From the IMG/VR virus record IMGVR_UViG_3300046543_000205, positions 1-40,632 of that record: a stretch of 40,632 nt of DNA; one strand, written 5' to 3'. Below, one piece after another: positions 1 to 40,632 of the stretch (the stretch's first letter is position 1; every line of letters starts with the position of its first letter). A program made the translations under genes and the position numbers. The notes below the pieces were generated by a model that was not told the origin of the DNA, ran no database searches, and was given only the letters and a program-made list of their open reading frames with translations. The DNA comes from a virus.

Positions 1-1166
1 AGCAGGTTCGGGCGGATGAGGCTGCCGCCGATATGGCCAAGCGGTACGCGTCCGTCAAGGTCACCAGCGAGCCCGCGATTTACCGTTCCGGTGCGGGCGG
101 CAAGTCGTATTTCCGGGACCTACACCATCCCCGCAACAAGGGTGACCGGGACGCTGCGGACCGGCTGATCCGGAACGACAAGGGCCGTGCCGCTGAGCAG
201 CGAGCCCTTACCACCGTGAATGGCGCTGGTGGCGAGTTTGTTCCGCCCCTGTGGCTTGAGGAGCAGTTTGTTCGGCTCGCGCGTCCGGGTCGAATCACGT
301 CGAACCTGATTCCCAACCAGCCGCTTCCGGCCGGTACCGATTCCATCAACATCCCCAAGGTCAACACCGGCACTGCCGTGGGTGTTCAGACCACGCAGAA
401 CACCGGCGTCACTAACCAGGACCTGACGACCGGCAGCGTCTCCAGCGGCATCACGACCATTGCCGGTGGCCAGACGGTTTCTCTCCAGCTTCTGGAGCAG
501 TCCCCGCTAAACATTGACGACGTGATCCTGTCGGATCTCGCTGCCGCCTACGCCGTTCAGTACAACAGTCTCGTGCTTTCGGGTTCCGGCTCTGCGGGTC
601 AGCCGACCGGCATGCTGACCCTTGCCGGTACCAACTCCGTGGCATTCACCAGCGCTTCGCCGACCCTTGGCGGCACTGGCGCGAATGCGCTCTACCCGAA
701 GCTGGCTAACGCCATTTCGCAGATTCACACCAAGCGGTACCTCCCGCCGGAGGTTATCGTCATGCACCCGGTCCGCTGGGCTTGGATGCTGACTCAGTCC
801 GACAGCTCGAACCGTCCGCTTGTCACCCCGCGTGCGGGCGCATTCAACGCGCTGGGCGTTGCGGGTGAGGTTGCCTCGCAGGGTCTGGTGGGCGAAATGC
901 TCGGTCTGCCGGTCTACGTGGACGCCACCATTCCGACCAACGGCGGCGCTGGCACCAACCAGGACACCATCATCATCGCGCGTCTGAGCGACCTAATGCA
1001 GTGGGAGTCCAACGTTCGCGCTGAGGCTTTCCAGCAGACGTACGCCAACCAGATGAGCGTTTTCATCCGGATGTACAACTACATGTCTTTCCAGGCTGGT
1101 CGTTACCCGGCGTCCATCTCGACCGTCACCGGTACTGGTCTAGCCAACGCTGCCGGTTCGTTCTAA
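1..1166 (+). CDS. Major capsid protein (HK97 fold), 3' part
   Basis: This is the C-terminal part of the major capsid protein. The gene starts at 40293 at the other end of the window and wraps round, so the whole protein is 449 residues once the 156-base overlap is removed. The frame is open from base 3. HK97-type capsid proteins carry an N-terminal scaffold-like delta domain that the phage protease removes before the shell matures. The segment around ALTTVNGAGG, just after a charged stretch, is where the mature protein probably begins. The rest has the usual HK97 look: ITSNLIPNQPLPAGTD, then SINIPKV and a C-terminal half with HPVRWAWM. The gene follows portal and protease genes, as in phiC31. 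Identity rests on gene order and overall pattern. Confidence 0.88.
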   Translation, partial: QVRADEAAADMAKRYASVKVTSEPAIYRSGAGGKSYFRDLHHPRNKGDRDAADRLIRNDKGRAAEQRALTTVNGAGGEFVPPLWLEEQFVRLARPGRITSNLIPNQPLPAGTDSINIPKVNTGTAVGVQTTQNTGVTNQDLTTGSVSSGITTIAGGQTVSLQLLEQSPLNIDDVILSDLAAAYAVQYNSLVLSGSGSAGQPTGMLTLAGTNSVAFTSASPTLGGTGANALYPKLANAISQIHTKRYLPPEVIVMHPVRWAWMLTQSDSSNRPLVTPRAGAFNALGVAGEVASQGLVGEMLGLPVYVDATIPTNGGAGTNQDTIIIARLSDLMQWESNVRAEAFQQTYANQMSVFIRMYNYMSFQAGRYPASISTVTGTGLANAAGSF

Positions 1167-1182
1167 TCCGCAGCTAGGTAAA

Positions 1183-1208
1183 GGGGCGGGGGCAATTGCT
1201 CCCGCCCC
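1183..1208 (+). terminator. GC-rich hairpin after the capsid gene
   Basis: GGGGCGGG and CCCGCCCC form an 8-bp stem around a 10-base loop, 17 bases after the capsid stop. There is no T-run. It could partly stop transcription and lower downstream expression relative to capsid, or protect the 3' end of the capsid mRNA. Confidence 0.5.
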
Positions 1209-1237
1209 ACCATGGCCGGTACCGCTAAGGGGGTCCG

Positions 1238-2131
1238 TTGGCTACTCAGGTTCTCTACTTCCAAGGGCAAGACGTTGGGCTCACAGCGACCGCCCTAGAC
1301 GACTCAGGGAATCCCGCTACGGGGTCTCTGACGGTCTCTCTTACGGTCACCGACCCCAACGGCGTGGTGACCCATCCCACGGCGGCTACGGGGCCCTCAG
1401 GGGCTCTCTCGGGGGTCGTCCCGTCCGTCGGCGTGGCTGGCGTCTGGCTCGTCCGCTGGACTGCCACCGGTACCGGCGTTGGCTGGGCCTACGAAGATCA
1501 GTTCACCGTTCGCCCGACGGGCGTTGAGCAATTCGTAGACCTGGTGTCGGTTAAGAAGCATCTCAACCTTCCGCTGAATGACACCCGGCAGGACGACGAA
1601 CTACAGAATTTCATCCTCGCGGCTGCCGATCTGGCGCGCGACGCATGCGGCCCGTTCCTGCCGGAGACTCGGACGCAGTTTTTTGACGGGGGAGTGTCCA
1701 TCATTTCCCCGGATTGGCTGCCGGTCTCCAAGGTGCTGAGCTGCACGGAGTATTACGGCCTTTCGGCGTACGTGTTGAACGAAGAGCCGCTAGGTGCGCA
1801 GACGGACGCATTCGCGTTCACCGTGGACTACAGCACGGGCACCATCATGCGCCGGACCTTTGGCGGAGAGTCCGCCACGTTCGCCTATGGCACGAAGAAC
1901 ATCAAACTTGTCTACACGGCTGGGCGTTCGGGGCAGATTCCCTACACGGTGCGTCTCGGCGCGCTCGAACTGATCCGGCATCTATGGCAGCAGACGCAGC
2001 AGGGCGGACGGCCCAAGTTCGGCGGTGCTGGCTTGGACGGAGATTCAGCGGGCACCCCGATGGGCTTTGCGCTGCCTAGCCGTGTCGTTGAACTTTGGTC
2101 GCCTTTCCGGCGCCCACCGGGGATTGCCTAA
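1238..2131 (+). CDS. Head-tail connector with N-terminal Ig-like domain
   Basis: The 297-residue product has two parts. Residues about 1-95 form a beta-rich, Ig-like segment (YFQGQDVGLTATALDDSG, then VTDPNGVV, ending AYEDQFTVRP). Residues about 100-297 look like the HK97 gp6-type connector (FVDLVSVKKHLNLPLNDTRQ, DDELQNFILAAADLARDACG), which docks under the portal. Connectors of this family are usually 100-200 residues, so the first domain looks like an addition, perhaps displayed at the neck. The start is a TTG at 1238, five bases after AGGGGGT; no better start exists. The stop overlaps the next start (TAATG at 2129-2133), so the two genes are translationally coupled. Confidence 0.7.
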   Translation: MATQVLYFQGQDVGLTATALDDSGNPATGSLTVSLTVTDPNGVVTHPTAATGPSGALSGVVPSVGVAGVWLVRWTATGTGVGWAYEDQFTVRPTGVEQFVDLVSVKKHLNLPLNDTRQDDELQNFILAAADLARDACGPFLPETRTQFFDGGVSIISPDWLPVSKVLSCTEYYGLSAYVLNEEPLGAQTDAFAFTVDYSTGTIMRRTFGGESATFAYGTKNIKLVYTAGRSGQIPYTVRLGALELIRHLWQQTQQGGRPKFGGAGLDGDSAGTPMGFALPSRVVELWSPFRRPPGIA

Positions 2132-2598
2132 TGACCATTCCAACATCTTCCGCGCCGGTAGTCCGGCAGTACCTCTACGACGCGTTCACGGCCCAACTGA
2201 CACCGGACCCGGTGAACACTGGCGCAAGCCTACTGGTGTGCTTTGACGCACCCGGACCGGCGCAGCCCGACGACATTGTGTCCATCGGCAAGACCGTCAA
2301 CCAGATTGGCGTCATGGCGCTGGTCGGTGGTGGGGGCGCCGGTTGGCTAGATGAGCGCTACACGGTTGAAATCACTGTTGAGGTGTACCGGGGCGGGGAC
2401 GACGCCCAAGCGGCTTACGCTCGCTGTTCTGCCCTCTGTGACGCCACGATTGCGGCCATTCGGGCGGACATATCGCTTGGCGGTCACGTGCTGCAAGCCC
2501 GCCCGCACTCCGTCTCTATCGACGTTGAGGACGAAGACTCCCACATGGGCCGACGCGCCACGGGGCTTGTCGAGATTGAGTGCTTTAACCGCATCTAG
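2131..2598 (+). CDS. Probable tail terminator / head-tail joining protein
   Basis: 155 residues starting at the ATG that overlaps the connector stop. Size, mixed alpha/beta pattern (YTVEITVEVYRGGDDAQAAY) and place between connector and major tail protein fit a tail terminator, the protein that caps the tail tube so it can join the head. No diagnostic motif is visible, and a neck (gp10-type) protein is an alternative. A 22-bp inverted repeat follows directly after the stop. Confidence 0.55.
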   Translation: MTIPTSSAPVVRQYLYDAFTAQLTPDPVNTGASLLVCFDAPGPAQPDDIVSIGKTVNQIGVMALVGGGGAGWLDERYTVEITVEVYRGGDDAQAAYARCSALCDATIAAIRADISLGGHVLQARPHSVSIDVEDEDSHMGRRATGLVEIECFNRI

Positions 2599-2599
2599 G

Positions 2600-2621
2600 C
2601 ACCTACCAGCTCTGGTAGGTG
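2600..2621. promoter_or_regulatory. 22-bp inverted repeat 1 (CIR-like operator)
   Basis: Perfect copy: arms CACCTACCAG and CTGGTAGGTG around central CT. It lies between the tail terminator candidate and the next small gene. In phiC31, conserved inverted repeats of this kind are binding sites for the c repressor. That this phage's repeat is the same element is inferred from copy number, placement and relatedness. Confidence 0.8.
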
Positions 2622-2634
2622 GTCAGGAGTGACC

Positions 2635-2805
2635 GTGATTCTTTGCACCTACACGGGCGAGGGTGACCGCTATTACCCCTCGCTCGGTCTGCACGCGATG
2701 CCCGGCCTTGTGGTCGATCTTCCCGCGCTGCCCACAGATGGCCGCTGGGAGGAAACCCCCGGTGCTGCCCCGTCCGTTCCCGAAGTTCTACCGCTAGAGG
2801 GGTAA
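2635..2805 (+). CDS. Small conserved-looking protein in the tail operon
   Basis: A 56-residue protein starting with GTG at 2635, five bases after the strong GGAG at 2626-2629. An in-frame GTG at 2629 overlaps that binding site and is less likely. The product begins MILCTYTGEGDRYYPSLGLH and ends in a Pro/Glu-rich tail (SVPEVLPLEG). It stops three bases before the major tail gene. No family recognised; the position suggests a small structural or assembly protein. Confidence 0.65.
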   Translation: MILCTYTGEGDRYYPSLGLHAMPGLVVDLPALPTDGRWEETPGAAPSVPEVLPLEG

Positions 2806-2808
2806 TCC

Positions 2809-3777
2809 ATGGCTATTCGGCCCACCGCTCAGACCACAATGGGTATCGCAAAGGAGACCGTTTTTGGTACTCCCGTAGCGGCCACCAACTTCCTGCCGAT
2901 CAGCCCCCCGACGCCCAAGGACGTTATCAAGCTCGCGCAGGACAAGGGTCTACGCGGCAGCATGACCGATGTGTACGGTGAGATTCAGCTCACCAAGCAC
3001 AGTACTTTTGACTTCGGCGGCGACGTTTACGCCGATACGTTCGGCTTCCTGCTGACCGGCATTCTTGGCGACCTAGTCACCACGGGTGCGAGTGCCCCGT
3101 ACAGTCACGCAATCGCGCTGTACAACGGCACCGACGGTCAGACTCCGTCCTACACGATTACCGACGCGTACAGCGTCAATACGCGGCAGTACCCGGGCTC
3201 GAAGTTCTCCGACGTTGATATCAAGTTCAGCGCGGATGGGCTGCTGACCTACACGGCTAAGACTGTCGCGCTGCCGTCCGTGACCACCACGGCCCCCACG
3301 GCGTCGTTCACCAACGTGGCTCCGCTCGCTTCGTGGACTGGCTCAGTCACCATTGGTGGCGTGGCCAACATGAGTGTCCTGGACGGCAATATCCAGATTA
3401 AGCGCCCGGTCTCGGTCGTTGACACGGTGGACGGTTCCCAGTCCCCGCACGCGCTATGGTCCGGCCCCGTTTCGGTCTCCGGCAAGCTGACCCTTGTCAT
3501 GGAAGATGAGACGCAGCTAACCAGCTACCTGACGAACAACCAGCCCAGCCTAGACGTGACTTTCACGACCGGCGCGGGTGCGGCTCTCCAGTCCGTCAAG
3601 CTCCACATGACGCAGGTGGCCTACCAGAACGCCGATATTTCGCGCGGCAAGGATTACGTCGAACTGCCCATTTCGTTCACGGCCGTAGCGAACACTACCG
3701 ACATTGGCGCTTCGGGTGGTTATTCCCCGATTAAGTGCACTCTCCAGAACGCCATTACCTCAGGGACGTACAAGTAA
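2809..3777 (+). CDS. Major tail (tube) protein
   Basis: 322 residues. The protein that stacks into the tail tube normally lies between neck genes and the tail chaperones, as here. The opening (MAIRPTAQTTMGIAKETVFG, then TPVAATNFLPI) and the region with DFGGDVYADTFGFLLTGILGD are typical of major tail proteins of actinobacterial siphophages. The rest is Ser/Thr/Gly-rich and beta-like (SWTGSVTIGG). It starts at ATG 2809 and its stop overlaps the next start (TAATG). Confidence 0.8.
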   Translation: MAIRPTAQTTMGIAKETVFGTPVAATNFLPISPPTPKDVIKLAQDKGLRGSMTDVYGEIQLTKHSTFDFGGDVYADTFGFLLTGILGDLVTTGASAPYSHAIALYNGTDGQTPSYTITDAYSVNTRQYPGSKFSDVDIKFSADGLLTYTAKTVALPSVTTTAPTASFTNVAPLASWTGSVTIGGVANMSVLDGNIQIKRPVSVVDTVDGSQSPHALWSGPVSVSGKLTLVMEDETQLTSYLTNNQPSLDVTFTTGAGAALQSVKLHMTQVAYQNADISRGKDYVELPISFTAVANTTDIGASGGYSPIKCTLQNAITSGTYK

Positions 3778-4217
3778 TGACTCAGCATGTGACTCTTCCC
3801 TCCGGCGCGACCGCTGACCTGCGGGACGCTGTGGACGTGACCGAGCGTCAGCGTCGGCCTATCAAGCGAATTCAGGCGCAGCTAGCGGCGCTTCCGGCGT
3901 TCGTCTCTGCCGTGCGTGAGGCTGAGGCAGCGCAGAAGGTTGCGGGTGGTGAGCTGACCCCCGATCAGCAGCTAGCCATTGCGGGCGGCATGGGTGAGGC
4001 GTTCGACCTACTAGAGGAGCTGAACGACCACCTGATCTTCGCTGTCGTGCGGGGCTGGTCGTACACCTTTGCGGTCTCCGCTGACGCAGCGCAGGATCTT
4101 CCGGGCCGTGACCTTGATGCACTGCGCGAGGTTTGCGCGCCGTTCCTCAAGGAACTCATGCCGAACTTTGAGCCGACCCCGGACCCGAATTCCCCTACCG
4201 TGCCCTCCGTCGCCTAA
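3777..4217 (+). CDS. Tail assembly chaperone (gpG-like)
   Basis: 146 residues, starting at the ATG that overlaps the major tail stop. Tail chaperones bind the tape measure protein while the tube forms around it and are absent from the virion. Helix-rich, with IKRIQAQLAALPAF and GGMGEAFDLLEELNDHL, ending in a Pro-rich tail (FEPTPDPNSPTVPS). Place, size and the open -1 frame beyond its stop all fit gpG. See the extension entry at 4172-4423. Confidence 0.72.
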   Translation: MTQHVTLPSGATADLRDAVDVTERQRRPIKRIQAQLAALPAFVSAVREAEAAQKVAGGELTPDQQLAIAGGMGEAFDLLEELNDHLIFAVVRGWSYTFAVSADAAQDLPGRDLDALREVCAPFLKELMPNFEPTPDPNSPTVPSVA

Positions 4218-4423
4218 GCCAGCAACTAGAGGGGACTTTCAGCCACGACCCCGAAAAGTTGCCCCTTGAGGAATACCGGACGTGGCGACTTTGCACACTG
4301 CTGCATTGCCGCCCGTCCGACCTTGAGGATCAATCGGCCGTTGAGCTGGATTGGCTATTGGCCGTTGACGACGCGGTAGCACAGGCCAGAAAGAACAAGG
4401 AAGAGGCGGCGCAGAATGGCTGA
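4172..4423 (+). CDS. Tail chaperone -1 frameshift extension (gpGT)
   Basis: The -1 frame is open from 4172 (after TGA at 4169-4171) to the TGA at 4421-4423 and has no good start codon of its own. Its translation past the gpG stop looks like real protein (LPLEEYRTWRLCTLLHCRPS, then DWLLAVDDAVAQ). Siphophages commonly make a gpG-GT fusion here by a -1 slip, giving roughly 215 residues. The slip must fall between 4172 and 4217. The best candidate is TTCCCCT at 4190-4196 in register T-TCC-CCT, which is not a canonical heptamer. The frame ends just inside the next gene. Confidence 0.6.
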   Translation, partial: ADPGPEFPYRALRRLSQQLEGTFSHDPEKLPLEEYRTWRLCTLLHCRPSDLEDQSAVELDWLLAVDDAVAQARKNKEEAAQNG

Positions 4424-4895
4424 CTTCCTGGGCGGGGTGACGCATAGCGCTGACCTAGCGCGCGCTGAGCTGACCGCCATGCAAAAGCGAGTTGACCGCG
4501 CCACCATTGTGGCCGTTAAGCGCGTGCAGACGGTCACCAAGACTGCCGTTAAGGGGCAGATGCGTGGCCGTCCCCGCTGGAATCACCGTGGCAAGTCCGC
4601 GCGCACTGGCGACAAGGTCACCCTGCCCGACCTGCCGCGTAACAGCCCCCGATCGGGCGGGCCCGGCAAGATGACCGGTGCCCTGATTCAGTCAATCAAG
4701 GCGAGCAAGCGACCGCGCAAGCTACCGGCTGGGTACAGCGGAGTTGTGTGGTCCGGCGGGGTGGGCTCTTCCACGAATCTCTATAAGGCCAAGGTCGAGA
4801 AGACCGCGCCGTATTTCAAGCCCGGCATCGACAAGGCCACGCCGAAAATGGCCGCCGTCTGGGAAGTCGCTTGGGGCAAGGCAATCAACAAGTAG
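4416..4895 (+). CDS. Minor tail / neck-like protein
   Basis: 159 residues, starting at ATG 4416 with GGAAGAGG upstream and overlapping the chaperone extension by eight bases. Very basic, with a long N-terminal helix (ADLARAELTAMQKRVDRAT) and then a loop-rich core (RWNHRGKSARTGDKV, GALIQSIKASKRPRK). This resembles HK97 gp10-type neck proteins, but those normally precede the major tail gene, so the place between chaperones and tape measure is unusual. Function unproven. Confidence 0.5.
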   Translation: MADFLGGVTHSADLARAELTAMQKRVDRATIVAVKRVQTVTKTAVKGQMRGRPRWNHRGKSARTGDKVTLPDLPRNSPRSGGPGKMTGALIQSIKASKRPRKLPAGYSGVVWSGGVGSSTNLYKAKVEKTAPYFKPGIDKATPKMAAVWEVAWGKAINK

Positions 4896-4917
4896 CACCT
4901 ACCAGAGCTGGTAGGTG
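4896..4917. promoter_or_regulatory. 22-bp inverted repeat 2 (CIR-like operator)
   Basis: Perfect copy with central AG, the reverse-strand reading of the CT form. It begins two bases after the upstream stop and lies directly before the GGGGAGGG ribosome site of the tape measure gene. Confidence 0.8.
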
Positions 4918-4938
4918 GTCAGAAGGGGAGGGTAACCC

Positions 4939-7830
4939 GTGGCCAACCTGCCTCCCGTGTTTATCGAGTTCATCGGTAGTTACGCGGGGCTCAAGCGAAC
5001 TGTTTCCGGCGTCAAGACCGAGCTTGCCGAAGTTGAATCGACCGGCGGCGGCAGCATGGCCAAGCTTGGCGCTGTCTCGCAGGCTGCCCTACTCGGCATC
5101 GGCGTTGCCGCTGGCGCTGCTGCCATAGCAACCGTGCACATGGCGGCTGATTTCCAAACGCAGATGACCCGCGTGCAGACCGGTGCGGGTGAGGCCGCTT
5201 CCAATATGAAGATGGTGGGGAACGGGGTTCTCACCATGGCCGGGCAGGTGGGGCAGTCCACCGAACAGCTAACCTCCGGCCTATACACGGTCGAGAGCGC
5301 CGGATACCACGGCGCTGACGCGCTCAATGTCCTCAAGGTATCCGCTATGGGTGCCAAGGTGGGCGCGGCTGATCTAGCCCCCGTTACGGACGCCGTGACC
5401 ACAGCGCTGAACGCCTATTCGCTAAAGGCCAGCGACGCAACCGGCGTGATGAACGCGCTGGTGGCCACTGAGGCAGCGGGCAAAACCAACATGGAAGCTC
5501 TCGCGGGCTCTATGTCCAGCATCCTGCCGGTTGCCAGCGCGGCTCACGTTGGGCTAAATGAAGTCATGGGCGCCATGGCCACCATGACCGCTCAGGGCAC
5601 CTCTGCGGACGTTGCGGCCACCTACCTACGGCAGACTATCGGCCAGCTCTCCAACCCCTCTGCAAAGGCCGCACAAGAGATGCGGGGGCTAGGGCTCGAC
5701 TCGGTGCAGGTGGCGCAGAATCTAGGCAAGAACGGCCTTGCGTCCACGCTGACCGAGCTTACCGACGCAATCCAGAACAAGATGGGTCCGGCCGGTACGG
5801 TCGTAATCGAGACCCTGCGCAAGGCTTCCAGCAACACCACGGAATACCAAAAGGCGCTAGCGAACCTCAAGCCCGCTGAGCAGACGTACATTGGCGCGCT
5901 GGCCACCATGGTTGGCGGCACTAAGTCCATGATGGGTGCGTTGCAGCTTACCGGGCCGCACATGCAGACGTTCCAGGACAACGTCAAGGGGATTTCCGAG
6001 CACGTCAAGAATGGCGGAAACGCTGTTGAGGGCTGGAAGGAAGTTCAGGGCACGTTCAATCAGAAGATGGCCGAAGCCAAGGGCAGTATCCAGGCGATCG
6101 GCATTCAGATTGGGCAGGCACTCCTACCGGCCGCAACCAAGATGATTGAGGTGTTCTCGAAGGCGGTCACGTGGCTGACGAAGCATCACAGCGCGGCCAT
6201 TGCTCTGGGCGCGGCTATCGGCGGCATCCTGGTAATCGGCCTAGTAGCCGCCACCGTTGCGGCGTGGAACTTCACTGCCGCGCTGCTAGCCAACCCGGTG
6301 GTCTGGATCATCATTGGCATCATGGCCTTGGTGGCTGCAATCGTGCTTCTCGCGATGCACTGGAAGCAGGTATGGAAGTGGATTAAGGATATCGCCAGCG
6401 ATGTGGGGCAATGGCTGGTCGGTGCCTGGCACTGGATTGCCGACGAAACCTCAAGCGCGTGGGGGGCAATCGTCGGGTGGATTGTGGACGCGTGGCACTC
6501 CGTAGAGGACTTCTTTTCGGATGCCTGGCACGCTGTCGCTGATCCCATCGTAAACGCGTGGCGCTGGGTAAAGCTGGTCACGGAACTAGCTTGGGCGGAG
6601 CTGCACAAGACCGTCACCGACGCGTGGCACTCCGTTGAGCGATTCTTTGTGTCGGCCTGGCACGCTGTCGCTGATCCGATCGTTGGGGCGTGGCACTGGA
6701 TTGAGCACACCACGGCGGCAGTGTGGAACGGCATAGCGGGATTCTTCGCGAAGTGGTGGCCGCTACTGCTGCTTATCTTCGCCACCCCGATTGCCATTCT
6801 CATGGCCCTCTGGAACCACTGCCACACGGCAATTGAGAACACAGCGAAGACGGTTTGGAATGCCATTTCTGGATTCTTCGTCGGGGTCTGGCACGAGATT
6901 GCCTCGCTGGCATCTGCCGCTTGGGGGCTAATCGGCAAGTACATCATTGACCCGAGCGTGCAGATCTGGCAGTTCCTGGTTGGCCTCTGGAATGGGGCCG
7001 TGTCGTGGCTTTCGGGCCTGTGGCATGGAATCGCCGACGTGGCGTCATCCGTCTGGAAGTGGATAGGCGATCAGGCGGCATCGGCGTGGAATTTGGTGGT
7101 TCAGTACATCATCATGCCGCTAGAGGAAATGTGGACCGAGCTACAGCACATTTGGAATGTGGCGGCTAGGTGGCTGTCTTCCGCGTGGGACGGGATCGCT
7201 TCGGCGGCATCGTGGGTTTGGAAGGAAATCCTGCGGTACATCGTTGACCCGCTCAACGAAGCCGTTCAGTGGGTCGGCAACCTGGTGGGCAACATCGGAA
7301 CGTCCCTATGGAACGGCCTAGTTGGTGCCTGGCACACGATTGAGCACGTGGGGGATTGGTTCCTGAGCATCGGCTCAAGCATCGTTGAGGGCATTATCAA
7401 GGGCGTTGAGGGTGGCGCATCCTCGCTGTTCAAGTCCCTCAAGGGTCTGGCCAATGACGCGCTGAACTCTGCAAAGTCCTTCCTAGGCATCAACTCCCCG
7501 TCCCGCGTGTTTGCGGCAGAAGTCGGCCAGTGGATTCCCCACGGAATCGCTGCCGGTATCGACCAGCACGCCGGGGTTGCGACTAAGGCCGCTGCCAACA
7601 TGGCGGGCGGGACGCTCGGTCAGTTCGCCAGCGTCGGGGGCGCAGAGCCCGCATTCGCTGGTGGCTCCGTCGGAAACGTCGGGAGTGCCAGCGCGGCCCC
7701 GGTGACGGTCATTAACGTGACGGTCTCCGGCAGCGTCGTTGCGGAGCGGGACCTAACCGGCACGATTCAAAAGGTTATGGCGCAGAACGGTGCGCGTAAC
7801 TCGTCCACTTACGCGCCGTTCCGTCGCTAA
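4939..7830 (+). CDS. Tape measure protein
   Basis: 963 residues starting at GTG 4939, six bases after GGGGAGGG. The tape measure fills the tail tube and sets tail length; at about 0.15 nm per residue this predicts a tail near 145 nm. Order: coiled N-terminus (GLKRTVSGVKTELAEVE); a tail-tape region at about 80-290 (SMSSILPVASAAHVGLNEVM); hydrophobic segments at about 419-445 and 450-475 (VVWIIIGIMALVAAIVLLAM) and near 607-626 (WWPLLLLIFATPIAILMALW); a long Trp-rich stretch, about 480-830, built from repeats of the type AWHxVADPIVxAWxWV; then a C-terminal part with INSPSRVFAAEVGQWIPHGI, typical of the family. The Trp repeats are partly exact at DNA level (6522 and 6657 regions). Confidence 0.93.
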   Translation: MANLPPVFIEFIGSYAGLKRTVSGVKTELAEVESTGGGSMAKLGAVSQAALLGIGVAAGAAAIATVHMAADFQTQMTRVQTGAGEAASNMKMVGNGVLTMAGQVGQSTEQLTSGLYTVESAGYHGADALNVLKVSAMGAKVGAADLAPVTDAVTTALNAYSLKASDATGVMNALVATEAAGKTNMEALAGSMSSILPVASAAHVGLNEVMGAMATMTAQGTSADVAATYLRQTIGQLSNPSAKAAQEMRGLGLDSVQVAQNLGKNGLASTLTELTDAIQNKMGPAGTVVIETLRKASSNTTEYQKALANLKPAEQTYIGALATMVGGTKSMMGALQLTGPHMQTFQDNVKGISEHVKNGGNAVEGWKEVQGTFNQKMAEAKGSIQAIGIQIGQALLPAATKMIEVFSKAVTWLTKHHSAAIALGAAIGGILVIGLVAATVAAWNFTAALLANPVVWIIIGIMALVAAIVLLAMHWKQVWKWIKDIASDVGQWLVGAWHWIADETSSAWGAIVGWIVDAWHSVEDFFSDAWHAVADPIVNAWRWVKLVTELAWAELHKTVTDAWHSVERFFVSAWHAVADPIVGAWHWIEHTTAAVWNGIAGFFAKWWPLLLLIFATPIAILMALWNHCHTAIENTAKTVWNAISGFFVGVWHEIASLASAAWGLIGKYIIDPSVQIWQFLVGLWNGAVSWLSGLWHGIADVASSVWKWIGDQAASAWNLVVQYIIMPLEEMWTELQHIWNVAARWLSSAWDGIASAASWVWKEILRYIVDPLNEAVQWVGNLVGNIGTSLWNGLVGAWHTIEHVGDWFLSIGSSIVEGIIKGVEGGASSLFKSLKGLANDALNSAKSFLGINSPSRVFAAEVGQWIPHGIAAGIDQHAGVATKAAANMAGGTLGQFASVGGAEPAFAGGSVGNVGSASAAPVTVINVTVSGSVVAERDLTGTIQKVMAQNGARNSSTYAPFRR

Positions 7831-7842
7831 GTCAGAGGGGGC

Positions 7843-7864
7843 CACCTACCAGCTCTGGTAGGTG
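7843..7864. promoter_or_regulatory. 22-bp inverted repeat 3 with extended arms
   Basis: Perfect CT copy just after the tape measure gene. Flanking bases continue the pairing for about six more base pairs (GGGGC before, GTCCC after, with G-T pairs), so the transcript could fold into a 16-bp hairpin. It may serve as both operator and terminator. Confidence 0.75.
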
Positions 7865-7885
7865 GTCCCTGCCCCGGGAGCAAAC

Positions 7886-10756
7886 ATGGCACTAAACAGT
7901 AACTGGCCCGTATTCGAAACCGCGTGGGGCGCTGGTTGGAACGCCGGTAACGGCACACTCCAGCAAGACCGGTACGTTGAGGTGACGGGCCGCACCGTTG
8001 GCACCGTGGCCACAGCGCGCGGGCGGCAGTACGAGCTAGACCTAGTTCAGGCGGGCACGGCGTCCGCTGTCCTCAGCAACACTGACGGGGCACTCGACCC
8101 CGTGAACGCTGCTGGCCCTTGGGCGGGCCACATTGCCCCCTACCAGCCGTTCCGCATGCGTGCGCAGTACCCGCCTACTCAGAACCTCTTGACGCAGGTT
8201 CAGGCGACCGGTGGCGACCTTGGCGGCTATCCGCTGAACACCGGCATTTCGTCCATCGGGCAGGACTTGAGTATCTACTCAACCACCGATAGCAACCACA
8301 TGTTCGTTTCCAGCGGAAGCGCCTTTCAGGGCTCGACCGTAATTCAGGTCAACGTGGCTGCAAGTGCACCGATTTCCCCGCAGCAGAACGCGCGCATTCT
8401 CTACACCCCTCAGTCCGCCGTGACGCCCGGCCAGACGTACACCATGCAGATTCAGGTACGGAACGTCACGCCGGGCACTAGCGTTCAGGTTCTGCCGTTC
8501 ATTGCCTGGTATGACTCCACGCTGCTGCCCCAGAATGCAACATGGGTCAAGTGGGGCACCCAAACGCTAACCGGCTCGACCACGGCGGCATGGACGGGGG
8601 AAGTCGTCACGGCGACCGCTCCGGCCAACGCGTACGGGATGATGCACGGGATCATGTTGGCGGCTGTGCCCTCTGCCACGTGCAACATTCAGGCTGACGG
8701 GTGGCAGCTCGAAAAGGCGGCCACGGCAACCCCGTTCACCGTTCCGGGAATTACCTACCCGCTCTACGGCGGATTCGTTGAACGCTGGCCGTCCAAGTGG
8801 GACAAGGGCGGCACGTACGGCGTGGTTTCGCCCACGGCCGTGGACGCTTTCGCGCTGTTGTCTCAGCGGCAGTTGCGCGACCCGCTTACCGAAGAGATCT
8901 ACTCGCGCAGCCCGCGATTTCTCTACACGCTCGGCGACCCGCAGAACGTCAGCTCATTCGTGGATGCCACCGGCAACAACGCACCGGCACCAATTGCGGT
9001 CTCCAAGTACGGCGCTGGCTCGCTGACTTCCGGCAACCAGATCACAGCGACCGACCCCGTAAACGGCGTCTACACGGGCGGGTCCGGAACCGTTGTATCT
9101 GTCAGCAATCAGTACCCGGGCACCAACAACATCGGAACCGCTACGTACATCAGCCTCAGTTCGGCGGGCGTGACAGGTCCGGCCAACGTCGGTGGTTCCT
9201 GGTCACGCATGATCGCCTTCCGGTATACCGGTCCCGCACCGACCAGCGGAAACAGCGCCACCATTTGGTCAAGCATGGGCAGTAACGGCGCCTACGGATC
9301 TAAGCTAATCGTGCAGATCACTGACCAGTCAAAGCCGCTAGTTCTGTTTCAGGGGCCGGGTGGTGGCGGTTCCGGCTACTACGCGGGTGGCGCTACCAAC
9401 GTGGTTGACGGCAACTGGCACATGCTTACGTTCGGGTACAACGCCAGTACGGCACAGATTTTCGTCTCTCAGGACGGCAACACTGTGGCGTACTACGGCA
9501 GTATCCCGACTTCATTGGTTCCCACCGGCATGACCTCGGACTGTATTGGGGCTTATGTTGACGTGAGCGTTGGAAACGGGACGACGTTCGCCTATCAGGG
9601 GGATATTGCCTTTGCCGCTGAGTTCCCGTCGTTTATCGACAGCACCGCAATAGCGAACATATACAAGGCATGGAAGAACTCATTTTCGGGTGACTCCTCA
9701 GATGCTCGGTACTCGCGCATTCTCAACTGGGCCGGATTCCAGGGGCAGACCGACATTGGCACCGGGCAGACCCGCAGCATGGGACCGGCCAGCGTTGGCG
9801 GGCAGGATGCACTCAGCGCGCTGTCAGCGGTAGTCGAGACCGAGGCGGGGACGCACTACGTAAACCGCAAGGGCCTGGTCACCTTCCGGGGCCGTGGTGC
9901 CCGGTACAACAACAGCGTGCCGGTCTACACCTTTGGCGAGCGGACGGACCTTGGCGAGTGGCCGTATGAGGAAGTAGAACTTGACTACGACTCAACGCAC
10001 TTGGCCAATGCTGTCACGGTCACGCAGGCTTCCACGTCGCAGAAGTTTGCGGCGCAGGACACCACGTCTCAGGGGAACTACTTCCCGCGCACCATGTCCC
10101 GAACTATCAACAGCACCAACAGCCTTGAGTGTGCCGACGCTGCCAACTACCTTGTCAGCCGGTACAAGAACCCGCTAACGCGCGTGCAGGCGCTCAAGCT
10201 CCACCCGTCGGCCAATCCGGCGCTGTGGGCCGTCTGCCTGAACCTTGAGTTGAACACTCGCGTTCGGATCATGCGACGGCCGTTCGGCGCCCCGCCTATC
10301 CAGGTGGACGCGTTCGTTGAGCATATCCAGTGGGACCTAGACGACCAGAACGAAGCATGGGTGACGCTGGAATGCAGCCCGGTGGACTTGACCCCCTACG
10401 GGCTGTTCTCGTCTTTTCGCTCGACCATCTACGGCGCGGCACAGCCGGTAGGAACATACGGCTTCCCGGTCGGCCCAATGAACGGCGACAATTCGCAGGC
10501 TCTCGCTGCGGTCATTGGTCACGGCCAGCAGATCGTCATTGAGCCTGGCACGGCGAACGCTGAGGTCTTCACGGTGGACAAGATTACGGCGACTACACCC
10601 GGAAGTTGGTCCTACGGAAACCTCGTAACGACCACACCGTCCACAAAGTCGCATCCTGCTGGGTCCGTCGTCTGTGAGGTTCTGCCAACCGGCGTGACCG
10701 ACCCGACCAAGTACGACGCAAGCGCCAAGTTCGACAGCGCAGCATTCTCCTACTAG
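7886..10756 (+). CDS. Large minor tail protein with carbohydrate-binding and LamG-like domains
   Basis: 956 residues from ATG 7886, six bases after CGGGAG; an earlier GTG at 7862 lies in the inverted repeat and has no binding site. The N-terminus (NWPVFETAWGAGWNAG, then RQYELDLVQAGTASAVL) is typical of actinophage tail-tip proteins. Residues about 100-290 look like a carbohydrate-binding beta-sandwich (AVTPGQTYTMQIQVRN, ending IQADGWQLEKAATATPFT). Residues about 420-600 look LamG/concanavalin-like (GNWHMLTFGYNASTAQIFVS). The last third (RTDLGEWPYEEVELDYDSTH) resembles baseplate-hub parts of these proteins. It probably sits at the tail tip and touches cell-wall sugars. Confidence 0.72.
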   Translation: MALNSNWPVFETAWGAGWNAGNGTLQQDRYVEVTGRTVGTVATARGRQYELDLVQAGTASAVLSNTDGALDPVNAAGPWAGHIAPYQPFRMRAQYPPTQNLLTQVQATGGDLGGYPLNTGISSIGQDLSIYSTTDSNHMFVSSGSAFQGSTVIQVNVAASAPISPQQNARILYTPQSAVTPGQTYTMQIQVRNVTPGTSVQVLPFIAWYDSTLLPQNATWVKWGTQTLTGSTTAAWTGEVVTATAPANAYGMMHGIMLAAVPSATCNIQADGWQLEKAATATPFTVPGITYPLYGGFVERWPSKWDKGGTYGVVSPTAVDAFALLSQRQLRDPLTEEIYSRSPRFLYTLGDPQNVSSFVDATGNNAPAPIAVSKYGAGSLTSGNQITATDPVNGVYTGGSGTVVSVSNQYPGTNNIGTATYISLSSAGVTGPANVGGSWSRMIAFRYTGPAPTSGNSATIWSSMGSNGAYGSKLIVQITDQSKPLVLFQGPGGGGSGYYAGGATNVVDGNWHMLTFGYNASTAQIFVSQDGNTVAYYGSIPTSLVPTGMTSDCIGAYVDVSVGNGTTFAYQGDIAFAAEFPSFIDSTAIANIYKAWKNSFSGDSSDARYSRILNWAGFQGQTDIGTGQTRSMGPASVGGQDALSALSAVVETEAGTHYVNRKGLVTFRGRGARYNNSVPVYTFGERTDLGEWPYEEVELDYDSTHLANAVTVTQASTSQKFAAQDTTSQGNYFPRTMSRTINSTNSLECADAANYLVSRYKNPLTRVQALKLHPSANPALWAVCLNLELNTRVRIMRRPFGAPPIQVDAFVEHIQWDLDDQNEAWVTLECSPVDLTPYGLFSSFRSTIYGAAQPVGTYGFPVGPMNGDNSQALAAVIGHGQQIVIEPGTANAEVFTVDKITATTPGSWSYGNLVTTTPSTKSHPAGSVVCEVLPTGVTDPTKYDASAKFDSAAFSY

Positions 10757-10761
10757 CAACC

Positions 10762-10809
10762 GGGCACGGCGGACCACCTACCAGAGCTGGTAAGTGCTCC
10801 GCTGTGCCC
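10762..10809 (+). terminator. Inverted repeat 4 (10775-10796) inside a long hairpin
   Basis: The 22-bp repeat here is an AG copy with one change in the right arm (CTGGTAAGTG). Twelve flanking bases on each side also pair almost fully (GGGCACGGCGGA with TCCGCTGTGCCC), giving an arm of about 22-23 bp with one or two mismatches. It lies between the minor tail and fibre genes. A transcript would form a very stable stem without a T-run, so partial termination or mRNA protection is likely. Confidence 0.65.
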
Positions 10810-10821
10810 CTGTGAGGGACC

Positions 10822-11364
10822 ATGACCAACCTACCCGTTCCCACTCCGGCATCCGAGGTGCCGGGCAACTTCATTACCGGCGCGCTGTGGAACGCGAACG
10901 TCTACAACGGCCTTACGTTCATGCTCAACCCCCCGTTGTTCGTCGGCTATCAGGCGTCGTCTCAATCTCTGGGTAACACGCAATGGGTCGCGCTTGCCAT
11001 GGACGCCACGGCCGTTGACACCTACGGCGGGCACAGCAACGTCACGAATAACACTCGATACACAGCACAGGTTGCCGGGTGGTACACCGTCTGCGGCTGC
11101 TACGCGATTTCCGCCGGTAACAGCGGCGCCGGATTCCGCGCCGTAAGGATTCTGGTCAACGGGGCTGCCGTCCTTGGCCACGCTTCGTACCTGCCGCCTA
11201 ACGGCGGCTCTGAAACCGGTGTGGTCACCCCGACGCGTGACGTGTACCTCAACGTTGGAGACTACGTAGAGGTGTGCGGGTGGCAGAGCACGGGCGGAAG
11301 TTGGGGAACATCCGTCGGCACCGACATTCGCTCAATGCTCTACGTCCGCTACTCGCACGCATAA
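10822..11364 (+). CDS. Tail fibre / tip protein, C1q-like fold
   Basis: 180 residues from ATG 10822 with GAGGGA just upstream. The pattern of aromatic and Gly residues in alternating strands (TRYTAQVAGWYTVCGCYAIS, FRAVRILVNGAAVLGH, DVYLNVGDYVEVCGWQS) is that of trimeric C1q/TNF-like domains common at the ends of phage fibres. It follows the large minor tail gene and precedes lysis, so receptor contact is the likely job. Fold call is by eye. Confidence 0.65.
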   Translation: MTNLPVPTPASEVPGNFITGALWNANVYNGLTFMLNPPLFVGYQASSQSLGNTQWVALAMDATAVDTYGGHSNVTNNTRYTAQVAGWYTVCGCYAISAGNSGAGFRAVRILVNGAAVLGHASYLPPNGGSETGVVTPTRDVYLNVGDYVEVCGWQSTGGSWGTSVGTDIRSMLYVRYSHA

Positions 11365-11381
11365 ACCCTAAGGAATCTCGC

Positions 11382-12257
11382 ATGTCCCTATTCGGCGTGG
11401 ACGTCTCCAGCTACCAGCCGTCCGATTTCGACGTGTCCGGACTCTCGTTCGCCTTTGTCAAGGCCACCGAGTCCAGCGACTACGTAAACCCGAAGTACCA
11501 CGCGCAGCTAGCAACCGCCCGCGATGCCGGGCTAGTTGTCGGGCACTACCACTTTGCCCACCCGGGCAACGTTGACGCACAGGTACAGCACTTCCTACTT
11601 GCCGCCGATATCCGCCCCGGCGAGCTGGTCGCCTATGACTGGGAGGCTTCCGGCGTCACTGAGGCTGACCGAGACGCGTGGATTCGCGCTGTCAAGGCTC
11701 ACCTGCCCAGCAACAAGGTTGTGCTGTACTGCAACCGGGACTTTTGGCGGAACGTGGACACGGAGAACGGCGGACCGGCGGACAGCCTGTGGATTGCCGA
11801 CCCGAACGCCCCCGCCGGACGCCCGAACATCTCCCACCCGTGGCGGTTTCACCAGTATTCGTGGACCGGTGGCATTGATCGGGACGTGGCCAACTTCGGC
11901 AGCGTGGGCGAGCTTCGCGCGTGGGCCGTTCCCGCTGTGGCCGCTCCGGTGCCGGTTCCGGCGCTTCCGCGCGTCAGCCTGGCCAACCTGGTGGACGCTG
12001 CACGGCGCGACCCGGGCGCAGCGCAGGGATACGCGTCCCACCCGGACGACGTGCGACCCGTTGAGGCTGCCCTACGGCAGGAAGGGCTACTAGCCGCTCA
12101 GTGGGCGTCTGACGGTTCTTTCGGTTCGTCGTCCGTCGCTGCCTACGGGGAGTGGCAGCGTCGTTGTGGCTACAGCGGAGCGGCTGCCAACGGCATTCCC
12201 GGTCACGGTTCGCTTGTCCGCCTAGGTGCCAAGTACGGATTTGAGGTAGTCGCGTAA
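11382..12257 (+). CDS. Endolysin, GH25 muramidase with C-terminal wall-binding domain
   Basis: 291 residues from ATG 11382, nine bases after AAGGAA. GH25 enzymes cut the beta-1,4 bond between MurNAc and GlcNAc in peptidoglycan. Visible are the opening GVDVSSYQ with its acidic residue, FAFVKATES, HYHFAHPG, and the acidic pair in VAYDWEAS (about 83-90), plus HQYSWTGGIDRDV near the domain end. After a Pro/Ala linker (VPAVAAPVPVPALPRV), residues about 210-291 look like a peptidoglycan-binding domain (WASDGSFGSSSVAAYGEWQ). No signal peptide, so a holin is needed for release. Its stop overlaps the next start. Confidence 0.9.
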   Translation: MSLFGVDVSSYQPSDFDVSGLSFAFVKATESSDYVNPKYHAQLATARDAGLVVGHYHFAHPGNVDAQVQHFLLAADIRPGELVAYDWEASGVTEADRDAWIRAVKAHLPSNKVVLYCNRDFWRNVDTENGGPADSLWIADPNAPAGRPNISHPWRFHQYSWTGGIDRDVANFGSVGELRAWAVPAVAAPVPVPALPRVSLANLVDAARRDPGAAQGYASHPDDVRPVEAALRQEGLLAAQWASDGSFGSSSVAAYGEWQRRCGYSGAAANGIPGHGSLVRLGAKYGFEVVA

Positions 12258-12490
12258 TGGCCGAAGACCCCCTAGGAGTTACCATCGGCGCGCGCGAGAT
12301 TTACGACGCCGTGCTAGGCGTGCGCGAAGACGTGCGTTCCCTCAAGCAGGACAACGCCAGCGTTAACGAGACGCTAGACGACCACGAAGACCGCATCCGG
12401 AGTATTGAGCGCTGGAAGTACGGCGTTCCCGTGGCCACCCTGTCCGGGCTGGTCGCTACCGGCGCAGCGCTGTACTCCGCCATTAAGTAA
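12257..12490 (+). CDS. Holin-like / XhlA-type membrane protein
   Basis: 77 residues, starting in TAATG with the endolysin stop. Residues about 1-52 form an amphipathic coiled coil (VREDVRSLKQDNASVNETL, DDHEDRIRSIERWKYG) and residues about 54-76 a membrane span (VPVATLSGLVATGAALYSAI). This is the layout of XhlA/haemolysin-type proteins found beside endolysins, where they help the holin. Confidence 0.75.
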   Translation: MAEDPLGVTIGAREIYDAVLGVREDVRSLKQDNASVNETLDDHEDRIRSIERWKYGVPVATLSGLVATGAALYSAIK

Positions 12491-12491
12491 A

Positions 12492-12525
12492 GGAATTGGC
12501 TGCTCTCTAGATGGTTTGGATACTG
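12492..12525 (+). promoter_or_regulatory. Early-promoter-like motif inside the lysis cassette
   Basis: GGAATTGGCTGCTCTCTAG at 12492-12510 differs by one base from the start of the early promoter at 18478. The downstream CCAGAGA part is not conserved. If active it would drive the second holin gene at 12660 independently of late transcription. It could also be chance or a relic. Confidence 0.4.
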
Positions 12526-12663
12526 CAATCCTGGCCACAAATATGGCCGAACCTGGTTGCGTCGGTGCTGTGGTCACTCCCAACGTGGGCATGGCACCAC
12601 CGCCGAATCCGGCGACTAATCGCGCGTGAACTTCACGCACTCACCGTTAAGGAATCCGAATGA
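12511..12663 (+). CDS. Small membrane protein of the lysis cassette
   Basis: 50 residues (MVWILQSWPQIWPNLVASVL, then WSLPTWAWHHRRIRRLI). A Trp-rich hydrophobic N-terminal half is followed by a basic cytoplasmic tail, a common type of small lysis-module protein in actinophages. Its stop overlaps the next ATG (12660). The nearest ribosome site (AAAGGA) is about 16 bases upstream, longer than usual, and the start lies at the end of a promoter-like motif, so expression may be weak. Confidence 0.6.
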   Translation: MVWILQSWPQIWPNLVASVLWSLPTWAWHHRRIRRLIARELHALTVKESE

Positions 12664-12980
12664 CGATCGGCCCCATTTCCGGCAAGGTCACCGCTTCCAC
12701 CGTGGCCGCTTCGGCTACCACGCTGGTCTGTTCCATCCTGGCTCCGCACGTCTTTCACGGGCAGGTAACCCCGGACATTCAGGGGCTTATCGAGACCGTG
12801 ATCACTGCGGGCATCACCTTTGCCAGCGGCTACGCGGCCCGTCACGGCATCGTGTCCGTGGTGGAAAAGGACGTTGCGAAGCTCGCAGCGGCCCCCGTGC
12901 TCAAGGCCGTTGAGGCTGTCGCGCTCACCCCTGCGGGCCCGGCGTCGGCCAGTGCCCCGGTTCCGCCGATCGGCGGCTAA
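12660..12980 (+). CDS. Holin
   Basis: 106 residues with a GTTAAGGAA ribosome site and a four-base overlap with the previous gene. Two hydrophobic segments (about 10-33, STVAASATTLVCSILAP, and about 42-62, IETVITAGITFASGYAA), then an Ala/Pro-rich tail. Two spans, small size and place after the endolysin fit a holin, which opens the membrane at lysis. Confidence 0.72.
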   Translation: MTIGPISGKVTASTVAASATTLVCSILAPHVFHGQVTPDIQGLIETVITAGITFASGYAARHGIVSVVEKDVAKLAAAPVLKAVEAVALTPAGPASASAPVPPIGG

Positions 12981-12981
12981 G

Positions 12982-13003
12982 CACCTACCAGCTCTGGTAG
13001 GTG
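12982..13003. promoter_or_regulatory. 22-bp inverted repeat 5 (CIR-like operator)
   Basis: Perfect CT copy at the border between lysis and early genes, directly upstream of the dNMP kinase ribosome site. Confidence 0.8.
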
Positions 13004-13029
13004 GTCGGTAGTGACGTGAGGGAGAGAGC

Positions 13030-13566
13030 ATGGCACACCAGAACATCGCACTCATGGGGCGGGCGCGTAGCGGGAAAGACACCGTTGCCGCCCGCCTTGT
13101 GGGGCACCACAACTACTCGCGCGTGGCATTCGCTGACGTGCTCAAGGATATGGCGCTGTCGGTCAATCCGCGCGTTGCCGCTGGTGGTGGAACACTACGG
13201 CTTCGGTTGCTGATCGGCGCGGGAGGGTGGGAGGAGGCGAAGTCGTTCCCGGAAGTCCGGGGGTTCCTGCAAGACTTGGGCCAGTCCATCCGCGACGTGG
13301 ACCCGAACTTCTGGCTACGGCTCGCGCTGGACCGGGTGGACTCGATCGCTGGCCCCGTGGTGGTCACTGACGTGAGGTACCCCAACGAGTACGCGGCGCT
13401 GCAACGGCGCGGATTCCGCATGGTGCGCGTGTTCCGCCCGAACATCTGCCAACAGTTCGCCGGGCTGCACGAGAGCGAGACGGCCCTAGACGACTACACG
13501 AGTGAGATCCTGCTGAACGCCGGTTCCCTGCAAGACCTTGAGACCAGGGCTGACGCGCTGATCTGA
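13030..13566 (+). CDS. Deoxynucleoside monophosphate kinase
   Basis: 178 residues from ATG 13030 with GAGGGAGAGAG upstream. The P-loop GRARSGKDT (residues 10-18) and the DVRYPNE motif are typical of phage dNMP kinases related to T4 gp1. phiC31 carries such a gene. It phosphorylates dNMPs for phage DNA synthesis. It is bounded by an inverted repeat upstream and a terminator downstream, so it may be a unit of its own. Confidence 0.85.
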   Translation: MAHQNIALMGRARSGKDTVAARLVGHHNYSRVAFADVLKDMALSVNPRVAAGGGTLRLRLLIGAGGWEEAKSFPEVRGFLQDLGQSIRDVDPNFWLRLALDRVDSIAGPVVVTDVRYPNEYAALQRRGFRMVRVFRPNICQQFAGLHESETALDDYTSEILLNAGSLQDLETRADALI

Positions 13567-13571
13567 CACTG

Positions 13572-13609
13572 AGCCCCCTACTGCCCTAACCGGCGGTAGG
13601 GGGCTTTCT
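13572..13609 (+). terminator. Intrinsic terminator after dNMP kinase
   Basis: AGCCCCCTAC pairs with GTAGGGGGCT around a 14-base loop, followed by TTCTG. It insulates the repressor-like gene downstream. Confidence 0.8.
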
Positions 13610-13615
13610 GCTGTT

Positions 13616-13637
13616 CACCTACCAGCTCTGGTAGGTG
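13616..13637. promoter_or_regulatory. 22-bp inverted repeat 6 (CIR-like operator) upstream of the repressor candidate
   Basis: Perfect CT copy, 24 bases upstream of the -35 box of the promoter at 13662-13690. This placement would allow autoregulation by the gene's own product. Confidence 0.8.
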
Positions 13638-13661
13638 ACGACACGCCGCTGACCAGCAAGT

Positions 13662-13690
13662 TTGACCTGACACCCCGACAGGTCTAGTGT
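13662..13690 (+). promoter_or_regulatory. Host-type (sigma HrdB-like) promoter of the repressor candidate
   Basis: TTGACC (13662-13667), a 17-base spacer and TAGTGT (13685-13690). This is a good vegetative promoter and unlike the phage early promoters, as expected for a gene expressed in a lysogen. The start would lie near 13697, leaving a leader of about 40 bases with AGGGGAG before ATG 13738. Confidence 0.7.
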
Positions 13691-13737
13691 TGCCCTCATC
13701 AGCACGGCAATGGGCCGGGCGAGGCAGGGGAGTGGAC

Positions 13738-15168
13738 ATGGCAGCCAAGACCGTTTACTACGCGCCGAACGGCGACACTCGCACCACGGCGCGCGAGTAC
13801 ACGCACGCTGTCATCGCGACCCGCAAGGATGAGCCGACCAAGCTGCCCGGTGCTATCGCGTTCAGCGGCTCGGAGGCACTTGCCGTCAAGGCTGCCGCTG
13901 ACTTCGCAAAGCGCGGGTGGACGGTCACTGTTGAGCCCGTCAGCACCGAGAAGCCCAGCGCGGAGAGCGTGACGGAGTGGGTGCAGAAGCACGCAAGTCG
14001 CGAAGCCCTTGAGGCCGTCGCAAGCAACAAGGAAGAGGCCGAAATGCCCGCAAAGCAGACGGCCGCCGAAACGACTGCCCGCGCCGCTGCCTTTGAAAAG
14101 GGCCGTGCGCTCGGTATGGACCACGCAGAAGCGTACGACTACGCCGCTTCGGTAGTCGCACACAACAAGGGAGAGACCGAAATGGTTGCAAAGAAGACCG
14201 CTGAGACGACCCCGGACGCCACCCCGGAGCAGATCCGGGAGGACTTTGACGCGCTGCTTGAGCGGCTGACCGCCGTAGCCATCTCCGGGGACACGGAAGG
14301 CGTGGACACCCTCAAGGGAGAGGGTGAGGCGCTGGTAGGCAAGCTGCCGACCAAGGACCGGACCAAGCTCCGGGCTCAGCTCCGCAAGGCCGCTGAGGCT
14401 AAGCCGACCGCTCCGGCCACCACGGAGGTTGCCGTAGTCGAGACTGCCGACTACACCAAGGTTGCCGGGCTTTCTGAGCTGGTCACCATGGGTGCGGACA
14501 AGGTCCGTGAGGGAATCAAGCTTGCCCAGAAGGCCAGCACCACGGCGCGCGACGTGGCTACGGTCATGCTTGACATGCGGCTCCGCATCACCAACAAGCA
14601 GGGCGTTCCGGACCTCAAGTGCGCGAGCCACGAAGCCAAGCGCGCAGCGTCGGACATGTACAAGGCAGCGTCTGAGGCCATGGAAGGGGACGACGCACAC
14701 CGTGAGCTGACGCTCAAGGCTCTTCAGCGGGCCGTCAACTACCAGATGAGTGACGTTGTCGTGCGCTACGTTGAGGCGCTGGACAACTCGCCGGAGGAAC
14801 TGCCGCACTTCGCTAAGGTGCTGGCCGCAAACCCGGAGATGAGCCCGACTGAGGCTGTCCGGGTGTTCTACAAGATCTCCGACAAGTCGGCTATCGACAA
14901 GGACCGCGAGAAGAACGAACTCCAGCGCAAGGCTGCTGCCGCCATTGAGGCGGGAGAGGGCGGAGAGGGTGGCGGAGAGGGCGGAGAGGGCGCCGGAGAG
15001 GGTGCGTCCGAGCTTGAGAAGCTGATTGCCCTGCTGGACAAGGCAGAAAAGGCCATTGCCAGCGCCGTAAAGGGTGCGGGCAAGGTCAGCGACGAAGACA
15101 AGGCGGCAGTGAAGGAGCGACTGTCCGACCTGTTGGACGCTGGCGCGCTGGGCAAGGCCAAGCTGTAA
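13738..15168 (+). CDS. Candidate phage repressor with three nested in-frame starts
   Basis: 476 residues from ATG 13738 (AGGGGAG, five-base spacing). Two further in-frame ATGs have ribosome sites of their own: 14044 (AAGGAAGAGG) and 14182 (AAGGGAGAG), giving 374 and 328 residues. Each start begins similarly (MAAKT, MPAKQT, MVAKKT). The phiC31 repressor gene c is known to make three N-terminally nested proteins, so this layout plus the host-type promoter and adjacent operator supports a c-like repressor. The proteins here are smaller than phiC31's 74/54/42 kDa set. The core (GVPDLKCASHEAKRAASDMY; NPEMSPTEAVRVFYKISDKS) is helical and could hold the DNA-binding domain, though no clear helix-turn-helix is read by eye. 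A Gly/Glu-rich spacer (about 404-424) precedes a C-terminal coiled part. Confidence 0.6.
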   Translation: MAAKTVYYAPNGDTRTTAREYTHAVIATRKDEPTKLPGAIAFSGSEALAVKAAADFAKRGWTVTVEPVSTEKPSAESVTEWVQKHASREALEAVASNKEEAEMPAKQTAAETTARAAAFEKGRALGMDHAEAYDYAASVVAHNKGETEMVAKKTAETTPDATPEQIREDFDALLERLTAVAISGDTEGVDTLKGEGEALVGKLPTKDRTKLRAQLRKAAEAKPTAPATTEVAVVETADYTKVAGLSELVTMGADKVREGIKLAQKASTTARDVATVMLDMRLRITNKQGVPDLKCASHEAKRAASDMYKAASEAMEGDDAHRELTLKALQRAVNYQMSDVVVRYVEALDNSPEELPHFAKVLAANPEMSPTEAVRVFYKISDKSAIDKDREKNELQRKAAAAIEAGEGGEGGGEGGEGAGEGASELEKLIALLDKAEKAIASAVKGAGKVSDEDKAAVKERLSDLLDAGALGKAKL

Positions 15169-15176
15169 GACCCCAC

Positions 15177-15215
15177 CGGGCCCCCGTTCTGCCGCTGAGG
15201 TAGGGCGGGGGCCCG
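15177..15215 (+). terminator. Hairpin after the repressor candidate
   Basis: CGGGCCCCCG and CGGGGGCCCG form a perfect 10-bp stem nine bases after the stop. No T-run follows. Confidence 0.6.
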
Positions 15216-15228
15216 TTGCATGTGCGGG

Positions 15229-15297
15229 AAGCCCCCTAGCCGCCCCGTAGCGGCGCTCTCAGCCCCTGTCTGGCCCACCGGCCCGGCGGGGGCTTTT
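15229..15297 (+). terminator. Second terminator, branched stem with T-run
   Basis: AAGCCCCC pairs with GGGGGCTT, ending in TTTT, with an inner GCCGC/GCGGC hairpin. Together with the preceding hairpin it gives a double stop before the early operon. Confidence 0.65.
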
Positions 15298-15349
15298 GCG
15301 TGCCCTGGTGACCCCTTGCAGGGCTTCGGCCCCTCAGCGGGCAGGGAGC

Positions 15350-15441
15350 GTGACGCTGTGACGGTTTGATAGCTGTTTCTGGTATCCCAATGAAAATCCA
15401 CAAGGAAAGCCAAAACACCCCTTCGAACGTCACTCCGTCAC
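15350..15441 (+). repeat. 92-bp intergenic repeat element, copy A
   Basis: Copy B lies at 33587-33679. Both share an uninterrupted 19-base core TGTTTCTGGTATCCCAATG (A-rich after it) and GTGACG doublets at the left end that are inverted as CGTCACTCCGTCAC at the right end. In each copy an early promoter follows (immediately in A). The ends could pair in RNA as a long stem. Function unknown. Confidence 0.75.
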
Positions 15442-15442
15442 C

Positions 15443-15473
15443 GGGAATTCGTTGCTCTCTCTCAAGTCCGTAA
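15443..15473 (+). promoter_or_regulatory. Early promoter motif a
   Basis: GGGAATTCGTTGCTCTCT followed by the less conserved TCAAGTCCGTAAG. One of six related sites. phiC31 early genes are known to be read from a family of highly similar phage-specific promoters, and these sites match in number, place and uniformity. It would drive 15500-17114. Confidence 0.7.
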
Positions 15474-15499
15474 GCATCCCCACGGAGAGAGGGTCAGCA

Positions 15500-16339
15500 A
15501 TGACCAGCGTTCGCACTATCCAGCGCGGCGGCAGCCGGTTCTACGTCCACCCGGACGCCCCGGAAATCAAGGTGCCCGGCGTCACCAGCGTTGTGGGCAT
15601 GCTGCCCAAGCCGTTCCTGCAATTCTGGAATGCCAAGATGGTGGCGGAACTTGCGGTTGACTCGCTGCCGTTCGTCGCGCAGATGGCTGAGCGGGACCGG
15701 TCCGGCGCCGTGGACTACCTCAAGGGGGCCGCACGGCGCTACACCAAGATTCGCGCCGAAATCGGCAGCGCGGCACACGACCTTTTCGAGCGGATGATCC
15801 GTGGTGAGTTCGTCGGCCACGTCCACCCGGACCTGATTCCGTACCGCGACCATTTCGCCGATTTCCTCGCTGCCGTCAACCCTGAGCTTGTCGGGGCTGA
15901 GGATGTGGCGTGGAGCGACGCGCACGAGTATGCCGGTAGCTTTGACGCGATTCTGCGCGTCTGGCTTGACGAAGAGGGCAATCCGACCCCGGACCGTTCC
16001 GGCGATCCTGTCCTGTTGATCGTGGACTGGAAGACCAGCAAGGACACCTACCCGGACGTTGCGCTACAGATGAGCGCGTACGCTCACGCTGACCGCATCA
16101 TCTCGCCGGACGGAACTTCCCGCCCCATGCCGGAGTTTGACGGAGCTGCCGTGCTCCACATCACCCCGGATCAGTGGGCTTTCAAGCCCGTGCGCATCGA
16201 CCCGGAGATTTTCGATTTCTTCCTGACGCTCCGCAAGGTCTTCACGTGGGACCGGGACGTGTCCAAGACCGTCATCGGGCGCGCAATCGCCAAGTCTGCC
16301 GCCAAGCTGGTGACCGGCACGCAGCGACGGGGGAAGTAG
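15500..16339 (+). CDS. PD-(D/E)XK nuclease (Cas4/RecB-like exonuclease)
   Basis: 279 residues from ATG 15500 with GGAGAGAGGG upstream. The catalytic core is visible: GSAAHDLFE (about 90), GSFDAIL with the first acidic residue (about 148) and LLIVDWKTSK (about 173-182) with the D-x-K triad, then LQMSAYAHA, the QxxxY-type motif. These nucleases resect DNA ends in phage recombination. It is the first gene after promoter a. Confidence 0.82.
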   Translation: MTSVRTIQRGGSRFYVHPDAPEIKVPGVTSVVGMLPKPFLQFWNAKMVAELAVDSLPFVAQMAERDRSGAVDYLKGAARRYTKIRAEIGSAAHDLFERMIRGEFVGHVHPDLIPYRDHFADFLAAVNPELVGAEDVAWSDAHEYAGSFDAILRVWLDEEGNPTPDRSGDPVLLIVDWKTSKDTYPDVALQMSAYAHADRIISPDGTSRPMPEFDGAAVLHITPDQWAFKPVRIDPEIFDFFLTLRKVFTWDRDVSKTVIGRAIAKSAAKLVTGTQRRGK

Positions 16340-16545
16340 TGGCACGCCAGATGGCACAGGACAGTGAGCACGTCTACCGCGCTGTGGTCAGCGTGGACGG
16401 GGCAGTGTCCGTCTACGGGCCGTACGCCACGCAGGGAGCGGCCAGCACCGCCATTTCGCGCGAGCGTGGCGACTACTGGAATCGTGGCAAGGAAGTTGCC
16501 GGGTATGTCGAGTGCCTTTCGGGCCCGTGGGAGAGGATCTACTAA
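16339..16545 (+). CDS. Small protein between nuclease and RNA ligase
   Basis: 68 residues from GTG 16339, which overlaps the nuclease stop and follows GGGGGAAG. MAQDSEHVYRAVVSVDGAVS, then YGPYATQGAASTAI. It reads like a small beta-alpha protein; no family recognised. Translational coupling on both sides (TAATG at its end) suggests it is made together with nuclease and ligase. Confidence 0.7.
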   Translation: MARQMAQDSEHVYRAVVSVDGAVSVYGPYATQGAASTAISRERGDYWNRGKEVAGYVECLSGPWERIY

Positions 16546-17114
16546 TGGCTGAGTTCACCCCGTGGCCGAAGACCAAGCGGCTGTTCCGGGATATCACCGT
16601 GACCGAGAAGCTAGACGGCACCAACGCCGCTGTGCACGTGGTCGAGAACCCGGAGCTTCCCGGCACCTACGCGGTTTCGGCTCAGTCCCGCAACCGGCTG
16701 GTCTACCCCGGTGACGACAACTACGGCTTTGCCGCGTGGGTCGCTGAGAACGCCTCTGCGCTGGCCGAACTACTAGGCCCGGGTCTCCACTTCGGCGAGT
16801 GGTGGGGGAGGGGCATTCAGCGCGGCTACGGGCTTGCTGAGCGCCGTTTCTCGCTGTTCAACACGGACGTGCACCGGCACACCTACGGGGACCTTGGCGG
16901 AGTGATCGTGACCGCCGTTCCCGTGCTGTATCAGGGGACGTTCAGCGAAGCCCGCATCCGGTCGGCACTCGGCAGGCTCCAACTCTGCGGGTCGGTGGCT
17001 GCCGCTGGGTTCATGAACCCGGAGGGTGTGTGCGTCTGGCACTCGCAGACCCGGCAGGTTCTCAAGGTCACGCTGGACAGCAACGACGCCGGTAAGTGGG
17101 AGACCGCCCGCTAG
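16545..17114 (+). CDS. RNA ligase (T4 Rnl2-like)
   Basis: 189 residues from the ATG overlapping the previous stop. Nucleotidyltransferase motifs in order: motif I EKLDGTNAAVH with the AMP-accepting Lys22; FGEWWGRG (motif III-like); EGVCVWH (motif IV-like) and QVLKV (motif V). It seals nicked RNA using ATP. It is short, so only the catalytic domain is present. Together with the phage tRNA genes it could repair tRNAs cut by host anticodon nucleases, although no 5'-kinase/3'-phosphatase of Pnkp type is seen. Confidence 0.82.
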   Translation: MAEFTPWPKTKRLFRDITVTEKLDGTNAAVHVVENPELPGTYAVSAQSRNRLVYPGDDNYGFAAWVAENASALAELLGPGLHFGEWWGRGIQRGYGLAERRFSLFNTDVHRHTYGDLGGVIVTAVPVLYQGTFSEARIRSALGRLQLCGSVAAAGFMNPEGVCVWHSQTRQVLKVTLDSNDAGKWETAR

Positions 17115-17136
17115 CACCTACCAGAGCTGGTAGGTG
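17115..17136. promoter_or_regulatory. 22-bp inverted repeat 7 (CIR-like operator)
   Basis: Perfect AG copy right after the RNA ligase stop. Seven bases later lies TACGCT (17144-17149), a possible -10 box for the endolysin gene. Confidence 0.8.
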
Positions 17137-17150
17137 ACTCAACTACGCTT

Positions 17151-17178
17151 CCCCGCCCTGGAATTCGCCAGGGCGGGG
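17151..17178 (+). terminator. Perfect 11-bp GC hairpin before the CHAP endolysin
   Basis: CCCCGCCCTGG and CCAGGGCGGGG surround a six-base loop. There is no T-run. It may stop transcripts of the RNA ligase operon, or stabilise the 5' end of the endolysin mRNA. Confidence 0.6.
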
Positions 17179-17205
17179 CTCACCCATGCCCCGAAAGAGG
17201 TACGC

Positions 17206-17967
17206 ATGTCCGGTGTTAACGCAATGCTCGCTGAGGCCAAGCGCTGGGTTGACCAGGGTTTCGTAGAGGGACCCGGCAACAACGAGACCCCGTTTGGCGC
17301 GTGGTACCACGACCAGTACGAGCCGTGGTGTGACCAGTTCGCGTCGTACGTGGGCGAGGCTTCCGGCAATGCTGACGTGGTCGGCCACTTCGAGTACTGC
17401 CCCAGTCACGTGGATTGGTTCCGCCAGCGTGGCCAGTGGGGTGATTCCCCGCAGGTTGGTGCGCTGGTCTTCTATTCGTGGGGGCAGAACGGCGTAGCCG
17501 ATCACGTCGGTATCGTCGTCTCTTTCGATGACGGGTTCATCAACACCTATGAGGGCAACACCTCTTCCGGCGACGCGGGTAGCCAGGCTAACGGCGGTGG
17601 CGCCTACGCCCGTACGCGGCCCCGTAGCGGCCTGATCCTGGGCTATGGCTACCCGGCCTACTCCGGCGACAGTTCGCCCGCTCCTGCCCCCGCTCCGGCC
17701 CCGCAGAGCGCCTACGGTCCGCCGTTCCCGGGGGAGTACCTGCGGGTGCAGTCCCCGATGCAGCATGACGGGAATGTGGAGACGTGGCAGGCGCGCATGC
17801 ATGAGCGGGGCTGGTCGATCACCGTTGACGGTTGGTTCGGCAATGAGTCCGCCACCGTGGCGCGTAACTTCCAGCTCGATTCCAGCGCGCACGGGTGGCC
17901 GCTCTCCGCTGACGGTGTGGTTGGTCCGGCCACGTGGTCCGCAGCGTGGAACCGGCCCGTTTCGTAG
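17206..17967 (+). CDS. Second endolysin: CHAP peptidase with peptidoglycan-binding domain
   Basis: 253 residues from ATG 17206 (GAAAGAGGT upstream). An earlier GTG at 17134 lies in the inverted repeat and is unlikely. CHAP amidase/peptidase motifs: catalytic Cys in EPWCDQFASYVG (about 45) and His in ADHVGIVVSFDDG (about 102), with NTYEGNT after it. A Pro/Ala linker (SSPAPAPAPAPQ) leads to a PG_binding_1-type domain (MHERGWSITVDGWFG, LSADGVVGPATWSAAW). It cuts peptide parts of the wall, complementing the GH25 enzyme. It sits in the early region rather than in the lysis cassette and has no signal peptide. Confidence 0.87.
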   Translation: MSGVNAMLAEAKRWVDQGFVEGPGNNETPFGAWYHDQYEPWCDQFASYVGEASGNADVVGHFEYCPSHVDWFRQRGQWGDSPQVGALVFYSWGQNGVADHVGIVVSFDDGFINTYEGNTSSGDAGSQANGGGAYARTRPRSGLILGYGYPAYSGDSSPAPAPAPAPQSAYGPPFPGEYLRVQSPMQHDGNVETWQARMHERGWSITVDGWFGNESATVARNFQLDSSAHGWPLSADGVVGPATWSAAWNRPVS

Positions 17968-17970
17968 GCC

Positions 17971-18004
17971 GGGAATTCCTTGCTCTCTACCAAGGCCAGT
18001 AGAT
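17971..18004 (+). promoter_or_regulatory. Early promoter motif b
   Basis: GGGAATTCCTTGCTCTCTA followed eight bases later by CCAGTAGA. It would drive the gene at 18028. Confidence 0.72.
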
Positions 18005-18027
18005 CACCAACTCACGCAGGAGAGAGC

Positions 18028-18423
18028 ATGAGCATGCGAATCAAGGCCACCGAAGCACAGGTAATGTCCACGCTGCGGGCGGTGGTCGCTGAGCGTCCGG
18101 GGTACGTCTACAACGCCCCGGAGCACATGCGGACTGAGGACAACGGCAACGAGTGCTTCTATGTCCACGTGGACCGCCACGGGGGGCGCCCGGAAGCCGG
18201 TTGCCTGATTGGCGCGGTGCTGAGCCGACTTGGCGTTCCGCTCGCAGAGTTGGCCAAGTGGGAGCACTTCGGCGTGTCCGTCATGGCCGGTGCTGTGGTG
18301 GAAGCGTCCGTGGACGTGGTCAGCGTGCTGGCCATTGCACAGGATCGGCAGGACAACGGCGCCACGTGGGCAAAGGCTCTCGCTGCTGCTGAGCACGGCG
18401 CTCCGGCTGGTATTCGCGTCTGA
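18028..18423 (+). CDS. Early protein of unknown function
   Basis: 131 residues from ATG 18028 with AGGAGAGAG upstream. It contains MSTLRAVVAERPGYVYNAPE, ECFYVHVDRHG and GCLIGAVLSRLGVPLAELA, then a helical C-terminus. The Gly-Cys-Leu-Ile-Gly stretch is common in small actinobacterial proteins of unknown role. It forms its own unit between promoter b and a terminator. Confidence 0.75.
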   Translation: MSMRIKATEAQVMSTLRAVVAERPGYVYNAPEHMRTEDNGNECFYVHVDRHGGRPEAGCLIGAVLSRLGVPLAELAKWEHFGVSVMAGAVVEASVDVVSVLAIAQDRQDNGATWAKALAAAEHGAPAGIRV

Positions 18424-18427
18424 CCCG

Positions 18428-18463
18428 AAAGCCCCTGACTACTCCGGTAGTTGGGGGCTTTCT
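18428..18463 (+). terminator. Intrinsic terminator
   Basis: AAAGCCCC..ACTA pairs with TAGT..GGGGCTTT, then TCT. It ends the 18028 unit. Confidence 0.78.
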
Positions 18464-18477
18464 GCATTCCCGGGGCC

Positions 18478-18510
18478 GGGAATTGCCTGCTCTCTAGAAA
18501 GTCCAGAGAC
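18478..18510 (+). promoter_or_regulatory. Early promoter motif c
   Basis: GGGAATTGCCTGCTCTCTAG followed by CCAGAGAC. It differs at two bases from the main form. It would drive the operon starting with the directionality factor. Confidence 0.72.
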
Positions 18511-18515
18511 ACGGT

Positions 18516-18556
18516 GAAGCGGTCCGGGCCGGTGAGAGAAACCCCCGGGCCGCTTC
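18516..18556 (+). promoter_or_regulatory. 13-bp hairpin in the leader of the directionality factor gene
   Basis: GAAGCGGTCCGGG and CCCGGGCCGCTTC form a stem with one G-U pair and a 15-base loop, just downstream of promoter c and upstream of the AAAGGAGAG ribosome site. No T-run. It could act as attenuator or mRNA stabiliser. Confidence 0.6.
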
Positions 18557-18578
18557 GGCAAACAAAAGGAGAGCGCCA

Positions 18579-19271
18579 ATGGCGATGCGTATTTTCGAGA
18601 CCGACCCTGAGGCCAAGCCGAAGCCCCGTTTTACGGATGACACGGTGGGCCGGTTCCACTCCGGCCGCTCCGTCAACAACGTGCCTGAGTCGCTTTCGGA
18701 GTGGCGCATCACGACCGGCGACCCTGAGGTTTCGGCGGCAGTCGCTCAGCTCTTCGGCGGCACGCCGGAAGAGACCGACAGCACCTCTGAGAACTACATT
18801 GAGGTTCTGTCCGACGCGAACAAGGTTCTCATCGTCCTTGACGGCCCCGGGGCCATCACCTCGGACATGAAGCTCTGGAACCGCTCTCAGCTCGTCCACC
18901 ACTGTGACGGGGTCGAGTTCCTGAGCCCGGAGACCGACGCTGGCCGCCCCTGCGGTTGCCCGGCCCTGTTTGCGGAGCGCAAGGCAGCCGCTAAGGCGTT
19001 CCGGGGTCCGTCCCCCAGCATCAACATTCAGTTCCGGCTTGCCGACGACTACGACCTTGGCCTGTTCCGCTTCCAGTCCGGCGCTTGGACGCTCGCTGAG
19101 GTGCTGCACGAGGTAGAGAACGCCCTTGCGCGCGTTCAGGGTGAGGCGCTGGCCGAACTGTCCCTTGAGCTGGTCGAGTACACCACCAAGGCCGGTCGGA
19201 ACGTCTCCTACCGCAAGCCCGTGGTCAAGGTGCTCAAGTCCTACGCGGACGCGATTGCCGACCCCCGCTAA
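18579..19271 (+). CDS. Gp3-like recombination directionality factor
   Basis: 230 residues from ATG 18579 (AAAGGAGAG, eight bases). phiC31 gp3 (244 residues) binds integrase and turns it from integration to excision. The opening MRIFETDPEAKPKPRFTDD with FHSGRSVNNVPESLSEWRI, then LFGGTPEE, the cysteine cluster HHCDGVEF...CGCPALFA and the end VEYTTKAGRNVSYRKPVVKV fit the Gp3-like family as I remember it. Position in the early region and presence of a serine integrase agree. It heads an operon with several small genes (19318-20275). Confidence 0.72.
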   Translation: MAMRIFETDPEAKPKPRFTDDTVGRFHSGRSVNNVPESLSEWRITTGDPEVSAAVAQLFGGTPEETDSTSENYIEVLSDANKVLIVLDGPGAITSDMKLWNRSQLVHHCDGVEFLSPETDAGRPCGCPALFAERKAAAKAFRGPSPSINIQFRLADDYDLGLFRFQSGAWTLAEVLHEVENALARVQGEALAELSLELVEYTTKAGRNVSYRKPVVKVLKSYADAIADPR

Positions 19272-19317
19272 CTCGCTGAACTGCCAACCCACAGACCCGA
19301 CTTAGGAGAGAACAACC

Positions 19318-19548
19318 ATGGCGCTCTACCACGTGTTCCGCACCGACGCGACCGACGAGAACGAGTATGACGCGTTCGTGGTCCGGGCCAAGGGCCGCAA
19401 GCAGGCTCTTGCCCTGATCACCAAGGGTCCGGCCGATCAGCCGTTCCAGGGCGTCAAGGCCGACGGCTCCAACGTCAGCGTGGTGCGAATCCAGGACACC
19501 CGCGACACGGACAACCGCGTCATCGTGGCGTCGTTCTTCGGCGCGTAA
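19318..19548 (+). CDS. Small early protein
   Basis: 76 residues from ATG 19318 with TTAGGAGAG upstream. ALYHVFRTDATDENEYDAF, then VRAKGRKQALALITKGPA. Reads as a small beta-alpha-beta protein with a C-terminal strand (NRVIVASFFGA). Function unknown. Its stop overlaps the next ATG. Confidence 0.72.
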   Translation: MALYHVFRTDATDENEYDAFVVRAKGRKQALALITKGPADQPFQGVKADGSNVSVVRIQDTRDTDNRVIVASFFGA

Positions 19549-19718
19549 TGCCCGACAGCGAGAAGCGCGAGCACATGCGAACTGTCTTGCGCGGCACAGA
19601 AGATGAGGCGATCCGGGGTCCGCTGTGGGAGTGGGCCCCGGAGTGGCGGCTAGCCGTAATCCATGAGCGGCGACGCCGGTTCGGCTGGGATGACGACGAA
19701 GGGCTTGGGAATGGCTAA
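19548..19718 (+). CDS. Small early protein
   Basis: 56 residues starting in TAATG with the previous stop. MPDSEKREHMRTVLRGTEDE, then a Trp-rich middle (LWEWAPEWRLAVIHERRRR) and acidic end. Charged, no membrane segment, no family recognised. It overlaps the next gene by eight bases, consistent with a coupled operon. Confidence 0.65.
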   Translation: MPDSEKREHMRTVLRGTEDEAIRGPLWEWAPEWRLAVIHERRRRFGWDDDEGLGNG

Positions 19719-20001
19719 GGCAGTAAAGACCAGCAAAGAGGTTGTGACGGTCACCGAGACTGTCACGCTGACGCTGTCCATCCGGGAGGCTGAGTTCCTT
19801 GCCACCGTGATGCTCAAGATTGGCGGCAGCGAGACCAACAGTCCCCGCAAGCACCAGGCCGCCATTGCCGAAGCTCTGGCACGCGCGCAGATCAGCGCGG
19901 GCATGTTCACTGCCGCGCGGCACGCGTACGCGCTCATGACCGGTGCCGGTATCAACTTCGAGACGTTCCCGGCCACTTGGACGGAGTCCGACCGTGGCTA
20001 A
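19711..20001 (+). CDS. Small helical early protein
   Basis: 96 residues from ATG 19711. A Thr/Val-rich start (TSKEVVTVTETVTLTLSI) is followed by helices (REAEFLATVMLKIGG, QAAIAEALARAQISAGM). Function unknown. Overlaps the genes on both sides. Confidence 0.66.
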   Translation: MAKAVKTSKEVVTVTETVTLTLSIREAEFLATVMLKIGGSETNSPRKHQAAIAEALARAQISAGMFTAARHAYALMTGAGINFETFPATWTESDRG

Positions 20002-20275
20002 GCGCGGCACCGTAACCGACTACGCCGGAGAGGAGCTGTACCGGGGTGACATGGTCGCCTACGCGGTGCGGCAGGGCAACCGGGTCCGCATGTCGGATGC
20101 GCTAGTCCTCAAGGTCACTGCGGTACTTGAGGGCGGCAGGCTTCGGCCCATGCTGCACGTGCAGCCCACTGGCGTGGAGAGCGGGTTCACTAAGCGTCGG
20201 TCCCTGCGGACTGAGTGGATCAGCGCTGAGCACGTGCGGCTAGTCGCTTCGCAGGTGGCCAGCAGAGACGAGTAA
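19994..20275 (+). CDS. Small basic early protein, SH3-like
   Basis: 93 residues from GTG 19994, overlapping the previous gene. AKRGTVTDYAGEELYRGDMV, then AYAVRQGNRVRMSDALVLKV. The strand pattern (short beta strands, basic) recalls SH3/KOW-like barrels but no motif proves it. Last gene of the directionality factor operon. Confidence 0.65.
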   Translation: MAKRGTVTDYAGEELYRGDMVAYAVRQGNRVRMSDALVLKVTAVLEGGRLRPMLHVQPTGVESGFTKRRSLRTEWISAEHVRLVASQVASRDE

Positions 20276-20280
20276 GAGCC

Positions 20281-20322
20281 AAGGGCCGGACCGTACCTAG
20301 ATGGTGCTGTCCGGCCCTTTCG
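20281..20322 (+). terminator. Intrinsic terminator
   Basis: AAGGGCCGGAC pairs with GTCCGGCCCTT (11 bp) around an 18-base loop, then TTCG. It closes the 18579-20275 operon. Confidence 0.8.
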
Positions 20323-20328
20323 CGTCGG

Positions 20329-20350
20329 CACCTACCAGAGCTGGTAGGTG
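20329..20350. promoter_or_regulatory. 22-bp inverted repeat 8 (CIR-like operator)
   Basis: Perfect AG copy between a terminator and the small genes leading to the HNH nuclease. Confidence 0.8.
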
Positions 20351-20362
20351 AAAGGTGGTCAG

Positions 20363-20536
20363 GTGGTGGTCTATATCGCGCTCGGCAGTGCGCTGGCGAT
20401 AGGCGACGTACGGCAGTTGGGCGCTGGGGATGTGGTCTACGTCCATGGCAGCGCAGTGCGGCGGCAGGACATTGGGCGGTATTGGGATGCGCTTCGCGTG
20501 GCTTGGGCCCGTGGCGCTGAAATTAGGTGGGTTTGA
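20363..20536 (+). CDS. Small protein of unknown function
   Basis: 57 residues starting at GTG 20363, seven bases after AAAGG. A start at GTG 20348 would lie in the inverted repeat. VVVYIALGSALAIGDVRQL, then GAGDVVYVHGSAVRRQDIGR. Mixed strands and helices, no family recognised. Stop overlaps the next ATG (TGATG). Confidence 0.55.
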   Translation: MVVYIALGSALAIGDVRQLGAGDVVYVHGSAVRRQDIGRYWDALRVAWARGAEIRWV

Positions 20537-20628
20537 TGAGCTTCCCGAACTTCGTTCTTGAGGTGTTCGCCGTTATTGGCGGGTACCACGCGGGCCGCAC
20601 GGTTGCCCGGTGGTTCTTCCGTGGCTAA
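20536..20628 (+). CDS. Mini-protein, possibly membrane-associated
   Basis: Only 30 residues (MSFPNFVLEVFAVIGGYHAG, then RTVARWFFRG). Hydrophobic first half and basic end. It overlaps both neighbours by a few bases, which supports translation, but at this size the call is tentative. Confidence 0.45.
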   Translation: MSFPNFVLEVFAVIGGYHAGRTVARWFFRG

Positions 20629-21031
20629 GTGCGAGCTATGCGGGCGCGAGAAGCCCGCTGAGGCGTTCCTAGCGGGCAAGGCACGCAAGCCCTCCCGTGC
20701 GTGCGCAAGCTGCCGGAACAAGCGCCGTGCGGCTCATATCAAGAGCTATTACCGGTCGTTGCCCCCGGACAAGCGGCACACTCTGACGCACAAGCGGCGA
20801 GCCGACGAATACGGCGTTGAGCATGTCGAGTACTCGCGTACCGCGATCCTGGCGCGCTGGTCTCACCGCTGTGCCTACTGCAACGCGCGAGCGGTCCACC
20901 TAGACCACGTGGAGCCGCTGTCACGCGGTGGTGCGGACGTTGAATCCAACATCGTTCCCGCGTGTGCGACGTGCAACCTGTCCAAGGGTGCCAAGACGCT
21001 GGCCGAATGGGTCCTAGGTAACTCTCAGTGA
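20621..21031 (+). CDS. HNH endonuclease (early region copy)
   Basis: 136 residues from GTG 20621. Two zinc-binding pairs: CELCGREK and CASCRNK near the start, CAYCNAR and CATCNLSK around the HNH core VHLDHVEPLSRGG...NIVPAC. HNH enzymes nick or cut DNA. This one sits before the replication genes, not at the packaging end, so it may be a free-standing homing-type nuclease. It differs clearly from the two at 34.6-35.7 kb. Confidence 0.85.
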   Translation: MAKCELCGREKPAEAFLAGKARKPSRACASCRNKRRAAHIKSYYRSLPPDKRHTLTHKRRADEYGVEHVEYSRTAILARWSHRCAYCNARAVHLDHVEPLSRGGADVESNIVPACATCNLSKGAKTLAEWVLGNSQ

Positions 21032-21110
21032 AAATCGGCCCGAGGCCGGCATCGGGTGTAACGGGTCAAAAACGGACATAGAGGCTCCCGCGGGGACGAC
21101 AGAGAGTGAC

Positions 21111-21141
21111 GGGAATTCCTTGCTCTCAAGAGAGGCCAGAG
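21111..21141 (+). promoter_or_regulatory. Early promoter motif d
   Basis: GGGAATTCCTTGCTCTC followed by CCAGAGA after nine bases (one base shorter than the others). It would drive primase-helicase and perhaps DNA polymerase. Confidence 0.72.
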
Positions 21142-21153
21142 AGAGGAAAACCC

Positions 21154-23589
21154 ATGAAATTTGCTGACGTGCTTACCCGCTTCGCCGACGTGACCGAAGA
21201 GGCGGACGGGGGGTATCTGGCGCTGTGCCCCGCACACACAGACTCCCGTCCGTCCCTCCGCATCTGGCGCGGTGACGATCTCAAAGTGCGGCTAACATGC
21301 CGTGCCGGTTGCTCAACTGACCAGGTGATTGCCGCCGTTGGGTTTGAGTGGGCAGCGCTGTTCAATGCCACGGGGGAGGGGCTGACCGTCCCCAAGGAAC
21401 CCCGTTCGCTGGTGGGTCCGGGGCACACTGCCGCGCTGGCCATGTACGTGGACCGGGCGGCTGAGTGGCTGCACGACCCCACGTCGCAGGTTGGCGCTGA
21501 CGCGCTGGTCTACGCCGCTGAGCGGTTCGGCCTTGACGCTGACGTTGCCCGGGATCAATCCCTTGGGGCCGACGACGGTTTCAGTATTCGCAACTTCGGT
21601 TACCGCTCAAGGGCGTTCACCCGTTTTCCCCGGCTCACGGTCCCGCTCATGGACTTCCGTGGCGTGGTCCGTGGCTTGCAGGGTCGAGACCTCAGCGGGC
21701 AGTGCCCGGGACGGTGGGTTGGGCTGAGCAACCCTGACGGGGCTAGGTGGTCCCCCTACGGCGTTTTCAGGGGGCAGGGGTCCTACGGGGTCACCCTGGT
21801 TACGGAAGGCCCGGGGGACGCGCTCACAGCGGTTTCTGTGGGCTATGACGCCGTGGCCATCCGGGGCGCGTCGCTCGCCGGTTCCCCTGAACTGATCACC
21901 GAACTTGCCGCCGGTCTCAAGGGTTCTCAGGTGGTCGTAGCAGGCGACAACGACACGGCGGGGCAGGGCTTCACGCGTCGTCTCGCTGACGGTCTCGCAG
22001 AGCACGGCGTCCGGGTGTTCACGCTGGCCATTCCTCACGCGGGGGACGACCTGACGGATTGGCGCATGCGGGACAAGCGGGCGTTCCCTGCGCTGCTGCA
22101 TGCTGCGGTCAAGTCGGCTCGCCCGGTTGGGGACTCGGACGAAGCGGCGGCGCAGGCCGTTTCCGCTGAGATGACCGACCGAACCGGCGCAGACGTGGTC
22201 AGCCGTGACCAGGGCAAGGAAGCTGCACGCGTTCTCGCCGGTCTCATTGAGCGGTACGGCGAGAGTGACGCCATGAACGCTCACGCGCTGGTCGCCTGGT
22301 CTGAGGGACGCGTCAAGTTCGCTGCGGGGCTGGGGTTTTACGTGTGGAACGGCCGTGTCTGGGAGCGCTCAGAGGTAAAGGTCCGGCAGGAAATCCACCG
22401 CATGGGCGCGGCGCTTGTGCTCGCTGGCGAGACGCAGAAAGCCCGGGGGTTCACCATGACCAGCCGGATTGATGCCCTCATGACCGAGCTTCGCAGCGTG
22501 CCGACTGTCCACGTGGACGCTGCCGATTTCGACGCTCGCCCGGACCTCTTGAGCTTCCGCAACGGCACCGTGGACTTGCGCACAGGCACGCTCCGGCCGC
22601 ACAGCAAGGCGGACATGGTGACCTACTGCCTTGAGCTGGACTACCGGGCTGACGCCACCTGCCCCCGCTGGGAGTCGTTCCTTACGGAGATTTTCCCGGG
22701 CAACCCCGAACTGCCGGACTACATGCGCCGGTTGGTCGGCTACGGCATCACTGGCCACGTGGCTGAGCAGTGCTTTGCCGTGCTGTGGGGCAAGGGTGCC
22801 AACGGCAAGAGCGTGCTGACCGACACCCTTACGGCGGTCTTCCGGTCGGTTTCCAAGACAACCCCGTTCGCCACCTTTGAGGAAAAGGCGTCCGGCGGAA
22901 TCCCCAACGACGTTGCGGCGCTGCGAGGTTCGCGCCTGGTCATGGCCGCTGAGGGTGAGTCAGGTAAGCCCATGAGTGAAGCCGTGCTCAAGCGGGTGAC
23001 CGGAAAAGACATGATTGCCGCCCGGTTCCTGCGGCAAGAGTTCTTTGAGTTCAAGCCGAGCTTTTTGCTCATGCTGGCCACCAACCACAAGCCCAAGTTC
23101 AGGGGTCAGGACGAGGGTCTGTGGCGACGCGTGAAGATGATCCCGTTCAAGCGCTGGTTTGCCCCGCATGAGCGTGACCACAAGCTTGACGCCAAGCTGT
23201 TGGCTGAGTCTGAGGGCATTGCCGCGTGGGCCGTGCGTGGCGCTGTCGAGTGGTTCAGCGGCGGGCTCAACGATCCGGCGGTCGTTCAGCAGGCAGGCAA
23301 GGAATACCGCGAGACCAGCGATGCACTCGCCGGTTTCTTCCCGGGCGTGCTTGAGCCATGCCCGGATGAGTGCGAGATGAACGGCACGGACGCGTTTAAC
23401 GTCTATCTCGAATGGTGCGAAGCGGAGAACCTGCCAAGCCGGGAGCGGTGGACGCGCCGGAGCTTCTATGACGCCATGGAAGAGCGCGGAGTGACGCGCC
23501 GGAAGACCCGAACCGGGATTGCCCTCATGGGCGTGCGTGATGCGGCCAAGAGCCCTGCCGCCGTGGGTCCGGGCATTTTCGCGAAGTAG
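21154..23589 (+). CDS. Primase-helicase (TOPRIM plus SF3 helicase)
   Basis: 811 residues from ATG 21154 (GAGAGGAAAA). Order: zinc-binding primase head (CPAHTDSRPS ... CRAGC, about 24-52); TOPRIM domain with EGPGDALTA (about 215) and AGDNDTAGQGF (about 262); D5-type linker region (about 400-520); SF3 helicase with Walker A LWGKGANGKSVLTD (about 544-557) and the SF3 block LLMLATNHKPKFRGQDEGLW. It makes primers and unwinds DNA at the replication fork. phiC31-type phages carry such a fused enzyme next to the polymerase, as here. Confidence 0.9.
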   Translation: MKFADVLTRFADVTEEADGGYLALCPAHTDSRPSLRIWRGDDLKVRLTCRAGCSTDQVIAAVGFEWAALFNATGEGLTVPKEPRSLVGPGHTAALAMYVDRAAEWLHDPTSQVGADALVYAAERFGLDADVARDQSLGADDGFSIRNFGYRSRAFTRFPRLTVPLMDFRGVVRGLQGRDLSGQCPGRWVGLSNPDGARWSPYGVFRGQGSYGVTLVTEGPGDALTAVSVGYDAVAIRGASLAGSPELITELAAGLKGSQVVVAGDNDTAGQGFTRRLADGLAEHGVRVFTLAIPHAGDDLTDWRMRDKRAFPALLHAAVKSARPVGDSDEAAAQAVSAEMTDRTGADVVSRDQGKEAARVLAGLIERYGESDAMNAHALVAWSEGRVKFAAGLGFYVWNGRVWERSEVKVRQEIHRMGAALVLAGETQKARGFTMTSRIDALMTELRSVPTVHVDAADFDARPDLLSFRNGTVDLRTGTLRPHSKADMVTYCLELDYRADATCPRWESFLTEIFPGNPELPDYMRRLVGYGITGHVAEQCFAVLWGKGANGKSVLTDTLTAVFRSVSKTTPFATFEEKASGGIPNDVAALRGSRLVMAAEGESGKPMSEAVLKRVTGKDMIAARFLRQEFFEFKPSFLLMLATNHKPKFRGQDEGLWRRVKMIPFKRWFAPHERDHKLDAKLLAESEGIAAWAVRGAVEWFSGGLNDPAVVQQAGKEYRETSDALAGFFPGVLEPCPDECEMNGTDAFNVYLEWCEAENLPSRERWTRRSFYDAMEERGVTRRKTRTGIALMGVRDAAKSPAAVGPGIFAK

Positions 23590-23600
23590 GCATCCGTTTG

Positions 23601-23636
23601 GGCGGACCACTTACCAGCTCTGGTAGGTGGTCCGCC
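23601..23636. terminator. Inverted repeat 9 (23608-23629) with 17-bp arms
   Basis: CT copy with one change (CACTTACCAG) that still pairs as G-U. Seven more flanking pairs (GGCGGAC with GTCCGCC) extend the arms to 17 bp. It sits between primase and polymerase genes and may be operator and partial terminator together. Confidence 0.7.
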
Positions 23637-23656
23637 CGCATGTGAGGAGAGAACAC

Positions 23657-25504
23657 GTGCAGCAGTACCGCCACACTATTGCCGGAGAAACGGTCACGGT
23701 CTTTGTTCCTGAGGACCGGGAAGACCTGTTGGTGTTCCTTGACTGGGCTAAGCACAGTGCCCAAGCGGGCCCGCTGGCGCTCGACACCGAAACGACCGGG
23801 CTCGACATATTCGCCGACCACTACCGGCTGCGGACGGTTCAGTTCGGCACCCGTGACACGGCGTTCGTCATTCACTGGGAGCGGGGCGGGCTCTTCCAAG
23901 AGGCTGCCTTGACCGTGCTCCGCAACGCGCATCGGTTCCTGATCCACAACGCAGCCTTTGACTGGTTGGTGTTGGACCGGCACGCCGGTATCCCGCTCGA
24001 ATCGCTCGCACCCCGCACCATAGACACGAAGATCCTGGCTAGCCTGGTGGACCCCCGCCAAGCCATGGAAGGCGGCATAGGGACGGGCCTCAAGCCCCTC
24101 AGCGCGTACTACCTTGACCCGTCGGCCCCGGACACGCAGGGGGACCTTACGGCGGTCTTTCGGTCGCTCAAGCTGACCAAGGAAACCGGGTGGGCCGGTA
24201 TCCCGCTGAATCACCCAATCTACAATCTCTACGCGGGACTTGACGTCATCCTCGGCTCGCGCATCGCGCCCGTGCTGGTCGCTGAGCTTGACCGTCTAGG
24301 CGTGCGTGACGCGCTCCGGCAGTACGAACACGAGATAGCCCGGCTGTGCACCGTGATGCAGCGCAAGGGCATGGTGCTTGACGTGGAGTTCACGCGCGAG
24401 CTTGACGCCACCCTTGCCGCCGAAGCCGAAGAGTTCGCCGGAGTGGCCGCGCGGTACGGGGTCGAGAACGTCAACTCCACCAAGATGATTGCCGAAGCGC
24501 TGCAAGGCATGGGGGAGGAGCTTCGCGAGAAGACCGCCAGCGGTGCTGTCAAGGTGGACAAGGCGGTGTTGCTCCGGCTCGCTGACCGGGACTTGCAGTG
24601 GAACCCGCTTGGGGTCCGCACGCCCAACCCGCTGGCCATGGCGGTACTGCGGAGCAAGCGCGCGGGAAAGTGGCGAACTGCCTACGCTGCCACGTTCCTT
24701 GAGACCGTGGACTCTGACGGACGCGTGCACCCGTTCATTAACTCCCTGCAAGCCCGCACGGGCCGTATGAGCATCACCCGCCCTGCCTTGCAGACTCTGC
24801 CCAGCAGTGACCAGATGATCCGGCGCTGTCTGCTGGCAGATGAGGGACACGTCATGGTGTCCACTGACTTTGCAGCCGTGGAAATGCGCGTGTTGGCCGC
24901 ATTGGCGGACGTAAAGCGAATGAAGGAAGCCATTCGCGCGGGGGAAGACCTTCACGACTTCACGGCCCGTCTGGTATTCGGCCCGAATTTCACCAAGGCA
25001 CACCGAAAGCTCGCCAAGGGAATTGGCTTCGGCAAGGTCTACGGGGGAGGGGCTGCCACGATTCAGCGGCAGACCGGCGCCCCCATGGCTGAGGTGCAGC
25101 AGGCGCTTGCCGCGTATGACCGGGTCTACCCGGAAATCAAGCGAGCGTCTAGCCGCTGGCAGCGTGAGGCGTTCCAGACGGGCATGGTGCACGTTTCGGC
25201 CACCGGTCGCCGGTTGCCACTCGACCGTGACCGCACGTACGCCGTTGTTAACTACGCGTGTCAGTCGGCTGCCCGTGACGTGTTGGGGCAGGCCATGCTC
25301 AACATGGAAGAGGCGGGCCTACTCGACTACATGCGGTTGCCAATCCATGACGAAGTGCTGGCGTCCGTTCCGGCTGCCGACGCTAGCGAAATTGCCGCTG
25401 CTATCGAGCGGTGCATGACGTTTGACCTGTTTGACGTGCCCATTGCCGCCGAAGCGGAGATAGGTCTCCGGTCGTGGGGGAGTCTCTACGGCGCTGACTA
25501 CTGA
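23657..25504 (+). CDS. DNA polymerase, family A, with 3'-5' exonuclease
   Basis: 615 residues from GTG 23657, with AGGAGAG upstream. The exonuclease shows DTETTGLDI (about 42), HNAAFDWL and YAGLDV. Polymerase motifs: A, VSTDFAAVEMRVLA (about 400); B, KLAKGIGFGKVYGGG (about 451); C, IHDEVL (about 562). QARTGRMSITRPALQ is the conserved block before motif A. No 5' nuclease domain, as usual in phages. It replicates the phage genome together with the primase-helicase. Confidence 0.93.
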   Translation: MQQYRHTIAGETVTVFVPEDREDLLVFLDWAKHSAQAGPLALDTETTGLDIFADHYRLRTVQFGTRDTAFVIHWERGGLFQEAALTVLRNAHRFLIHNAAFDWLVLDRHAGIPLESLAPRTIDTKILASLVDPRQAMEGGIGTGLKPLSAYYLDPSAPDTQGDLTAVFRSLKLTKETGWAGIPLNHPIYNLYAGLDVILGSRIAPVLVAELDRLGVRDALRQYEHEIARLCTVMQRKGMVLDVEFTRELDATLAAEAEEFAGVAARYGVENVNSTKMIAEALQGMGEELREKTASGAVKVDKAVLLRLADRDLQWNPLGVRTPNPLAMAVLRSKRAGKWRTAYAATFLETVDSDGRVHPFINSLQARTGRMSITRPALQTLPSSDQMIRRCLLADEGHVMVSTDFAAVEMRVLAALADVKRMKEAIRAGEDLHDFTARLVFGPNFTKAHRKLAKGIGFGKVYGGGAATIQRQTGAPMAEVQQALAAYDRVYPEIKRASSRWQREAFQTGMVHVSATGRRLPLDRDRTYAVVNYACQSAARDVLGQAMLNMEEAGLLDYMRLPIHDEVLASVPAADASEIAAAIERCMTFDLFDVPIAAEAEIGLRSWGSLYGADY

Positions 25505-25558
25505 GACCTAGGTCACAGTTTACGGTTCGGGTTGGTCACTCTCTGTTGAGGGGGTGAC

Positions 25559-25580
25559 CACCTACCAGAGCTGGTAGGTG
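25559..25580. promoter_or_regulatory. 22-bp inverted repeat 10 (CIR-like operator)
   Basis: Perfect AG copy downstream of the DNA polymerase gene. Confidence 0.8.
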
Positions 25581-25834
25581 ACGGTCATGTAAAGACCTTT
25601 CAGTAACTTGCCGGACCGTCAGAAACGTGACGTTAGGTCGTCTACCCGTGTAGTTCAAGGTGTGACGGGCGGGTAACGATCGCTGACCCGTCATACCTAA
25701 GGCGTAGCCCGGCCCCCCGCCTTGGATTCGAAAGATAACTGTTGACTCCCTGACGGAACGTCAGGTGATCAACCCCGTTGATCACGTCTCACTAGCGGCG
25801 TACGTTCAGCGCAGCAACGGCGAACGGCAAGCGC

Positions 25835-25868
25835 AGCCCCGTCTAGCGACTCCCCTAGGCGGGGCTTG
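25835..25868 (+). terminator. Terminator-like stem before promoter e
   Basis: AGCCCCG pairs with CGGGGCT around an 18-base loop, then TGTCC. Weak T-run. It would separate the region above from the sigma-like gene. Confidence 0.5.
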
Positions 25869-25919
25869 TCCGTGTCGTTCATGGCCTGTTTTGGCATGTC
25901 CGCATGCCCGCTCCGTCTC

Positions 25920-25951
25920 GGGAATTCCTTGCTCTCTACATGAGCCAGAGA
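25920..25951 (+). promoter_or_regulatory. Early promoter motif e
   Basis: GGGAATTCCTTGCTCTCTA followed by CCAGAGA. It would drive the sigma-like gene at 25975. Confidence 0.73.
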
Positions 25952-25974
25952 CCCGAACAGGACGGAAAACAGAC

Positions 25975-26835
25975 ATGATCGACCTCACCGCAGAGCAGAT
26001 TTCCGCCGCTAAGGCCAACGATCTGACGGCAGTCACGGCAGTGATTGAGGCCACCGAAGAGCGCGTGATGCAGCTCGCCCGGAAGTACGCGGCGAACGGC
26101 GCCTACGTAGATGACGCGCTGGTTGAGGACTTGGCGCAGGTGGGCCGCATAGCCGTCTGGCAGGCCATCGGCCGGTTTGAGGGTAAGGACGTGGCTCAGT
26201 TCTTCACGTTCATTGACCGCACCCTGAACGGGGCGCTGAGCGACGAACGGCGCACCCTCACCCGGTCGGGCGTCTCGCCTCAGGCGGTCAAGGACTTTGA
26301 GACCGCGCTCACCGTGGCCGCTGGCGACCCGTACGAAGCTCAGAGGCTGGTCTGCACGGCCGATGTGATGGGGGCCCGCAAGATGAGCCCGGAGCTTGCC
26401 TATGCGGCCCGTATGGCGTGGCAGGGGGCAACGTCGATTGACCACCAGTTCCACTCTCCCAAGGGGAGCGGCTACCGCGAGGGAAACCCGGAGTCTGACA
26501 AGGCGATGACCCCGGCGCAATTCCTGGTCAGCGAGATTGGCATCCCGGAAGACCTGTTGACCACGGCAGACGTTGTGTCGGCCCGTCAGCGCGAGGTGCG
26601 CAAGACCGTTCACGCCACACTGGACAAGCTGAGTGACCGCATGTCCGGCGTGCTGCGGCGCGACTACGGATTCCGGGACGTCCCTCACTACACGGACGGC
26701 ACCAAGGCCAGCGTGGGCAGCGCCGATGAGGAAATGGCGGCTGACATGGGCGTCACGGTCTACCAGTTGCAGCAGGCGCGCACCAAGGGCAAGGCGCGTT
26801 TCCGTGAGCTGTACCTCAAGGGTGCGAACGCGTAA
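25975..26835 (+). CDS. Sigma-70-like transcription factor
   Basis: 286 residues from ATG 25975 (AGGACGG upstream). The N-terminal half has a region-2-like block: VEDLAQVGRIAVWQAIGRFE, then AQFFTFIDRTLNGALSDERR, matching the sigma-70 core-binding and -10 region. The C-terminal part (LDKLSDRMSGVLRRDYGF, ... DMGVTVYQLQQARTKGKARF) looks like a region-4 helix-turn-helix with the usual spacing. A long insert lies between them. It may direct RNA polymerase to late promoters, or amplify the early ones. An in-frame open stretch upstream is not needed for translation. Confidence 0.7.
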   Translation: MIDLTAEQISAAKANDLTAVTAVIEATEERVMQLARKYAANGAYVDDALVEDLAQVGRIAVWQAIGRFEGKDVAQFFTFIDRTLNGALSDERRTLTRSGVSPQAVKDFETALTVAAGDPYEAQRLVCTADVMGARKMSPELAYAARMAWQGATSIDHQFHSPKGSGYREGNPESDKAMTPAQFLVSEIGIPEDLLTTADVVSARQREVRKTVHATLDKLSDRMSGVLRRDYGFRDVPHYTDGTKASVGSADEEMAADMGVTVYQLQQARTKGKARFRELYLKGANA

Positions 26836-26863
26836 TTACCGGCGACTTTCTAAGGGGAGAGAA

Positions 26864-27028
26864 ATGCAGTTCACCACCAAAGACGGCGGCTCGGTCGAGA
26901 TCACGCGAATTGCGGGAATGCACGACGTGCACGTGAGGAATTCGGCGGGGGAGTCGATTGCCACCGTGCGCATGACGGACCCTGAGGCCATGACCCTGGT
27001 CTACGAAATCCAGCACGGCCACAAGTGA
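26864..27028 (+). CDS. Small protein
   Basis: 54 residues from ATG 26864 with AAGGGGAGAG. MQFTTKDGGSVEITRIAGMH, then DVHVRNSAGESIATVRM. Reads as a small all-beta protein ending in a helix. No family recognised. Probably cotranscribed with the sigma-like gene. Confidence 0.7.
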   Translation: MQFTTKDGGSVEITRIAGMHDVHVRNSAGESIATVRMTDPEAMTLVYEIQHGHK

Positions 27029-27133
27029 TTGTCAGACCGGGGCTATAGGTTGGAAGTGCCCAGCCTTTGGCCCCGGTCTGCTTTGCCCTGCCCACCCAAA
27101 AATGATCAGCAATTGTCAGACCCTCCGTGTAGG
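27028..27133 (+). repeat. Two matching TTGTCAGACC elements, one inside a terminator
   Basis: ATTGTCAGACC occurs at 27028 and 27112, each followed after five bases by a -10-like hexamer (TATAGG at 27044, TGTAGG at 27128). The first lies in the left arm of the terminator 27033-27084. The second is followed by AAAGGAGAG of the next gene. Confidence 0.6.
27033..27084 (+). terminator. Intrinsic terminator
   Basis: CAGACCGGGGC pairs with GCCCCGGTCTG (11 bp), followed by CTTTG. It ends the sigma-like unit. Confidence 0.72.
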
Positions 27134-27148
27134 GTCAAAGGAGAGGCC

Positions 27149-27406
27149 ATGTTCAGCGTGCAGCGCGAGACCAAAGCAACCCTTGCCGCCAAGAACGGGG
27201 GCCGGGTGGTTGCCTGGTACAACGACAAGGAAACCGGTGCTGTCAGCATCGCCGTACCGGGCGACCGGGCCAAGCTGACGCCCGTTGAGGCACGCAACCT
27301 TGCCGCGTGGCTACTTGAGGCTGCCAGCACGCTTGAGAGCCCCGTGCGGACCCTGAACGACGTTCGCCGCGCTGAGGGACTGCCGCCGCTCGGGAGTCGC
27401 TGGTAG
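27149..27406 (+). CDS. Small protein of unknown function
   Basis: 85 residues from ATG 27149 (AAAGGAGAGG). Start MFSVQRETKATLAAKNGGRV, then VAWYNDKETGAVSIAVPG and a helical end (PVEARNLAAWLLEAASTLES). Looks soluble. It has possible own transcription from the element at 27112-27133. Confidence 0.7.
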   Translation: MFSVQRETKATLAAKNGGRVVAWYNDKETGAVSIAVPGDRAKLTPVEARNLAAWLLEAASTLESPVRTLNDVRRAEGLPPLGSRW

Positions 27407-27439
27407 TCCTGCCGTGACCGAGTAGGCCGCAAGGATGAG

Positions 27440-27471
27440 GGGGCCACTTACCAGAGCTGGTAGGTGGTCCC
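27440..27471. terminator. Inverted repeat 11 (27445-27466) with extended arms
   Basis: AG copy with one change (CACTTACCAG). Five more flanking pairs (GGGGC with GTCCC, one G-T) extend the stem. Placed after the 27149 gene and before the lipoprotein. Confidence 0.7.
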
Positions 27472-27496
27472 ATCCCGTCACTGAAGTGGAGATACT

Positions 27497-27739
27497 TTGA
27501 CTGTGGAGTCCATCGAATGGGACGACGAAGACCCGCCCGCAGTACGCACGTTGGGCAGGTGGCGCCGGTTCGTCGTGGTGCTGGTCGCAACGGTGCTGAT
27601 CGGCCTAGGGCTCAGTGCGTGCGACCCGGGCAAGCCGTGCAAGCGGTACGCCCAAACCATCACATGGATGCCGGTGTTCAACGGGAAGACAACCACGCTG
27701 CATCCGGTGTTTTCGTCAACGTGCGTGGAGCAAGGCTGA
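27497..27739 (+). CDS. Predicted lipoprotein
   Basis: 80 residues from TTG 27497, six bases after GTGGAG (GTG 27503 is an alternative). A charged N-terminus (VRTLGRWRR) is followed by a membrane stretch VVVLVATVLIGLG and the lipobox LSAC, so Cys about 42 would be the lipidated residue. The mature part is about 38 residues with two more cysteines (GKPCKRYAQT ... SSTCVEQG). It would be anchored outside the cell membrane. Small phage lipoproteins can block DNA injection by related phages; that role here is a guess. Its unit is bounded by repeat 11 and a terminator. Confidence 0.68.
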   Translation: MTVESIEWDDEDPPAVRTLGRWRRFVVVLVATVLIGLGLSACDPGKPCKRYAQTITWMPVFNGKTTTLHPVFSSTCVEQG

Positions 27740-27749
27740 GTTGAGGATG

Positions 27750-27775
27750 GCCCCCGCTTCGGTGGGGGCTTTCTT
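27750..27775 (+). terminator. Intrinsic terminator
   Basis: GCCCCC pairs with GGGGGC around GCTTCGGT, followed by TTTCTT. Ends the lipoprotein unit. Confidence 0.85.
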
Positions 27776-27783
27776 CGTAGAAC

Positions 27784-27805
27784 CACCTACCAGAGCTGGT
27801 AGGTG
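27784..27805. promoter_or_regulatory. 22-bp inverted repeat 12 (CIR-like operator)
   Basis: Perfect AG copy. TACGTT (27812-27817), a possible -10 box, lies six bases downstream, as with TACGCT after repeat 7. Confidence 0.8.
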
Positions 27806-27847
27806 CTGTGCTACGTTCCTCTCAACACCGAACGAGAGGGAAACGAC

Positions 27848-28108
27848 ATGAGCAAGCTTGCAGCCCGGTACACCTGCGGCTACCACGGCCTGACCTGCGA
27901 CTTTGCACCGAAGACCGTTCACAAGTTCGTTCCGGCCCCGCCCCGGTTCGTGCCGGTTGAGCACAAGATCTACCGGGACGGTGTCCACGTGGCGTCCAAC
28001 TGGTACGTCTACGACAACACTGAGCGGCGCACCTACACCAACAGCGCGTTCGGTACCGAAGAGCGGGCGCAGCAGCGCTGTGACGACAACGCGAAGTTCT
28101 GGAACTGA
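27848..28108 (+). CDS. Small protein of unknown function
   Basis: 86 residues from ATG 27848 with GAGAGGGAAA. It contains CGYHGLTCDFAPKTVHKFVP and a beta-rich middle (VHVASNWYVYDNTERRTY). Two cysteines near the start could bind metal. Function unknown. Single-gene unit ending in a terminator. Confidence 0.72.
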   Translation: MSKLAARYTCGYHGLTCDFAPKTVHKFVPAPPRFVPVEHKIYRDGVHVASNWYVYDNTERRTYTNSAFGTEERAQQRCDDNAKFWN

Positions 28109-28123
28109 CGGGTAGCTGAGTTG

Positions 28124-28150
28124 GCCCCCGCTCCGGCGGGGGCTTTCTCT
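28124..28150 (+). terminator. Intrinsic terminator
   Basis: GCCCCCGC pairs with GCGGGGGC around TCCG, followed by TTTCTC. Confidence 0.87.
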
Positions 28151-28163
28151 GAGGGGAGCGAAG

Positions 28164-28646
28164 TTGAGCGGCATGTATGACCCGGAGACTGAGGCTGAGG
28201 GGTTCCAGGCGTTCCGGGCGTTTCGGCTTCACACGGACTGCGTCACGTGCCGCACTGGTCGCTGTGAGGAGTGGGGCAGGCTGTCTGAGGCAGTGAGGAA
28301 AGCCGTACGCCTAGCGCTCACCCCGTATCGGATCACGTGGGAGGGGGGCGAGCGTGGCGCGTGGGATGAGAGCACTGCCCGCGCTATGGCGCATCGGCAC
28401 CGTGGTACGATCACCAGGACCCCAGTAGCGGGGCAGACCGGAGGGAGCGCGAGAATGATTGTGCACACGGAAATCCTCGGGAGCGTCGGTCGCGTGTGGC
28501 TGACGGAAGAGTCTGACGGAAAGTGGCTGAACATCGGGGCCGAGACTGAGGGTGGCCTTAAGAAAGTCATCCGGCTACGGGAGAGTGACGCGCGCTGGCT
28601 CCGGGCATCGCTCAAGGACATGGATCGTCAGTTCGACAGCGAGTAA
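28164..28646 (+). CDS. Two-part protein with an internal start
   Basis: 160 residues from TTG 28164, five bases after GAGGGGAG (ATG 28173 is too far). The first half has CVTCRTGRCEEW, a zinc-knuckle-like cysteine cluster. A second in-frame ATG at 28455 has its own AGGGAG and would give a separate 64-residue protein (MIVHTEILGSVGRVWLTEES). Either this is a fusion of two small genes or both forms are made. No family recognised. Confidence 0.62.
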   Translation: MSGMYDPETEAEGFQAFRAFRLHTDCVTCRTGRCEEWGRLSEAVRKAVRLALTPYRITWEGGERGAWDESTARAMAHRHRGTITRTPVAGQTGGSARMIVHTEILGSVGRVWLTEESDGKWLNIGAETEGGLKKVIRLRESDARWLRASLKDMDRQFDSE

Positions 28647-28658
28647 CGGCACCACCAG

Positions 28659-28693
28659 GGACCACCTACCAGAGCTGGTAGGTGGTCCTTTTT
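28659..28693 (+). terminator. Inverted repeat 13 (28663-28684) as a full intrinsic terminator
   Basis: Perfect AG copy, extended by GGAC/GTCC to a 14-bp stem and followed directly by TTTTT. This copy has the complete form of an intrinsic terminator. Confidence 0.8.
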
Positions 28694-28825
28694 GTGTGGT
28701 GAAAAGGTTACTTAGACAAACTAAAGACAACGTTTTGTTCGTGTCCATGCCGTACAGTGCGCCCTGATGTGTCCGTATTGATGCTGTTCGGGCACATAAG
28801 ATCATCTTTGAGGAGTGGATACGAA
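28694..28825. other. AT-rich intergenic stretch
   Basis: About 130 bases, clearly lower in GC than the rest (for example GTTACTTAGACAAACTAAAG). No gene and no clear -35/-10 pair was found. TACAGT at 28753-28758 is a possible -10 box without a good partner. Probably holds the promoter of the next gene. Confidence 0.4.
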
Positions 28826-29248
28826 ATGCACTGTTACGAGCGTCCAACCGTGACCATCGGCTTGGACGTGGCAACCCTGTGCCCGGACGAGACCCGTCCG
28901 ACGCAATGGGAGTGGACGCCGTGCCGACAGGTACAGCCTGTGCAGGAGTACGTCTACACGCCAGAAGAGCTCTGCCGGGTCATGAGGCACTACGGCGAGC
29001 TTGTCAGCATGGAACTACGCCCGACTAGCTACCCCCGGTTCCGCCTGATCGCGCGAGGAAACTTCACCGGCCGCCCGCTGGCTACGGGGGAGTGGGTGTG
29101 GAACGCCAACTGTGGGAAGTACGAACCGCACGGGGAACTGTGGCTCACCATCCCGCCCGTGCACGAGTGGCCCGAGGAGGTGTTGCGGGCGCAGTCGGCA
29201 CGGAGCGGCCAGAAGATCGAGCCGTGTAAGGGCTGTGTAGCGACGTAG
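28826..29248 (+). CDS. Accessory protein of unknown function
   Basis: 140 residues from ATG 28826 with GAGGAGTGG about nine bases upstream. YVYTPEELCRVMRHYGELVS is followed by a beta-rich C-terminal half (FRLIARGNFTGRPLATGEWV) and a cysteine end (EPCKGCVAT). Looks soluble. No family recognised. The AT-rich upstream region suggests independent control. Confidence 0.7.
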   Translation: MHCYERPTVTIGLDVATLCPDETRPTQWEWTPCRQVQPVQEYVYTPEELCRVMRHYGELVSMELRPTSYPRFRLIARGNFTGRPLATGEWVWNANCGKYEPHGELWLTIPPVHEWPEEVLRAQSARSGQKIEPCKGCVAT

Positions 29249-29468
29249 CGCGCCACCCCGGCCCAACCGTCCACCCCTGCCGCCACAGGGCGTGTACGGG
29301 CCCGCTGGCGCCCCTGTAGGGCCGTTGGGGGGTCGTAACCCACTTGGGTGATTGCGTAGACGTGGCCGGATTCGTGCTCCTACCATGTGCAGTACCACCA
29401 GTGCTGCGGGTGATCTTGACGGCCCGTCAGCTCTGGGGGATCAACTACACAGACCTCAAGGGGACCGC
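29249..29468. other. Intergenic stretch without a clear gene
   Basis: 220 bases. It contains GGGCCCGCTGGCGCCCC-type stems and a short palindrome ACCCA-CT-TGGGT near 29337. No convincing coding pattern or promoter. An in-frame ATG at 29385 could lengthen the next gene, but has no ribosome site. Confidence 0.35.
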
Positions 29469-29753
29469 ATGCCACTGCCAGTGGTGAGGCGGAGAAGGCC
29501 ACTTGACCCGGACGCTTCGGCGGCTGGTCAAGTGGATTCTCCGAGTAGTAGCCAGAATCCCGAACGACCGGCCGCCATTTCCGTGCCCGCGCGACGGCGC
29601 GACAAGGCCACCCCCGAAGCCTTCAAAGCCATGCGCGCTGACTACCTCAAGGGTGAGGCGGAGCGGCGGGCCAGGGGCTACCGCTACGTGTGCCCGGCGT
29701 GCAGCCACTCCCACCCGGTGGGGGAGGAGGTGCAGGAGCGTGACGCAGCCTGA
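29469..29753 (+). CDS. Small zinc-knuckle protein
   Basis: 94 residues from ATG 29469, five bases after AAGGGGA. A basic, low-complexity N-terminus (RRRRPLDPDASA, PARRRDKATPEAFKAMRADY) leads to a C-terminal YVCPACSHSHPVGEEV with CxxC and His residues that could bind zinc. Function unknown. It overlaps the next gene by 14 bases. Confidence 0.6.
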   Translation: MPLPVVRRRRPLDPDASAAGQVDSPSSSQNPERPAAISVPARRRDKATPEAFKAMRADYLKGEAERRARGYRYVCPACSHSHPVGEEVQERDAA

Positions 29754-29910
29754 GCCTGAGTGCCCGTCGTGCGGGTGGTTGGACGCCCTAGCGGCGCGCC
29801 TGGTGGCCCCCGATGGGGAGTACCGGGATGAGTCGGCCCTTGCGGACGTAAGGGTGTTGCGCAAGCGGCACGAACCGGAGTGCTCGAACCCGCGCGGGGG
29901 TGCCGAGTGA
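29740..29910 (+). CDS. Small zinc-knuckle protein
   Basis: 56 residues from GTG 29740 (GGAGGAGG upstream). CPSCGWLDALAARL at the start and HEPECSN at the end can form a CCHC zinc site. Its stop overlaps the next GTG (GTGA). Confidence 0.62.
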   Translation: MTQPEPECPSCGWLDALAARLVAPDGEYRDESALADVRVLRKRHEPECSNPRGGAE

Positions 29911-30092
29911 GCGACCCCGACGGCCCGGAGTACCTGGCTCCCGCGTGGACGTATGCCTTGGGTGGCCCTAGTCCAGAGCCGGACGACCAGGACGACCAGC
30001 CCGACCCGGCCCCGGAGTTGGAGCCCGTGCCGGAGTCCGACACCATGCGACGACTGCGGGAGCAGATGGCCCGCTTCCGGCACCAGCACTAG
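29907..30092 (+). CDS. Small acidic protein
   Basis: 61 residues from GTG 29907. Strongly acidic and Pro-rich (PEPDDQDDQPDPAPELEPVP), then a helical basic end (MRRLREQMARFRHQH). Likely disordered; unknown role. Confidence 0.55.
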   Translation: MSDPDGPEYLAPAWTYALGGPSPEPDDQDDQPDPAPELEPVPESDTMRRLREQMARFRHQH

Positions 30093-30105
30093 GAGAGACG
30101 ACACC

Positions 30106-30243
30106 ATGCCCGTGAACCACAACCGCTCGCAGGTCGGCTACTTCGACGCCCACCCGCCCCGGGACGCGTACGCCAAGGCCGCTGAGCCCGCGACGGAGAC
30201 CACCGAGCCCGAGCCCGCCGAGCCGGAGCAGGAGACTGCGTGA
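30106..30243 (+). CDS. Mini-protein, Glu/Pro-rich
   Basis: 45 residues from ATG 30106 with AGGAGAG. RSQVGYFDAHPPRDAYAKAA, then a Glu/Pro tail. Probably disordered. Its stop overlaps the next GTG. Confidence 0.5.
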   Translation: MPVNHNRSQVGYFDAHPPRDAYAKAAEPATETTEPEPAEPEQETA

Positions 30244-30413
30244 CCATACCGGCGCCGTGCCCCAAGTGCGGCGGTACAAAGGTGCAGTTGGGGATGAAGG
30301 TCGTCCTGCGGACCAATCCTGACGGAACGCAGGTGCCGGACACCGAACCCACGACGGAGACCTGTTCCGGCTGTGGCGGTACGGGATTCAGCGGGCACCT
30401 GTTCGTCATGTAG
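30240..30413 (+). CDS. Small zinc-ribbon protein
   Basis: 57 residues from GTG 30240. CPKCGGTKVQLG and CSGCGGTGFSG make a four-cysteine zinc ribbon of the DnaJ-like type. Last gene of the mini-gene run, followed by a terminator. Confidence 0.62.
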   Translation: MTIPAPCPKCGGTKVQLGMKVVLRTNPDGTQVPDTEPTTETCSGCGGTGFSGHLFVM

Positions 30414-30426
30414 GACCCCCGAAACG

Positions 30427-30470
30427 GCCCCGTCCGTGCGTCGTCCCCCGTGGCGCATGGGCGGGGCTTT
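30427..30470 (+). terminator. Intrinsic terminator
   Basis: GCCCCG..CC..GCG pairs with CGC..GG..CGGGGC, followed by TTT. It isolates the DUF402 gene from the genes before it. Confidence 0.68.
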
Positions 30471-30489
30471 CGCGTGGGATGCTCCCGGC

Positions 30490-31128
30490 ATGAACCTTGA
30501 GCCCGGAACCGTTGTCAGATGGCATTTCCGCTTTGGCGGTCAGACAAGCGTGGTGGTCCCTCTGAGGGTCGTTCAGGAGACCGCAGAGGGTCTTTACCTC
30601 TGGGTGGCCGGTAACTCGCCAGCGTGGCGCGCAGAGCTTCCCAAGGGGGTGCATCTGCGGGACATAGACCCTGCCGACCGGCCGCCCGGCGGCTACCCGT
30701 TGAAGCCGGGGACTTGGTTCCCCGACAGCGCGCTGATCTACCAACCGCACGGGGTTGGGGGAGTGGACCACGCGGTGTGGTGGCGGTTCGACCTAGAGCA
30801 CCGGTTTACGGGCTGGTACGTGAACCTTGAGCACCGAACGCGAATCGGCGCGGATATCCACGTGGCCGACCTTGAACTAGACCTGACTGTCCGGCCGGAT
30901 GGGGCGTGGGAATGGAAGGACGAAGCCTCGTTCATTGCCAAGACCGGCCACCCTACGTATTGGACGACCGAACAGGCTGCCGCAATCCGGGCGGAAGGTG
31001 AGCGGCTGGTCAAGCTCGCAACGGAGCGGGCGTTCCCGTTCGATGGCTCCCGCACCGACTTCCGGCCCCCGGCTGAGTGGATCGTCCCAAACCTGCCCGC
31101 GCACCCCGGTATGGGCAGCCGGACATGA
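30490..31128 (+). CDS. DUF402-family protein
   Basis: 212 residues from ATG 30490. The block VWWRFDLEHRFTGWYVNLEH with DLELDLTVRPDGAWEWKDEA is the DUF402 signature; relatives include FomD and a B. subtilis nucleoside-diphosphate hydrolase, so it may act on nucleotides. No ribosome site precedes it, and a weak -10-like TGGGAT ends nine bases upstream, so the mRNA may be leaderless. It is closed in by terminators on both sides next to attP, the layout of a cargo (moron) gene that could be expressed in the lysogen. Confidence 0.75.
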   Translation: MNLEPGTVVRWHFRFGGQTSVVVPLRVVQETAEGLYLWVAGNSPAWRAELPKGVHLRDIDPADRPPGGYPLKPGTWFPDSALIYQPHGVGGVDHAVWWRFDLEHRFTGWYVNLEHRTRIGADIHVADLELDLTVRPDGAWEWKDEASFIAKTGHPTYWTTEQAAAIRAEGERLVKLATERAFPFDGSRTDFRPPAEWIVPNLPAHPGMGSRT

Positions 31129-31130
31129 CG

Positions 31131-31164
31131 AAGCCCCGCTCACTCCACTGTGGGCGGGGCTTTC
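31131..31164. terminator. Bidirectional terminator
   Basis: AAGCCCCGC and GCGGGGCTT form a 9-bp stem. A T-run follows on the + strand; the AA before the stem gives a shorter one on the minus strand. It serves the DUF402 gene and the converging minus-strand genes. Confidence 0.8.
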
Positions 31165-31171
31165 TGCTGGG

Positions 31172-31324
31172 CTAAGCGCACTGCGGGCACTGGCACGGGG
31201 GCCACGCCTGCCGGTTCATGTCGAACGGCTCAGCGGTCACGCCGGAATGCTCGCGTATCTCCGTGTGCGCGTACTGCTGGCCGGTCTCGCTGATCTGGTA
31301 GGTACGAATGGTGATGCCGGGCAA
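31172..31324 (-). CDS. Minus-strand small protein with Cys-rich end
   Basis: 50 residues read on the minus strand from TTG (31324), about nine bases after GGAGGG. PGITIRTYQISETGQQYAHT, then EIREHSGVTAEPFDMNRQAW and a CQCPQC end that could bind metal. Second gene of a short minus-strand pair. The non-ATG start makes the exact N-terminus uncertain. Confidence 0.55.
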   Translation of the reverse strand: MPGITIRTYQISETGQQYAHTEIREHSGVTAEPFDMNRQAWPPCQCPQCA

Positions 31325-31372
31325 ACCGCTGTCATCCCTCCGGTTGAATGTTGTACATGGGCCAACCGGCGA

Positions 31373-31555
31373 TCAGCCGGAGGCATTCCCGCTGGCCGGA
31401 TACAGGTAGAGGAATACCGCCCACCCGCGTCCCCATTTGCGCAGTCCTACGCGCTCCGGCCGACCCATATTGGTGAGGGTGCGGGCCATGTCCCGGAGCT
31501 GGTCGATTGCCTCACGCCGGGACAGGCACCCGGTCACGCGTCGTACCTCGTTCAT
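31373..31555 (-). CDS. Minus-strand small basic protein
   Basis: 60 residues on the minus strand from ATG 31555, preceded by GGAAG; another ATG lies three codons upstream (31564). MNEVRRVTGCLSRREAIDQL, then RDMARTLTNMGRPERVGLRK and WGRGWAVFLYLYP. Basic, with a helix and a strand-rich end. First gene downstream of the minus-strand promoter at 31635-31662. Unknown function; placement beside attP suggests expression in the lysogen. Confidence 0.62.
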   Translation of the reverse strand: MNEVRRVTGCLSRREAIDQLRDMARTLTNMGRPERVGLRKWGRGWAVFLYLYPASGNASG

Positions 31556-31612
31556 GGCTTCCACGCTAGGGCGTGTGCCCGCTGAGCACGTCCTACCAGG
31601 GGCTGAACGGGG

Positions 31613-31669
31613 TCACAGTCGGGTGTCGTCGATGATCACAATGGGGCGTCCTTGCAGGTCAACGCCCAT
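31613..31669 (-). CDS. Possible 18-residue minus-strand peptide or gene remnant
   Basis: ATG at 31669 (minus strand): MGVDLQGRPIVIIDDTRL. It overlaps the minus-strand promoter and has no ribosome site. The sequence reads like the end of a real protein, so it may be a remnant cut off near attP. Tentative. Confidence 0.28.
   Translation of the reverse strand: MGVDLQGRPIVIIDDTRL
31635..31662 (-). promoter_or_regulatory. Minus-strand host-type promoter
   Basis: On the minus strand TTGACC, 16 bases, TGTGAT. The start would be near 31628, upstream of the two minus-strand genes. Confidence 0.5.
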
Positions 31670-31691
31670 CGTGTGGGTGGGTTGACTTCGC

Positions 31692-31711
31692 AAGTAACCT
31701 TTGAGTTACTT
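31692..31711. other. attP core, phiC31-like
   Basis: A perfect palindrome with AAGTAAC and GTTACTT around CTTTGA. It shares GTAACCTTTGAGTT with the phiC31 attP as I remember it, whose crossover is at the central TT. It lies directly upstream of the integrase, as in phiC31. The flanks differ from phiC31 (no CCAACTGGGG arms). Confidence 0.75.
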
Positions 31712-31729
31712 ACTGAAGGGGACTACGCT
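31701..31729 (+). promoter_or_regulatory. Integrase promoter overlapping attP
   Basis: TTGAGT (31701-31706), a 17-base spacer and TACGCT (31724-31729). Transcription would begin about 31736, at the integrase ATG 31737, giving a nearly leaderless mRNA. The -35 box begins at the attP crossover dinucleotide. Confidence 0.5.
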
Positions 31730-31736
31730 TCCCACC

Positions 31737-33479
31737 ATGGCGACACCAGGGGCGATCAGGGGCATGAACACACACGCGGCAGTCTATACGCGGCAGTCTG
31801 AGGGCCGGGAAAACCAGTCGGAAGCTTCCACCGAAGACCAGCGGGACCGGTCGGAAGACCGCGCGAGAACTCTTGGCGCGACCAGCATCACCAAATACGA
31901 CGAAGAGCTAGGCACGTCGGCCTACGGCGGCAAGGCTCGCCCGGTATTTGAGCAGATGCTCACCGACTGCCGCGCCGGTCGAATCAACATGATCGTTGTG
32001 TACTACATCAGCCGCTTTTCGCGCGTTGACCCGCTAGACGCTATCCCCGTCGTCTCGGAGTTGCTGAACCTTGGCGTAACCATCGTGAGCGTGAATGAGG
32101 GGCAGTTCCGCAAGGGCAACCTTATGGACCTCATTCACCTGATCATGCGCCTTGACGCTGCTCACCAGGAAAGCCGAAACAAGAGCGTTGCCGTTACCGG
32201 CGCAAAGAAGATGGCCCGGGAATTGGGCGGCTACACGGGCGGAAAAGCACCCTACGGGTTCAAGCTGGAACCGCACACCGTCACCCGCGAGAACGGGCGG
32301 CCAATCGTTATCCAGAAGCTCGCCATTGAGGAATCCGAAGCGGCTGTTATCCGGCAGATCACTGCCGAAATCGTCGCGCAGCGCCCCGGGGAGGGCGGAT
32401 GGTTCGGCAGTGACGGAGCATCCGTTACCGGCATTGCAGCCAAGTTGGACGCCCAAGGAATCCCGACGCGTGGGCAGACGGTAGGAAAGAAGTTCAGCGA
32501 AAGCCGGTGGGCGGCTCAAATGCTCCGCCGTGTGCTTAAGGACCCCCGCACCGCTGGCTACGGGGCAGAGCCGCAATACAGCACCCGCAAGGACGGGAAG
32601 CCGGGAACGACCGTCACCGGGTACAAGCTAGTGCGCGACCCGGACACCATGATGCCGGTCATGATGCACCCTGAGATCATCCCGCCGGAGCAATGGCACG
32701 CAGTCCAGGCGTGGCTAGAGACGCGCACCCGGACCGGCGAGCGGATCGACCGGGGGCAATCCCTGGTGACCGGTCTTGGCATGGCGTTCTGCGAATGCGG
32801 GGCGAGCGTCAAGACTCACGGAATGAAGAGTCGGCACGGCACCCAATACCAGCAATACCGCTGTTCTCGCGTCCACCCGGAACCGGGAAAGCACGCGGGG
32901 AACGTGTCGATTTCGCAGACAGCGCTTGACGACTACGTGGCCCGCCGTGTGTTCGCGCTGATTCAGAATGCCGGTGGCGACCCGGACACGCACGACGTGT
33001 TGCAGGAAGCGGCACGGCGGTTCGGCAGGACGACTGAACGGCCGGACGTGGCCGCTGAGCGCTCCCGGATAGTGACCGAGCGGGCGGAAGTCGTGGCAGC
33101 GCTTGAGGAGCTGTACGACGAACGCGACGCAGGGGGGTTCAGGACGTCCGTAGGCCGCACGAGGTTCCTCCGGTCCGAACAGACCCTGTCAGACCGCCTG
33201 ATGGCCGTTGAGGCCCGTCTAGGGGACCTTGACGAAGCGGAGGTTCCGGCGCTCCCGCTGGGGGAGTGGGTCAGGGACGACGACGCAGGGGCGGACCCGA
33301 TCGGCCCGGGGTCGTGGTGGCACGGTGCCAGCGTGGTGGAGCGGCGCGCGTTCCTGCGGCTGTTCGTTGAGCGCATCACGCTGTACAAGGCACCCCACCA
33401 GGGCGGCCAGAAGCGCACGCCGGACGAGATGGCCCGACGCGTTCGGGTCGAGTGGGTACACACCCCGACGGAGGAGTAA
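31737..33479 (+). CDS. int: Large serine integrase (phiC31 type)
   Basis: 580 residues from ATG 31737. Another in-frame ATG (31764) puts the catalytic Ser at position 12, as in phiC31; the TTG at 31701 lies in attP and is unlikely. Catalytic motif VYTRQSEGREN, then YISRFSRVDPLDAIPVVSEL and MDLIHLIMRLDAAHQESRNK define the resolvase domain. The recombinase domain follows (GGKAPYGFKLEPH; RVLKDPRTAGYG), then the zinc ribbon CECGASVKTHG...YRCSR and a coiled coil (ERAEVVAALEELYDERDAGG) that controls direction. It joins attP to a host attB; excision needs the Gp3-like factor. C-terminal end is shorter than phiC31's. Confidence 0.95.
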   Translation: MATPGAIRGMNTHAAVYTRQSEGRENQSEASTEDQRDRSEDRARTLGATSITKYDEELGTSAYGGKARPVFEQMLTDCRAGRINMIVVYYISRFSRVDPLDAIPVVSELLNLGVTIVSVNEGQFRKGNLMDLIHLIMRLDAAHQESRNKSVAVTGAKKMARELGGYTGGKAPYGFKLEPHTVTRENGRPIVIQKLAIEESEAAVIRQITAEIVAQRPGEGGWFGSDGASVTGIAAKLDAQGIPTRGQTVGKKFSESRWAAQMLRRVLKDPRTAGYGAEPQYSTRKDGKPGTTVTGYKLVRDPDTMMPVMMHPEIIPPEQWHAVQAWLETRTRTGERIDRGQSLVTGLGMAFCECGASVKTHGMKSRHGTQYQQYRCSRVHPEPGKHAGNVSISQTALDDYVARRVFALIQNAGGDPDTHDVLQEAARRFGRTTERPDVAAERSRIVTERAEVVAALEELYDERDAGGFRTSVGRTRFLRSEQTLSDRLMAVEARLGDLDEAEVPALPLGEWVRDDDAGADPIGPGSWWHGASVVERRAFLRLFVERITLYKAPHQGGQKRTPDEMARRVRVEWVHTPTEE

Positions 33480-33506
33480 AGTAAGGCTTGCCTAACCTAG
33501 TTAAGA

Positions 33507-33534
33507 GGCGGTCACGCAAAGTGGCCGCCTTTTG
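33507..33534 (+). terminator. Intrinsic terminator after integrase
   Basis: GGCGGTCAC pairs with GTGGCCGCC around GCAAA, then TTTT. Confidence 0.87.
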
Positions 33535-33586
33535 GCATGTCAGCGGGCAGAGGCGCGAGCTAAAGCCCGGATATTCGCTCTTGGGT

Positions 33587-33679
33587 GTGACGATGTGACG
33601 TTCGGATAGTTGTTTCTGGTATCCCAATGGAAATCCCACAAGCAAACCCAAACCGACCCTCCGTTCGTCACTCCGTCAC
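33587..33679 (+). repeat. 92-bp intergenic repeat element, copy B
   Basis: Matches copy A (15350-15441): same GTGACG doublet at the left, the 19-base core TGTTTCTGGTATCCCAATG, the AAATCC-ACAAG region, and CGTCACTCCGTCAC at the right. About three quarters of positions agree. It precedes promoter f by about 45 bases. Confidence 0.75.
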
Positions 33680-33707
33680 ACAGCCCTAGCGGCGGGCCCT
33701 CCCGCTG

Positions 33708-33757
33708 GGGAATGGCTTGCGCTCTGGGAATTCCTTGCTCTCTAGTATGTCCAGAGG
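33708..33757 (+). promoter_or_regulatory. Early promoter motif f with a degenerate tandem copy
   Basis: GGGAATTCCTTGCTCTCTAG at 33726 followed by CCAGAGG. Just before it GGGAATGGCTTGCGCTCT (33708-33725) is a degenerate second copy. It would drive the tRNA cluster and perhaps the HNH genes. Confidence 0.7.
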
Positions 33758-33762
33758 CGGGA

Positions 33763-33828
33763 GTGCCGCGCACCAACGACTACCGCTTACGGCGGACCGA
33801 GCGCCCGCCCACAAAAGACCCCCGCTAG
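33763..33828 (+). CDS. Possible 21-residue leader peptide with a TTA codon
   Basis: GTG at 33763 to TAG at 33826: MPRTNDYRLRRTERPPTKDP. It contains TTA (Leu), the rare Streptomyces codon read by bldA tRNA. The ribosome site is weak (GAGGCGGGA). Could be chance. Confidence 0.2.
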   Translation: MPRTNDYRLRRTERPPTKDPR

Positions 33829-33883
33829 CGATCCCACGTAGACGCTCTCTCCCGTCCGTGGTTCTGAGCGCTAGCGGGCATTT

Positions 33884-33956
33884 GCCCCTGTAGCTCAGTT
33901 GGTAGAGCGCCGATTTCGTAATTCGGATGTGGTGGGTTCGAATCCTGCCAGGGGCC
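33884..33956 (+). tRNA. tRNA-Thr (CGT)
   Basis: Acceptor GCCCCTG/CAGGGGC, D-stem GCTC/GAGC, anticodon loop TTCGTAA with CGT, T-arm with TTCGAAT. The last anticodon-stem pair is T-T. CCA is not encoded. It reads ACG. phiC31 also has a tRNA-Thr gene. Confidence 0.85.
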
Positions 33957-34017
33957 CGCGCGCAGCAGCAAGGTACCGAGGTTCACGCCGGGGTCTGTAT
34001 CGAAAGCCTTGTACATT

Positions 34018-34095
34018 TTGCCTGTAGCTCAGTCTGGTTAGAGCTCTCGCCTGATACGCGAGCGGTCACGGGTTCAAATCCCGTCGGGCGAACCA
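34018..34095 (+). tRNA. tRNA-Ile (GAT)
   Basis: Acceptor TTGCCTG/CGGGCGA (with G-T pairs), anticodon stem CTCGC/GCGAG, loop CTGATAC with GAT, T-arm ACGGG/CCCGT. Encoded ACCA end, unlike its neighbours. It reads ATC and ATT. Confidence 0.88.
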
Positions 34096-34165
34096 AGCCG
34101 GATAGCAACCGGGAAAGCTACGGAAGTCAGCGTAGACAGAATGGCGGATAGCGACCGCATCCAAG

Positions 34166-34234
34166 TTGCCTGTAGCTCAGCGGTAGAGCAGCCCCCGGGT
34201 GGGTTGGCCGTGGGTTCGAATCCCACCAGGCAAA
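34166..34234 (+). tRNA. tRNA-like gene with shortened anticodon arm (Pro?)
   Basis: Acceptor TTGCCTG/CAGGCAA, D-stem GCTC/GAGC and T-arm GTGGG/CCCAC are perfect, but only 20 bases separate D and T stems (22-23 expected). The best anticodon arm is AGCCC/GGGTT with the six-base loop CCGGGT, without U33. GGG or CGG would suggest proline. May be degenerate. Confidence 0.55.
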
Positions 34235-34287
34235 CAAAGGGTCGCACCCTTGACGGGAATAAACCGGTGGCCACCGGGATTGCTCCG

Positions 34288-34359
34288 TCGGTCTCGTAGT
34301 TTAAGTGCTGAACTCCACCCTTCAAGGTGGCAGTGCCGGTGCAAACCCGGTCGAGACCC
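34288..34359 (+). tRNA. tRNA-like gene with six-base anticodon loop (Glu?)
   Basis: Acceptor GGTCTCG/CGAGACC, a weak D arm, anticodon stem CCACC/GGTGG with the six-base loop CTTCAA, T-stem GCCGG/CCGGT with the odd loop TGCAAAC. One more T in the loop would give TTC (Glu); read as it stands TCA or CAA are possible. Identity open. Confidence 0.55.
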
Positions 34360-34361
34360 CA

Positions 34362-34434
34362 TGGCGCGTAGCTCAGTCGGCAGAGCAGCGGATTGTTAAT
34401 CCGTGAGTCGCAGGTTCGATCCCTGCCGCGCCAG
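34362..34434 (+). tRNA. tRNA-Asn (GTT)
   Basis: Acceptor TGGCGCG/CGCGCCA, D-stem GCTC/GAGC, loop TTGTTAA with GTT, T-arm GCAGG/CCTGC with TTCGATC. CCA not encoded. Confidence 0.9.
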
Positions 34435-34438
34435 CAAT

Positions 34439-34512
34439 GGCCGCTTAGCCCAATTGGCAGAGGCGCGGGCCTTAGGTGCCCGAGGTTCCCGGTTCGAGTC
34501 CGGGAGCGGCTA
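34439..34512 (+). tRNA. tRNA-Leu-type (TAG) with short variable arm
   Basis: Acceptor GGCCGCT/AGCGGCT, anticodon stem CGGGC/GCCCG, loop CTTAGGT with TAG, T-arm CCCGG/CCGGG. It would read CTA, a codon seen often in this phage. The variable region is only about five bases, whereas bacterial tRNA-Leu has a long one. Confidence 0.8.
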
Positions 34513-34516
34513 CGGA

Positions 34517-34588
34517 ATCAGCAGCGACCCCGTAACGGGCTACGGGTGGCATGCACTCCACCATCCGGCAACTGCCGGGTCTGCTGAT
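34517..34588 (+). ncRNA. Structured four-way-junction RNA after the tRNAs
   Basis: An 8-bp outer stem ATCAGCAG/CTGCTGAT encloses three hairpins: CCCG-TAA-CGGG (34529-34539), GGTGG/CCACC (34545-34562, eight-base loop) and CCGGC-AACT-GCCGG (34565-34578). It resembles a cloverleaf without a TTC loop. It begins five bases after the last tRNA. Could be a processing signal, terminator or small RNA. Confidence 0.5.
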
Positions 34589-34596
34589 AACTTGAC

Positions 34597-34618
34597 CACC
34601 TACCAGCTCTGGTAGGTG
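34597..34618. promoter_or_regulatory. 22-bp inverted repeat 14 (CIR-like operator)
   Basis: Perfect CT copy between the structured RNA and the first HNH gene of the packaging end. Confidence 0.8.
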
Positions 34619-34643
34619 GTACGCGCGTGAGGGGTGGTCGGCA

Positions 34644-34997
34644 GTGCGTACTTCCTGCCTTGACTGCCAAGCCGTAGCAACCCACCGTGGGCGCTGTGCG
34701 GCTCACCACGCTGCCTATACGGCCCTCCCGACCATCCGGAAGCACCGGAAGCGCCGAGAGGCTATTGCCGCCGGTAACGATGCTGCTGCACGGCTTCGGC
34801 GCAAGATGCGCAAGGCCGTAACGGTCATCTGCACCAACTGCCCTAAGCGCGTCTTTGCCAGCGCTGCCGACGTGGACCACATCATCCCGTTGGCCAAGGG
34901 CGGTCAGGATATTGACTCGAACGTCCAAATCCTCTGCCGTCCGTGCCATAAGGCCAAGACGCGGGTTGATTTCGACTTTCAGACCCCACCTTTCTAG
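34644..34997 (+). CDS. HNH endonuclease near the packaging end
   Basis: 117 residues from GTG 34644 with GAGGGGTGG. Four cysteines in CLDC and CTNCPK-type pairs, then the HNH core ADVDHIIPLAKGGQDIDSNV and ILCRPCHKAK. HNH proteins next to terminase often help cut at cos in HK97-like phages. It shares an N-terminal pattern (CLDC...HxAYxAL) with the HNH protein at 35374, so one may come from the other. Confidence 0.82.
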   Translation: MRTSCLDCQAVATHRGRCAAHHAAYTALPTIRKHRKRREAIAAGNDAAARLRRKMRKAVTVICTNCPKRVFASAADVDHIIPLAKGGQDIDSNVQILCRPCHKAKTRVDFDFQTPPF

Positions 34998-35006
34998 GGA
35001 GCCACT

Positions 35007-35363
35007 TTGGACACGCCACTATGCCGCTCTTGTGGGGCGGACGCCGTGGTTCAGTGGTCTCGCCGACCTACGCCGGATGAGCTAGCCGCCGCTGTCAAGG
35101 TGGAGCAGGACCGGCGCAACCTTGCCGCCCTACTTGCCGACCCGCAGGGACCGGCCCCGATTTACGGCCCTCTGCCTACGGCTGCCGGTACGCTAGTGGC
35201 CATTCCCGCGTGCGCTGCCCATGCGATTTCCCGCGATGCTGCGCAGCACGTACATGCTTCGGCGTGCACTGCTCCGCCCGCCTGTAATTGCACGCCTGAG
35301 CCGTTGCCGCCTACTCAGCCCATGATCTCTGATTCTGGCGTAGTAATGCCCGTTGGCTGGTAG
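35007..35363 (+). CDS. Cys/Pro-rich protein between the two HNH genes
   Basis: 118 residues from TTG 35007 with AGGGAG. CRSCGADAVVQWSRRPTPDE at the start and a Cys/Pro-rich end (CTAPPACNCTPEPLPPTQP). A zinc-binding role is possible. Its final codons contain CTGGTAGGTG (35357-35366), an exact half of the 22-bp repeat. Confidence 0.65.
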   Translation: MDTPLCRSCGADAVVQWSRRPTPDELAAAVKVEQDRRNLAALLADPQGPAPIYGPLPTAAGTLVAIPACAAHAISRDAAQHVHASACTAPPACNCTPEPLPPTQPMISDSGVVMPVGW

Positions 35364-35373
35364 GTGATAGCCA

Positions 35374-35724
35374 ATGCCGAAAAGGCCCTGCCTGGATTGC
35401 GGCAGACTTACCAATAACCCTTCGCGCTGTGACGCGCACCAAACTGCCTACCTTGCATTGCGAGAGCAGCAGCGTGGTAGTTCTACTGCACGTGGTTATG
35501 GTGCTAAGTGGAGAGCTATATCTAAGGAAGTACTAGAGAGGCACCGTGCTGTGTATGGCACGTGGTGCAAGGGCTACCAGGTAGCACCTCACTCTAGTAG
35601 TGATCTCACTGTGGACCACATCATTCCTAAGGCCAAGGGTGGCACTAGTACTACGGACAATCTCCAAGTGCTGTGCCGACAGTGCAACAGTCGCAAGCGG
35701 GACCGGCTGACCGGCACGGGCTGA
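35374..35724 (+). CDS. HNH endonuclease at the cos side of terminase
   Basis: 116 residues from ATG 35374. CLDCGRLTNNPSRCDAHQ at the start; HNH core LTVDHIIPKAKGGTSTTDNL with LCRQCNSRKRD. In HK97 and relatives an HNH protein in this place works with terminase in cos cleavage. The central part is less GC-rich than its neighbours (for example GAGAGCTATATCTAAGG), a sign of separate origin. Confidence 0.86.
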   Translation: MPKRPCLDCGRLTNNPSRCDAHQTAYLALREQQRGSSTARGYGAKWRAISKEVLERHRAVYGTWCKGYQVAPHSSSDLTVDHIIPKAKGGTSTTDNLQVLCRQCNSRKRDRLTGTG

Positions 35725-35893
35725 CCAGCGCTGGCCGCAACCCCCTGTAACCCGTGCCGCTCACTGAGCGTGAGTACCAAAACGGACATTAGGGGACGTA
35801 GGGGGGCACTTCAATCTTGCCGTCGTCACTCCTTGGGGACCCGGCCCCCATGGAAACGCGCACCGCTGCGAAATTATGACCCGGGGGGTATCC
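35725..35893. other. Possible cos region
   Basis: 169 bases without a gene between HNH and small terminase, the usual place of cos in phiC31-like phages. It contains CTCACTGAGCGTGAG (7-bp palindrome arms), AAAACGGACAT and short G-runs (GGGGACGTAGGGGGG). The cleavage site itself cannot be read from sequence. Confidence 0.45.
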
Positions 35894-36367
35894 ATGGTTG
35901 CTGGTCGTCCGCCCGTTCCGGCGGAGCGAAAGCGCAAGCTAGGGAACCCCGGCCAGCGAGCCATGCCCGCCCTTGCCTCTGTGACGCCCCTGGAAGGGGT
36001 CCAGACGGCCGCTCCGGCGCACCTTGGACCTGAGGGCCGGACAGCGTGGGAACGCGTCGTAGGCGGCTGTGTGTGGCTCGCCGAAACCGACCACCTGACG
36101 CTCAAGCTCGCGTGCGAGAAGATCGACCGCCGCGAGCACTTCGCCCGGCTGCTGGCCGAGAGTGACCCGGTCCTTTTCACAGACAAGGCGTACGCCTACC
36201 CAAACCCTCTGGTCGGGATGCTCTCGACCATTGAGAACGAGATTGCCAAGCTGTTTGGTGTCCTTGGGCTCACGCCTGCCGACAGAACCCGAATGGGTGT
36301 CGCTGAGGTCAAGGCCAAGAACGCATTTGAAGAGATGCTAGCGCGGCGTCAGAACCGGGAGCAGTAA
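35894..36367 (+). CDS. Terminase small subunit (P27 family)
   Basis: 157 residues from ATG 35894, five bases after GGGGGG (ATG 35876 is less likely). MVAGRPPVPAERKRKLGNPG is the typical opening of P27-type small terminases. Then HLGPEGRTAWERVVGG and helices TLKLACEKIDRREHFARLL, ending with FGLTPADRTRMGV-like LGLTPADRTRMGVAEVKA. It recognises the packaging site and recruits the large subunit. Stop overlaps the next ATG. Confidence 0.86.
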   Translation: MVAGRPPVPAERKRKLGNPGQRAMPALASVTPLEGVQTAAPAHLGPEGRTAWERVVGGCVWLAETDHLTLKLACEKIDRREHFARLLAESDPVLFTDKAYAYPNPLVGMLSTIENEIAKLFGVLGLTPADRTRMGVAEVKAKNAFEEMLARRQNREQ

Positions 36368-36501
36368 TGCGTATGCTCGGACGTTTTCGGTTCGTTCAGT
36401 ACTGTTGCCCTGGTCACACTCCACCGTACCCGAGGTGGCGCAAGCGTCGTGCCAAGCGCATGGAAACTCGCGCTTGGAAGGCGGAGATAATCAATGCATG
36501 A
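36367..36501 (+). CDS. Mini-protein between terminase subunits
   Basis: 44 residues from ATG 36367 in TAATG, overlapping the large subunit start by eight bases. MRMLGRFRFVQYCCPGHTPP, then YPRWRKRRAKRMETRAWK. Very basic, so it could bind DNA, but its main role may be translational coupling of the two terminase genes. Confidence 0.5.
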   Translation: MRMLGRFRFVQYCCPGHTPPYPRWRKRRAKRMETRAWKAEIINA

Positions 36502-38008
36502 CCCGCGCTGGCTAACCACCGTGCCCGCTGACTATGTTAAGCGTGGCGACGGAGCAGACTTTACGGAATTCGCGCAGCGATTCCTACGGGTCACTAAGGA
36601 CTCAATCGGCGGTGACGCCGGAACCCTTATCCAGCTCCGCCCGTGGCAGAACAAGCTAATGGGCGAATTGCTCGCCCGTCGTCCGGATGGCCTTTTGCGC
36701 CACCGACAGGCACTAATCGGCATGCCCCGAAAGCAGGGTAAGAGCGCGCTAGCCGCTGGCGTGGCGCTATTCGGTCTCGCTTTCGGCCCCCGTGGTGGTG
36801 AGGTTTATTCCATCGCTGCGGATAAGGAACAGGCGCGAATTGTTTTCGGCACGGCCAAGCAGATGATTGAGCTTGAGCCGCAATTCGCCGGAATGTTCAA
36901 GTGCTACCGGGATGCCATTGAGCTACCGGCGACCGGCAGCGTGTACCGCGTGCTTTCCAGCGAGTCATTTACCAAGGAAGGGCTTAACCCTCACCTGGTG
37001 ATCGCGGATGAGGTCCACGCACAGCCGACGCGTGAGCTATGGGACGTCATGTCGCTGGCATCCGGCGCCCGCAAGGAACCGCTCATGGTGGGCATCACCA
37101 CGGCCGGTGTCAAGTCGGACTCGACCGGCGGAGACTCGCTGTGTTACGGCATGTGGCAGTACGGCTGCAAGGTCGCCAGCGGGGAAATCGAAGACCCGGC
37201 CTTTTACTTCGCCTGGTGGGGCGTGCCGGATGAGATGGACCACCGCGACCCTGAGACTTGGGCGCTGGCCAACCCCGGACTAGGCGACATTGTGAGCGTT
37301 GAGGACTTCCATTCCTCCGTTCTCCGCACCCCCGAATCTGAATTCCGAACCAAGAGACTAAACCAGTGGGTTTCCACGGCGCAAGCCTGGTTGCCCGCCG
37401 GAGCATGGGACGCTTGCACCGCTGAGGGTGAGGAAATCCCCGACGGCAGCGAGGTAGTTCTAGGCTTTGATGGCTCTTTCAACAATGACAGCACGGCGCT
37501 TGTGGTGGTGCGCTGCCCGACTGACGACAGCGCTCCGCACGTGGACGTTGTGGCAGCGTGGGAAAAGCCCTCAGGCATAGGCAATGACTGGACTGTCCCC
37601 ATTATCGACGTGGAAGACGAGATCCGGCGCGCGTGCCGCCGCTGGCAGGTCCGGGAAATCGTCTGCGACCCTTACCGCTGGGCCCGCACCTACCAAATCC
37701 TTGAGGGTGAGGGTTTGCCGGTGGTCGAGTTTCCCCAGTCTCCCGCGCGCATGATTCCGGCCACCACGCGGTTCTATGAGTCCGTCATGAACAGGACGCT
37801 GACGCACTCCGGTGACCAGCGCCTAGCGCGGCATCTCTCCAACTGCATCATCCGTACAGACTCGCGCGGTTCCCGGCTGTCTAAGGACGCCAAGGCTTCC
37901 CCGCGCAAAATTGACTTGGCCGTGTCCGCCGTTATGGCGCTCGAACGTGCCTGCCAGGAACCGGAGCGTGAGCCTGAGGCTCAGTTCTGGTCTTGGGCCG
38001 ACCTATAG
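36494..38008 (+). CDS. Terminase large subunit
   Basis: 504 residues from ATG 36494 with GGCGGAG. ATPase: Walker A GMPRKQGKSALAAG (about 75-88), Walker B HLVIADEVHA (about 166), coupling motif GITTAG. Nuclease: LGFDGSFNNDSTALVVV (about 322) and VCDPYRWAR (about 389) with acidic residues, and the final KIDLAVSAVMALERA. It pumps DNA into the prohead and cuts concatemers. HK97/phiC31-type phages with cos ends carry this kind. Confidence 0.93.
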   Translation: MHDPRWLTTVPADYVKRGDGADFTEFAQRFLRVTKDSIGGDAGTLIQLRPWQNKLMGELLARRPDGLLRHRQALIGMPRKQGKSALAAGVALFGLAFGPRGGEVYSIAADKEQARIVFGTAKQMIELEPQFAGMFKCYRDAIELPATGSVYRVLSSESFTKEGLNPHLVIADEVHAQPTRELWDVMSLASGARKEPLMVGITTAGVKSDSTGGDSLCYGMWQYGCKVASGEIEDPAFYFAWWGVPDEMDHRDPETWALANPGLGDIVSVEDFHSSVLRTPESEFRTKRLNQWVSTAQAWLPAGAWDACTAEGEEIPDGSEVVLGFDGSFNNDSTALVVVRCPTDDSAPHVDVVAAWEKPSGIGNDWTVPIIDVEDEIRRACRRWQVREIVCDPYRWARTYQILEGEGLPVVEFPQSPARMIPATTRFYESVMNRTLTHSGDQRLARHLSNCIIRTDSRGSRLSKDAKASPRKIDLAVSAVMALERACQEPEREPEAQFWSWADL

Positions 38009-38015
38009 CCGCTAC

Positions 38016-38037
38016 CACCTACCAGAGCTGGTAGGTG
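38016..38037. promoter_or_regulatory. 22-bp inverted repeat 15 (CIR-like operator)
   Basis: Perfect AG copy after the terminase, followed by AAGGAGGG of the next gene. Confidence 0.8.
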
Positions 38038-38051
38038 CCTAAGGAGGGTGC

Positions 38052-38219
38052 GTGAAGCGCATTAACCTACGCGCCGTCCGGCGGGTCGTGTCCCATGCCG
38101 CTGACTTGGCGGGTGTGGCGTTCCTGCTGGCCGTGTGCATTCTCGGCTTCCCGGCCTTTACCGCGCTGTTCGCGCTGGGGCTGGTCTGCCTGGCAGTCGG
38201 TTGGGGGCTTGACCGCTAA
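38052..38219 (+). CDS. Small two-span membrane protein
   Basis: 55 residues from GTG 38052 with AAGGAGGG. A basic start (MKRINLRAVRRVVSHAADLA) and two hydrophobic segments (GVAFLLAVCILGFPAFTALF, ALGLVCLAVGWG). Placed just before portal and overlapping its start. Function unknown. Confidence 0.66.
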   Translation: MKRINLRAVRRVVSHAADLAGVAFLLAVCILGFPAFTALFALGLVCLAVGWGLDR

Positions 38220-39460
38220 TGAGCCTAATTGGCGCGCTACAGAAGCGCATGTTTGCCCCCTCTGGGGCGGGTGACCCGTGGTCCATCCCGACCAATGGCA
38301 GCCTTGCCGCTGTCGGTTCGGCCGGAGTGCCGGTCACGGAAGACACGGCAATGCAGCTGATTGCGGTTGCCGCATGTGTCCGCATCCTCTCTGACGCCGT
38401 GTCCGGCCTGCCGTTCGACGCCGTAAAGGCGCAGGGGGAGGTCAGGAAGACCCTTGAGCCACCGCCCGGCATCATCTCCGACCCATTCGGCGGAGCGAAC
38501 GACACACGGTTCCCTACGCGCCGTCTAGGGCTTTCTCAGGTCATGGTGTCTCTGCTGCTGCGGGGTAACGCCTATCTGCTCGTGCTGGCACGCGACTACC
38601 TGAACCGGCCCACCCGTCTGCGGGTGATCCATCCGGACCGGGTCCGCTGTGAGTTCAACGACGCTGGCGAGCGAACCTATGAGATTGACCGTAAGCCGGT
38701 CAGCTCCGGTGACGTGGTCCACATTCTAGGTATGACCTACCCGGAGAGCCCGACCGGGATTAGCGTGATCTCCCACGCCCGGCAGTCCATCGGGCTCGGT
38801 CTCGCTGCTGAGGAGTTCGGGGCCCGTTTCTTCGGTTCCGGCGCCCACATGACCGGCATTGTTCACGTCCCTGGTGATCTGGATAAGGAACGGGCGCGAC
38901 AGCTCAAGGAATCGTTCACAGCGTCCCATGGCGGACTCAAGAACGCTCACACGGTCGGTGTGCTTTCGGGGGGTGCTGAATGGAGGCCCATTTCCGTCAC
39001 GCCTGATGATGCCCAATTCCTGGGTACGCGCGCAGCGCAGAACCTAGACATGGCAACCTTGTTCGGAATCCCGCCTCACATGTTGGGGCAGGTGGACAAA
39101 ACTACATCGTGGGGAACCGGTATTGAGCAGCAGGGACTTGGGTTCCTCTGCTACACGCTGAGCCCATGGCTTGGCCGGATTGAGGATGCGTGGTCAGCGA
39201 TGCTGCCCAAGCCTCACACTGCCCGGTTCAACGTTGACGCGCTGCTGAGGACCGACACGGCCGGACGGTATGCCATGTACGGCGCTGCCCGTGCTGCCGC
39301 GCTACTGACGACCAACGAGATTCGGGCGCTTGAGAATTACGGCCCGATTGATGGTGGCGACGATATCGCAGCCCCGCTGAACTCGAATGTGAAACCAATG
39401 AAGGATACCGGCGCGTCTCCAAGCGCGCCCAAGGCTGACGCTCTGGGGGCGGTGCTGTAA
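38219..39460 (+). CDS. Portal protein (HK97 family)
   Basis: 413 residues from ATG 38219 in TAATG. Typical blocks: VAACVRILSDAVSGLPFDAV, VSLLLRGNAYLLVLARDYLN, VHILGMTYPESPTGISVISH, GVLSGGAEWRPISVTPDDAQ and MATLFGIPPHMLGQVD. Twelve copies form the DNA channel at one capsid vertex and the docking site for terminase and connector. Stop overlaps the protease start. Confidence 0.93.
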   Translation: MSLIGALQKRMFAPSGAGDPWSIPTNGSLAAVGSAGVPVTEDTAMQLIAVAACVRILSDAVSGLPFDAVKAQGEVRKTLEPPPGIISDPFGGANDTRFPTRRLGLSQVMVSLLLRGNAYLLVLARDYLNRPTRLRVIHPDRVRCEFNDAGERTYEIDRKPVSSGDVVHILGMTYPESPTGISVISHARQSIGLGLAAEEFGARFFGSGAHMTGIVHVPGDLDKERARQLKESFTASHGGLKNAHTVGVLSGGAEWRPISVTPDDAQFLGTRAAQNLDMATLFGIPPHMLGQVDKTTSWGTGIEQQGLGFLCYTLSPWLGRIEDAWSAMLPKPHTARFNVDALLRTDTAGRYAMYGAARAAALLTTNEIRALENYGPIDGGDDIAAPLNSNVKPMKDTGASPSAPKADALGAVL

Positions 39461-40137
39461 TGACAGAACTAGCAAGCAGGGCCGAACGCAAGGGCGTGGT
39501 CGAGAAGCGCAGCGTTTCCATTAATGACATGGATTCGCTGATCTCCGTTCCCGACGGCTCCGGCGGTGAAACGCTCAAGTTCCGTGGCTATGCCAGCGTG
39601 ACCGAAGCGGCCTACGAAATGTCTGACTGGCTAGGCGAATACACGGAGACCATCCGGCGTGGCGCCTTTACCAAGACCCTCGCTGAGGGTGCCGACGTTC
39701 CGTTCAAGGTGAACCATGATGGCCTGACGCTCGCCCGGACCAAGTCCGGCACTATGCGGCTCGCTGAGGACTCGACCGGGCTGCACGTCGAAGCGGACCT
39801 AGACCCGGCCAACCCGGACGTTCAGGCGCTCCGAAGTGCCATGACCCGTGGCGACGTTGACGAAATGTCGTTCGGCTTCCGCGTGGTCCGTCAGGACTGG
39901 TCGCCGGACTACTCGGAGCGCAGCATTACCGAAGTCAACCTAAACAAGGGTGACGTTTCGGTTGTGAACTACGGCGCCAATCCGGCTACCGGTGGCCTTA
40001 CGTCGCTTCGTGGGCTCGACTCTGCCGACTGGACAGAGGATGAGCTACGCGCGGCCCTAGCCCGCCTTGAGGCCCGCCAACCGGCGGTTCCCGACCTATC
40101 CCTGTACGGCGCCCGTCTGCGCGCGCTGAACCTCTAG
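39460..40137 (+). CDS. Prohead protease (HK97 type)
   Basis: 225 residues from ATG 39460 in TAATG. Ser-protease features: catalytic His in FKVNHDGLTLART and Ser in DVDEMSFGFRV, with LKFRGYASVTEAAYEMSDW near the start and GDVSVVNYGANPAT. It cleaves the N-terminal delta domain from the capsid protein during maturation. It lies between portal and capsid genes, as usual. Confidence 0.92.
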   Translation: MTELASRAERKGVVEKRSVSINDMDSLISVPDGSGGETLKFRGYASVTEAAYEMSDWLGEYTETIRRGAFTKTLAEGADVPFKVNHDGLTLARTKSGTMRLAEDSTGLHVEADLDPANPDVQALRSAMTRGDVDEMSFGFRVVRQDWSPDYSERSITEVNLNKGDVSVVNYGANPATGGLTSLRGLDSADWTEDELRAALARLEARQPAVPDLSLYGARLRALNL

Positions 40138-40143
40138 CACGAC

Positions 40144-40165
40144 CACCTACCAGCTCTGGTAGGTG
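40144..40165. promoter_or_regulatory. 22-bp inverted repeat 16 (CIR-like operator)
   Basis: Perfect CT copy after the protease gene, upstream of the capsid gene. Confidence 0.8.
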
Positions 40166-40229
40166 CCTGCCCGCCCGGCATCACGCCGGAGCCTACGCCG
40201 GACCCCAGCAGCACGGGGCACCACCTAGG

Positions 40230-40251
40230 CCACCACCTGAGTAAGTGGTGG
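40230..40251 (+). terminator. Hairpin upstream of the capsid gene
   Basis: CCACCAC and GTGGTGG form a 7-bp stem with an eight-base loop (CTGAGTAA). It lies 42 bases before the capsid start. Possibly an mRNA processing or stabilising element for the highly expressed capsid transcript. Confidence 0.45.
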
Positions 40252-40292
40252 GCATCTGTGGCCAATCCAGATGAGACCTAGGAAGTAATTTC

Positions 40293-40632
40293 ATGGATAA
40301 GCGCGCAATGATCGCTGACCTAATCGCCAAGCGGTCCGAGAAGAACGCCGAGCTAAGCAAGCTGGTGGACACTGCTAAGGCAGAGGCCCGCTCGCTGACT
40401 GACACTGAGTCCGGCGCGTTCGACACTGCCGAGACTGAGATCCGGGCGCTTGACGCTCGCGTGGCGGAGCTGGATGAGCAGGTTCGGGCGGATGAGGCTG
40501 CCGCCGATATGGCCAAGCGGTACGCGTCCGTCAAGGTCACCAGCGAGCCCGCGATTTACCGTTCCGGTGCGGGCGGCAAGTCGTATTTCCGGGACCTACA
40601 CCTTGCCCGCAACAAGGGTGACCGGGACGCTG
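40293..40632 (+). CDS. Major capsid protein, 5' part
   Basis: Starts at ATG 40293, seven bases after AGGAAG, and continues at base 1 of the window. The N-terminal part is a coiled-coil delta domain (MDKRAMIADLIAKRSEKNAE, LSKLVDTAKAEARSL, EIRALDARVAELDEQV), which acts as internal scaffold and is removed by the protease. The last 156 bases repeat 1-156, with HLARN here where the other end reads HHPRN. Confidence 0.9.
   Translation, partial: MDKRAMIADLIAKRSEKNAELSKLVDTAKAEARSLTDTESGAFDTAETEIRALDARVAELDEQVRADEAAADMAKRYASVKVTSEPAIYRSGAGGKSYFRDLHLARNKGDRDA
40477..40632. repeat. Terminal overlap of the contig with bases 1-156
   Basis: 154 of 156 bases match; 40603 (T against A) and 40605 (G against C) differ. 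It cuts through the capsid coding region, so it is an assembly overlap of a circular or permuted map, not physical phage ends. Confidence 0.9.

Follow-up and report, generated by a model that had tools for sequence, protein, structure and literature searches.

Paired 92-bp elements of phiC31-like phages are predicted to be replication origins recognised by the primase-helicase gp9a

What is the role of a 92-bp element that occurs twice in a phage genome, 18 kb apart, at places where no gene is apparent? We examined this question in an IMG/VR record analysed over its positions 1-40,632 (this whole stretch of 40,632 nucleotides is referred to as the window). By its gene set the record belongs to a phiC31-like, Streptomyces-type phage and, besides the genes listed below, it carries phiC31-like genes for the gp3 recombination directionality factor, Pol I and terminase. 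The first and last 156 bases of the window agree at 154 positions, and the record looks complete and circularly permuted. We propose that each copy of the element is a predicted binding site for the primase-helicase gp9a and most likely a replication origin, with a probability of roughly 0.83. The two copies and their surroundings are as follows.

13687-15168: c-repressor-like gene, before copy A
15350-15441, no strand assigned: copy A, 92 bp, predicted origin 1, upstream of the gp1 exonuclease gene
15350-15363, + strand: left doublet of A, GTGACG-CT-GTGACG, predicted gp9a binding sites (from sequence and co-variation)
15374-15416, no strand assigned: AT-rich inner palindromic centre of A with the 19-mer, candidate melting region (GC percentile 0.3%)
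15428-15441, - strand: right doublet of A, GTGACG-GA-GTGACG on this strand (from sequence)
15443-15461, + strand: early-promoter motif after copy A, a neighbour outside the element
15500-16339, + strand: gp1, Cas4/RecB-like exonuclease, adjoining copy A (PHROG exonuclease)
31701-33479, + strand: large serine integrase gene int, adjoining copy B (45% identity to phiC31 Int; PHROG integrase)
33587-33679, no strand assigned: copy B, 93 bp, predicted origin 2, between int and the tRNA cluster
33587-33600, + strand: left doublet of B, GTGACG-AT-GTGACG (from sequence)
33611-33653, no strand assigned: AT-rich inner centre of B with the 19-mer (GC percentile 1.2%)
33666-33679, - strand: right doublet of B, GTGACG-GA-GTGACG on this strand (from sequence)
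33726-33744, + strand: early-promoter motif after copy B, a neighbour outside the element
33884 onwards: tRNA cluster, after copy B

When copy A was compared with the window by blastn, copy B was recovered at 83.9% identity over 93 columns (E=2e-23) and there was no other close match. The copies lie in the same orientation, have the 19-mer TGTTTCTGGTATCCCAATG in common and end in exact inverted doublets of the form GTGACG-nn-GTGACG ... CGTCAC-nn-CGTCAC. Neither overlaps a likely gene, as A sits between the c-repressor-like gene and gp1 (start 15500) and B between int (stop 33479) and the tRNA cluster. A preliminary description of this locus had reported two untranslated copies with a 19-base core and inverted GTGACG doublets, one before the recombination genes and one before the tRNA cluster, each ahead of an early promoter; all of these observations were borne out. 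The central 50 bp of copy A have a GC content of 44% compared with 63% genome-wide. The architecture was scored by the agreement of the four end hexamers, with 36 as a perfect score and an AT-rich centre required. Both A and B scored 36, while none of 60 simulated Markov-1 genomes did so and the best of them reached 33. These genomes, which have the same dinucleotide make-up, were used as the null in place of reversed sequence, which is invalid for this purpose because inverted repeats survive reversal. The GC skew showed no clear minimum at either copy.

By its core alone the element looks like an orphan, since the 19-mer is private to the window phage and its 16 matches in IMG/VR contigs all fall inside unrelated sequence. 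A blastn search of phage records with both copies found no match either, because the element is too diverged for this method to detect its counterparts in relatives. What the relatives have in common is an overall architecture without the core: a length of about 92 bp, an AT-rich centre and tandem hexamers in inverted orientation at the two ends. The earlier suggestion to look for the core in other phage genomes failed for the core itself and succeeded for the architecture, which is present family-wide, in nearly every phiC31-like phage examined. In phiC31, TG1, phiBT1 and Shawty the element is found at the same two places, before gp1 and after int, with the following positions in three of these phages.

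phiC31: copy A at 21668-21758, copy B at 40447-40537
TG1: copy A at 20076-20167, copy B at 39142-39233
phiBT1: copy A at 20489-20580, copy B at 40718-40809

The element is annotated in none of the records examined, and these records contain no annotated replication origin for phiC31. An iterated profile detected the element in 74 of 129 loci at E < 1e-3, and looser inspection revealed it upstream of gp1 in most of the remaining loci. When the region 3' of int was scanned automatically, 35 of 40 distinct loci gave a candidate; the one in L155 is spurious, the true copy being that in L200. In the other five loci (L018, L021, L037, L049 and L158), the element can be recognised by eye or is slightly displaced. 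Some relatives have copy B only, and loci without copy A that retain one copy near int include L051, L053, L063/L135, L131, L132, L134 and L136. The copy after int is nearly always kept, and the copy before gp1 is usual and can be lost. No copy was seen in the prophage record G003 (L061), the end of which may be missing since no int was found in it either.

Averaged over 68 half-sites, the half-site reads GTGAcGaAGTGacG.TgTGacgcc.a.Tt.gGaTt.cCctaaGag, that is, two clear repeats 8 bp apart and a degenerate third, followed by an inner box that extends up to the centre. The elements are among the most AT-rich stretches of their own genomes (GC percentile 0.04-2%). Copies A and B are 0.75 identical within a genome, a value lowered by the loose setting of some element ends, compared with 0.59 between genomes. 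The outer repeats differ between genomes and fall into the types xTGACG, xTGTAG, GTGTCG, GTGCAG and CGGTGA, and A and B of one genome are of the same type.

This variation in repeat type allowed a search for a protein that varies with it. The end hexamers were used to type each element, partly by hand curation, and several loci with a poorly defined element or none were set aside. We then scanned 2,685 alignment columns from ten early proteins (gp1, gp3, gp4a, gp4, gp5, gp7, gp9a, gp11, gp12 and gp52) in 49 declustered genomes. The two columns most informative about type were both in gp9a, at positions 800 (nMI 0.717) and 805 (nMI 0.602), with the next best column at 0.36. In the window the protein is encoded 5.7 kb and 10 kb from the two elements, and it is 64-67% identical to its phiC31, TG1 and phiBT1 counterparts.

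21106-23589, + strand: gp9a homologue, primase-helicase and predicted element-binding protein (Toprim, D5_N, DUF5906 and C-terminal winged helix)
23353-23541, + strand: predicted winged-helix domain of gp9a, residues about 750-812 (AlphaFold2)
23503-23520, + strand: codons of gp9a residues 800 (K) to 805 (I), of which 800 and 805 are the wing positions that track repeat type

K800 is present in all 51 scoreable loci with xTGACG repeats and in none of 25 loci of other types, and the xTGTAG type goes with R800/M805 in 9 of 9 declustered genomes. Distances over gp9a residues 721-820 track the type best (r 0.38, versus 0.02-0.20 elsewhere in gp9a). On a tree of gp9a residues 1-720, from which the C-terminus was left out, we counted at least 8 changes of type and 7 of K800. 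All six independent switches agreed (p=0.031, the minimum reachable with six). L063 (ATGACG, K/I) is nested in a CGGTGA clade, and L107 (GTGTCG, R800) lies beside xTGACG relatives and has I805 instead of Q. One locus, L087, goes against the K800 rule with R800/I805 and GTGACG/GTGGTG-like repeats; with its element poorly defined, it was not among the loci scored. Seven more named phages (Shaeky, Sycamore, Euratis, Samora, Lilbooboo, Rowa and Sebastisaurus) obey the rule, and the truly new cases among them are fewer than seven since Rowa is of the L076 sequence type and Sebastisaurus is close to RemusLoopin. The co-variation in sequence is indirect evidence of direct binding of gp9a to the predicted sites, which we infer with high confidence. 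It is more likely than not that the wing and the repeats switch together as a diversifying origin-initiator code, with the pairs K/I-xTGACG, R/M-xTGTAG, R/Q-GTGTCG and R/N-GTGCAG. If true, such a code would prevent relatives that infect the same cell from replicating one another's genomes.

The doublets had previously been suggested to bind a regulator, and their role as predicted protein sites is supported because the repeats co-vary with a DNA-binding domain. The part of that suggestion that was not supported concerns the early promoters. The doublets could in principle bind a regulator, or the sigma-like gp12, to control the early promoter downstream, perhaps with the two copies brought together in a DNA loop. 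Such transcription control would fit the early-promoter motif that follows both copies in the window, and gp12 does have a Sigma70 region 2 domain.

25765-26835: gp12, with a Sigma70 region 2 domain

An element that controls a class of promoters should be found at each of them with constant spacing, and this one is not. The phage promoter motif, GGGAATTCnTTGCTCTCT, occurs 7 times in the window and 5 of these have no element; the gp1 promoter region is kept without copy A in nine related loci; and the distance from element to promoter ranges from about 35 bp (phiC31 copy B) to about 250 bp (TG1 copy B). In addition, gp12 tracks the repeat type poorly (best column nMI 0.27 versus 0.72 for gp9a). 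We therefore consider transcription control unlikely as the function of the element, and a site bound by gp9a could still affect a nearby promoter as a side effect.

The genes that adjoin the copies, int and gp1, raise a different possibility, namely that the element is a centromere-like partition site, a packaging site, a site for recombination by gp1 or a second integrase-related site. Consistent with a role of gp1, its whole-protein distances correlate with repeat type more strongly than those of whole gp9a. This correlation is attributed to the linkage of gp1 to the adjoining copy A, as sliding windows and per-column mutual information have settled: no gp1 column exceeds an nMI of 0.28. 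Furthermore, the gp1 proteins of CGGTGA-type genomes are about 80% like that of the GTGACG-type window phage. As for the integrase, the attP site in this family is located upstream of int and not at copy B: it is annotated so in phiBT1, and the attP of phiJoe lies 18 bp upstream of int (PMC5311408). Since a site of this kind would also leave the type-tracking residues of the primase unexplained, we regard partition, packaging or recombination as quite improbable. A serine-integrase attachment site proper, which is about 50 bp long, 5' of int and present once, was rejected as a match for an element of 92 bp that is present twice and lies 3' of int.

Where are the two type-tracking residues in the gp9a protein? 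An AlphaFold2 model built with 43 homologues and without DNA gave a pLDDT of 81-89 over the winged helix and a moderate mean of 69 overall, and residues 800 and 805 are predicted to lie on the two strands of the wing. The best Foldseek matches were winged helices, RFX5 with a probability of 0.99 and ASFV C962R with 0.93, none of them at E < 0.001. In RFX proteins it is mainly the wing that contacts DNA. An RFX-like contact would suit specificity residues at this position, and we take it as a lead. Pox_D5 was detected in 37 of the 43 gp9a homologues, with the window protein itself below threshold, and a PDB sequence search with the C-terminal domain returned nothing significant other than another D5-like primase.

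The closest parallel to this combination of protein and site is found in phage P4. The gp9a family has the make-up of a P4-type initiator, with Toprim, a D5/SF3 helicase and a C-terminal Pox_D5 winged helix in one protein; P4 alpha has the same Pfam set in the same domain order and aligns with gp9a at E=2e-12 (hhalign). In the summary given in PMC4234260, which cites Ziegelin and Lanka 1995 and Yeo et al. 2002, P4 alpha binds the repeats of the P4 origin, unwinds the DNA and primes synthesis. On the DNA side, the element has the short direct and inverted repeats around an AT-rich stretch that are typical of P4, and the two separate sites of P4 have their presumed counterpart in copies A and B of the window, phiC31, TG1, phiBT1 and Shawty. 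According to the P4 record, crr consists of two forward repeats, a 35-bp gap (31% GC as read directly from the sequence) and two inverted repeats, beside attP/int. The phiC31-type phages likewise have inverted groups of repeats about an AT-rich gap and two putative cis sites, one of which adjoins attP/int. The P4 repeat is GGTGAACA, which is similar to the CGGTGA(A) type and has GTGA in common with GTGACG. The P4 ori is annotated with the same repeats as crr. It differs from crr in having type 2 repeats as well, and the two P4 sites are unlike each other, whereas the phiC31-type phages have one near-symmetric 92-bp design at both places and several repeat specificities among relatives. Moreover, crr adjoins the alpha gene, while the phiC31-type sites are several kb from the primase gene.

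Based on this protein class, we infer melting, priming and origin activity as the probable functions of the element. The C-terminal winged helix of gp9a would read the GTGACG repeats at both ends, and one helicase ring would be loaded from each side, which is possible because the repeat sites are inverted. Melting of the AT-rich palindromic centre by the two rings would be followed by bidirectional unwinding and priming of synthesis. There would be two such sites per genome, as with ori and crr of P4. Two origins per genome are unusual, and this counts against the origin reading, as does the GC skew, which points to neither copy.

Other initiators show similar features. The Rep proteins of SaPIs and Cch2 of SCCmec are likewise self-loading initiator helicases with initiator-specific iteron origins, and their C-terminal domain recognises the iterons, probably as two hexamers; their origins differ in that they directly follow the helicase gene, and these systems come from staphylococcal islands, several of which have the primase as a separate protein (PMC7581432). 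The preliminary description held that no known feature type explains the element, a view that the origin and crr sites of P4 and SaPI-like initiators have overturned. ORF904 of pRN1 also combines a primase, an SF3 helicase and a C-terminal winged helix, and replication requires an inverted-repeat element of about 100 bp. The pRN1 system differs in that the primase is of the archaeo-eukaryotic type, there are no iterons and only one site, and function needs an intact stem-loop (PMC4234260).

A stem is also the basis of the proposal, made in the preliminary description, that the arms of the element pair in a transcript, as a leader, terminator or sRNA. The single strands do fold better than shuffles (z about -3 with DNA parameters), and the 100-nt stem-loop of the pRN1 origin indicates that a stem in DNA is possible (PMC4234260). 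A structured RNA is expected to belong to a known family or to tolerate wobble pairs. Rfam searches matched only tRNAs and no family for the element, and over 61 elements the outer arms had 42 G.T mismatches against 43 A.C mismatches, so there is no excess of the former. A stem also leaves the tandem doublets and the match to the primase unexplained, and an RNA element is highly improbable. The terminal inverted repeats of about 14 bp and the presence of two copies are reminiscent of a MITE-like mobile element or a chance duplication. This idea is refuted by the fixed positions of the element in phiC31, TG1, phiBT1 and others, which are deeply diverged; types that switch with the primase and the lack of anything similar elsewhere in the window also speak against it, and its likelihood is negligible. 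The alternatives (ALTERNATIVES), namely promoter control, an RNA stem, an attachment or partition site and a mobile element, are each less consistent with the data than a pair of origins bound by gp9a.

An initiator with an iteron origin is a known kind of system. The features that appear to be new are the predicted pair of origins in the phiC31 family, the symmetry of their design and a specificity that switches in step with two wing residues; we found no report of a phiC31 origin in the open-access papers searched, and an earlier mention elsewhere is possible. phiC31 serves as a model phage, its integrase is in worldwide use, and the analysis provides exact coordinates of two predicted origins in this phage and its relatives, a predicted initiator and two candidate specificity residues. 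The natural series of matched origin-initiator pairs makes it testable how a winged-helix initiator changes its origin specificity, and it may supply orthogonal phage replicons for Streptomyces plasmids.

Two further kinds of intergenic site resemble the element in part. The phiC31 repressor operators (CIB) and the R4-type stoperators are likewise short, conserved and repeated in the same genomes. They differ in being 22-bp palindromes (CACCTACCAGAGCTGGTAGGTG, 16 in the window), none of which overlaps the element. In the more distant phage phiSASD1, a wholly different AT-rich inverted element occupies the same two places, at 18878-18980 and 33882-33980.

The correspondence between the phage primase-helicase gp9a, the predicted element-binding protein, and its inverted-repeat element, in which K800 accompanies xTGACG-type end repeats and other residues accompany other repeat types, has a sole apparent exception. 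At this locus (L087) gp9a carries R800 and I805 alongside GTGACG-like repeats. L087, L078, L082 and L140 form one prophage group, and the elements of this group are poorly defined. The AT-rich inverted elements of two other phages (GTCCCA..TGGGAC, GTTTGA..TCAAAC) are unrelated. That of phiSASD1 occupies both places, as do copies A and B in the window, and that of Dubu lies upstream of the exonuclease gene gp1.

phiSASD1 (L241), 18878-18980 and 33882-33980: AT-rich inverted element
Dubu (L240), 3180-3250: AT-rich inverted element

In L037 and L209-L210 (genome record G025), the element is found on the 5' side of the serine integrase gene int, the apparent reason being an inversion of this gene compared with the relatives. 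The phage record L155 (G012) apparently has two large serine integrase genes in tandem, as seen on the 3' side of int.

The gene preceding copy A (13687-15168) shows distant homology to c, the repressor gene of phiC31 (E=2e-17; 28% over 165 aa). The early region of the window contains an RNA ligase gene and an endolysin gene (16512-17967), whereas the endolysin gene is in the late region in the annotated relatives TG1, RemusLoopin and Shawty. The type of early-promoter motif varies among relatives, being GGGAATTCCTTGCTCTCTA in the window versus GGTCACCGACTCCCTTCATATAGG in phiBT1. The window gp12 and phiC31 gp12 (29958-31148) have a Sigma70 region 2 domain in common. Scattered through the early and late regions of the window are 16 near-identical 22-bp palindromes, CACCTACCAGAGCTGGTAGGTG, which resemble the phiC31 operators (CIB) or stoperators.

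12491, 15443, 17971, 18478, 21111, 25920 and 33726: early-promoter motifs
25765-26835: gp12, Sigma70 region 2 domain
2600-2621, 4896-4917 and 38016-38037: examples of the palindrome

Within the tRNA cluster, two tRNA-like genes with irregular anticodon loops were identified by ARAGORN at 34166-34235 and 34290-34360 (anticodon gg and tc); of this irregular pair, only the former has an Rfam tRNA match.

Follow-up and report, generated by a model that had tools for sequence, protein, structure and literature searches.

The integrase gene and its attachment site

The window, meaning the entire stretch of DNA analysed, corresponds to a virus record 40,632 bases long in which an attachment site (attP) adjoins the gene for a phiC31-like large serine integrase (int). 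The features at this locus, with the basis on which each was assigned, are as follows:

31652-31662, plus strand: conserved element TTGCAGGTCAA, outside the proposed promoter, which nearly all relatives with an attP carry 73-86 nt ahead of the int start
31683-31720, plus strand: attP core region, counterpart of the phiC31 integrase-binding repeat, from its register with X59938 178-215 and 196-198 and from the sister-phage junctions
31692-31711, plus strand: attP inverted repeat AAGTAAC-CTTTGA-GTTACTT, with 25 bp separating it from the int ATG at 31737
31692-31698, plus strand: left arm AAGTAAC, read from the sequence
31701-31702, plus strand: crossover dinucleotide TT, from two Kitasatospora prophage junctions, empty host sites and the TG1 record
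31701-31706, plus strand: proposed -35 box TTGAGT, its first two bases being the crossover; most lineages that have this core show TTG at 17-18 nt from the -10
31705-31711, plus strand: right arm GTTACTT, read from the sequence
31724-31729, plus strand: proposed -10 box TACGCT (TAnnnT), just beyond the core attP, from its presence in 15/21 lineages versus 0/102 control starts
31736-31737, plus strand: predicted transcription start, at or beside the A of the int ATG, from the position of the -10
31737-33479, plus strand: phiC31-like large serine integrase, 580 aa from the first ATG, from Pfam domains and 45% identity; alternative start at ATG 31764
35730-35721, minus strand: second copy of the conserved element in the window, CGCTGGTCAG, which is also found at loci L449-L454 and L429-L448

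The integrase is 45% identical to phiC31 Int along its entire length, with Nesbitt, TG1 and Shawty as the next-ranked phage matches, and its best matches among solved structures are those of phiC31 integrase. Pfam Resolvase (PF00239) and Recombinase (PF07508) domains score over the cut-off and the zinc ribbon (PF13408) just under it, in the order and within the length (~550-610 aa) that characterize the phiC31-like class. A megablast search for near-identical phages gave no match.

As an earlier note on this DNA had described, the palindrome upstream of int is perfect (7+6+7): the arms are exact reverse complements flanking CTTTGA, and the dyad centre falls between T31701 and T31702. The sequence that the note gave as shared with phiC31 attP, GTAACCTTTGAGTT at 31694-31707, occurs once in the window and is identical in the phiC31 site. 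At least 120 viral-collection contigs contain this 14-mer, which is therefore not diagnostic by itself; it was dropped as a probe for relatives because it is unspecific, and the telling feature is its position directly upstream of a phiC31-type integrase. The identification of the site as attP is upheld by this downstream gene and by the prophage junctions of a sister phage with an 83% identical integrase. These junctions and the corresponding empty sites show an attP that adjoins int and whose dyad surrounds a dinucleotide identical in attB.

Further upstream, the conserved element has a consensus near GCGTTTCCGCAGGTCAGAGGC in phiC31-family leaders and a wider consensus near CGTTTCCGCAGGTCAGAG; the latter 18-mer has at least 120 exact matches in viral contigs, whereas a single shuffled control of equal length and composition had none. 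In those actinophage records that we examined, the element is located at ~50-160 bp from the right end of the genome, often paired with a AAACCGCAGGTCAGAG-like copy, and on Kitasatospora chromosomes it is clustered in alternating orientation, ~34 and 21 bp apart. With at most one mismatch it is present in 64 of 70 Kitasatospora genomes, and the reversed control in none. We found no paper on this element, nor a function for it, in the literature. A segment of ~470 bp upstream of attP (31163-31630), with a 63-aa ORF on its minus strand (31373-31564), is absent from the sister prophage, with flanks that align on both sides. Behind int lie six clustered predicted tRNAs (33884-34513), for two of which the anticodon was called at two bases only; two HNH-type ORFs come next, and then the small terminase gene.

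Crossover and host site in natural prophages

We mapped the crossover from natural integrations, using prophage junctions and empty host sites. Two Kitasatospora genomes (GP82 and MAP5-34; L028 and L029) encode integrases 83% identical to that of the window, and their prophages, of 40,407 bp each, are collinear with the window in many blocks. The junction beside int reads CCC-TT-GAG (GGAGGTAGCCC-TT-GAGTTCGTTACT; in the longer reading, GGTGGGCGCGGAGGTAGCCC TT GAGTTCGTTACTAAAGGGGACTACACTCCCCACCATG), and the far-end junction reads CCT-TT-CAA (GCAGGTAACCT-TT-CAACTCGTTCC; in the longer reading, GTACACTTCGCAGGTAACCT TT CAACTCGTTCCGG). Since the bases flanking TT are unlike at the two junctions, the exchange is fixed to exactly this dinucleotide, window positions 31701-31702. 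A TT crossover is annotated at the homologous position in the TG1 record AB251920. The joined host flanks run without a gap in 11 prophage-free Kitasatospora loci, and thus represent a genuine attB. These natural prophages bear out the placement of the crossover on the first two bases of the proposed -35 box, and in them the DNA upstream of TT has been replaced by host DNA, both as the earlier note had it.

The attB of the sister phage (GGAGGTAGCCCTTCAACTCGTTCC region) is within a gene for a 2OG-Fe(II) oxygenase that runs opposite to int and whose 3' part adjoins it; being directed away from int, this host gene cannot drive it. The window phage, known from its unintegrated form, would be expected to use the same site. 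The attB of phiC31 is in a pirin gene, and a sequence like it had been suggested as the recombination partner here. It is probably the wrong substrate, as no pirin insertion was found in the closest relatives, which target the oxygenase gene instead. Pirin-gene integrations of phiC31 type are seen in L017, L030 and L032, where the junction beside int is CCC-TTG and where inspection of the sequence by eye puts the pirin frame antisense to int as well. Three Streptomyces genomes (L033, L034 and L036) carry integrases of the same family at another common junction, around TTCCCCGAGCTGTGGAG, which is a host site distinct from the others.

The candidate promoter and the start of int

The earlier note combined TTGAGT and TACGCT into a promoter whose transcripts begin at the int ATG. 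Both hexamers are present, with a 17 nt spacer and 7 nt between TACGCT and ATG 31737, and the arrangement is conserved across the family and conforms to the TTGnnn-16..18-TAnnnT form of vegetative (sigma-HrdB-like) actinobacterial promoters. The match to the full sigma-70 consensus is weak (7/12), and it is from conservation that we infer promoter activity. A generic sigma-70 scan of the window at a threshold of 9/12 reported no promoter. The TTGnnn-16..18-TAnnnT pattern occurs 11 times in the window, counting both strands, and by a rough, post hoc estimate the chance of such a pair 6-8 nt before the int ATG is ~3 in 7,000; comparison of leader sequences argues for a promoter much more strongly than this figure.

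When one integrase was taken from each of 21 lineages, 15 had a TAnnnT ending 6-8 nt ahead of the integrase start codon, a count whose exact value depends on our having grouped the lineages by eye on leader similarity and chosen each start codon after a first inspection of the leaders. The contrast with the controls does not depend on these choices: none of 102 other annotated gene starts of phiC31 and TG1 had the pattern, and 2,000 dinucleotide shuffles gave a mean of 0.91 lineages and a maximum of 5. Two of the six exceptions carry near-matches in its place (TTAGAT and TTGGAT), and phiBT1, Shady, Shaeky and L035 are without it. The variety of hexamers in the family (TAGGGT, TACAGT, TACACT, TAATCT, TATGAT and TAAGAT) is as expected of a -10 box but does not suit a ribosome-binding site. 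The phiC31 hexamer TAGGGT (X59938 219-224) falls outside the integrase-binding repeat (178-215); the depositors of that record labelled GTAGG (218-222) as a ribosome-binding site. In the window, phiC31, L003, L010, L022, L025, L028 and others, the -10 is preceded by TTG at a distance of 17 or 18 nt. Recombination also requires the core TTG, so that its conservation is weaker evidence and alone no proof of a -35 box; L019, L021, L026 and L033 have different cores lacking a clear TTG and retain the -10.

These data also bear on whether int has a dedicated promoter at all, or is read through from upstream genes, with TTGAGT and TACGCT representing a recombination site and a chance resemblance. 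The empty generic scan would agree with read-through, as would a TTG fixed by recombination, but the -10 is situated beyond the core attP, and its frequency among the lineages sets it apart from the control starts. The records of phiC31, TG1 and Shady moreover annotate putative terminators that separate attP from the genes upstream of it, although a terminator scan of the window found none. We consider read-through improbable as the source of int transcripts.

If the promoter is as proposed, its -10 would make transcripts begin at the first ATG or beside it, and the choice of start codon becomes important. Between this ATG and the second in-frame start (ATG 31764; GTG in phiC31), variation by codon position is 0.253, 0.283 and 0.418, highest at the third position, as is also the case for codons past the second start, while no codon-position pattern is seen in the 24 nt preceding the first ATG. 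Third-position variation from the first ATG onward indicates that this start is in use, now or formerly. Translation from the second start, through an AGGGG-type ribosome-binding site, would give the int mRNA a leader of ~27 nt. AGGGG does precede ATG 31764 in the window, and the phiC31 genome and TG1 (AB251920) records annotate int from the second start, the latter with a ribosome-binding site; phiC31 Int is functional from either start form in laboratory use. However, the peptide encoded from the first ATG, MxxGxVxG, is conserved among relatives with variation at third positions, L007 and L035 have no start codon in place of the second start and L010 has TTG there, and the -10 keeps a fixed spacing to the first ATG. 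Initiation at the second start is therefore the less likely choice, one that we hold to be doubtful. In L032, a Streptomyces sioyaensis relative, the first ATG is lost from the frame (GAG and a one-base shift), so that this integrase would have to begin at the second start. TTG 31701, mechanically listed as an ORF start, was rejected, as it is upstream of the conserved ATG and most relatives do not have it as an in-frame start.

Returning to the first ATG, a Shine-Dalgarno sequence is absent from -15 to -4 before it in the window, and most int leaders of the family are without one before their first ATG. Leaderless translation of the int mRNA, as the earlier note proposed, is likely but unproven, being well supported by the -10 spacing and the mostly absent Shine-Dalgarno sequences. 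On the mapping of the phiC31 int promoter, or on a leaderless int, our literature search found no further paper beyond PMC11784100.

Integration, int expression and related systems

The -35 TTGAGT is unaltered in the integrated Kitasatospora copies, and both hexamers and the spacer stay with int. Integration therefore does not part the candidate promoter from int in the sister prophages, and the suggestion that int expression changes between phage and prophage finds no support: the neighbouring host gene points away, and RT-PCR is reported to detect phiC31 int mRNA once pSET152 has integrated, despite the position of attP in the int promoter region (PMC11784100). What the layout resembles is a promoter kept through integration, not a switch between phage and prophage.

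A switch would follow if the int promoter were in the left attP arm and upstream, where integration swaps in host DNA and would leave int off or host-driven. The X59938 feature table draws the phiC31 promoter at 163-190, in the left arm, and the window contains TTGACT at 31682-31687, a better -35 than TTGAGT. Yet the hexamers given in X59938 (TTTTCG/TGGGGT) are poor matches and TTGACT has no TAnnnT at 16-18 nt. We rejected TTGACT because it is not conserved alongside integrases more than 80% identical, being GTCCAG in L002 and GTACAC at the far ends of the L028 and L029 prophages. As the persistence of int transcripts after integration and the direction of the host gene also speak against it, a left-arm promoter has little to recommend it.

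In this phage of soil actinobacteria, the chromosome-insertion site sits within what is probably the promoter of its own integrase gene, placed so that the promoter would survive insertion. The explanation that we consider probable as a whole is a leaderless int promoter fused to attP, kept through integration and blocked by bound integrase. Integrase dimers would bind the two attP half-sites and exchange strands at TT 31701-31702, with attB in the host 2OG-Fe(II) oxygenase gene as the partner, as for the sister phage in Kitasatospora. RNA polymerase would use TTGAGT and TACGCT and start at or next to the ATG, yielding a leaderless mRNA. As attB has the same TT, integration would restore the -35 base for base, with the spacer and -10 on the retained arm. 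The basal promoter is thus expected to be carried unchanged with int into the prophage, with altered DNA upstream of the -35 only. By occupying attP, or the hybrid site beside int, integrase would overlie the -35 and repress its own gene, which is the most economical regulatory consequence of the layout. Promoter activity, the start point, leaderless translation and autorepression are the parts of this scheme that we infer. More tentatively, it is possible that selection set the crossover at the upstream edge of the -35 in phiC31-like phages, such that any host site rebuilds a leaderless int promoter and the integrase represses itself; if so, the TTG core would be under both recombination and promoter constraint.

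What is new here is the exact layout of attP and promoter, the breadth of its conservation, and the crossover and host site derived from natural integrations. In Streptomyces and in genome engineering, integrases of the phiC31 type serve as standard tools, and Int produced after integration has been blamed for the instability of phiC31-type vectors (PMC11784100). A promoter on the retained arm would explain why int stays on after integration. The layout further predicts that a change in the -10, outside attP, would silence int without harm to the attachment site, and the natural oxygenase-gene attB would offer a new, possibly orthogonal, integration site.

PhiC31 (Lomovskayavirus C31; X59938, AJ006589) shares with the window the GTAACCTTTGAGTT core, the TTG crossover region and a TTGAGT-17-TAGGGT pair 7 nt from the ATG. 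It differs in its attP arms, in an integrase of 45% identity, and in an attB in the pirin gene, whereas the sister of the window phage uses the oxygenase gene. TG1 (AB251920) has the TT crossover at the homologous place and TTGCTC-18-TAGCCT 7 nt before the first ATG, but its integrase is 43% identical and its record annotates the second start with a ribosome-binding site. The Kitasatospora sp. GP82 and MAP5-34 prophages have the same attP-promoter layout, an 83% identical integrase and mostly collinear blocks; they are integrated, whereas the window has a longer attP palindrome and the extra ~470 bp upstream of it. An overlap of attP and int promoter is already known for phiC31, whose attP has been recognised as lying within the int promoter region (PMC11784100). 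In ICEKp1/ICEclc-type elements, the attachment site likewise sits between the integrase gene and its promoter, but there integration removes the promoter and a host tRNA promoter drives int (PMC13023037), whereas the promoter proposed for the window phage would stay with int.
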